DNA of 32,549 nucleotides from a virus: IMG/VR virus record IMGVR_UViG_3300037076_000265, positions 1 to 32,549 of that record. One strand, written 5' to 3'. Made by a program: the position numbers and the translations under genes. The notes beneath the pieces were generated by a model. The model did no database searches and was not told where the DNA came from. It saw nothing but the letters and a program-made list of their open reading frames with translations. Shown one piece after another: positions 1 to 32,549 of the stretch; the first letter of the stretch is position 1, and every line of letters starts with the position of its first letter.

Positions 1-172
1 CCGTTGAGCGTGTCCGGGAACTTCACGTTGTCCGGGAGCGTCGTCAGGCTGCTCAGGTAGAGGGAGCCGTTGAGCGTGTCCGGGAACTTCACGTTGTCCG
101 GGAGCGTCGTCAGGCTGCTCAGGTAGAGGGAGCCGTTGAGCGTGTCCGGGAACTTCACGTTGTCCGGGAGCG
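1..172 (-). repeat. Perfect 66-bp direct tandem repeats (2.6 copies in view)
   Basis: Copies lie at 1-66, 67-132 and 133-172 (partial). The first two are identical base for base and the third matches over its 40 bases. The period is 22 codons, so copy number can change without breaking the frame of the coding sequence around it. Each unit holds two copies of TGTCCGGGA 27 bp apart, suggesting an older half-unit duplication. The array continues beyond the left edge. Confidence 0.95.
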
Positions 173-512
173 TTTTAATTTGACCCCAAATGTCAGCCCA
201 CCTTTCGCAGTCAATGAAGGTTGTCGTGAGATACTTCCCCTCTTTGATTGCGGCCTGTACACGTTTATAGTGTTCACGGAGTTTGTTCTTGAGGCGTTCC
301 GGGCATTCGTCCGCGTTGCGAATCAACTTTCTGTCGGATGGGAATGCACCATCGCAGTTCCACTCGGATTCAAACACGCGGATTTTTTCGTTCGGTTTAT
401 TTTCCGGCCATTTTGCTTCGCCGTACATTTTTGAGTGTGAATTTTGGGGCGCATGAAAAATCTCGGCTACATCACCGAGCATACGTCCAATGACTGAATG
501 GAAGTTACACAT
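1..512 (-). CDS. Phage protein with C-terminal 22-aa leucine-rich-like repeats (partial, runs off left edge)
   Basis: The reading frame is open from an ATG at 512 to the window edge, about 170 codons, so the C-terminus is missing. The N-terminal ~115 residues begin MCNFHSVIGR and form a mixed, charged domain I do not recognise. After it come 22-residue repeats containing LPDNVKFPDTLNG and SLYLSSLTT, which look like a short leucine-rich-type solenoid. A later in-frame ATG at 482 (MLGDVAEIFH) is possible; I prefer 512 because the sequence between the two also looks protein-like. No Shine-Dalgarno sequence is seen at either. It lies 33 bp behind the AAA+ ATPase gene and is last in the minus-strand operon within view. 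Solenoid repeats usually bind proteins, so a target-recognition role is possible, but that is inference. Read-through into the repeat frame was translated by hand. Confidence 0.75.
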   Translation of the reverse strand, partial: MCNFHSVIGRMLGDVAEIFHAPQNSHSKMYGEAKWPENKPNEKIRVFESEWNCDGAFPSDRKLIRNADECPERLKNKLREHYKRVQAAIKEGKYLTTTFIDCERWADIWGQIKTLPDNVKFPDTLNGSLYLSSLTTLPDNVKFPDTLNGSLYLSSLTTLPDNVKFPDTLN

Positions 513-545
513 AGTTTTTTCTGTATTAGGTTATAGGTTGTTGGT

Positions 546-2060
546 TTATACGCTTTGGGCGTCGAGGATTGATTTGGCGGCTACTTTGCGTCCGCCGCGT
601 TGTTTGGTTTCCGTGGCACTGGCGGGAGTGGCGCGGTTGGCGAGGCGCTTGCGGCGCCTCTCGATGACTTCCGCCATTGTGACGGACGTGGCAACAGTTG
701 TCCGGGCGATGCCCAGGGCATCCTTGTTGGACGGTTCGCGTTTGGCATTGAAGGCGATGGTCATGGCCTTAATCCAAATCTGCTCGATCTGGCGACCGGA
801 GAAACCATCGGTGTTCGCGGCGAGTTCCGACAGGTCGAAACCCTTCGCTTTACGGCCGTATTTTTCGATCTGGATTTTCCAGATGGCTTCACGCTCGGTT
901 TGCGTTGGCAGTTCCACGCTCCAAACGTCGAGCCGGTCAACGAGCGGGTCGGGCAGGCCGTCAATGTCGTTTGCGGTGAAGACATAGAAGATGCCTTCAC
1001 TGTCTTCCTGCATGTCTTGAAGCACGGCCTTGATAACACGGGCCGTGGTGCCGCCGTCTGTTTTGCCGGATGATTCTCCACCGGAGAACAGGCCGTCCAC
1101 TTCGTCAATCCACATGACACAGGGCGCGACGGCCTTGGCCGTGGCGTGGGCCGTGCGCCAGTTGCGTTCCGACTCGCCGACGAGCGAACCGAAGATGCGA
1201 CCGGCTTCGAGTTTCAGCAACGGTATGCCGAAGACACTCGCGCAGGCTTTGGCGCACAGGCTTTTTCCGGTGCCAGCCTGCCCGACGATCAACTGTCCAC
1301 GGGGCGTAGGGATTCCGAAGGCCCGCGCCGCTTTGCTGAACAGGTTCCGCATGGTGTAGAGTGCGGCCTTGAGCAGTTCCAACCCGCCGATATCGGCGAG
1401 CGTGATCTTGGTTTCGATGATTTCCAGCAGGCCGTTTTTCTTGACCGTGTTGGACTTTTCACGGCTCACGATGGCGGGAACCACGTCTTCCGCTTCAATG
1501 ATGGACAGCGCGAAGGCGTTTTCCGCTTCGATGGTCGTTAATCCGCCAGCGGCGTCGAGGACTTCATCTACCGAGCCATTGAGTTTCACGTTGTTTTCAT
1601 CTGCGACCGAATTGAGGACGACGAGAAGTTGCTCACGGTCGGGCAACTTGTAATCAATGACAGTGATTTCCTTTTCGAGTTCGGGCGGTAGTTTCAACCG
1701 GCACCCGACGATGACGATGACGCGATTCTGCGTCTTGGCAATGGCGATCTGGTCGCGCAACAGGCGGAAGACGAGCGGATTCGGTTCAGCGAGCATCAGG
1801 TGGAAGTCCCGCAACAGGATGATGACTTTCTCACCCAGGTCGGCGAGTTTGGGGAGCATGACGAGCGGGTTATCGGTGTCAGCGATTTCGCTCTCTCCCT
1901 TGTCATTCGTGATGCCTTCGGTGACAGACCACGCGAACAGCTTGAACTTGGTTTCGGCGGCGACGGCCTTGAAGATCGCTTCGACGCGCTGTTCTTCGTG
2001 ACTGACGATGTATAGGCCGGGATAACCGGCACGGACGTAGTTGACTAATTGTGCTTTCAT
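546..2060 (-). CDS. Ycf46-type AAA+ ATPase
   Basis: 504 aa. The N-terminal ~200 residues match the Ycf46 layout: a GLYIVSHEEQRVEAI start, a DFHLML segment near residue 86, and PPELEKEITVIDYKLPDRE near 125-143. The AAA+ core follows. Walker A is GQAGTGKS at 260-267, Walker B VMWIDEVD at 315-322, and the sensor-1 region FTANDIDGLP at 361-370 is followed by DRLD at 375-378. The C-terminal tail is basic (QRGGRK). It should be an ATP-driven remodelling machine; no substrate is known for the family, which is best known as a conserved plastid and cyanobacterial reading frame. It sits in one operon with DUF1257 (Ycf35-type) and DUF2997 genes. Proteins of these three families also neighbour each other in cyanobacteria (from memory). 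All catalytic motifs are intact. Confidence 0.9.
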   Translation of the reverse strand: MKAQLVNYVRAGYPGLYIVSHEEQRVEAIFKAVAAETKFKLFAWSVTEGITNDKGESEIADTDNPLVMLPKLADLGEKVIILLRDFHLMLAEPNPLVFRLLRDQIAIAKTQNRVIVIVGCRLKLPPELEKEITVIDYKLPDREQLLVVLNSVADENNVKLNGSVDEVLDAAGGLTTIEAENAFALSIIEAEDVVPAIVSREKSNTVKKNGLLEIIETKITLADIGGLELLKAALYTMRNLFSKAARAFGIPTPRGQLIVGQAGTGKSLCAKACASVFGIPLLKLEAGRIFGSLVGESERNWRTAHATAKAVAPCVMWIDEVDGLFSGGESSGKTDGGTTARVIKAVLQDMQEDSEGIFYVFTANDIDGLPDPLVDRLDVWSVELPTQTEREAIWKIQIEKYGRKAKGFDLSELAANTDGFSGRQIEQIWIKAMTIAFNAKREPSNKDALGIARTTVATSVTMAEVIERRRKRLANRATPASATETKQRGGRKVAAKSILDAQSV

Positions 2061-2087
2061 AATTTTCTGTTTCAGGTGTTGAGTTGT

Positions 2088-2390
2088 TTAATTGTTTGAT
2101 GCGGCAGTTTCCAAAGGCCCGCAGAATGAGATTCGCGGGTTGATGTGTTTGCAGCGGACACCGCGCATGGTCTCGAAAAATTCCCACGCTTCGGCTTTGG
2201 TGGTTTCGTCGAGGAAGTGCAGGGTGAGCCGGCCACAGTCGTTTGTTCCGGTGAGCCATGATGTGGCGTCAATTTGAATGATGCCGTCACAGATCATGGA
2301 CGGCGGCAGTGGCCGGAAGACTTCGGCGCAGTTGAGGGCGTCGAGGACTTGCTGGCATTCGGCCTGGTTAGTCGAAGTTACGAGTTTCAC
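2088..2390 (-). CDS. Small conserved-looking phage protein, 100 aa, GTG start
   Basis: The frame is open for 191 codons, but the upstream half lies over the preceding gene and reads as low-complexity Ser/Pro/Ala, typical of a shadow. A GTG at 2390 gives MKLVTSTNQAECQQ with the Shine-Dalgarno-like GAAAGG 7-8 bases upstream. The product continues through VFRPLPPSMICDG and LTLHFLDETTKAEAWEFF. It overlaps the end of the previous gene by 23 bp and ends 27 bp before the ATPase start, so it belongs to the same operon. It has no signal peptide or membrane segment. The fold looks like a small alpha/beta domain, and I recognise no family. Function unknown. Confidence 0.7.
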   Translation of the reverse strand: MKLVTSTNQAECQQVLDALNCAEVFRPLPPSMICDGIIQIDATSWLTGTNDCGRLTLHFLDETTKAEAWEFFETMRGVRCKHINPRISFCGPLETAASNN

Positions 2391-2718
2391 GGGACAGCCT
2401 TTCGTTGAGTTGTGTGATCTCCCATTGGATGCAGACGCGGCGTGATGGGTGACTGAACACGACACGCGCCGGGGCGTTTGCCCAGGTGACTTGCCACGGG
2501 CCGCGCCACGCCCGACACCAGCCGGCGATGCGTCCACGTTCGCCAAAGGCGGCGCGGAGCAGTCGGAAGGTGAGGCGCTTGCCGGGGTGACAGGGCTGGA
2601 TGTGCGAGGCACGGCGGGTGACGGCCTGGCCGAATTCATCAAGGGGCAGTGATTTGATGACATCGGTTTTGATGCCGACGATCTCGCCGGTGGGCAGGAT
2701 GCGGATGATGGAGTTCAT
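2368..2718 (-). CDS. Small phage protein with RRASHIQP motif, 116 aa
   Basis: Begins MNSIIRILPTGEIVGI and carries RRASHIQP near residue 36, then WQVTWANAPARVVF and a C-terminal WEITQLNERL. From memory, short phage and plasmid proteins exist with the order 'I-R-x-x-x-x-G ... RRASHVEP ... W-W-A-D-L', and this looks like a longer relative, with roughly 40 extra residues (Arg- and Trp-rich, 47-75) in the middle. Its ATG overlaps the stop of the DUF2997 gene by 4 bp (ATGA), so the two are probably translationally coupled. Function unknown; small and basic, so nucleic-acid contact is possible but unproven. Confidence 0.7.
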   Translation of the reverse strand: MNSIIRILPTGEIVGIKTDVIKSLPLDEFGQAVTRRASHIQPCHPGKRLTFRLLRAAFGERGRIAGWCRAWRGPWQVTWANAPARVVFSHPSRRVCIQWEITQLNERLSRETRNFD

Positions 2719-2912
2719 GTGCCACCCACTTTCTGCGATTGGGACACACTGCCTTGGGTGGTGTACTCCGGTTTGTTGACGCGCTTGGTCTGGATGCCGA
2801 TGGCGGCTTCCAGGGCGGACATGGCTTTGTCACAGGCGGTGCCTTTGAAGCCGATGCCTTCCATGATAACATTTCCATCTGCGTCAATTACGACTTTGAT
2901 TTGTGCGATCAT
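2715..2912 (-). CDS. DUF2997 family protein
   Basis: 65 aa. The sequence shows the DUF2997 pattern: a short beta-hairpin start (IKVVIDADGNVIME), the signature GFKGTACDKA near residues 21-30, then a helix ending ALEAAIG, and a variable tail. The domain fills about 36 residues, which is usual for this very small family. It overlaps its neighbours on both sides by 4 bp, so it is tightly embedded in the operon. Known family members lie beside DUF1257 genes, as here. No biochemical function is established, and the conserved Cys26 may be worth noting. Assignment is from memory of the family pattern. Confidence 0.85.
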   Translation of the reverse strand: MIAQIKVVIDADGNVIMEGIGFKGTACDKAMSALEAAIGIQTKRVNKPEYTTQGSVSQSQKVGGT

Positions 2913-3121
2913 AACAGTGACTTGCCTTTCGTTGGGTGTTTATAGACTTCGCTACGGATGGCCGCACGAGTCGCGGCTTCAATGCGTTCAAGGAAGGACA
3001 TGCGAACGTGCTCGCACTTCCAGAACGGGCGCAGTTGCTTCACCATTTCAAGCGCGGTTTGTTTGACCTTCGACCGGGTCAAGTGCGGCGTGGTGTTGAT
3101 GGATTGATTTTCGGCGTTCAT
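2909..3121 (-). CDS. Small basic phage protein, 70 aa
   Basis: Starts MNAENQSINTTPHLTRSKVKQ and continues with helical, basic sequence containing FLERIEAATRAAIRSEV and a C-terminal HPTKGKSL. Similar short proteins, with 'FxxRIEAxxxxxIxxEV' followed by 'HPSxGxTL', recur next to DUF2997/DUF1257 genes in phages as I recall them, though I cannot name a family. It overlaps both neighbours by 4 bp (ATGA type). The charge pattern suggests a nucleic-acid-associated or adaptor protein; this is inference. No membrane segment. Confidence 0.7.
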   Translation of the reverse strand: MNAENQSINTTPHLTRSKVKQTALEMVKQLRPFWKCEHVRMSFLERIEAATRAAIRSEVYKHPTKGKSLL

Positions 3122-3567
3122 ACGTTTGTGATGGTGAGTTCGATTTTGTCGCCGACGGGTTTGCGCTGAACCATGTAGCCTTTCAGCTTGGCTTCCATCT
3201 GGACTTTTGCAGCGGCGTAATACTGCAACAGATTTTCGCCGTTCTTGCCGATGGCGGTTTGGATGGCCGCGCCGTTGGTGCTGTAAAAATCGAAGTACAG
3301 CTTGTAACCACCGGTTGCGGGGTTTTTCAACAGGCCGACATCGTAATTACTGCCGGGGCATTCAATGGCGTGATCACAGGTGCCGTACTGTTCGGGTTTG
3401 ATGCCGAGTTTGAATGCGGCGTCTTCGGCGTTGTAGTCGTTGACCCATCGGCCATACCAGCGGATGGTTGTTTGGTTCTCCTTGAACGTGAGGCCGAGTT
3501 CCTTGCAGGCCGCTTTGACGGCGGCGAGGTCGCGGAATTCAGTCTTAATGCTGACGACGTGTGACGT
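3118..3567 (-). CDS. DUF1257 (Ycf35-type) protein with an apparent ACG start codon
   Basis: The frame is open from a TAA upstream of 3567 to the TGA at 3118 and encodes a full DUF1257 domain. It reads SHVVSIKTEFRDL at the N-terminus, NYDVGLLKN in the middle, then LLQYYAAAKVQMEAKLKGY and IELTITNV. The first ATG/GTG/TTG in frame is a TTG at 3330, which would delete more than half the domain. Family members begin M-S-H; here the codon before S-H is ACG (3567-3565), and AAAGGAAGGG lies 7 bases upstream. I therefore start at ACG, giving 149 aa. A T-to-C change of ATG, or a sequence error, would explain it equally well. The gene follows the ligase by 4 bp and overlaps the next gene by 4 bp. Function of Ycf35 is not established. 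Confidence 0.8.
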   Translation of the reverse strand, partial: TSHVVSIKTEFRDLAAVKAACKELGLTFKENQTTIRWYGRWVNDYNAEDAAFKLGIKPEQYGTCDHAIECPGSNYDVGLLKNPATGGYKLYFDFYSTNGAAIQTAIGKNGENLLQYYAAAKVQMEAKLKGYMVQRKPVGDKIELTITNV

Positions 3568-3571
3568 AGAT

Positions 3572-4153
3572 TTACCCTTCCTTTCTTATGTTGATGAGTT
3601 GATATTTTTTAGCCGCGAGCAAAGCGGCGAGAGATTTGACTTTGAGCAGGCTGCTCGTTCTGCCCATCTGCCAAGTGGCGTTTATGCGGTGAAGCATGAG
3701 TCCTTCACCACCGCATTGTTGAACGGCTTCGAGCCGATTGATGAGGTCGTCCAGACCGTCGCAGATATACGAGGGCGCGACTTCGATGCACTCTTGCAGT
3801 CCCCAGGTGATGGCTTCGGTGGCGCGTTCCATCCGATGTTGGATGCCGCCTTTTGAGGACGGGCAATCAAACACGATGAACGTGTGTGTGCCTCGGATGA
3901 AGTGCCCGTATTGTGCGGCGGTGCGGGCGGCGGATTCGATCTTACAGTAACCGGCGAAGATTTCACCGGAGAGACGTAACCGCCGCGGGAGTCCGGCAGT
4001 GAACCAGGCCGGCGCGGGGATAAGTTTCCCGCTCTTTGACCAGAGACGTTCACCATCCCATTCCCCGCGACAGCCCCGGAACTTTTCCATGACCACCATG
4101 CCGGTCGGGTCTTGGTTGTTCCAATCTTCACCCTGCATTGTATTTGTGTACAT
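3572..4153 (-). CDS. Minimal ATP-dependent DNA ligase (adenylation domain only)
   Basis: 193 aa. Visible nucleotidyltransferase motifs are: motif I K24-F-R-G-C-R, followed by EWDGERLWSKSG and PAPAWFTAGLP; the conserved Glu at LSGE (64); motif III FIVFD around 92-96; motif IV GGEGLML at 148-154; and motif V LLKVKS at 169-174. These match ATP-dependent ligases of the small bacterial/phage type. Two oddities: the usual Asp of K-x-D-G is Arg (KFRG), and the protein stops ~19 residues after motif V, so the C-terminal OB domain is missing. It could be a trimmed active ligase, one that relies on a partner, or a degenerate adenylyltransferase. It lies within the operon, 12 bp after the DUF3150-like gene and 4 bp before the DUF1257 gene. 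Confidence 0.8.
   Translation of the reverse strand: MYTNTMQGEDWNNQDPTGMVVMEKFRGCRGEWDGERLWSKSGKLIPAPAWFTAGLPRRLRLSGEIFAGYCKIESAARTAAQYGHFIRGTHTFIVFDCPSSKGGIQHRMERATEAITWGLQECIEVAPSYICDGLDDLINRLEAVQQCGGEGLMLHRINATWQMGRTSSLLKVKSLAALLAAKKYQLINIRKEG
3575..3584 (-). promoter_or_regulatory. Strong Shine-Dalgarno sequence for the DUF1257 gene
   Basis: On the minus strand this reads AAAGGAAGGG and ends 7 bases before the ACG codon at 3567. It lies inside the last codons of the ligase gene just upstream. Its position is what supports initiation at ACG rather than at the TTG far inside the domain. Several genes in this operon lack such a sequence, which makes this one stand out. Confidence 0.7.
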
Positions 4154-4165
4154 AGGTTTTGATTT

Positions 4166-5026
4166 TTAATTATTGGCTAATTTTCTTCTGCCGATGCCGC
4201 CGAAGCGGGCGACGATGGATGCGGCTTTCTCCGCGACGGATTTGCGGCTGACTTTGTTTTCGCGGAGGTCGTTCGGGTCGAGTGAGCCGAGTTGTTTTTC
4301 GATCAACGTGGCGGCTTCCTTGAGTTTCGGGTCATCGGTGAGGTTCAACGACGGCACGAGCGCGATCATTTCCTTTACGTTCTCAACGAGCGTGTCTCGG
4401 AAAATGGCATCCGGCGAAGATAGCTTTTCCGACATGGCGAACACGGGTTGCATGAGACGCGTCCAAGTATCAGTGACAGCCTCACCTATTTTCTTTTCCG
4501 TGATGGCCACCAGCGCCGCGCCGTACAGTTCTTTCATCTCCACGTTGAAGTGTTCGGGCTTGGGCAGCGGAAAGATTTCAACGCCGAAGTGGAATTGCCC
4601 CTTGACCAGCGCCGCCGATGGATAATCGGACGGCTCAAAAGTCGCGCCGTGCATCTTCTTGGCTTCCTTGATCCAGCCGGGATAGGCCGAGACAAATTCA
4701 TCTACGAGCGCATTGAACTTTGTTTTGAACCCGGCCATGTGCGCCTGATATTTCTGGCTGGCCTTGCCAGAGAGCAGCCGCTGGCCCTCTTCCCACGGGC
4801 TGGTATAGGCGTAATGCAGCGCACGGACTTCGCCGCAGTATTTTCGGAGCGGCGACAAGGACTGGTCGGGGAGTTTGTATTTTATCCATTTACCGCTTCC
4901 GGCCCCAAGTTTCTTGCGGGCCTTGACATCCTCGGTTATGGGCCGGTCCTGGCGTGAGTTGGAGAAAATGCTGATCGAAAGGCTTACGATGACGGCGTTG
5001 AGGTTTTGCTTTTTCGGTTTGTTCAT
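4166..5026 (-). CDS. DUF3150-like protein
   Basis: 286 aa. The N-terminal part (AVIVSLSISIFSNSRQDRPIT) is followed by a lysine-rich linker, then GEVRALHYAYTSPW and a helical section with VDEFVSAYPGWIKEAKK near residue 108-124. The rest is mostly helical, ending in IVARFGGIGRRKL. This order (beta start, helical core with a Y-P-x-W segment, long helical C-terminus) fits DUF3150 as I remember it, but without a profile search it stays tentative. No signal or membrane segment. An 81-bp gap with a hairpin separates it from the upstream gene, so it may begin its own transcript. Family function unknown. Confidence 0.6.
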   Translation of the reverse strand: MNKPKKQNLNAVIVSLSISIFSNSRQDRPITEDVKARKKLGAGSGKWIKYKLPDQSLSPLRKYCGEVRALHYAYTSPWEEGQRLLSGKASQKYQAHMAGFKTKFNALVDEFVSAYPGWIKEAKKMHGATFEPSDYPSAALVKGQFHFGVEIFPLPKPEHFNVEMKELYGAALVAITEKKIGEAVTDTWTRLMQPVFAMSEKLSSPDAIFRDTLVENVKEMIALVPSLNLTDDPKLKEAATLIEKQLGSLDPNDLRENKVSRKSVAEKAASIVARFGGIGRRKLANN

Positions 5027-5065
5027 AAATGCAATGGGGGTTGATGGTTGACTTTGGAAAAGTGA

Positions 5066-5096
5066 ACGCCGGGCAACAGGGCAGACTGCCCGGCGT
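5066..5096. terminator. Stem-loop between 5108-5716 and 4166-5026 genes
   Basis: A perfect 10-bp inverted repeat, ACGCCGGGCA at 5066-5075 and TGCCCGGCGT at 5087-5096, encloses an 11-base loop. A shorter hairpin GGGCA-GAC-TGCCC (5079-5091) competes with it. Read on the minus strand it is followed by TTCACTTTTCC, a weak T-run, so it could be a leaky terminator, an attenuator or a processing site inside the operon. The two mutually exclusive foldings are compatible with attenuation. Confidence 0.45.
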
Positions 5097-5107
5097 ATTT
5101 GTTGTGG

Positions 5108-5716
5108 TTAATCCTTCGCTCTTTGGGCAAAGGCTTTGAATTTCTTTGCCGCCACCGACAGGATTTTTGCGAAGGCGAGCAGCGGGCCTTTCCTGACCGG
5201 GCGATGGAGTATCAAACGCCTGATGTCAACTCGGAGCGACTCGACAGTGCGTTGGGAAGGATCTCTGTCCGGTGGCAGGCCGAGATACTCAAGCCGCGCC
5301 GCCAGTTTCTCCTTTCGCGTTTGAGGCACGATCACGGCAGCGGCTTCGTGAATCGTCTTCGCCGTGACCGGCCCTGACTCTTGGGCGGCCTTGAGAACTT
5401 CAACCCGTTTTTCGGCGGGCACTTTGGCCAGTTCGCGGGCTTGACCCTCACTGACAACAATTGTTGTCAATTTCTCCGGCAACTGTTTCACGACATCCGC
5501 GCCAGCAATCAGATTGTTGGCGTAGGTCTTCGTGAAACCCCACTTCTTTTGGCAATACGCTTCAAACGTATCGAAGTCGGAACGGTACAGACGGGCATCG
5601 CGGATTTCAGCGAGCGCAAGGCCGACTTCCACGAAGGTCTTGCGCCCGGCTTCGATGGTTTGTTCCAAGGCGATGAGGCGCTTGGATTCCGACAGGGTGA
5701 TGGATTCGGTTTTCAT
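5108..5716 (-). CDS. Phage protein of ParB-accessory/HTH-like type, 202 aa
   Basis: I start at the ATG at 5716 (MKTESITLSESKR), which overlaps the previous stop by ATGA; a longer in-frame start at 5773 lies inside the neighbour and looks like a shadow. Recognisable features are ALAEIRDARLYR at 36-47, FEAYCQKKWGFTKTYANNLI and VVSEGQARELAKV, a pattern widespread in phage and plasmid proteins. The last part resembles the helix-turn-helix stretch of ParB-type proteins. The C-terminus is basic and helical. It directly follows the ParB-like gene, so the pair may act together on DNA, for example in replication or partition; this is inference. No precise family name is offered. Confidence 0.75.
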   Translation of the reverse strand: MKTESITLSESKRLIALEQTIEAGRKTFVEVGLALAEIRDARLYRSDFDTFEAYCQKKWGFTKTYANNLIAGADVVKQLPEKLTTIVVSEGQARELAKVPAEKRVEVLKAAQESGPVTAKTIHEAAAVIVPQTRKEKLAARLEYLGLPPDRDPSQRTVESLRVDIRRLILHRPVRKGPLLAFAKILSVAAKKFKAFAQRAKD

Positions 5717-6807
5717 GGATACACCACTTTCTTGATCGCCGCGGCCAGTGGCGCGTTGCCTTCCAACAGCCATTTGTGGGCTGCGCCTGAAGCGGTGATG
5801 GTCTTACTTGAAGGAAGTTTCTTGTCGAACAGCCAGAGAGCCTGTGCGACCGTGTCGCAGATTTCAATTTCAGGGAGCCGTTTGGTGATATGATTTTGGC
5901 GGTAACGGTCCAGCGCGTAGGCCGGATCGCTTGCATTCAAGTTTTCCATCGAGAAAAACCCTCTGGCGAAATCCGCAGCCTTTTGTTTGCGGAACGAGCG
6001 GTAGAAGGCCAGCGGGACGAGATACGGCGCTTTGACCTTGACCTTTCCGCTGTTACTCGCTTTGGCAACCCACTCCAATTCTTCGCTGATGAGTGTGATT
6101 ATCTTTTCGGCCTGGACTTGGGACACGGAAATGCGCTTTCCATTGTTCAAAATCCAGTTGACCAGGGCGCGGATGACGGCAGCGACCCGGTTGCCGTTTT
6201 TCGTTCCGCCTATGCCGAGCATCTGGCCCACCGTGCGGGCGCGGCCACCATCAAACAGTTTGAAGGTGTCAATGGTCATGCCGCCGAGTTTCATTTTGGC
6301 CGGCACGTCGCGTGTGACGACCATCTCAACGGGCATGTCCGCCAGTTCGCAGGCGTAAAGCCGGTGCTGGCCGTTCAGCAGGTTGCCTTTGTCGTCAAAC
6401 GATATTCCGTCCGGTAGCAGCGCAAACGCTCCCAGGCGGATGTCGCGGGCCAGTTTTTCGGAATAGATTTTCGATATGTTGCGGTTGTAACCGTTGTGTT
6501 CGGCCAAAATTTCTTTGGCCTGGTTGGGGGTGATGGTTTCGATTGTTTGTTTCATACTTGATGTGGTTTTCTGTTGTTGGTTGTGGTTGGAATTTGCCGC
6601 CGCGATAAGCGGCGGCAGGTTGTGGATTGTGCATTCACCGGAATTGATGAAGCGAAGGAACTTGATCACGGCTGGGCGCGGGGTGAGTTTTTGAGGCTTG
6701 CGCCGGGGATGTTTCATCCAGAATGTTCCATCGGATGAAGCCAGGAGTTGCTGCTGCTTGCCGCCGCCCGTCTGGACGCTGGCGATTACTGTCATTTTCT
6801 TGTTCAT
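5713..6807 (-). CDS. ParB/Srx-like nuclease-domain protein with an N-terminal extension
   Basis: From the ATG at 6807 the product has 364 aa. Residues 85 onward form a ParB-like domain: MKQTIETITPNQAKEIL, then LPDGISFDDKGNLLNGQHRLYAC, the N-G-Q-H-R-L-x-A signature of ParB-like phage proteins. A C-terminal helical region (residues ~200-364) follows, as in many phage members. Residues 1-84 (MNKKMTVIASVQTGGGKQ, a basic stretch, then Asn/Gln/Thr/Ser-rich linker) are not part of the domain. An in-frame ATG at 6555 may be the real start of the domain protein, with the extension encoding a separate or alternative product. No good Shine-Dalgarno sequence marks either. It is the first gene of the minus-strand operon. 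Role in DNA binding or partition is inferred. Confidence 0.75.
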   Translation of the reverse strand: MNKKMTVIASVQTGGGKQQQLLASSDGTFWMKHPRRKPQKLTPRPAVIKFLRFINSGECTIHNLPPLIAAANSNHNQQQKTTSSMKQTIETITPNQAKEILAEHNGYNRNISKIYSEKLARDIRLGAFALLPDGISFDDKGNLLNGQHRLYACELADMPVEMVVTRDVPAKMKLGGMTIDTFKLFDGGRARTVGQMLGIGGTKNGNRVAAVIRALVNWILNNGKRISVSQVQAEKIITLISEELEWVAKASNSGKVKVKAPYLVPLAFYRSFRKQKAADFARGFFSMENLNASDPAYALDRYRQNHITKRLPEIEICDTVAQALWLFDKKLPSSKTITASGAAHKWLLEGNAPLAAAIKKVVYP

Positions 6808-6826
6808 ACTGATTCTATAAACAAAG

Positions 6827-6895
6827 GAGCGCAGCGGGAAGGGAATCAGCCTTATCACACAACGGAGTGACCCGCCATGCTATCCTACTGCGCTC
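6827..6895 (-). other. Possible structured RNA leader (long-range inverted repeat with internal stems)
   Basis: GAGCGCAG at 6827-6834 pairs perfectly with CTGCGCTC at 6888-6895. Inside, CGGG/CCCG, AAGG/CCTT and TCAC/GTGA can form further short stems, giving a branched fold of about 69 nt. It lies just upstream of the first minus-strand gene, within what would be its 5-prime leader. It is not a tRNA: no T-loop TTC-R-A and no proper D-arm. The stems are short and no alignment supports them, so this is only a candidate. Confidence 0.3.
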
Positions 6896-7035
6896 GAATT
6901 TTCCGTTTGGAACACTCAGCGGCTCACTACACCGCCTACGAATGAGTGATCCGGCCTGATTCACCGGACAGGGGAAGCGTAACACCCCCCCATCTGGTGT
7001 CAACTGGTTTTTTATTGGCCGTCTCACATTCACCG

Positions 7036-7049
7036 TTACAGAACTGTAA
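7036..7049. promoter_or_regulatory. Perfect dyad TTACAG-AA-CTGTAA, candidate operator
   Basis: A 6-bp inverted repeat with a 2-bp spacer sits in the divergent control region, about 125 bp upstream of the first late gene. Its shape suits a dimeric repressor. No repressor gene is seen in this window, so its regulator, if any, lies to the left or in the host. A chance dyad of this size is possible. Confidence 0.35.
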
Positions 7050-7150
7050 TACAAATCTGAAATACGGTCAACAACATTCGGTAACTTATTTTAGGGTGAT
7101 AAAACCGCGTAAAATGGGGCGTTTTTGGCGTCGTAATCCCATTGCGGTCG

Positions 7151-7169
7151 TGAATGTTCGCGCTTTTGT
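7151..7169 (+). repeat. 19-bp late-operon repeated element, copy 1
   Basis: TGAATGTTCGCGCTTTTGT, preceded by G. The in-frame GTG at 7150 gives V/M-N-V-R-A-F-V and the frame runs on past the next gene's ATG at 7176 before stopping. The element ends 6 bases before that ATG. It precedes the first gene of the late operon. Confidence 0.9.
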
Positions 7170-7175
7170 AGAAAT

Positions 7176-8183
7176 ATGTCTAAAAAAGCCACGATTGTAG
7201 GCACGACCGTCTTTGAATATCTGGAACGCTTCCCCGATCTGCCGAGCCGGAGCATCGCCCGCAAACTTAACGAGGATCACCCCCTTTTGTTTCCAGACAT
7301 TGATTCGGCGCGGTCTTCGATTCGCTATTTCCGGGGGCAGAATGGACAATTCGGGAGGAAGCACTGCTCCATTGGAAAATTTTACAAACCTGCGGGGTCA
7401 GTTTTAGATGGGTATATTCCACTGCCGCCACCGCTGGCAGATGACAAGCCGTGGGCCGTCGTGCCCCTGCAATTCAAACGCGCCCTTTTGATTTCCGACA
7501 TCCACGTTCCGTATCACAACGTCAATGCGTGCCGCCTGGCAATTCAACACGGCCTTAAACTTGGCGTGGATTGTGTGATCGTGAACGGCGACCTCTGCGA
7601 TTTCCACAGCGTCAGTTTTTGGGAGCGCGACCCGCGCCGGAGATTTCTGGTGGACGAACTGGAAAGCGCCCGCCGCTTTCTTGAAGTCTTGCGGGACACG
7701 TTCCCCAAGGCGCGGATTGTTTTAAAAGAGGGCAATCACGAGGAACGCTTATGGCGCTGGGTATGGGCGCGGGTGCCAGAGTTTGCCGGACTTAAGGAAC
7801 TTTCGCTAAACGAAATTCTTTACCTGCCCGATTACGGAATTGAACTGGTGGACAACAAAAAGCCGATTCGGTGCGCCAACGATCTGTACATTTTGCACGG
7901 CCATGAATTTCGCTCTCCCTTTCAAAATCCAGTCAACGCCGCTCGCGGGCTTTATCTGCGGGCGAATTGCAACGCCATTTGCGGCGACCTTCATCAGACC
8001 AGTCAGCACACGGGAACCGGATTGGAAAAAACGATATCCTGCTGGTCAGTGGGCTGCCTGTGTGATCTGCACCCGCGCTACATGCCGCTGAACAAATGGA
8101 ATCTTGGTTTTGCGTTCATCGAGATACTCAAGAAAAACTGGCGCGTTGAAAATTTCAAAATCATCAACGGGATGGTGGTTTGA
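7176..8183 (+). CDS. Calcineurin-like metallophosphoesterase
   Basis: 335 aa. The metallophosphoesterase motifs are all present in order: D108-I-H110, GDLCD at 138-142, GNHEE at 186-190, HGHE at 241-244 and GDLH at 270-273. The first ~100 residues form a separate region containing FPDLPSRSIARKLNEDHP, which resembles a winged-helix type start (inference). The enzyme should hydrolyse phosphomono- or diesters using two metal ions; the substrate is unknown, with nucleic acid ends or cyclic nucleotides as options. It is the first gene of the late operon and stands directly before the terminase genes, so a role in DNA end processing during packaging is possible. The ATG at 7176 follows the repeated element. 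Confidence 0.9.
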   Translation: MSKKATIVGTTVFEYLERFPDLPSRSIARKLNEDHPLLFPDIDSARSSIRYFRGQNGQFGRKHCSIGKFYKPAGSVLDGYIPLPPPLADDKPWAVVPLQFKRALLISDIHVPYHNVNACRLAIQHGLKLGVDCVIVNGDLCDFHSVSFWERDPRRRFLVDELESARRFLEVLRDTFPKARIVLKEGNHEERLWRWVWARVPEFAGLKELSLNEILYLPDYGIELVDNKKPIRCANDLYILHGHEFRSPFQNPVNAARGLYLRANCNAICGDLHQTSQHTGTGLEKTISCWSVGCLCDLHPRYMPLNKWNLGFAFIEILKKNWRVENFKIINGMVV

Positions 8184-8192
8184 GAGTTGCCA

Positions 8193-8840
8193 ATGGCCGT
8201 CACACCCAAACAGGCGAAGAAGTTGCTGGATGATAACTACCAGAACATTTCCAAGGCGTTGAAGCACGGGAAGGTTTTGACCACGGCGCAACTCACCCTG
8301 CTTCAAACACTCGCAGCCAAAACGGACGGCGACGAAAAGCCGGTAAAGAAATTTGCAAAGAACAAGGTTGAACTTTCCGTTCTACTTGGCGTCAACCGGC
8401 AGACAATCCACCGCTGGCTTAAAAAGGAGGGCAACCCCGGCTCGGAATCAAACGGCAGATTCAACGCCCTGCTCTGGACGCAGTGGGTCAAGGCGAACGG
8501 CCTGAAAATAATCAACGACACCGCGCCGGAAAAAAACGCCGTCCAGGTCCAGCAACTTCTGCTTCAAAACGAAAAGCTGAAATTCCAGATCGGCGTCTTC
8601 AAAAAGCAATATGTCCCCGCAGACGATGTGCAGAAATGGGGCGCGGAACTCGGCGGCGAGATTCGCAAGGCGGTGATCTCCATTCACAAGGCCGCGCCGT
8701 CGCTGGCCGGCCTGACGCCCGCAGAAATTGAGATTCGCCTGCGCGAGATGGAGGATGAAATCCTGATGAAGCTGCATTTGCTCGCGCAACGGGTTGAGGA
8801 AATGAAGGAAGTCACGAAGGAGGCGGCAGATGAAGAATAA
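8193..8840 (+). CDS. Terminase small subunit-like DNA-binding protein
   Basis: Start at the ATG at 8193 (MAVTPKQAKKLL); a TTG two codons upstream is also in frame. Residues ~50-85 contain a helix-turn-helix: VELSVLLGVNRQTIHRWLKK. The C-terminal half is a long helical region (VQQLLLQNEKLKFQ, then IEIRLREMEDEILMKL), fitting an oligomerising domain. This layout, HTH plus coiled coil just upstream of a GpA-type large terminase with an 11-bp overlap, is typical of small terminase subunits that recognise the packaging site. The exact family is not identified. Confidence 0.75.
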   Translation: MAVTPKQAKKLLDDNYQNISKALKHGKVLTTAQLTLLQTLAAKTDGDEKPVKKFAKNKVELSVLLGVNRQTIHRWLKKEGNPGSESNGRFNALLWTQWVKANGLKIINDTAPEKNAVQVQQLLLQNEKLKFQIGVFKKQYVPADDVQKWGAELGGEIRKAVISIHKAAPSLAGLTPAEIEIRLREMEDEILMKLHLLAQRVEEMKEVTKEAADEE

Positions 8841-10632
8841 CCCGCTCTTGAAAGGTTTTGGCGTGGCCATCCGCCCGCGTGAAAAGCTCTCGCCCTGGCA
8901 ATGGTGCGAGAAGCACGTTGTGGTTGACAAGACTTCGAGCATCGGCGGCGGCATGAAGTGGCGGCTGGATTCATCGCCCTGGGTGAAGGAGTTCATGGAG
9001 GTTTTCGCGGACAACCGGGTGGAAACGATTGTTATCCGCTGCGCGACGCAGAGCAGCAAGACTCAGACGTTGATTCTGTTGCTTTGTTGGGTGATCTCCG
9101 AAGACCCGGCTCCGACGCTTTGGGTGGCGAATGCCAAGGACGATTTGAAGCAGACGGTGAATGACCGTATCGGCCCGACGTTTGAGAAGTGCCGGCCCGT
9201 GGCGGAACAGATGCTTCGTTCCGGGGTGATGGAATACGAGTTCAGCACGATGAGCCTGTACTTCGCGGGCGGCGGCTCGAAGGGCAAGATGAAGTCCAAG
9301 CCGATACGCTGGTTGTTTCTGGATGAAGTCGAGGAAATCCCGGAGGCGAATGTTCACCAGGCGTTGGAACGCACCAAGGCACAGTGGAACAAACGGCGCG
9401 TGTTGCTTTCCACACCGAACATGAAAAACGGTTTGATGGAGCAATTTTTCCAGAAGGGCGACCAAAGGACGTTGCAATTCTGCTGCCCGCATTGCCGCCA
9501 GTATTCGCTGATAAAGTTCGAGCAATGGAAATGGGACACGAACGAGATCACGAAGCCGGACGGTAAGTGGAACTTTGACGTGCTGGCGGAAACGATTCGC
9601 TGGGAGTGCCCGGCGTGCAATGGCATCGTGCGGGACACGCCGTTTGACCGGCGCAAGCTGGCGCGGGAAGCGAAGTTCACGAAGTTGAACCCGTCCGCGC
9701 CGCATCATACCGTCAGCTTTACCTGGCCATCGCTGGTGACGCCCTGGGTGAAGTGGCGGGACGTGGTGGAAAAGTTTTTGAATGCGCGGCGGGCGGCGCG
9801 GAGCGGGAACATCGAACCGCTGAAATCTTTTGTGAACGACGACCTGGGCGAGCCGTGGGATGATTCGCTGGGGGTGATCGAGGACTTTGAATTTCTTGAG
9901 GCGCGGAAACAGGATTACGATTTCGGCGAAGTGTGGCCGGAGGAATCGGCGCGGTACATGAGCGCAGACCGGCAGGAAGCGGGCGGCGAACATTACTGGT
10001 ATGTGATCCGGGCGTTCGGGCCGTTCGGGAAGTCCCGGCTGATTACGTTCGGACGCTGCACGAGCACGCTGGAACTGGAAGAAGTGCGGCGGCGTTACAA
10101 TGTGCCGATTGAAAATGCGATGATTGATTCCGGTTTCAAGGCGAGCGAGGTCTATAAATTCTGCATGGCGGCGCGGTGGAAGGCGTTCAAGGGCGATGAC
10201 TCGGAGTATTTCCTTTTCCGCAATGTAAAGTTACAGAAGACGCTCCGACGCATTTGGGAGCGGTCATTTGTTGACCCGTACATGGGAACGGCGCTGGCGA
10301 AGAAACGGTCTATGCCGCTGTTCCGATTCTGCAACAACCCGACGAAGGATTTGTTGATCACATACATGAGCGGACTGATGGGGGAATGGACAATCCCGAA
10401 GACGACGCCCCGCGAATATCTGAAACAGGTAAGCGCGGAACGGCGCGAGGAAGTGGTGGACGGGCGCGGGCGCGTGCATTTTGTCTGGAAACGGCGGGTG
10501 CGGGACAACCATCTTTGGGATTGCGAACTGCAAATCATGGTGGCGGCGGTCATCAACAAACTGGCGACGGGCAAGCCGGGCGCGATTCCCGCAAAGTTGG
10601 TGGCGATACCCGAAAATAAAGAAACGGCGTGA
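8830..10632 (+). CDS. Terminase large subunit, GpA family
   Basis: 600 aa, the usual length for GpA-type terminases. The N-terminal ATPase shows SPWVKEFMEVF (49-59), a deviant Walker A CATQSSKT at 71-78 and Walker B LFLDEVEE at 162-169. A four-cysteine zinc site is formed by CPHC (219-222) and CPAC (260-263). The C-terminal nuclease region begins around YMSADRQ and includes MIDSGFKASEVYKF. The protein cuts concatemeric DNA and pumps it into the prohead; relatives such as lambda gpA use cohesive ends. It overlaps the small subunit gene by 11 bp. Its TGA is shared with copy 2 of the repeated element. Confidence 0.95.
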   Translation: MKNNPLLKGFGVAIRPREKLSPWQWCEKHVVVDKTSSIGGGMKWRLDSSPWVKEFMEVFADNRVETIVIRCATQSSKTQTLILLLCWVISEDPAPTLWVANAKDDLKQTVNDRIGPTFEKCRPVAEQMLRSGVMEYEFSTMSLYFAGGGSKGKMKSKPIRWLFLDEVEEIPEANVHQALERTKAQWNKRRVLLSTPNMKNGLMEQFFQKGDQRTLQFCCPHCRQYSLIKFEQWKWDTNEITKPDGKWNFDVLAETIRWECPACNGIVRDTPFDRRKLAREAKFTKLNPSAPHHTVSFTWPSLVTPWVKWRDVVEKFLNARRAARSGNIEPLKSFVNDDLGEPWDDSLGVIEDFEFLEARKQDYDFGEVWPEESARYMSADRQEAGGEHYWYVIRAFGPFGKSRLITFGRCTSTLELEEVRRRYNVPIENAMIDSGFKASEVYKFCMAARWKAFKGDDSEYFLFRNVKLQKTLRRIWERSFVDPYMGTALAKKRSMPLFRFCNNPTKDLLITYMSGLMGEWTIPKTTPREYLKQVSAERREEVVDGRGRVHFVWKRRVRDNHLWDCELQIMVAAVINKLATGKPGAIPAKLVAIPENKETA

Positions 10633-10648
10633 ATGTTCGCGCTTTTGT
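10630..10648 (+). repeat. 19-bp late-operon repeated element, copy 2
   Basis: TGAATGTTCGCGCTTTTGT, identical to copy 1. It begins exactly at the TGA stop of the terminase gene and ends 2 bases before the ATG of the next gene at 10651. The GTG at 10629 opens a small frame (V/M-N-V-R-A-F-V) that overlaps the beginning of the next gene. Confidence 0.9.
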
Positions 10649-10650
10649 GA

Positions 10651-11013
10651 ATGGCAGCGAACCGAAATCTTTTAATTCGGGCCGTCGTGCTCGCCGCTGT
10701 CCGCGCTTCGGGCGGTGACGCGGGTCAGACGACTCTCAAACCGGTGGCGATTCTGGAAGGGATTGTCACGGGCAAGTTCACTGCGGAGTTTTCCAACGGC
10801 AAGACGCTTATTTCCACCAGTGAGGCGGGCGGATCTGTTTCGTTCATGCTGCCAAGCGACTTTGGCCCCGCCGATGTGATGACGCTGGCGATGGAGGCGA
10901 TTCAACGCATCAAGGCAGGCGACTTTGGCCCGTCTGAAGACAACCTCGACCCCTACGCAAACTGGCCGCGCATCAAGCGGCTGAGGGTTTCGTTTGCAAA
11001 GGCAACTATATGA
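10651..11013 (+). CDS. Small head-module protein between terminase and portal, 120 aa
   Basis: Starts MAANRNLLIRAVVLAA and contains TTLKPVAILEGIVTGKFTAE, then GGSVSFMLPSDFGPADVMTLA and a basic C-terminus (RIKRLRVSFAKATI). It sits where lambda-like phages carry the head-tail joining protein gpW and may be its counterpart, although it is longer than gpW and I see no clear sequence match. It overlaps the portal gene start by 4 bp. Function assigned by position only. Confidence 0.65.
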   Translation: MAANRNLLIRAVVLAAVRASGGDAGQTTLKPVAILEGIVTGKFTAEFSNGKTLISTSEAGGSVSFMLPSDFGPADVMTLAMEAIQRIKAGDFGPSEDNLDPYANWPRIKRLRVSFAKATI

Positions 11014-12719
11014 GCGAGGCCGTGCCATTCAATCCGGCCTGGGCGGGTCTGCGAATTCAGTCAACGGTTTTGCCCGCGATTGTCCCGTCCATGCCGGGCG
11101 GACGGGCGCATGGCGGCGGCGTGCGTGCGGACACGTCAACGGCCAGTAATTTTGCGACGTCGCAACCGGCGGTAGTGAACGACGGCATGGGGAATTATCA
11201 CGAGGCGTTGCGGACGAGCAAGGACCGGACGGCCATCCCCTACGCAATGGTGCATTTACGGCCGCAAATTTTGCGGCTGTTGAACGGGTTGAACCGGAAG
11301 ATGCTGGCGGGCGTGGCGCGGTATCTGGTGGACAACAGCGGCGTGGCTTACTACGTGGTGAACCAGATCGCGGATTATTCCGTACCGGTGATTCCCCGGG
11401 CGCAGTGCGACGACGCAACTTTGCGGGACGTTTACAACGAATACTTCACGGCCTGGCAAAAGCGGTGCGACTTCACCCGGCGATTCACGTTCAAACAAAT
11501 CCAGCGGATGGCCTGTATTGCGATGGACGTGGACGGCGACCAGGGCGCGAGTTTCACGGACGAGGGAGGATTCCCGCAGTTGAAGATTTGGGACACGTTC
11601 CATATCGGCAAGCTGACGGGGATGGACCCGAAGGACGGCGTGGTGACGAACGATCTGAACGGGATGCTGCTGGGTTACAACGTGTGCGACGGGCCTATTG
11701 AGACGATCACCGGCGCGGCGTTGAAGACCATTCCGGCAGACCAGTTTTTTCTAATGTACGACGTTGACCGCTTCAACAATTATCGCGGGTTTTCCCCCAT
11801 TCGGCGCGGCAGCAACGATTTGCGCGACAAGAACGACCTGAAATCGTTTTTGAAGTTGAAGGAAAAAATCGGCGCGGCGCTGGCGGCGGTCATTCAACAG
11901 AACGGCTCGGTTGAAGAAGACGTTTGGGGCAATGACACCGGCGCGGAAGGCAACCAGCCCAAGAACAATAGCGACAATGAACTCCCGACGCAATCGGACA
12001 AGAAACTTTCGCTGGCGGAACTGCTCGGCGGCGACATCCCGGTGATTGAGGGTGAACTGAAACAGTTCATCGCGCAGGCGTTGAGCACGACCTCGCTGGA
12101 ATTTATGAACGCGCTGGACAGCCAGTTCGTTCTGGGCCTGGGGATTCCACCGGCGTTTTTTCTGGATGAAAAGTTGACCGGGCCGAACGTGCGGAGCGTG
12201 CTCGGCAAAGTCCAGAAGAAATTCAACAACCGCAAGGATACGATGGCGAACTTTGTGGAATGGTGCTGGCTGCGGGTCATCGCCTGGGGCATCGCCAAGG
12301 ACGGACTGCCGGCGTCGAAGGGCTGGCAGAAGATTTCATTCCAGTTCACGCCGCAAAGCACGATTGACCTGGGCGACACGATGGCGAACGAGCGGGCGGA
12401 CGTGCTGGTGGGGCAGATGAGCGAGACGAAGCGTTACGCGAATCGCGGCGAGGATTTTCAGCACGAGCACGAAATGATCAAGGCGGAAATTGCCATCAAG
12501 TTGAAGGAAGTCAAAGAACTCGCCACGGCATTTTCCACCGACCCCGCCGAACGGACGATGATAATTCCCGCGATTCTTTCCCGGTTTGGACTGGTGGGGC
12601 CGGTCAACACCCGACTGACGATTGGAGAGGCCGCAACGGAAACGGCCAACAACAACGCGAACAATAATGCTCCGGCACCGGAAAAGAAACCGGCTCCGGC
12701 ACCGGAGAAAAAGAACTGA
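11010..12719 (+). CDS. Portal protein, lambda family
   Basis: 569 aa. The sequence follows the lambda-type portal pattern: a conserved ARYLVDNSGVAYYVVNQI segment, then a wing/stem region with DGDQGASF, FFLMYDVDRFNNYRGFSPI (matching the family's 'R-x-x-Q-x-R-G-x-x' step), the helix with KLKEKIGAALAAVI, and the crown region with GIPPAFFLDEK. The C-terminal 25 residues are a Pro/Ala/Lys/Glu/Asn-rich tail (APEKKPAPAPEKKN). It forms the dodecameric ring through which DNA enters the head. Followed 3 bp later by the S49 protease, as in lambda (gpB-gpC). Confidence 0.9.
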   Translation: MSEAVPFNPAWAGLRIQSTVLPAIVPSMPGGRAHGGGVRADTSTASNFATSQPAVVNDGMGNYHEALRTSKDRTAIPYAMVHLRPQILRLLNGLNRKMLAGVARYLVDNSGVAYYVVNQIADYSVPVIPRAQCDDATLRDVYNEYFTAWQKRCDFTRRFTFKQIQRMACIAMDVDGDQGASFTDEGGFPQLKIWDTFHIGKLTGMDPKDGVVTNDLNGMLLGYNVCDGPIETITGAALKTIPADQFFLMYDVDRFNNYRGFSPIRRGSNDLRDKNDLKSFLKLKEKIGAALAAVIQQNGSVEEDVWGNDTGAEGNQPKNNSDNELPTQSDKKLSLAELLGGDIPVIEGELKQFIAQALSTTSLEFMNALDSQFVLGLGIPPAFFLDEKLTGPNVRSVLGKVQKKFNNRKDTMANFVEWCWLRVIAWGIAKDGLPASKGWQKISFQFTPQSTIDLGDTMANERADVLVGQMSETKRYANRGEDFQHEHEMIKAEIAIKLKEVKELATAFSTDPAERTMIIPAILSRFGLVGPVNTRLTIGEAATETANNNANNNAPAPEKKPAPAPEKKN

Positions 12720-12722
12720 TTT

Positions 12723-13556
12723 ATGATTCACACAAATTTCATCAAGCGGCTGGCGGTGGATTTGCCGTTGCTCAACGCGAACCATCTGGCGTTCATGCTT
12801 ACCCGGCAACGCGGCGACGATGTGAACATGGCCGAGCCGGAGTTGTTCAAGAAGATTCGCGGCCAGCTTGAGCCGAAGATGGAGCGCGTCAAAAACATAG
12901 CCATCGTTCCGGTGCAGGGCGTGCTGGCCTATAACCCGGACTTGATGGAGTTGATCCATGACGGCGTGGAAGATTCGCGGGCGGTTTTGAAGACGCTGAA
13001 CGAGGCGGCGGACGACGAAAGCATCGAGGGCGTCCTGCTCCGCATGGATTCACCGGGCGGCATGATGCTGGGCGGGCCGGAAATGGCGGACGCGGTGGCG
13101 GCAATGAAGACGAAGAAACCGGTCATCGCTCACATCGGCGGACTCGGCGCGAGCCTTGGCTACATGATTGCGTCACAGGCAACGGAAGTGATTGCCAACC
13201 GGAGCGCGATTGTGGGGAGCATCGGGGTGATCGCCAGCGTGACGGATTACACGGCGCTGCTAGAAAAAATCGGCATCAAGTTTGAGTATTTCACGAACAA
13301 GGAAGCGAAGTTCAAGGCGGCGGGAGCAATGGGAACTTCATTGTCGGAAGACCAGAGGACGCAGTTGCAATCCTCGGTGGATGGAGCGTTTCAGGTCTTC
13401 AAAGGCGCGGTCCTTTCCGCCCGGCCCGGTGTGCCGGAATCGGCAATGCAGGGGCAGACATATCGCGGCGCGGAAGCGAAAAGCGTGGGGCTGGTTGACC
13501 GGGTGGGCACGGAAAGTTTCGCCCTGTCGGTTCTGAAATCTTACATGAAAAATTGA
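12723..13556 (+). CDS. S49-family head maturation protease (SppA/gpC-like)
   Basis: 277 aa. The serine protease core is visible: VKNIAIVPVQGVL, RMDSPGGMMLGG near 107-118, and the nucleophile Ser144 in GGLGASLGYM. The catalytic Lys lies in AKFKAAG (K196 or K198; the second aligns better with SppA). It has no signal peptide, unlike host SppA. Between portal and capsid genes it should trim head proteins during prohead maturation, as lambda gpC does. The frame lacks an obvious embedded scaffold; the next gene may supply it. Confidence 0.9.
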   Translation: MIHTNFIKRLAVDLPLLNANHLAFMLTRQRGDDVNMAEPELFKKIRGQLEPKMERVKNIAIVPVQGVLAYNPDLMELIHDGVEDSRAVLKTLNEAADDESIEGVLLRMDSPGGMMLGGPEMADAVAAMKTKKPVIAHIGGLGASLGYMIASQATEVIANRSAIVGSIGVIASVTDYTALLEKIGIKFEYFTNKEAKFKAAGAMGTSLSEDQRTQLQSSVDGAFQVFKGAVLSARPGVPESAMQGQTYRGAEAKSVGLVDRVGTESFALSVLKSYMKN

Positions 13557-13563
13557 GCTTGAA

Positions 13564-13582
13564 TGAATGTTCGCGCTTTTGT
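13564..13582 (+). repeat. 19-bp late-operon repeated element, copy 3
   Basis: TGAATGTTCGCGCTTTTGT, identical to copies 1 and 2. Here the start codon of the encoded peptide is ATG (13563-13565) instead of GTG, so coding M-N-V-R-A-F-V is preserved. The small frame continues for 22 codons and stops at 13629-13631, just past the ATG of the next gene at 13624. This is the only copy not next to a stop or within 6 bases of a start. Confidence 0.9.
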
Positions 13583-13623
13583 GAAAGACGGTAACTGCGG
13601 TGAAAAACTCAACTTAAATTTTT

Positions 13624-14073
13624 ATGCCTGAAAAACCTGACCAGGGCGACGTGGTTGCCCAACTCGCAACGGCCAATGCCGAACTTGCTTCCTTGAAGGC
13701 GACGGGAAAAACGGCGGCGGTTTTGATTTCCGAACACGGCACGCTTACTGCCGAAGTCGCCCGCCTGACGGGTGAAACCAAAAAGTTGTCCGGTGACAAC
13801 GCGAAGCTGGTTGCGGGCGCGACAGTTCCGGCTGATCTGGTTTCCGCCGGCAACGCGATTTTCAGCCTCACCGTCGAGCGCGACAATTTGAAGGCGGTAT
13901 CGGCCAGCGTTGAAACGGCTGTGGCGAAGGAAGTGGCCAAGCTCGGTTTCACCAGCAAGGAAACCAAGGCTGAAGTCGCGGACAAAGCCAAGGGGCCGAC
14001 GCTTACCGAAAAGGTTCTCGCCAAAAAGGGCGTGAAGACGCTCGCGGAACTCGAAGCGAAACGCATCGAATAA
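13624..14073 (+). CDS. Coiled-coil head protein, probable scaffold
   Basis: 149 aa, Ala/Lys/Glu-rich and largely helical. The N-terminal 60 residues have heptad-like spacing (VVAQLATANAELASLKATG, then GTLTAEVARLTGETKKL). The C-terminus is basic (LAKKGVKTLAELEAKRIE). Placed between the head protease and the major capsid protein, it fits a scaffolding protein that is later digested, or a capsid accessory protein. Assigned by position and composition only. Confidence 0.65.
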   Translation: MPEKPDQGDVVAQLATANAELASLKATGKTAAVLISEHGTLTAEVARLTGETKKLSGDNAKLVAGATVPADLVSAGNAIFSLTVERDNLKAVSASVETAVAKEVAKLGFTSKETKAEVADKAKGPTLTEKVLAKKGVKTLAELEAKRIE

Positions 14074-14110
14074 TTTTTTAACCAAAAAATAACCTCAACC
14101 ACCAAAGCCT

Positions 14111-15163
14111 ATGCCAGTAATCATTTCCGATCTGTGGACGCCAGCAATTTGGGTGCAAGCCATGCGCGAACGCCAGGCGACGTTTCCTTCACTGTTCCTG
14201 TCCGGCGCAGTCGTGCGGTCTGATTTGTTTGACAGCATCGCCAGCGGCGCGGGCACGAGCGCGAACTGTCCATTCCTGAAGGACATCACCGACCAGGTGG
14301 ATGAAATCCAGGTGGAAGACACCGCGCCGGTCACTGACAACGGGCAGGCCGGGGCCACACAGATTTTCCCGCTGTTGAATCGCGTGACGAAAAACAGCGT
14401 AGGCGCACTCGCCGCGCAGGTATCGGGCGTTGATCCGATGTCGGCCATCATTGACCAACTGGTCATGCGCCGGCTGAAACAGCGGCAGACAACGTTGCTG
14501 GCTCAGTTGCGCGGGTTGTTCGCCACGGGCGCGACGGTGAATGGCGCGGCCTGCGCGTTGTCCGCAGCCCGGCTTGGCGGGACTGTCTCGGAACCGTTCA
14601 TCGAAAACGGTTTACAGGCGACGGGCGACAATTTGATTGACCCGGACAAGATGATTGATTGCGGGGCGCTGATGGGGGAATTGGAAGACGACATGAAGGA
14701 CGGCTTCCTGTTCATGCACCCGAACATCAAGGCGCGGCTCCGCAAACTGGACCGGCTGAATTTCAAAACGACCGTGATGCCGAGCGAACTTCCGTTCACG
14801 ATTGATTCGTATTGCGACATGCCGATTGTCACCAGTGTCGGACTGGTTCGCGCCGGCACGGGCAACGGCTACGTGTACGACACGTACATGGTGTCGAAGG
14901 GCGTCATCGGCTACGGCGAGAAACCGCAGCAAGGCGACGTGCGCGACACGGCATCGTTGAGCTATTTCTTCGACCGCGACAAAAACAACGACCTGATTTG
15001 GGACCGCAGCCGGCTCATGCTGGGCATGAACGGCACCCGCTGGGGCGGCTCTCCCGGAGGCCAGTCGGCCACCAACGCGGAGTTGCAGGTTGTGGCAAGC
15101 TGGACGCTGGTGTACGCAAGCGCGAACCGCGTCGGCATCACTTGTTTGCGGACGAACGGTTAA
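14111..15163 (+). CDS. Major capsid protein
   Basis: 350 aa. Begins MPVIISDLWTPAIWVQAM and contains features typical of a HK97-fold coat protein of the 'phage coat protein' type: an N-terminal arm, LRKLDRLNFK, the central SELPFTIDSYCDMPIV segment, GYVYDTYMVSKGVIGYGE and a C-terminal ASWTLVYASANRVGI. Position after the protease and scaffold and its size agree. A short A-rich leader (AACCAAAAAATAACC) precedes it. The capsid would be assembled from hundreds of copies, so this should be the most abundant product of the operon. Exact family not resolved by eye. Confidence 0.85.
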   Translation: MPVIISDLWTPAIWVQAMRERQATFPSLFLSGAVVRSDLFDSIASGAGTSANCPFLKDITDQVDEIQVEDTAPVTDNGQAGATQIFPLLNRVTKNSVGALAAQVSGVDPMSAIIDQLVMRRLKQRQTTLLAQLRGLFATGATVNGAACALSAARLGGTVSEPFIENGLQATGDNLIDPDKMIDCGALMGELEDDMKDGFLFMHPNIKARLRKLDRLNFKTTVMPSELPFTIDSYCDMPIVTSVGLVRAGTGNGYVYDTYMVSKGVIGYGEKPQQGDVRDTASLSYFFDRDKNNDLIWDRSRLMLGMNGTRWGGSPGGQSATNAELQVVASWTLVYASANRVGITCLRTNG

Positions 15164-15196
15164 TCGCACCGGACGGCCAGCGGAAACCAGACCGAC

Positions 15197-15210
15197 GCCC
15201 GTAGGCGGGC
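15197..15210 (+). promoter_or_regulatory. Short GC-rich hairpin upstream of 15220 gene
   Basis: GCCCG-TAGG-CGGGC, a 5-bp stem with a 4-base loop, is followed by AGATTTTCT and then the ATG at 15220. It could be a weak terminator after the capsid gene or a structure limiting translation of the following gene relative to the capsid. Small, so uncertain. Confidence 0.3.
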
Positions 15211-15219
15211 AGATTTTCT

Positions 15220-15786
15220 ATGCCAAAAAAAGAAGATTGGAACGTTGAGGATGCGGAAGACCTGGGAACAGGCCAGCCCGCCGCCAACGTACCTGCGCCG
15301 GGCGTCAGGGCGAAGTCTATCTATCGGGATACGACCACACCCACGCCGGAATCCACGCACGGAGGGATTGAGGACGCGGGCGGCGCGAAGTCGGACGCTG
15401 CGCCGGAACCGGATTTCGGCAGGGATTTTCCGTCCAGGTTCGATGAGAAATTTTCCGACGCCCTGCAACAGAGCTACACCATTTTGCGGGCGGTCCGCGC
15501 CCTGCCGGAACGCACCCGGAAACAGGCAACGGAAAAGGCGCGGCGGGCCGGGTTGATCTCGGCGCATATCCGCAAGATTTCAAATGCGTCGCCGGTCATT
15601 CAGTTTCAGGCGGACGAACAGGCCGTGGCGCAGAAGAATCACGGCGCAATTTTGGAACGCCAGCGACTTGAGCATCTGGCCGTTCATGACCCGCTGGTGA
15701 AGAAATTTCTCACAAATTACGACCGGCAGGCCGGCAGAATAGTCGAATTGCTGGACGAAAACGCAGCGTTGAAAAATCAAAAATAA
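15220..15786 (+). CDS. Hypothetical head-module protein, 188 aa
   Basis: The N-terminal ~70 residues are acidic and disordered-looking (Gly/Ala/Pro/Asp). The rest is helical, with FDEKFSDALQQSYTILRAVRALPERTRKQ, and ends in a short coiled-coil stretch (IVELLDENAALKNQK). It follows the major capsid gene, where lambda has the DNA-stabilisation/connector gene FI, so a head-completion role is possible. No family recognised. Confidence 0.65.
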   Translation: MPKKEDWNVEDAEDLGTGQPAANVPAPGVRAKSIYRDTTTPTPESTHGGIEDAGGAKSDAAPEPDFGRDFPSRFDEKFSDALQQSYTILRAVRALPERTRKQATEKARRAGLISAHIRKISNASPVIQFQADEQAVAQKNHGAILERQRLEHLAVHDPLVKKFLTNYDRQAGRIVELLDENAALKNQK

Positions 15787-15798
15787 CAAACCAAGTTT

Positions 15799-16344
15799 AT
15801 GAACAAAAAAATCGCATCCATTCTTTTCGGTCTTGTGTTGGCCCTGGCCATGGTGTTGCCGGTGCAGGCGCAGAAAGCCGGTGTCCAGACTCTACTTGGC
15901 GGCGGCAATTCCATCCTGCCGGCCACCACGACAAATCTATTTGTTGCAACCGGGTCCGCGACAAACCAGTTTGGCGCTCCGCAAACCTGGACTATGACCA
16001 GCAGCAACCTGACGATGACCGTTGCTGAATTCGACAACGTGGGGCTGTCGTGGCATTTCACGGGGTTTTCATCCGGCGCAACCAATGCGACCGTAGTTTT
16101 GAGGGTGTATAAATCCTATGACAATGCCGCCACTTGGGATGTAATTCCGAGTTATATTTACTCCATCACCCCCGGCAATGCCGATGGGACCACGCCTCTA
16201 GGCACCAATGCCAACCTCTCCTGTACCGGGGCTACGCACATTGGATTCGAGGTTGAAAACAACGTAGCCGTTTTGGAGACGAACGTGCAACTGAGAGTCA
16301 ATTTGAAGTCGCCGAAGTATGGGGCAAGACAGGCGACGCAGTGA
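15799..16344 (+). CDS. Secreted or virion beta-rich protein with Sec signal peptide
   Basis: 181 aa. A clear signal peptide is seen: MNKK, a hydrophobic core (ILFGLVLALAMVLP) and a cleavage site after VQA at residue ~25. The mature part is Thr/Asn/Ser-rich and beta-strand-like, with VVLRVYKSYDNAATWDVIPSY, a pattern seen in immunoglobulin-like or decoration domains. It is similar in style to the protein at 22966-23370. A signal peptide is unusual on a gene located in a head module; it could be a periplasmic or surface protein made in the infected cell, or a virion decoration exported unusually. No family name is offered. Confidence 0.7.
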   Translation: MNKKIASILFGLVLALAMVLPVQAQKAGVQTLLGGGNSILPATTTNLFVATGSATNQFGAPQTWTMTSSNLTMTVAEFDNVGLSWHFTGFSSGATNATVVLRVYKSYDNAATWDVIPSYIYSITPGNADGTTPLGTNANLSCTGATHIGFEVENNVAVLETNVQLRVNLKSPKYGARQATQ

Positions 16345-16350
16345 TTTAAG

Positions 16351-16427
16351 CGCGGGGTGGAGCAGTCTGGTAGCTCGCTTGGCTCATAACCAGGAGGCCG
16401 TTGGTTCAAATCCAACTCCCGCAACCA
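16351..16427 (+). tRNA. Initiator-type tRNA-fMet (CAT)
   Basis: 77 nt, folds as a full cloverleaf: acceptor CGCGGGG/TCCCGCA, D-stem GAGC/GCTC, anticodon stem CTTGG/CCAGG with loop CTCATAA (anticodon at 16385-16387), T-arm GTTGG-TTCAAAT-CCAAC, and encoded ACCA. Initiator hallmarks are present: the unpaired C1-A72 and the A11-T24 pair; much of the sequence matches the E. coli fMet tRNA from memory. One hallmark is altered: the three G-C pairs of the anticodon stem are T-A, G-C, G-C. It is inside the phage late operon, right after the 15799 gene, and just before a strong terminator. Confidence 0.9.
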
Positions 16428-16465
16428 AGTGTTGGTGCAGTTGTTGTCAGTTGATTGTTTGTGCG

Positions 16466-16498
16466 AACCCCGCTCGCTGAAAGGCGGGCGGGGTTTTA
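16466..16498 (+). terminator. Rho-independent terminator after the tRNA
   Basis: AACCCCGCTCGC pairs with GCGGGCGGGGTT over 12 positions (one G-T pair) with a 6-base loop TGAAAG, followed by TTTTAATTTT. It lies 39 bp after the tRNA and 13 bp before the next gene. It probably ends the head transcript, so the following genes would need their own promoter or readthrough. Confidence 0.8.
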
Positions 16499-16510
16499 AT
16501 TTTAAAAAAT

Positions 16511-16969
16511 ATGAGAGAAAAAATCAGTCTGGGATTCAGCAATGATGAACGAATCGGCAGGCTCGAAACATCAGTCGAGGGTCTGCATAGTGAGTTCTCC
16601 GACATTCGCATCACGTTGCGAACGATTGAGGCGGCTATTAGCCGTTCCAAAGAGACCAATTGGAGCGTTATCCTGGCCGGCATTGCCATCGTTGGTTCGC
16701 TCTGGCTAGCCGCTATCCGTCCGATCACTCAGGACATCGAGCGGCAGAATGCCACTGCCAAGGACATTGCCACGGCGGTTCTAGTCAAGGAGGAAAAGAT
16801 AACCGCGCAGCGGATTGATTTTGAACGGCTGTCGAAAGACGTTGAAAGCCTTCAATCCCTGGTGACGGGCGTACACAAAGGCGGTTCTGCCGACGTGGCC
16901 GGGCGTCTATCTCTGCTTGAATTTCAGTTGAAAGAAATGGAACCGGGCAAGAACCAAACCGCCAAGTGA
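16511..16969 (+). CDS. Membrane-anchored coiled-coil protein, possible lysis-module protein
   Basis: 152 aa. The first ~45 residues are a helical, cytoplasmic-type segment, followed by one membrane helix (WSVILAGIAIVGSLWLAAI, about residues 51-69) and a long coiled coil (KDIATAVLVKEEKI, then LSLLEFQLKEM). This single-pass plus coiled-coil layout is often seen in phage membrane proteins beside holins and endolysins. Its stop overlaps the GTG start of the next membrane protein. It may be a holin, an inner spanin or an inner membrane partner. No family recognised. Confidence 0.7.
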   Translation: MREKISLGFSNDERIGRLETSVEGLHSEFSDIRITLRTIEAAISRSKETNWSVILAGIAIVGSLWLAAIRPITQDIERQNATAKDIATAVLVKEEKITAQRIDFERLSKDVESLQSLVTGVHKGGSADVAGRLSLLEFQLKEMEPGKNQTAK

Positions 16970-17235
16970 ACGACATCCCCATCATCAATTTTCTGCCGGT
17001 GAAGTATCGCGGGTGGGCAATCATCCTGGTGCTGGCTTTCCCGTATCTCACGCGGGCGTACCGGGCACTGACAAACAGCGGCGGTCTTCGCGGGGCGTGG
17101 AACGCAATCTTGTTCGGCACGAACACGCCGCCTGAGGTCAAGTCCGCAATCGCTGAAATTGGCACGGCGGTTAATACGATCAACCAGACCGGCATTAACC
17201 CGGACGCCGTTCCGGTGGTGAGCAAAATAATTTGA
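16966..17235 (+). CDS. Small membrane protein, candidate holin
   Basis: 89 aa from a GTG at 16966, which overlaps the previous stop (GTGA). One hydrophobic segment, GWAIILVLAFPYLTRAY, lies at residues ~16-32, with polar sequence on both sides and a C-terminal GAWNAILFGTNTPPEVKSAIAE. Size and single membrane segment suit a class III-like holin, and it stands close to a predicted peptidase. Assigned by topology and position, not homology. Confidence 0.6.
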   Translation: MNDIPIINFLPVKYRGWAIILVLAFPYLTRAYRALTNSGGLRGAWNAILFGTNTPPEVKSAIAEIGTAVNTINQTGINPDAVPVVSKII

Positions 17236-17271
17236 ACCGCGTAAAATCCCGCATCGCGGGATCACGCGGTT
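17235..17271 (+). terminator. Strong stem-loop after candidate holin gene
   Basis: AACCGCGT (17235-17242) pairs with ACGCGGTT (17264-17271), and inside it ATCCCGC pairs with GCGGGAT around an ATC loop. The combined stem has about 15 pairs with a small bulge. It is followed by TGG then A-rich sequence rather than a T-tract, so it is more likely a transcript-stabilising or processing hairpin than an efficient plus-strand terminator. Confidence 0.5.
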
Positions 17272-17307
17272 TGGAAAAAACAACAAAACCAAAAAGGAAA
17301 ACTGAAA

Positions 17308-17796
17308 ATGAAAAATAAAATCCGTCTCATGTCCATCGCATTGCTTGGCCTCATGGCCGCAATCCTGCTCCCCGCGTGTAACACCGCGCCCCGGCGCGAC
17401 ATCATCGCGGTCAAATCCACTGTGCTCGGCTTCGACGTTTCAGCCGATGCGGTGTCGCAAATTCCACATGTCAGACTCGGCTTGGTACGAAACTTCTATC
17501 AGATGATTCCGGTGGCCATCGGCAGTTCATCGAACACACTTGCTTCAGTTCAGACTCCAAACTATGCAACCAGCATGGCTGCGGATATGGGGCTGACTTC
17601 ACAGCAGGGCGCGGAAGAATTTGCCACGGGCAACGCGGCTGACTTGCAATCCAAGGGCGCAACTACCGCCCAGATCGGAGCGGCCAAGCTGCGTGGCACG
17701 GCATTGGTGCTGACTGGACTCTCGCCCGCAGTAGCAGGCGCTGCGTCGGGGGTTATTACCAACATCATTCCCGTCACCAACACGAACGCACCGTAG
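17308..17796 (+). CDS. Predicted lipoprotein, 162 aa
   Basis: Begins MKNKIRLMSIALLGLMAAIL with lipobox LPAC (Cys24), then NTAPRRD, a charged start to the mature protein. A Shine-Dalgarno-like AAGGAAA lies upstream of the ATG. The mature part has a beta-like FYQMIPVAIGSSS section and an Ala/Gly/Thr-rich helical section with two hydrophobic stretches. It could be an outer-membrane lysis component (o-spanin-like) or a lipoprotein that changes the infected cell surface. Lipid attachment is predicted from the motif only. Confidence 0.65.
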   Translation: MKNKIRLMSIALLGLMAAILLPACNTAPRRDIIAVKSTVLGFDVSADAVSQIPHVRLGLVRNFYQMIPVAIGSSSNTLASVQTPNYATSMAADMGLTSQQGAEEFATGNAADLQSKGATTAQIGAAKLRGTALVLTGLSPAVAGAASGVITNIIPVTNTNAP

Positions 17797-17874
17797 TCGT
17801 TCGTGAATGATAAACCTTTAACTGCTATGCGCCTGCCGTTCGTTCATCGGGCGGCGGGCGCGGCACTCAAACAA

Positions 17875-18480
17875 ATGAAAAAAACTCTCATTCTTTTATC
17901 AGCAGCCTTGCTGACATTCGTAGCGGTCAATGCTCAGGCTACGATCACCGTAGCCCAACCAACCGTGACCGTCCCGTCAACGTGGGTCATTTCAGATGTT
18001 CGGGCGGTGCGGACTGAATCGCATCAGGCAGCCGGATATACTTCGGCGCAAATCACCACCTACGATGCAAGCGGCGCAATCGTGGACGCCAGACTGTTTA
18101 CACCGGCTGATTCTTCGTTCGGGAATACCGTCTTCGTAAACTTGCTTGCTCCGGGCCAGTGGCTCTATGAGAAATCCACAGACGGGGTGACGTATTACAA
18201 CGTCGGTGGAAGTCAAGAGGATGCCAACGGCAATCAAATTATGCTCACTGGCGGCACCGGAATGTTTATTCAGGTCGGCATCGCCGCGCGGCCGGGTTCA
18301 CCGGAAGTTTGGGGCCGAGCCACCCTTAAAAGTGTGCCTGCACCAACTCCCGCGCCCGTGCCGGCCATTACTCCGGCGGCGGTCAAGCAGATCACGAACA
18401 ACGTGGCGGTTTTGCAATCGAACGTTGCCAGCCTACAAAAAGATGTTGCCGCCTTGAAGAAGAAAAATGGCCTGAAATAA
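17875..18480 (+). CDS. Secreted beta-rich protein with C-terminal coiled coil
   Basis: 201 aa from the ATG at 17875; the open frame extends to 17803 but that start lacks a signal peptide at its terminus. The product begins MKKTLILLSAALLTFVAVNAQA, a clear signal peptide with cleavage after AQA. Residues ~25-155 are beta-rich (STWVISDVRAVR, WLYEKSTDGVTYYNVGG). A Pro/Ala linker (PAPTPAPVPA) leads to a coiled coil (VAVLQSNVASLQKDVAALKKK). This looks like a trimeric surface or virion protein. Unknown family. Confidence 0.7.
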   Translation: MKKTLILLSAALLTFVAVNAQATITVAQPTVTVPSTWVISDVRAVRTESHQAAGYTSAQITTYDASGAIVDARLFTPADSSFGNTVFVNLLAPGQWLYEKSTDGVTYYNVGGSQEDANGNQIMLTGGTGMFIQVGIAARPGSPEVWGRATLKSVPAPTPAPVPAITPAAVKQITNNVAVLQSNVASLQKDVAALKKKNGLK

Positions 18481-18487
18481 ATCGAAC

Positions 18488-18946
18488 ATGCGAATCCTGC
18501 TTTGGACAAATGAACCCGGACAGCTTGGCAGCGGCGCGATTGCGTTTCTATCGCACGGCAACGTGACGCACATGGGGTTTGAGAGGGCCAATGGCAAGGT
18601 GCATGAACTATCGCCACCAGGGGTGCATGACCGTGACTTGCTGGACTCGGAACGGCCGTTCGTGCATGCGTTCAGGCTCGAAGGGATTTCGGAGCACATG
18701 GAGTCGCAGCTTGAACGGCTGTTCGGCCTGAACATAGCGGCGGGCATAAAGTATTCCTACGAGGATTTATTGCGGTATGAGTTCAACATAGCGATGGACG
18801 GCGACCAGGCATCCTATTGCTCGCGCTATGGGATGCACTGCCTCGCGCTTTGCAAGTGTCCGCTGCCACTGGTGCGGTGTACGCAGGATCAGGGGACACC
18901 GTGGGATTTTTGGCGAAGTCCGAGACTGATTGAGGAACCGCTGTGA
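18488..18946 (+). CDS. Permuted NlpC/P60-like cysteine peptidase/amidase
   Basis: 152 aa. It has the order of circularly permuted NlpC/P60 (YiiX/YaeF-type) enzymes: an N-terminal beta unit with catalytic-type His28 in GNVTHMGF, an acidic residue in VHEL (Glu40) and a later Cys111 in ASYCSRYG. Such enzymes cleave amide bonds in peptidoglycan or related substrates. Located beside two membrane proteins and a lipoprotein, it is a candidate endolysin or cell-wall-active protein, but it has no signal peptide, so it would need a holin. An acyl-modifying role cannot be ruled out. Confidence 0.75.
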   Translation: MRILLWTNEPGQLGSGAIAFLSHGNVTHMGFERANGKVHELSPPGVHDRDLLDSERPFVHAFRLEGISEHMESQLERLFGLNIAAGIKYSYEDLLRYEFNIAMDGDQASYCSRYGMHCLALCKCPLPLVRCTQDQGTPWDFWRSPRLIEEPL

Positions 18947-21285
18947 AAACCATGTTTCGATTTCTCGCGGTTGTTTTGCTTCTGTCGTTTCGCGGGTGCG
19001 AGACGTGCCCGGCGTCGGACGTGGTGTTCAACGGATTCACGGATAAGAACGGCACGCCGATGAACCGCACGGCGTCGCTGACACTGTTGAACCAGCCGAT
19101 TTACAACGGCGTGGGATTGACCTACGACGCGACGGGGACGTACCCGATGACGAACTTCACGGTGACGGTTTCAAATCTCGCTGGCGGCAATTACGCGCTA
19201 TCGCTGGCGGGCCTGAATCGCATCCTAGGTCTGGCCGTGCCGAACGACACGAACACTTATCAGTTCATGCAGTTGGTGACGAATCAGTTGCCGACACTAT
19301 CCACGACACTGTTGATCAACTACCAGTTTGACACGAACTTTTTTATCATCGTCAGTAACGGCGTGGTGACCCTGAATACTAATCTACTTGGTGTCGGAAA
19401 TACGAATGCCGTGACAAACAATCAGCCGAGCGTCACATTTGGGAAAAATTACAGCATATTGGCGACTTTATCTTCAGTGCCAGACCACCAAACAATTATT
19501 CAAAGTTTTGATGGTAGAATAAATTTGCAGATTGATAATTCTACTGATCCCGGTTGGCATTTTACGGGAGATATTGTTACAGATGCCGGGGTTACTGCGA
19601 CAAATTTCATCGGGAACGGCCATCTGTTAACCCATCTTCAAGCCGCGAACTTGGATGGGGTGGTGCCGACCAACAATCTCCCCATGTCGCAACTCGGCGG
19701 TGGAAGCGGAACCTATGATTACAACAGCCTGAGCAACACTCCCACGCTCGGCAACGCGGCGAGCGCGAACACGAACGCGATGAAGGTTTTAGCTGCGACC
19801 AACGCAGACTATGCGACCGACCTTGGCACGAATGCTTTTGACCGGCAATGGAACCGGAACTCAGCCACCGGCGCCGTCGCCAGCGCAACCACGGCGGGGA
19901 CGGCGACGAATATATATGGGGGCTTTGGCACTTACATCGTCAAAACGAATGGCTGGTACGCGCCTTCAGGCATCTGGCACTCAGAGACTAATGCTGGCAA
20001 CTCCCTTCAACACGCCCTTGATTATTCTTCCATTTTCAATACCAACGATGCTTTTTTCACATATTTAACTGGCACCAATATGTGGTTTGATGGCGTGGAT
20101 TATACATTGCCGTATTATCATGTTGATTTAATCCAGCTGCCGTATCCGATGGGTGGAAAATTTGAAATTGCTGCTGGTGATTATTACCGGCCGCAAGGGT
20201 TCACAATCAGCAACAACCTCCAGACTGGCAGCTGGTGTTTAATTGGTACTGGTGCAGGGACAAGACTCATTGGAGATACAAATGTAATAAGCCCTGCGAT
20301 TGTTTATTTTGATAACGACATTCCGGCTGCGCTGAAAATTGAACTGGACAGCCTCACCTTTCTGTCAAAAACAAACCAATGTGGATTGCAGGTTAATCTA
20401 TACCTTTCGGCACAGGATACTTATGTACACGACTGTTATTTCTCCATGTACAACTGGTGGAATTTTGCCTTAGACCATGGGATGCCATTTGAGGACGCTC
20501 GCTACATAACTGAACCACCGGGAATGATAGGGCTTGAACTTGATGGCATGATGGGGAATGGAACGGCTCGTAAGAATCGTTTTTATGGTTTAGCCATAGG
20601 TATGATAGCGGGTGGAGAGAGCACATACGTTGAAGAAAACAGTTTTTATTCAATGAGCGAATGGAACGGTCACCTTACCAATTTGTGGTCTACTACCAAT
20701 CAGCTTTACATACCGTGTGTGCCAGGCAGTGAAGCGTATGCGCTCAGTCATTTACAAGGAGCAGAGTTATCCTTTGGTTGTGCACTGGTTATAAATCCAA
20801 TGCCCAAAAGTTGGGTAAGTAGAAACTTTTTCTTTGATGGTGGACATAGTATTTATATTGGGAAGTCTGGAGCGACGACTGTTGCTGACACGCACATCAT
20901 CGAAAACTCTTTCCAAGAGTTTGTAGTCTCCGGTGGTGGCACAATTCTGTATTGGACAAACAACTATTCCAATGTCAATTCTCCAAAATTCATCAATAAT
21001 AAATTTAGAACTGCTGGCAACTCCCAAGTTGGAACAATCAACTGGAACGGAACCAGTTTCCCTATAAGCACCAACATTGTTACTTTGTCTCCAGTTATCA
21101 ACATCACCGATGATGTCACAGAGGATTCATCGGGTATTGTACATGCAACTGGATTCGCTGGCAGCGGGATCGGTCTGAATCTCGGCGGATTCACTGGCAC
21201 GGCGACCAACGGCTTTGGGACTGCTGTCACTAATAGGCAGGTCATGGTCAACGGCATCGTAACCACCAATATACCGCATCAATAA
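18943..21285 (+). CDS. Large beta-helix surface/tail-spike-like protein with N-terminal signal
   Basis: 780 aa from a GTG that overlaps the previous stop (GTGA). The N-terminal ~25 residues (MKTMFRFLAVVLLLSFRGCE) look like a signal or lipoprotein signal. Residues ~219-246 contain ATNFIGNGHLLTHLQAANLDG, a linker common in tail and adhesin proteins. From ~485 to 690 the sequence has right-handed beta-helix repeats: YVHDCYFSMYNWW, ARKNRFYGLAIGMI, VEENSFYS, VSRNFFFDGGHSIYIG, IIENSFQEF and INNKF. Such folds form polysaccharide-binding or -cleaving spikes. The AT content rises in the second half (see findings). It could be a receptor-binding protein or a secreted glycan-active protein. Confidence 0.75.
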   Translation: MKTMFRFLAVVLLLSFRGCETCPASDVVFNGFTDKNGTPMNRTASLTLLNQPIYNGVGLTYDATGTYPMTNFTVTVSNLAGGNYALSLAGLNRILGLAVPNDTNTYQFMQLVTNQLPTLSTTLLINYQFDTNFFIIVSNGVVTLNTNLLGVGNTNAVTNNQPSVTFGKNYSILATLSSVPDHQTIIQSFDGRINLQIDNSTDPGWHFTGDIVTDAGVTATNFIGNGHLLTHLQAANLDGVVPTNNLPMSQLGGGSGTYDYNSLSNTPTLGNAASANTNAMKVLAATNADYATDLGTNAFDRQWNRNSATGAVASATTAGTATNIYGGFGTYIVKTNGWYAPSGIWHSETNAGNSLQHALDYSSIFNTNDAFFTYLTGTNMWFDGVDYTLPYYHVDLIQLPYPMGGKFEIAAGDYYRPQGFTISNNLQTGSWCLIGTGAGTRLIGDTNVISPAIVYFDNDIPAALKIELDSLTFLSKTNQCGLQVNLYLSAQDTYVHDCYFSMYNWWNFALDHGMPFEDARYITEPPGMIGLELDGMMGNGTARKNRFYGLAIGMIAGGESTYVEENSFYSMSEWNGHLTNLWSTTNQLYIPCVPGSEAYALSHLQGAELSFGCALVINPMPKSWVSRNFFFDGGHSIYIGKSGATTVADTHIIENSFQEFVVSGGGTILYWTNNYSNVNSPKFINNKFRTAGNSQVGTINWNGTSFPISTNIVTLSPVINITDDVTEDSSGIVHATGFAGSGIGLNLGGFTGTATNGFGTAVTNRQVMVNGIVTTNIPHQ

Positions 21286-21330
21286 ATTTATGACACCATC
21301 CGAAAACAGACCTTTACGCCGCTGATTAAA

Positions 21331-21675
21331 ATGGCTTCAACTCCTTACACGATCTCCGAGCAGGCCCGGCTAGCCGGATTCATTGCGAACCTCGCCATCC
21401 GGGGCCGGGCGATGACGACGGACACGGGCGAGACGGTAAAGGTGCTGGTTCAGAACGCCGTGCCATTGCCGGAATTGGACAAGCCCGCCCGGACCGAGAA
21501 GATGGTGTATGCAATTATCACATGCCTGGCCGGGGCGCTGAAAGACCCAAGGGCGGTCGGGAATTTTATCGAGGGAACGGCACCGAACACGACGACGCAC
21601 AACGTCCTTTGCTACGACGAGACGAGCGGGGACCGGGTGACGTGGAAATTTGAAGTGGGAACGCAGAGGGCGTGA
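21331..21675 (+). CDS. Head-tail/tail completion candidate, 114 aa
   Basis: Begins MASTPYTISEQARLAGFIANLA and has ETVKVLVQNAVPLPELDKPARTEK near the middle, ending DRVTWKFEVGTQRA. Size and place (start of the tail module, upstream of completion proteins) resemble lambda gpFII, but no sequence identity is claimed. Its TGA is the first three bases of copy 4 of the repeated element. Confidence 0.6.
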   Translation: MASTPYTISEQARLAGFIANLAIRGRAMTTDTGETVKVLVQNAVPLPELDKPARTEKMVYAIITCLAGALKDPRAVGNFIEGTAPNTTTHNVLCYDETSGDRVTWKFEVGTQRA

Positions 21676-21691
21676 ATGTTCGCGCTTTAGT
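21673..21691 (+). repeat. 19-bp late-operon repeated element, copy 4 (one mismatch)
   Basis: TGAATGTTCGCGCTTTAGT, one base different from the others (A for T at position 17). It starts on the stop codon of the 21331 gene. The GTG at 21672 is in frame with the next gene, giving M-N-V-R-A-L-V-G before the ATG at 21696. Confidence 0.9.
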
Positions 21692-21695
21692 AGGT

Positions 21696-22493
21696 ATGTC
21701 CGCTGTAACAGCCAAGTTCACGGTGCAATATCCTGTGTGGCAGGATGCCTTCGATTATTGGCGCGAGGTTTGCGGGTTGGACATCATTGAAGCGTGGCGG
21801 CGGCAGGGGAAGTTGATCGCGGAGCGGTTGATCGGCGGCAGCGGCAGTTCGATTTGGAATCGGGCCACGCCACCGGGAACGAGGAAGCAGGGTGAGGAAG
21901 CGATGGCTCGTGACATCAAGCGGGCAATCTTCCCTTTGAAGGCGGACGGTTTTAGGGACATCAGGATCAAGAAGCGGGTGAGGAATCTGGTTGCGGGGGG
22001 CGATGTGCCGGCGTTGCAGGCGATGGTGAGCGCCGGGGCGTTCGGAGCGGAGAATGCGGGCCTGAAAGTGATTCCAACGGGCAACGAATTTACGGCGCAC
22101 CAGGCATCCCGGAAGTCGCGTGGGCGAGTCCCAGAGAAATCGAAGAAGTTCGCGGTGCCAGGTGACGCCTATTTGAAGGCGTACATCCGTGATACGCGTG
22201 GCGCGGTTGGCCAGGGCAAGGGCGGTTGGGCGGCGTCGTTGATCGAGCTTGGCGGAACGTGCCCGAACTGGATTGCGCGGCATGTCAGGGCCGGAACGTT
22301 CGTGAACAATTTGAAGCGCGGAGCGGAGCGGGTTGGATTCTCGCTGATCAATCGGTCGAAGTGGGCACGCGGCGGCGATGAAGACAGAATCATTGACACG
22401 GTTCTTGGCGACCGGGCCGATGCGATCAAGAAAGATATTGAATTTTTGCTGGCGAATAACTGGAAACGGAATGCCAGGGGACGGGCGGTATGA
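21696..22493 (+). CDS. Tail completion protein, gpZ-like by position, 265 aa
   Basis: I start at the ATG at 21696 (MSAVTAKFTVQYPVW); an in-frame GTG at 21672 would add eight residues encoded by the repeated element. The protein has GKLIAERLIGGSGSS, TPPGTRKQGEEAMARDI, and basic C-terminal half. The arrangement resembles minor tail protein Z/tail-completion proteins of lambda-like phages, and position (before a gpU-like gene) agrees. It overlaps the next gene by 4 bp. Confidence 0.65.
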   Translation: MSAVTAKFTVQYPVWQDAFDYWREVCGLDIIEAWRRQGKLIAERLIGGSGSSIWNRATPPGTRKQGEEAMARDIKRAIFPLKADGFRDIRIKKRVRNLVAGGDVPALQAMVSAGAFGAENAGLKVIPTGNEFTAHQASRKSRGRVPEKSKKFAVPGDAYLKAYIRDTRGAVGQGKGGWAASLIELGGTCPNWIARHVRAGTFVNNLKRGAERVGFSLINRSKWARGGDEDRIIDTVLGDRADAIKKDIEFLLANNWKRNARGRAV

Positions 22494-22954
22494 GCGTGCG
22501 ACGATACGATATTGAATGGGCGCTGGCACCGGTCGTGGCGCTGTACTTGCAGGGCAAGATTTCGGCGGCGGCGCAGTTGATCTCGCCCGTGGTGACGTTC
22601 TTTGACCCGATGGCGGTGGACGAAGCAAACCGGTTTGTGATCGAGATACCGAGCGCAGCGACGATGGCGGAAAGTCCGGGTAACTTTTCTGGAACGTGTC
22701 AATGCACGGTGAAAAGCCGGTGGACACAGAAGACGCTGGCGGCGGACATGGCCGCACACTTTGACCGGAGCAACTGGATGAGGGACGCGTTGATGTCCAT
22801 TGCGTTAGTGAATGATTTGAACACGGCGGCGGGCAACAACGCGGGGTGGCGGTTGGATTACATCCAGCCGAAACGGGAGTTCAGCACGGTCGTTGCCGAG
22901 GGCTGGGCTTACAGCGATGTGAAGTTCACGTTCAACGGACATTTTACGGCCTGA
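22490..22954 (+). CDS. Tail terminator/gpU-like protein, 154 aa
   Basis: Begins MSVRRYDIEWALAPVVALY and has PMAVDEANRFVIEIPS, CQCTVKSRWTQKTLAADM, and ends VVAEGWAYSDVKFTFNG, a beta-rich C-terminus. This alpha/beta pattern and its place directly before tube and tape genes fit a tail terminator. Overlaps the upstream gene by ATGA. Assigned mainly by synteny. Confidence 0.6.
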   Translation: MSVRRYDIEWALAPVVALYLQGKISAAAQLISPVVTFFDPMAVDEANRFVIEIPSAATMAESPGNFSGTCQCTVKSRWTQKTLAADMAAHFDRSNWMRDALMSIALVNDLNTAAGNNAGWRLDYIQPKREFSTVVAEGWAYSDVKFTFNGHFTA

Positions 22955-22965
22955 AAAATAAAATT

Positions 22966-23370
22966 ATGAAAATGAGAAATATTATTCGCATCGGCGTCGC
23001 GGTCATCGCGGCGGTTATCGTTTCGTTCGCGTTCACGGCCCGCGCCACGCCGACGCTGCTCGTTGGCTCACTGGTGACGGTGAACAACACCAGTTCCAAC
23101 AGCCCGACCATTGGCGCGTTGACTTATGTGCCAGCCTCACAACAGTTCACGATTTCGCACGGGGCATTGACGGCAACGAACGCCTTCTATCTGACGTTTC
23201 AGCCGACATTGGACGGCACGAACTATGTTTCGTCCGGGGTTTGGTATCCGTTCTACACCAACGCCTGCACGGAAATTATTCCGCCCGGCTACTTCACCAT
23301 CACCAACAATTTTCGAGTCGTCATCACGTCAACAAATTCAGTGCAGGTTGGCGGCTCATACGGGCAGTAA
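22966..23370 (+). CDS. Secreted beta-rich protein inside the tail module, 134 aa
   Basis: The ATG at 22966 gives MKMRNIIRIGVAVIAAVIVSFAF with cleavage after ARA; the longer open frame upstream overlaps the gpU-like gene and lacks the signal at its start. The mature ~105 residues are Thr/Asn/Ser-rich and beta-like: LVGSLVTVNN, AFYLTFQPTLDGTNYVSSGVWYPF, FRVVITSTNSVQVGG. The 'S/LDGTN...W' step is common in virion decoration or Ig-like domains. It resembles the 15799 product in style. Function unknown. Confidence 0.7.
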   Translation: MKMRNIIRIGVAVIAAVIVSFAFTARATPTLLVGSLVTVNNTSSNSPTIGALTYVPASQQFTISHGALTATNAFYLTFQPTLDGTNYVSSGVWYPFYTNACTEIIPPGYFTITNNFRVVITSTNSVQVGGSYGQ

Positions 23371-23406
23371 ATGCGACATACTCACAATCCACAAAGCAAA
23401 ACATTT

Positions 23407-23628
23407 ATGAAAAACAAAATGGAACTCATGCAGGCCGCGCAGGAAGCAGCCGCCGGAACACTCAACATTGTTGCACCGCTCGCGCTGGTGAAAGCCAAGG
23501 TGGAAGCGTTTGAACAACTGGCGATTCATCACGACCATTTCACGGATTTCGTGAACTTTTTCGACATGGCGCGGGGCGCATACCAGGCGATGGTGACGCA
23601 GCCGGTGAAGCCCGCCGCCGTCGCCTAA
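23407..23628 (+). CDS. Small hypothetical protein, 73 aa
   Basis: Begins MKNKMELMQAAQEAAAGTLN, mostly helical, containing VKAKVEAFEQLAIHHDHFTDFVNFFDMARGAY. It lies between the secreted protein and the tail tube candidate. No domain recognised; maybe a small tail assembly factor. Confidence 0.6.
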   Translation: MKNKMELMQAAQEAAAGTLNIVAPLALVKAKVEAFEQLAIHHDHFTDFVNFFDMARGAYQAMVTQPVKPAAVA

Positions 23629-23669
23629 AAATCAAACCGGGCATTTAATAATTCAACGAAAGGCTGTTT

Positions 23670-24116
23670 ATGGCAGATCACATTGGAGTAACGGGCAACG
23701 CGATGTATCGCGGCATTCCCGCTTTCGTCATCGGGTGGACCGGCGCGAATGGGGCGCACACTTTGACGGTGTTCAATTCGGCGGACAAGACGCCGGAAGC
23801 GGACGTTAAAACGTCGAAGAGCAACCAGGGCCAGACAATTGAAATGAACCGCACGGATAAGCGGATCAAGGTCAAACTGGCCGCGAAACCCATTGGCGCA
23901 AACGTAGCGGCTTCGCTGGCCATTGCCGCCGATCTGCCGCAGAAAATGGACATCCTGACTGTGACCGCAACGGCGGCGGGCGATGCATCCATTGATTCCT
24001 CGGCTGGAACGTGCGTCTGCGACTCGGCCAGCGCGAAATGGAGTCCCGAAAACGAATTGACGGTGGACATCGAGTTCACGAACTGGCTGGGCCAAACGTT
24101 CGTAGCGTTCTCTTGA
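23670..24116 (+). CDS. Probable tail tube protein, 148 aa
   Basis: Begins MADHIGVTGNAMYRGIPAFV behind a GAAAGG Shine-Dalgarno-like stretch. It is beta-rich, with DVKTSKSNQGQTIEMNRTDKR, then IAADLPQKMDILTVTATAAG and a C-terminal ELTVDIEFTNWLGQTF. Small beta-sandwich proteins at this position before the tape measure are typically major tail proteins. It should be abundant. Assigned by position and composition. Confidence 0.65.
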   Translation: MADHIGVTGNAMYRGIPAFVIGWTGANGAHTLTVFNSADKTPEADVKTSKSNQGQTIEMNRTDKRIKVKLAAKPIGANVAASLAIAADLPQKMDILTVTATAAGDASIDSSAGTCVCDSASAKWSPENELTVDIEFTNWLGQTFVAFS

Positions 24117-24117
24117 A

Positions 24118-24132
24118 CGCGGCGGGGCCGCG
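24118..24132 (+). promoter_or_regulatory. Perfect GC hairpin immediately before the 24135 start codon
   Basis: CGCGGC-GGG-GCCGCG, a 6-bp all-GC stem with a 3-base loop, ends 2 bases before the ATG at 24135 and starts 1 base after the TGA of the tail tube gene. A structure there should block ribosome access or fall under translational coupling, limiting the chaperone-like product compared with the tube protein. No T-tract follows, so not a terminator. Confidence 0.5.
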
Positions 24133-24134
24133 CC

Positions 24135-24734
24135 ATGAAACGCTTTGCCAGCATCATTGAGACAGTGCCGCAGCCGTGCCGAATCTTCGGGACGGCTTTG
24201 CGGCCTTTCTGTCTTGGTCATCACCTGTTGTTCTGGCGGCTCGGCCTGCCGTTCGCGGATAACCCGGATGCGGACACGACGCTGGAACAATTCACCCAGG
24301 CGGTGGTGATCTGCTCTGGTGACTCTTACGAAGCGACCCTTGCCGCGTTGCTGGACGGCTCCTGGGCGCGGATATACGCCGTCTGGCTCAAAGGCGTTCA
24401 GCCACAGATCAAGAACACGTCTAGCGCGGCCCTGGCGCACTTCCGCAGGCACCTCGAAGACGGATACCGGATTGCCCCGGTGTGGCGGCATGCCAGCAAG
24501 GGGACGATTTCATTTTCCACTCCCTGGGAACAACTGTTGAAGGTCCGGCTGGTGATGGCGGGTTTCACCATGAACGATGTGATGAACGGCTATCTGCCCG
24601 GGCTTTGGTACGATTATTTCACGGCGATGGAAATTAAACAGCTTGAAACATGCACCAAGCAAGAGGACTGGAAGCGGATATTCTACACGCTGCAAGACGC
24701 ATTGGCGGATGATGCGGCAGGAGGCGCGTCGTGA
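24135..24734 (+). CDS. Tail assembly chaperone candidate, 199 aa
   Basis: Begins MKRFASIIETVPQPCRIF. Helical and aromatic-rich, including LGHHLLFWRLGLPF, FTQAVVICSGDSYEATL, and YDYFTAMEIKQLE. It sits between the tail tube gene and the tape measure gene, where lambda-like phages have gpG/gpGT. No second overlapping frame or slippery heptamer was found, so no programmed frameshift is claimed. Overlaps the tape measure GTG by 4 bp. Confidence 0.6.
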   Translation: MKRFASIIETVPQPCRIFGTALRPFCLGHHLLFWRLGLPFADNPDADTTLEQFTQAVVICSGDSYEATLAALLDGSWARIYAVWLKGVQPQIKNTSSAALAHFRRHLEDGYRIAPVWRHASKGTISFSTPWEQLLKVRLVMAGFTMNDVMNGYLPGLWYDYFTAMEIKQLETCTKQEDWKRIFYTLQDALADDAAGGAS

Positions 24735-26428
24735 ACGAACTGCGCGTAGACATCGGTGGGAGCAACCGGGGATTCGTCATCGCCACGGAAGACACGAAGC
24801 GCCTTGCCCAAAAACTGAACCGCGATCTTGGCGGCTCGACACCGGACACGTTCAAGGGGGCGCAGATGATGCGGGATCAGTACGGCAAGGTGTTTGACGA
24901 TTTGAAGGGGCCACAAGGCATTGGCGGGCTGCTGCAACAGTTCGCGGGCGGGTTTGGTCAGGCGGGACAAGCGGTTCTACAACTGGCGACCGGGCCGGTG
25001 GGAGTTTTGACAGTAGCTTTGACCGCCGCGTATGAAGCGGGGAAAATGGCGTGGCAGGCAATGAAAGAGTCGTTTCAATTGGGGCGGGACGCGCGGATGC
25101 TCGGCATGTCCACAACCGGATTGCGGCGACTCGACCAAGCCGACATCGAACAAGGATTTGAACCCGGCGAAGCGCGGGGCCGACTGGGTAAGTTTGCTAA
25201 CACTGTTGGCAAGGCAGAGGAAGGAGATAAAGCGGCAAGGGAAGTATTCAAGGACATGGGCGTTGAAATTTCCGGGAAGACGATGGAGCAGATACTTAAC
25301 CAGGTGGCAGAGGCTTTCGACCGAATCCAAGACCCAGCCAAACGCGCACGCGAAGCGGTTGTATTGTTCGGGCGCGGCGGACAGGAAATGATTCCGATTC
25401 TGCAACAATTGAAATCAAGCGGCGGCGTCGCGGGCGCACTTGTCAGCGACGAACAAACCGAAGCCGTTTTGGGCAACACGTGGAAAAAGGTTCATGGTTT
25501 TTTCGCTCGGTTTTGGAATGACATGAAAGTTCTCGGTAAAGAGGGCTTGTCAGATGTAATAAGTGGCTGGACTGGCGAGGATGTCGTGGATGTTGCCGCC
25601 CCGGTTAAAGTGGGGACGCCTGAGGATTCACCGGAGGCAGTAAAAGCGAAAGCCGCAGAAAACAAAAAAGCCGCCGCAGAAAATATCCGCGCTCAAAAAG
25701 CACTTAAAGATGAAACCTTTCTAGCATTGGCCCCTCACGAGCGGGTCAACGCCTTGCTGCAAGAGCAGCGGAATCTCAAATATGAAATTGAAAGCATGGG
25801 GAAATCTGGTGTTTTGGATGACGAGAAAAAAGCGAAACTGGCCGAACTTCAAACTGAGTGGCTGAAAAGAGGGGTCGCCATAAAAACGGCGATGAAGGAA
25901 TCCAACCGCGAATTAACCCCGGAAGACCTTCGCAAAAATCAGTTACAGGAACTGCGAGACCTTGAAGCAAGCCTCGCCAAGGAAAAAGCGGCGGCGGCGG
26001 TTGCGGAATTCAAGGCTGTGGGCATGAAGGCATTCTTAGAAAAGAAGTACCTCGCAGATAAACTTGCTGGAATGAACGTTCACGGAACCGAAGATCAGCA
26101 GTTTCCGGGTGAAGGCGATAGAGCAAAGTATCGAACCGGACAGGAGTTGGACAAGACAAAGGACAAAAATGCAGCAGCAGACTTTGCGGCAACTCAGGCA
26201 GCCGCGAAAGTTGCAGCCACCCAAGCGCAGATTTACGAACTGAAAAAGGAAATGGGAAAACAGCCTCATGCTTCCAGTGAACATATTGATTCAATGTCAT
26301 CCGCTGGCCTGTTTCAATCAAGGGGCGCGGTGATGAACCCCATGCTGGATATTGGCCGCGAACAATTGGGCGAACTCCGGTTAATCCGGCAGGCCATCAG
26401 CGGCAAGAAAGACGCTTTTCAAAAATGA
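24731..26428 (+). CDS. Tape measure protein
   Basis: 565 aa from a GTG (GTGA overlap). N-terminal ~70 residues are soluble (RVDIGGSNRGFVIATED), then a hydrophobic Gly/Ala-rich helix (AVLQLATGPVGVLTVALTAAYEAG, roughly 82-105), then a region with MGVEISGKTMEQILNQV. Residues ~290-510 are long, Ala/Lys/Glu-rich helices. That is the tape measure pattern. By the usual ~0.15 nm per residue, the tail would be about 85 nm, a short-to-medium siphovirus tail (inference). Confidence 0.85.
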   Translation: MNELRVDIGGSNRGFVIATEDTKRLAQKLNRDLGGSTPDTFKGAQMMRDQYGKVFDDLKGPQGIGGLLQQFAGGFGQAGQAVLQLATGPVGVLTVALTAAYEAGKMAWQAMKESFQLGRDARMLGMSTTGLRRLDQADIEQGFEPGEARGRLGKFANTVGKAEEGDKAAREVFKDMGVEISGKTMEQILNQVAEAFDRIQDPAKRAREAVVLFGRGGQEMIPILQQLKSSGGVAGALVSDEQTEAVLGNTWKKVHGFFARFWNDMKVLGKEGLSDVISGWTGEDVVDVAAPVKVGTPEDSPEAVKAKAAENKKAAAENIRAQKALKDETFLALAPHERVNALLQEQRNLKYEIESMGKSGVLDDEKKAKLAELQTEWLKRGVAIKTAMKESNRELTPEDLRKNQLQELRDLEASLAKEKAAAAVAEFKAVGMKAFLEKKYLADKLAGMNVHGTEDQQFPGEGDRAKYRTGQELDKTKDKNAAADFAATQAAAKVAATQAQIYELKKEMGKQPHASSEHIDSMSSAGLFQSRGAVMNPMLDIGREQLGELRLIRQAISGKKDAFQK

Positions 26429-27252
26429 CACCAGATCGCATCAATTCAACCGGCCTGCCGGTGCTCAAGTCCGAAAAACTGGTGAACAACCTCCGGTCTG
26501 GCAACAACTATGACCGTGTTCAAACCGGTTCGTTGGCGGTGATGAAGGTTGAACGCATGATTGCAGCAGCCGGCGGCGCTTCGCACCTTGAAATCGAATC
26601 ACTTGGTGACGGCAACTACCAGTTGATGGCCAGTTACCCCTGGGATGTGTTGAACGGCTCAAACTCGGAAGCGCCGATCAATTCCCACGAACTGGATGAA
26701 AGCGTGGAACAAGTTTCCGTTTATGAAAGCGACGTAATGCTTGCTAAATTGCTGTCTATGTTTGGCAGCCTTGCGGGTGCAAATGGAGCGATGACTTTCC
26801 TCAAAAGGTCGGTTGATTATTACGAACAAAACAGCACCCCCACCACCACGCCAACTGAAATAGAGGCCGGATTAAATGCCACGTACACCGGCGGACAGTT
26901 GACGCTGATGCTGAACCTGTTCCGGGGCATTGCGTACCATCAACAAAAAACCTGCCTACAAACCAGAATTACGTACAACCGGCGCATCACGGCGGCAAGT
27001 TTCAATCAGATACAAGCGACCTTCGCTGGCGCGGGGCAGATTTGGACGACGGCGGAAGTGATCTCGTTTGAACAAACCCCGGCGCAATGGTGGTTTCAGT
27101 TGCCGAGCAGCCTCTTGTGGTTCAAGTCAAATCCCCGCGTGTTGACCGTTGCCGGCCAGAAAACCGAACTAATTTTTTCCTATAAATCCTGTGTCGCCGC
27201 ATGGAGCGGGACGAATGCAGCCCACGCCTCGGCAGTTTTGTTGAGCTTCTGA
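26425..27252 (+). CDS. Distal tail/baseplate protein candidate, 275 aa
   Basis: Begins MTPDRINSTGLPVLKSEKLV, mixed alpha/beta, with QLMASYPWDVLNGSNSEAP, TFLKRSVDYYEQN, and a central Thr/Pro linker. Overlaps the tape measure stop by ATGA and is followed 1 bp later by the next gene. Its place suggests a distal tail or hub protein. No family recognised. Confidence 0.6.
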   Translation: MTPDRINSTGLPVLKSEKLVNNLRSGNNYDRVQTGSLAVMKVERMIAAAGGASHLEIESLGDGNYQLMASYPWDVLNGSNSEAPINSHELDESVEQVSVYESDVMLAKLLSMFGSLAGANGAMTFLKRSVDYYEQNSTPTTTPTEIEAGLNATYTGGQLTLMLNLFRGIAYHQQKTCLQTRITYNRRITAASFNQIQATFAGAGQIWTTAEVISFEQTPAQWWFQLPSSLLWFKSNPRVLTVAGQKTELIFSYKSCVAAWSGTNAAHASAVLLSF

Positions 27253-27253
27253 T

Positions 27254-27769
27254 ATGCGAATGCCCGACAGGTTGTCCGCAGACAGTCCGCTGGCGACAAC
27301 GGTCAATCAGATTATTGATTATCTTCGGAGCCTGACGCCTCGAAATGCAGCGACTGCCAGCGTCAGTCATACTCCGAATGGCGTTTTTATTTCAACAGCG
27401 CCGCCAGCGCCGGCGGGAAAGTCAGGATGGAGGTTCGCCAAACCGATTAAGTATGACCATACCAAATCCTATGCGTTTCAGGAAATTGTTTATGTGGCGG
27501 CGGATGATGCAATGGTGACGGCGGGAACAGTTGACCCGGACACCGGACAGACAGTTTTTGCTTTCGCGGGGAAATATGTGGCTTTGCAAGCCGTCTCGCC
27601 GGTCGTGAATCCGACTGGTCTGACCGCCGGAACTTATTATCACATCCCGCAACTTCCACTTCCGACGCCAGGCGACCCGGACAATGCCGCCCCAGACTCG
27701 ACAGCTTATGGCACCGGCGAGGCTCAAAATTATTGGGACATTGTGACGCAGGATGTTCAATGCTATTAA
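27254..27769 (+). CDS. Tail/baseplate-associated protein, 171 aa
   Basis: Begins MRMPDRLSADSPLATTVNQII, a short helical N-terminus, then a linker with PNGVFISTAPPAP and a beta-rich C-terminal domain (FQEIVYVAADDAMV, TVFAFAGKYVALQAVSP, TYYHIPQLPLPTP). This layout, short N-terminal anchor plus beta domain, is typical of fibre or baseplate adaptor proteins. Sits between the distal tail protein and the 1043-aa protein. Confidence 0.6.
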   Translation: MRMPDRLSADSPLATTVNQIIDYLRSLTPRNAATASVSHTPNGVFISTAPPAPAGKSGWRFAKPIKYDHTKSYAFQEIVYVAADDAMVTAGTVDPDTGQTVFAFAGKYVALQAVSPVVNPTGLTAGTYYHIPQLPLPTPGDPDNAAPDSTAYGTGEAQNYWDIVTQDVQCY

Positions 27770-27772
27770 ACT

Positions 27773-30700
27773 ATGCGCGGCGGACAACATAGACCTTATC
27801 AGCTTCCGTGTCCGGGAACGGTTCTCTGTGGCACGGGGCCGAAATACGCTCACAAGAAATACGGCGAAGGCGCGGTCGCGGCGATTCACGAAACGACTCA
27901 GGTCAACAGCCTTGACCCTACCGGGTTGCCCGCTGCTTTGGTGTGTAATGTTGCGTCGGGCCATCCTGATGCCTACGACCCCACCGAGGTTCATGGTGTT
28001 AACTTTGGGCACTCCCCATCACCGCACGGCCCATGGGTTAATGCCTACGCTCCCGTTCCGCCAACTTTCGCTCATGCGGGCGGTTATCAGGTTGTCTCAG
28101 TAAGCATCGCAGATGGTGGAACGGACTACGGGGTTGGAAACGGGTTGGCCGTTGTCGGGGGAACAGCCAACGTCACGGCTGCGACAATTTATGTGGACGC
28201 TGTGGACGGCGCGGGAAAAATAACTGTGGCGCATCTTGTATCAGGTGGTGGTTACACGTCCAACCCGTCCTCGCCTAATTCTCCGACTGGCGGTGCGGGC
28301 AGTGGCGCGAGTTTCAACCTGACTTTCGGAACGGCGATGGTTGACCTGTCAACCTGCCGCAATGGAAAGTTCAAGAACGTGCAGGCAAAACGGTCATATC
28401 ATGGACGCCGTGGATTTTTATTTCTGGCATCCCAAAACCTTGCTTGCGGTTATCCGTTCTATCCATTTACGCCGAATGTTGACCGGACGAAGTACCTGAC
28501 CATTACCGCGAGTTTCAGCATCAAGAATATAGATTTTGATTCGAGGGTCGGGAACTATACTGAGTATTGGGGTGCTTGCACCATGACGGTTTCCCCATTA
28601 TCAGGCAATAGGAGTCAGAGCGGCTCTGGAGGCTCGCGTTATGTTGATGTGACGACAACGCCACCGAGTTATTACGATGTTCATGACGTGGTAGATTCGG
28701 CCATGATTTTTGACATGGAAGGCGGTGGTGTACCAACTTGGTATTTGGATTTCTTGGCAGCTATCGCCGGTGGTTCGGACGGAATTGCCAGTCGCAGCAT
28801 AACAAATACACTTCACGCAATCCACATGGATTCGGCCCTTGCTGGAACTTCTTTCGACGGTTCGATTGAACTTTCAAATCCCAATCCAGATTCGGATGTT
28901 TATGCCGATGCGCTCTACCTTAAAAGCCTATGGGACTTGAATGATGACATCGAATATCCATGGCGAGCGGACGGCAATGTCAACATAGCTCCGCTCGTTA
29001 CCCGTAACGAGCCGGGACCAGTTGGACCTACGCTTATATTCGACTCCGCATGGGTTGACCCGAACGCCGCGATTTACGATGGATCAGTTCTCGGCGCACC
29101 CCTGCCCGCCGGTTATGGCTACAACGCAGACGGCAGCAAACAGGGCATCTTCGACTTTAGGCATGAAGTTGATGACCTTTGTTTTTCTGACAGTCCGCCC
29201 TATCGTTATCTTGATGCGTTTAACTACGGCTGTCGGGCACCGGATTACCTTCCTCAAAATTGCACACAGTGGACGGCGGATATGGACGCACCTTACGCCA
29301 CGGCTGGTAAGTTCCTTTTTTTCAACGGCAGGACGGACAGCCTCAGTGGTTGGACGATGGCATCGTCTGACGTTCTTTGGATTCAGGATTGGAAACAAAC
29401 CGAGGAAACCTGGCCGTCCTACAACTTTGCCCGGCCCGCCGGCGCGGACAGGTTCGTGTTCTATGAAACCCACCCTAACGGCACGGACGCCGTTTTTCCA
29501 GTCCTGTCCGGTTACAGCGCGGGCACCGGCGACACAATTATTCTTGGTTACGCCCCGGTTCAAATCACAGATTCAAACGGCAACCATCCCGGTAGTGTTG
29601 CGGACGATCCCGGCCAACTTCCTTACGGTGCGCCCGTGGATTATATTATTACCGTCGGTGGCGGAGGCTCTTTAAGCGCCGGTGAGTTGGTGGTGACTAC
29701 CGGCGATGTGTGGGGCGGCCAGTCCGTCGGCGGATTTTATCACGTGACCAAGACCGGCGATTCTCAAGTGTTGCTCGGCACGAAAGTTTTCAACATTCCA
29801 ACCGGCTGGACGTGTCCATCCGAAGACGAGGACACGGCGTTTGGAAAGCTGAGATTTCCGTACTGCCCTGGCATCCTTGGCCGCGTGGCCATCAGCGCTA
29901 TAACCAATGCCTCGCCATGCCACTTGACCATTGACGCCTCGCCGTATCTGGCCACAAATCTCACCGCCACGCCGCCGTCGAGTGAGATGGTGGATTTGTG
30001 CGCTAGGGACATGACCGTTCTCGCATCGAATGTGGAAGTGACGCGGGTGGGTGATACCGATTTCACTGTTCCCAATTCCGGTTCGACGGCTTACGCGACG
30101 ATTGCGTCGGCAAAGTTCGTGGTGGTTCATGGCTCTCCGGCTTACTATTGGGATGATACGATGCCCAAGGGACATGTTCTGGCACTGGAATTTTCTTTTG
30201 ACTACCGGGCGAAAGCCGAGGCGCAGCGCATTAAAGACCTCATCATCGCGTGCGGCGACACGGGGAGCCATCCGGAGTTCATTGTTTGCGACTGCTCACC
30301 GCTAGGCTCAATTCCAACCGTGCCGTTCAGCATGTATAGCGCGTTCACTCAAACTCAACTGTGCGTGCCGTGGACGCAGTGCGGCCCGCGTGTCGCGCCC
30401 ATGGCTAACTTCCCCGCTGAATTCCCGATGGACTCGCAGTATGGCTCGCGCTGGCAGGCTTGCGTCGTCAGTGCCATCCGGGATTTGCTGTGGCAAAAGC
30501 CGCACCATCCGCCAACGATAACCGATCCCGTAACAGAAACGGACTCCACTAAATATGCGTGGTTAGAAGATGATGGAAGTTGTGCGCCGAATGTTACGGA
30601 TGAAACTGGCGCTACGACGATTGCCTATTACGCCCATGCACCGATGGTTGAACCTTTTATTTCATTGCCGGGCACGGATGGCTGGCCGGGGGCTGGAGCA

Positions 30701-30904
30701 GACGGCACAGAAGCTGCCCCGACGGTGCCAGCGGGGATTACGGTTGGATTTACCAGTCCAGTCACCAATGGAGATGCGGACACGTTATATGCCCCTGGGC
30801 CGGGCGGCTGGACTCCGTGGGGTTTGCACGACGCTCTGTGCGGTTGCGTTGGCGGATCGGGGCGGTTCAGTGGCACCTACGCCGCGTTCACATTCGACTG
30901 TTGA
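27773..30904 (+). CDS. Large Cys-rich tail/fibre protein, 1043 aa
   Basis: The largest gene of the window. Begins MRGGQHRPYQLPCPGTVLCG. An early region with VVSVSIADGGTDYGVGNG and LVSGGGYTSNPSSP (residues ~105-175) is a Gly-rich beta domain typical of fibre and adhesin proteins. The middle is aromatic/Asp-rich, and the C-terminal third carries many Cys residues, including FIVCDCSPLG, VPWTQCGP and ALCGCVGG. No lytic motif seen. As the last long structural gene it is a strong candidate for the central fibre or receptor-binding protein (by position). Confidence 0.7.
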   Translation: MRGGQHRPYQLPCPGTVLCGTGPKYAHKKYGEGAVAAIHETTQVNSLDPTGLPAALVCNVASGHPDAYDPTEVHGVNFGHSPSPHGPWVNAYAPVPPTFAHAGGYQVVSVSIADGGTDYGVGNGLAVVGGTANVTAATIYVDAVDGAGKITVAHLVSGGGYTSNPSSPNSPTGGAGSGASFNLTFGTAMVDLSTCRNGKFKNVQAKRSYHGRRGFLFLASQNLACGYPFYPFTPNVDRTKYLTITASFSIKNIDFDSRVGNYTEYWGACTMTVSPLSGNRSQSGSGGSRYVDVTTTPPSYYDVHDVVDSAMIFDMEGGGVPTWYLDFLAAIAGGSDGIASRSITNTLHAIHMDSALAGTSFDGSIELSNPNPDSDVYADALYLKSLWDLNDDIEYPWRADGNVNIAPLVTRNEPGPVGPTLIFDSAWVDPNAAIYDGSVLGAPLPAGYGYNADGSKQGIFDFRHEVDDLCFSDSPPYRYLDAFNYGCRAPDYLPQNCTQWTADMDAPYATAGKFLFFNGRTDSLSGWTMASSDVLWIQDWKQTEETWPSYNFARPAGADRFVFYETHPNGTDAVFPVLSGYSAGTGDTIILGYAPVQITDSNGNHPGSVADDPGQLPYGAPVDYIITVGGGGSLSAGELVVTTGDVWGGQSVGGFYHVTKTGDSQVLLGTKVFNIPTGWTCPSEDEDTAFGKLRFPYCPGILGRVAISAITNASPCHLTIDASPYLATNLTATPPSSEMVDLCARDMTVLASNVEVTRVGDTDFTVPNSGSTAYATIASAKFVVVHGSPAYYWDDTMPKGHVLALEFSFDYRAKAEAQRIKDLIIACGDTGSHPEFIVCDCSPLGSIPTVPFSMYSAFTQTQLCVPWTQCGPRVAPMANFPAEFPMDSQYGSRWQACVVSAIRDLLWQKPHHPPTITDPVTETDSTKYAWLEDDGSCAPNVTDETGATTIAYYAHAPMVEPFISLPGTDGWPGAGADGTEAAPTVPAGITVGFTSPVTNGDADTLYAPGPGGWTPWGLHDALCGCVGGSGRFSGTYAAFTFDC

Positions 30905-31173
30905 TGCACACGCCATTTTTCAATCAGCACCACGGCGGCGCGGCAGCACCGCCCTACCAGGCACCGAAGCCGAGACAGTGGCCGGCTTGGGCGTCGCCAT
31001 TGAAACTATTCGCGCAGCCGGGGGATCGAGGTCTTGGCGACATTGTGGCGCGGAAGATTGGACTGGCACGCGGCGCGGCGTTCAAGGCGTGGTTCAAAGA
31101 TAAGTTCAATCGAGATTGCGGTTGCTCCGACCGTCAAGTGTGGCTTAATCAAATGTTTCCACTAGCCGCGTGA
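30904..31173 (+). CDS. Small phage protein with Cys-rich C-terminal motif, 89 aa
   Basis: The ATG at 30904 overlaps the TGA of the 1043-aa gene (TGATG). The product is MHTPFFNQHHGG, a Pro/Trp-rich linker (PRQWPAWASPLKL), then GDRGLGDIVARKIGLA and a terminal CGCSDRQVWLNQM. From memory, a 'GDxVAxxx...CxxCxxRQxxLN' unit occurs as a stand-alone protein or at the end of fibre genes in phages; this fits. The longer open frame starting at 30817 is a shadow over the upstream gene. Converges with the integrase gene, overlapping it by ~12 bp. Confidence 0.7.
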   Translation: MHTPFFNQHHGGAAAPPYQAPKPRQWPAWASPLKLFAQPGDRGLGDIVARKIGLARGAAFKAWFKDKFNRDCGCSDRQVWLNQMFPLAA

Positions 31174-32273
31174 TTTCAAGTTTTGGAATCTCAACCCGTC
31201 CGCTTTTGAAACAAGTTCCTGGTAGTGGTTCAAGACGACGGTGACCGAGTTGCCGAGAAACTTTGCAACCCGGCCAACGTCGCCTTCGGCGGCGAGCATG
31301 TAGGACGCACAGGAATGCCGCAGCAGGTCTTGCGGCCATTTCTCGAAGCCAGGGCGTCCCGGAGCTTACGAAGCCGGAAACGGCGTTTGTCGTACGGCAT
31401 CTGCCAGTGGGTTTTGATTTTAGTTTTCGCCGCCTGCTTGAACCAGTATTTCGCGCTCGCGCTCATTTCAACGATGCGGCGGGATGAAAACCAGCCCCGG
31501 ACCTTGCCCGTGTCCACGGTGACGATGCCCCGTGCCACGTCAACGGCCTCTGGCGGTATCCTGTCGGCTTCGGATGGCCGCAATCCACACGGCAGGGCCA
31601 GAACGAGCCAGCCGAGCATCGCAGGGTCATTGTCGCGTGTCCACGTCAACGCCGTGAGGCACTGTTTGAGCGTGAGGATTTTGGGCGGCTTCCGGTCAAT
31701 GGTGATTCGCTCCAACCGGTCACATGGATTTTTACGAATGTAATCACGCCGCTCGCAGAACGAAAAGAACGCGGCCAGGTGCGACGTGTAGGTTTTACGG
31801 GTGATGGCCGTTTTCCCGGCAAGGAACACTTCTACGTCGGCAGTGGTGATGCTGGCGGCGTCTCGCGCCTCGCGCCCCTTGATGAATCGAAGGAGCAGCC
31901 ATTCCAATTTATCAACATAAATGCGGCGGCGATTCGCGCCAAGTTTTGACTGGACACATTCGGTGACTGCCGCGCCCAGGGTTTTGCTGGTGATACTTTC
32001 ACCGGCATTGCCGCGCTTGTGATCTTCCCATACCCGGCGAACGGTCAGGCCAGCCTTTTTGATTTCGGAAAGAACGAACATCAGGTCTGCGCGTTCAGCT
32101 TCCGGCATGGATGTCCAGGCGGTGCCAGCGGCCTTGATTTCGGCGGCGACGGCGGAAAGTCCGGCATCTGCTTTCTCCTTGGTTTTGAACGTCGGGCGGA
32201 ATCTTTTCCCGTTTTGGAAGTATTCGAGCCGCCAGCGCCTGCGGTCGGGCAGGAAGTAAATTTTGGCGTTCAT
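31162..32273 (-). CDS. Tyrosine recombinase (integrase), apparently frameshifted near 31350
   Basis: From the ATG at 32273 the frame encodes an N-terminal arm-binding/SAM-like region and the catalytic start: ALPCGLRPSEADR (Arg232) and DTGKVRGWF (Lys257). Then, after RLRKLRDAL, the frame loses similarity and ends at 31230. In another frame, after a lost base around 31349-31351, the expected end appears: GFEKWPQDLLRHSCASYML, KFLGNSVTVVLNHYQEL (catalytic Tyr) and a stop at 31162. One extra G (CTGGGCTTC) would restore a full enzyme of about 370 aa. This may be a mutation, a sequence error or frameshifting. The enzyme would integrate the phage at the adjacent tRNA-Ala. Confidence 0.85.
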
Positions 32274-32424
32274 GGTGTCTGTGCCAGTTTGTGCCAGTAA
32301 AACGGTGCGCGAAAGCGTATCATGCAGGTATCAATCCTGCACTCATTCGTTGTTACTATTTCCCGGCGAAGACTTGGAGGCGCGGTCAACATTGATTAAA
32401 ACGACGATTCATTGGCCTTTGTGA
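32274..32424. other. Integrase leader and probable attachment region, with short repeats
   Basis: Between integrase and tRNA. It contains two adjacent direct repeats, TGTGCCAGT at about 32280-32288 and again at 32290-32298, and an inverted repeat TGCAGG-TATCAAT-CCTGCA at 32323-32341. These could be arm-type integrase sites and an operator or terminator. If integration occurred in the tRNA, the core crossover should lie at or near the tRNA 3-prime end. The other attachment site is outside the window, so this cannot be proven here. Confidence 0.4.
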
Positions 32425-32500
32425 TGGTGGAGCCGACAGGAATCGAACCTGCGACCTTCTCATTGCGAACGAGACGCTCTGCCAACTGAGCTACGACCCC
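32425..32500 (-). tRNA. tRNA-Ala (CGC)
   Basis: 76 nt on the minus strand. Acceptor GGGGTCG/CGGCTCC includes the G3-T70 wobble that defines alanine tRNAs. D-arm GCTC/GAGC, anticodon stem TCTCG/TGAGA with loop TTCGCAA (anticodon CGC), T-arm GCAGG-TTCGATT-CCTGT, and an encoded CCA are all present. It stands 151 bp from the start of the integrase gene and so is the probable integration target. Beyond it (32501-32549) I see nothing identifiable. Confidence 0.93.
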
Positions 32501-32549
32501 ATCCACGTCAACCGCAATAGCTTTGCCAGAATAATCGCCGCGCCGCAAC

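Follow-up and report, generated by a model that had tools for sequence, protein, structure and literature searches.

The window analyzed here, a 32,549-nt stretch of viral DNA, carries one short sequence at several of its late-gene boundaries, which raises the question of what this repeat does and what, if anything, reads it.

A 19-bp element at late-gene junctions

The sequence TGAATGTTCGCGCTTTTGT is present in the window as three exact copies and one copy with a single mismatch, all on the late-gene (+) strand. Copy 1 (7151–7169, exact) lies in the space between the leftward early block and the rightward late block, 6 nt upstream of the ATG at 7176 with which the first late gene begins. Copy 2 (10630–10648, exact) begins on the TGA that closes the terminase large subunit gene (ending at 10632) and, between terminase and connector, ends 2 nt upstream of the ATG at 10651. 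Copy 3 (13564–13582, exact) occupies the gap between the head protease and a scaffold/decoration-like gene, 41 nt upstream of the ATG at 13624, and copy 4 (21673–21691, one mismatch) begins on the TGA stop of the gene at 21331–21675 in the tail block, 4 nt upstream of the ATG at 21696. The original prediction had placed four copies on the coding strand at the packaging, head, capsid and tail blocks, two of them starting on upstream stops and three ending 2 to 6 bases before the next ATG, and these measurements bear this out. Its rough estimate that chance matches should number far below one also agrees with dinucleotide shuffles, which give an expectation of 0.05 and reach four copies in 0 of 100 cases. 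No further match occurs in the window at ≤3 mismatches on either strand, and an independent repeat search recovered the same repeat family. In IMG/VR, the exact 19-mer matched only a near-identical contig (L005), where copies 1 and 2 stand at identical places.

The late genes around these copies, all on the + strand, comprise a metallophosphoesterase as the first late gene (7176–8183; PF00149, phrog_221), the terminase small subunit (8187–8840; phrog_57), a GpA-type terminase large subunit (8830–10632; PF05876, PF20454), a small connector-position gene behind copy 2 (10651–11013), the portal protein (11010–12719; PF05136), the head maturation protease (12723–13556; phrog_53), a scaffold/decoration-position gene behind copy 3 (13624–14073), the major head protein (14111–15163; phrog_247) and, behind copy 4, a tail-block gene (21696–22493). 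Phages of this family carry an integrase, a GpA-type terminase and a lambda-type portal, and several of them, including the window phage, encode an initiator-like tRNA.

Conservation and covarying spelling in related phages

A diverged form of the element, with the core AACGTTCCCGCTTTTGTGA, is found at the same junctions in about 20 related phages whose terminases are roughly 35–60% identical, typically in 3–6 copies of one orientation. Leave-one-genome-out weight-matrix scans yielded 22 matches in seven phages, all 22 on the late strand and 0 on the other, and in the window a weight-matrix scan returned exactly the four reported copies, with none on the early strand. The element spans ≈20 bp around the core RACGTTCCCGCTTTTRTGA, of which the GTT and CTT parts are strongest. 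In GC-rich relatives, the 3′ half reads CTCGGGCG rather than CTTTTGTG, so that not every phage has an AT-rich opening region. We also weighed an AACGTT palindrome as the core and rejected it, as the whole site is asymmetric. The element also precedes terminase and protease genes in distant relatives, and in the window, L013 and L014 it opens the late block, next to early genes that run leftward. Copies away from gene junctions are few, some of them within the 3′ part of a gene in L061, L062 and L065. With the element found in relatives and rarely outside junctions, the original prediction largely withstands the conditions set to refute it. The L015 spelling occurs at four sites on its prophage contig at ≤2 mismatches and is absent at that threshold from the rest of the 6.9-Mb host MAG; judged from this spelling, the element is foreign to the host. 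The spelling shared by the family is not seen in the distant relatives L011, L029–L033, L068 and L071, and other repeats lie at gene junctions in L011, L068 and L071. As read from these sequences, the window repeat is one member of an old signal family that precedes the same virion genes.

Copies within one genome resemble each other more closely than do copies that share a junction but come from different genomes, with 21-nt identities of 0.79 vs 0.60 (0 of 5000 permutations). Comparison of the two main junctions in 21 genomes likewise gives greater likeness within than between genomes (0 of 20,000 permutations). One spelling per genome is as expected if the sites track one trans-acting factor, and we propose that the copies of a genome share their spelling because the specificity of this factor differs between phages.

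This pattern bears on two of the functions first suggested for the repeat. The first is the small mobile repeat, taken here together with a short sequence retained at boundaries for modular recombination. Either could explain why the element sits at gene junctions, and L009 has a 605-aa gene that is inserted between the protease and decoration genes, has its own copy and is flanked by two copies. Such a sequence predicts neither convergence on one spelling per genome nor a single orientation, and the positions are conserved across deep divergence, the same junctions being held in phages with terminases only ≈40% identical; we therefore regard it as very improbable. The second suggestion, a termination–reinitiation leader encoding MNVRA(F/L)V, draws on the frame (M/V)-N-V-R-A-(F/L)-V, which is present in all four window copies, and on the small frame, which runs over the start of the next gene in the window as described. 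Yet a start codon at the beginning of the peptide is found at only 4 of 46 sites, exclusively the window copies, and 8 of the 46 contain an in-frame stop. The heptapeptide is thus real as letters in the window and is not conserved: homologues keep the DNA and lose the start codon and frame. This refutes the leader peptide as a conserved feature in relatives and makes it barely credible as the function of the element.

Spacing, terminators and a putative late promoter

The distance from the element to the downstream gene is short at most junctions. The start codon of the connector-position gene lies 14–16 nt past the element GTT in 12 of 12 phages measured, and for most copies the offset is 14–20 nt, with a mode of 14–16 and an overall range of 9–80. 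No Shine–Dalgarno-like sequence is found in the gap between element and start codon. This short spacing also fits a translation-linked signal, namely an element acting in the mRNA at the start of the next gene through ribosome recruitment or as the target of a phage RNA-binding protein; the initiator-like tRNA of several phages, including that of the window, points the same way, and the start-associated sequences (SAS) of cluster K mycobacteriophages are a precedent (PMC3203893). The spacing is nonetheless open-ended, since in every relative measured the protease–decoration copies stand 24–55 nt upstream of the start codon, and the offset in L014 reaches 80 nt, with a terminator hairpin between element and gene; moreover, the minimum spacing may simply reflect an element that fills the noncoding gap. 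The consensus has no apparent complementarity to the 16S rRNA tail, which also counts against a role in translation, and we consider such a role unlikely.

Terminators lie near the element in several relatives. In L018, the element in front of TerS has an intrinsic terminator (fold z −4.3) ending 21 nt ahead of its GTT, and strong terminator hairpins lie ≈90–150 nt upstream of the TerL element in L062, L063 and L065, with a weaker one in L061; transcription must therefore restart in these gaps. In L014 and L015, the first long late gene is separated from the element by a terminator, an arrangement that makes little sense for a translation signal. In L018, L062, L063 and L065 the element thus has a terminator on one side and the next transcribed gene on the other, an order that not all phages or copies share. 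Against a promoter role, the window gene at 16511 follows a strong terminator (16465–16496) and has no element.

A further reading is that the element works as RNA, as a processing hairpin, a weak terminator or an antitermination site. Some copies could fold into a small hairpin with a run of U behind it, as window copy 2 does (−9.2 kcal/mol, z −2.0). Copies in L065 and L062 fold no better than shuffles (z −0.3 and +0.8, respectively), and an Rfam search returned tRNA matches only. Covariation is also lacking within the element, where paired cells amount to 64.8% vs 63.9% in shuffles and one pair changed on both sides. These results speak against the RNA processing site raised in the original prediction and leave an RNA-level signal of any kind quite unlikely.

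We slightly favor a role for the repeat as a late promoter specific to the phage, the best supported of the four functions originally suggested, on the basis of its orientation, junctions, within-genome coevolution and terminators. The terminators in question lie upstream of some copies and between element and gene at others; the inserted L009 gene with a copy of its own, the place of the element where the late block opens, the host-foreign L015 spelling and a candidate regulator described below point the same way. Under a late-promoter reading, new transcripts would start where the late block begins and, within it, before the connector, scaffold/decoration and tail genes, initiated by host RNA polymerase that a phage factor modifies or guides. 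This trans-acting factor would recognize the element with a specificity that varies between phages, and transcripts would begin at or just past the 3′ end of the element, such that connector-type genes may be translated from mRNAs with almost no leader, and the decoration/capsid unit from an mRNA whose 5′ leader measures ≈15–40 nt. No second conserved hexamer is found within 40 nt of the element, which is therefore not a σ70-type bipartite promoter, and a σ70 promoter scan of the window gave no excess over shuffles.

A candidate regulator and comparison with known systems

One candidate for the regulator that reads the element is a small HTH-like protein, which was found in 10 viral records from the family. 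Its gene is located at the first element in several relatives and runs into or adjoins an element in L062, L063, L065, L070, L084, L085 and L090/L060; the window was probably cut before the place where this gene would lie. The structure model of the protein is poor (mean pLDDT 59), and a fold search of the PDB returned no significant match, with DNA-binding HTH proteins recurring in the list. A zinc-ribbon/GerE protein of G009 was also considered as a late factor and set aside, as it has no clear counterpart in other records.

Taken further, these features might define an undescribed class of ≈20-bp phage transcription-start signals that have neither a σ70 layout nor a phage RNA polymerase, are recognized by small HTH-like late factors of a new family, and start near-leaderless virion-gene mRNAs with a phage-specific spelling across a wide family of uncultured phages (of Verrucomicrobiota hosts where known), a proposal that we advance tentatively and regard as less likely than not. 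To our knowledge, almost nothing is known of regulation in this large group. The element offers a sequence handle on late-gene switch-on there and shows where operons probably begin in phage genomes from metagenomes. It also points to a regulator–site pair that can be tested and that has repeatedly diverged in specificity. If the sites are promoters whose transcripts begin beside the ATG, leaderless translation of Verrucomicrobiota phage virion genes becomes testable as well.

Among known systems, late promoters of the T7 family are similar in length (≈20 bp), asymmetry, single orientation and occurrence in several late-gene copies before structural genes, and in their case too the spelling is uniform within a phage and tracks a trans factor; aligned by hand, the register CGCTTTT/GTG resembles CACTATA/GGG. 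The present phages differ in carrying an integrase, a GpA-type terminase and a lambda-type portal and in a 3′ half that is not AT-rich in GC-rich relatives, and no match to a single-subunit RNA polymerase (PF00940) was found in 19 records, which are mostly incomplete, with control genomes also unmatched, so that this absence carries little weight. The Verrucomicrobia phage P8625 (NC_029047; L051), a distant relative, likewise has a repeated element before late-gene starts, but its sequence, GTATCCANNNATTGGATAC, is unrelated and palindrome-like; a term search of the P8625 genome paper found no mention of such a repeat (PMC4642752). The SAS of cluster K mycobacteriophages share the repeated, asymmetric, host-rare short sequence placed right before starts in one main orientation. 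Those sequences, however, contain a Shine–Dalgarno core, typically lie 3–7 bp from the start codon and are confined to the non-structural-gene half of the genome (PMC3203893), whereas our element lacks such a core, has open-ended spacing and precedes virion genes.

The stoperators of cluster A mycobacteriophages suggest a further function, in which a phage repressor or late regulator bound to an asymmetric operator blocks or modulates elongation through the late block in a lysogen. The asymmetry of the element, its alignment with transcription, the short gaps, the drifting genome-specific spelling and the integrase would all suit an operator of this type, and cluster A stoperators behave in this way (PMC6550527). 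Those phages nevertheless carry 20–30 sites genome-wide, early operators included (PMC6550527), unlike the four late-only copies of the window, none on its early strand. A stoperator would not require the near-fixed 14–16 nt spacing to connector starts, and terminators directly upstream of some copies imply that transcription must begin there and not only stop, which renders this reading improbable. The element thus resembles cluster A stoperators in asymmetry, transcriptional orientation and genome-specific spelling and differs from them in its 3–6 copies restricted to the late block, its near-fixed spacing to some starts and the terminators that lie upstream.

The element in the window and in related phages

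The linear IMG/VR virus record that forms the window (32,549 bases) divides into a leftward early block, encoding an AAA ATPase, a ligase-like protein and others, and a rightward late block that begins at 7176. The repeat TGAATGTTCGCGCTTTTGT is found at 7151, 10630 and 13564, with a one-mismatch copy at 21673, each time on the late strand; allowing up to three mismatches reveals no further match in the window, where 0.05 is expected by chance. The original prediction of a four-copy, coding-strand repeat beyond chance is thus borne out, as are the positions of the copies: copy 1 heads the late block, copies 2 and 3 occupy the gaps between the terminase and a connector-type gene and between the head protease and a scaffold/decoration-type gene, and copy 4 lies inside the tail block. 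At the right end of the window, an integrase gene (31230–32273, minus strand) adjoins a tRNA-Ala (32425–32500, minus strand), a probable attachment site; positions 1–2000 hold no tRNA stretch of at least 12 bases, and the left boundary is therefore probably missing. The extreme left end (1–198) consists of two identical 66-base units and a partial third, which may reflect either an artefact of assembly or a gene for a repeat protein.

Searches with terminase, capsid, protease and portal retrieved closer relatives (viral records L006, L007/L008, L009, L012/L013, L014, L015, L018 and L019) and more distant phages (L054–L071). L012 and L013 are identical across 9,879 bases, and L015 is a prophage-like contig within a Verrucomicrobiales MAG. 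A diverged form of the element occupies the same junctions in these relatives, the outcome anticipated for related genomes, and is spelled TAGGCGTCCCCGCTTTTAT in L006, GTAGCGTTTCCGCTT in L008, CTGACGTTCCCGCTT in L009, CTGACGTTTCCTCTTAAGT in L015, GATAGCGTTCCCGCTTTTA in L018, CTGAATGTTCGCACTTTTGTG in L019 and GATAACGTTCCCCATTTTAT in L014. The distant L061–L065 carry four to six copies each, except L064 with a single recognised copy, in forms such as GAAGCGTAACGTTCCCGCTCGGGCGTG and GCGTAACGTTCCGCCTTTAGTATG that precede terminase, connector, protease and decoration genes; L070 has ATCCGAACGTCGCCCCTTAAGTGTG, and further forms are present in L054, L055, L059 and L060. The element is genuine and ancient, a late-gene regulatory site present across the family. 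Unrelated junction repeats (listed as GGCAAAGGTTGACA; TTAACGATTYNAGTYAT; AGTTGACTYAACCCACGA) are found in L068 (~9520, ~12300), L071 (~9530, ~12340) and L011 (15303, 20634), as though a different specificity had taken the element's place. Verrucomicrobia phage P8625 (NC_029047.1) carries a different, palindrome-like repeat, GTATCCANNNATTGGATAC, before late-gene start codons (5426, 10750 and other late gaps).

Because the motif family had initially been picked out visually, we scored each genome with a matrix that left that genome out. At 13 bits, seven phages yielded 22 matches, every one of them on the late strand, and those in the window are exactly the four reported copies; shuffled controls gave 0.1–1.6 matches per genome on both strands combined. 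Information is limited to ≈24 positions, with no second conserved block within 40 nt of the element. Over 21 positions, copies within one genome are 79% identical, against 60% for copies from different genomes that occupy the same junction (a difference matched by 0 of 5000 permutations), and in 21 genomes the terminase–connector and protease–decoration junctions share longer words within than between genomes (0 of 20,000 permutations). These figures describe a pattern rather than independent trials, since the phages share ancestry and each junction's sites come down by inheritance. Likeness within a genome is the pattern expected of sites following one trans-acting factor.

Peptide, RNA and promoter readings

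The conserved heptapeptide of the original prediction, M-N-V-R-A-(F/L)-V, does not hold up: a start codon stands at its beginning only in the window copies, and an in-frame stop interrupts 8 of 46 sites. An RNA structure or processing site fares no better, as the five-pair hairpin pairs no better than shuffles and lacks covariation; individual copies fold weakly or no better than shuffles. The proposed late promoter is favoured by the restriction to the late strand and by terminators near copies, and a phage-specific promoter would be the best explanation, held at somewhat better than even confidence.

Counted from the G of the core GTT, the start codon lies 14–16 nt downstream in every connector gene measured and 24–55 nt downstream at every protease–decoration junction measured, with an overall range of 9 to 80 and a mode of 14–16. 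A start-associated translation element, a main rival but an improbable one, would be expected to hold its distance; a transcription start need only be upstream. The lower bound may merely reflect the element filling the non-coding gap, which makes this argument supportive, not decisive.

Neighbouring features are more telling. The element ahead of the first packaging gene in L018 has an intrinsic terminator whose end is 21 nt upstream of the GTT; the gap holds TAAGAT (read by eye), so a host promoter may lie there. Strong terminator hairpins stand ~90–150 nt before the terminase element in L062, L063 and L065, with a weaker hairpin at the corresponding place in L061. A strong hairpin terminator separates the element from the first long late gene in L014 and L015, which is a promoter–leader–terminator order. 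Furthermore, the 605-aa gene that L009 carries as an insertion between its protease and decoration genes has its own element copy, and window copy 1, like the equivalent copies of L013 and L014, adjoins leftward genes, the place at which a late promoter is required.

The late block of the window also contains a tRNA-Met (CAT) at 16351–16427 (plus strand), conserved in four phages including this one (L006 14075–14151; L008 8928–9002; L019 8249–8325), followed by a strong intrinsic terminator (16465–16496, plus strand) and a gene at 16511 that lacks a recognisable element. With C1 opposite A72 and a CAT anticodon, it is, as judged from its sequence, a phage-encoded initiator-like tRNA; initiator tRNAs usually have three G–C pairs next to the anticodon loop, and the phage tRNA has only two.

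A candidate factor

The L015 spelling, at up to two mismatches, occurs four times in the 6.9-Mb host MAG, always on the prophage contig and in one orientation; at three mismatches there are two further matches versus three for a reversed control pattern. The factor reading the element is thus likely to be encoded by the phage; at a minimum, the site is not a signal common in the host. A candidate is a protein of ~145–240 aa in which a core of ~110 residues is conserved and a helix-turn-helix is predicted; it was found in L006, L012, L014, L060, L062, L063, L065 and L070, in two further contigs that carry elements too (L084 and L085) and, as a weak match, in L068. In L062, L063, L065, L070, L084, L085 and L060/L090, the gene encoding it extends into an element or adjoins one. 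The AlphaFold model is helical and best at the helix-turn-helix (mean pLDDT 59), with no significant PDB match. The L012 gene is located past the stretch that is homologous to the early block of the window; in the window it would thus fall outside the record, and its absence there is uninformative. No T7-type RNA polymerase was detected in the records searched, a weak negative because the control genomes gave no positive either. The L012 virus encodes, in its early region, a 106-aa zinc-ribbon and GerE/sigma-region-4-like protein (L040 12672–12992, minus strand).

Comparison with known systems

Start-associated sequences of cluster K phages share the position before start codons but include a Shine-Dalgarno core and work for the half of the genome that encodes non-structural proteins (PMC3203893). 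An operator- or stoperator-like site, the other main rival and similarly doubtful, would account for the asymmetry, orientation and genome-specific spelling that the element shares with cluster A stoperators, which however number 20–30 and are found throughout the genome (PMC6550527). Among known kinds, T7-type phage promoter sets are the most alike in behaviour; with no such polymerase detected in the records searched, the element would be at most a candidate member.
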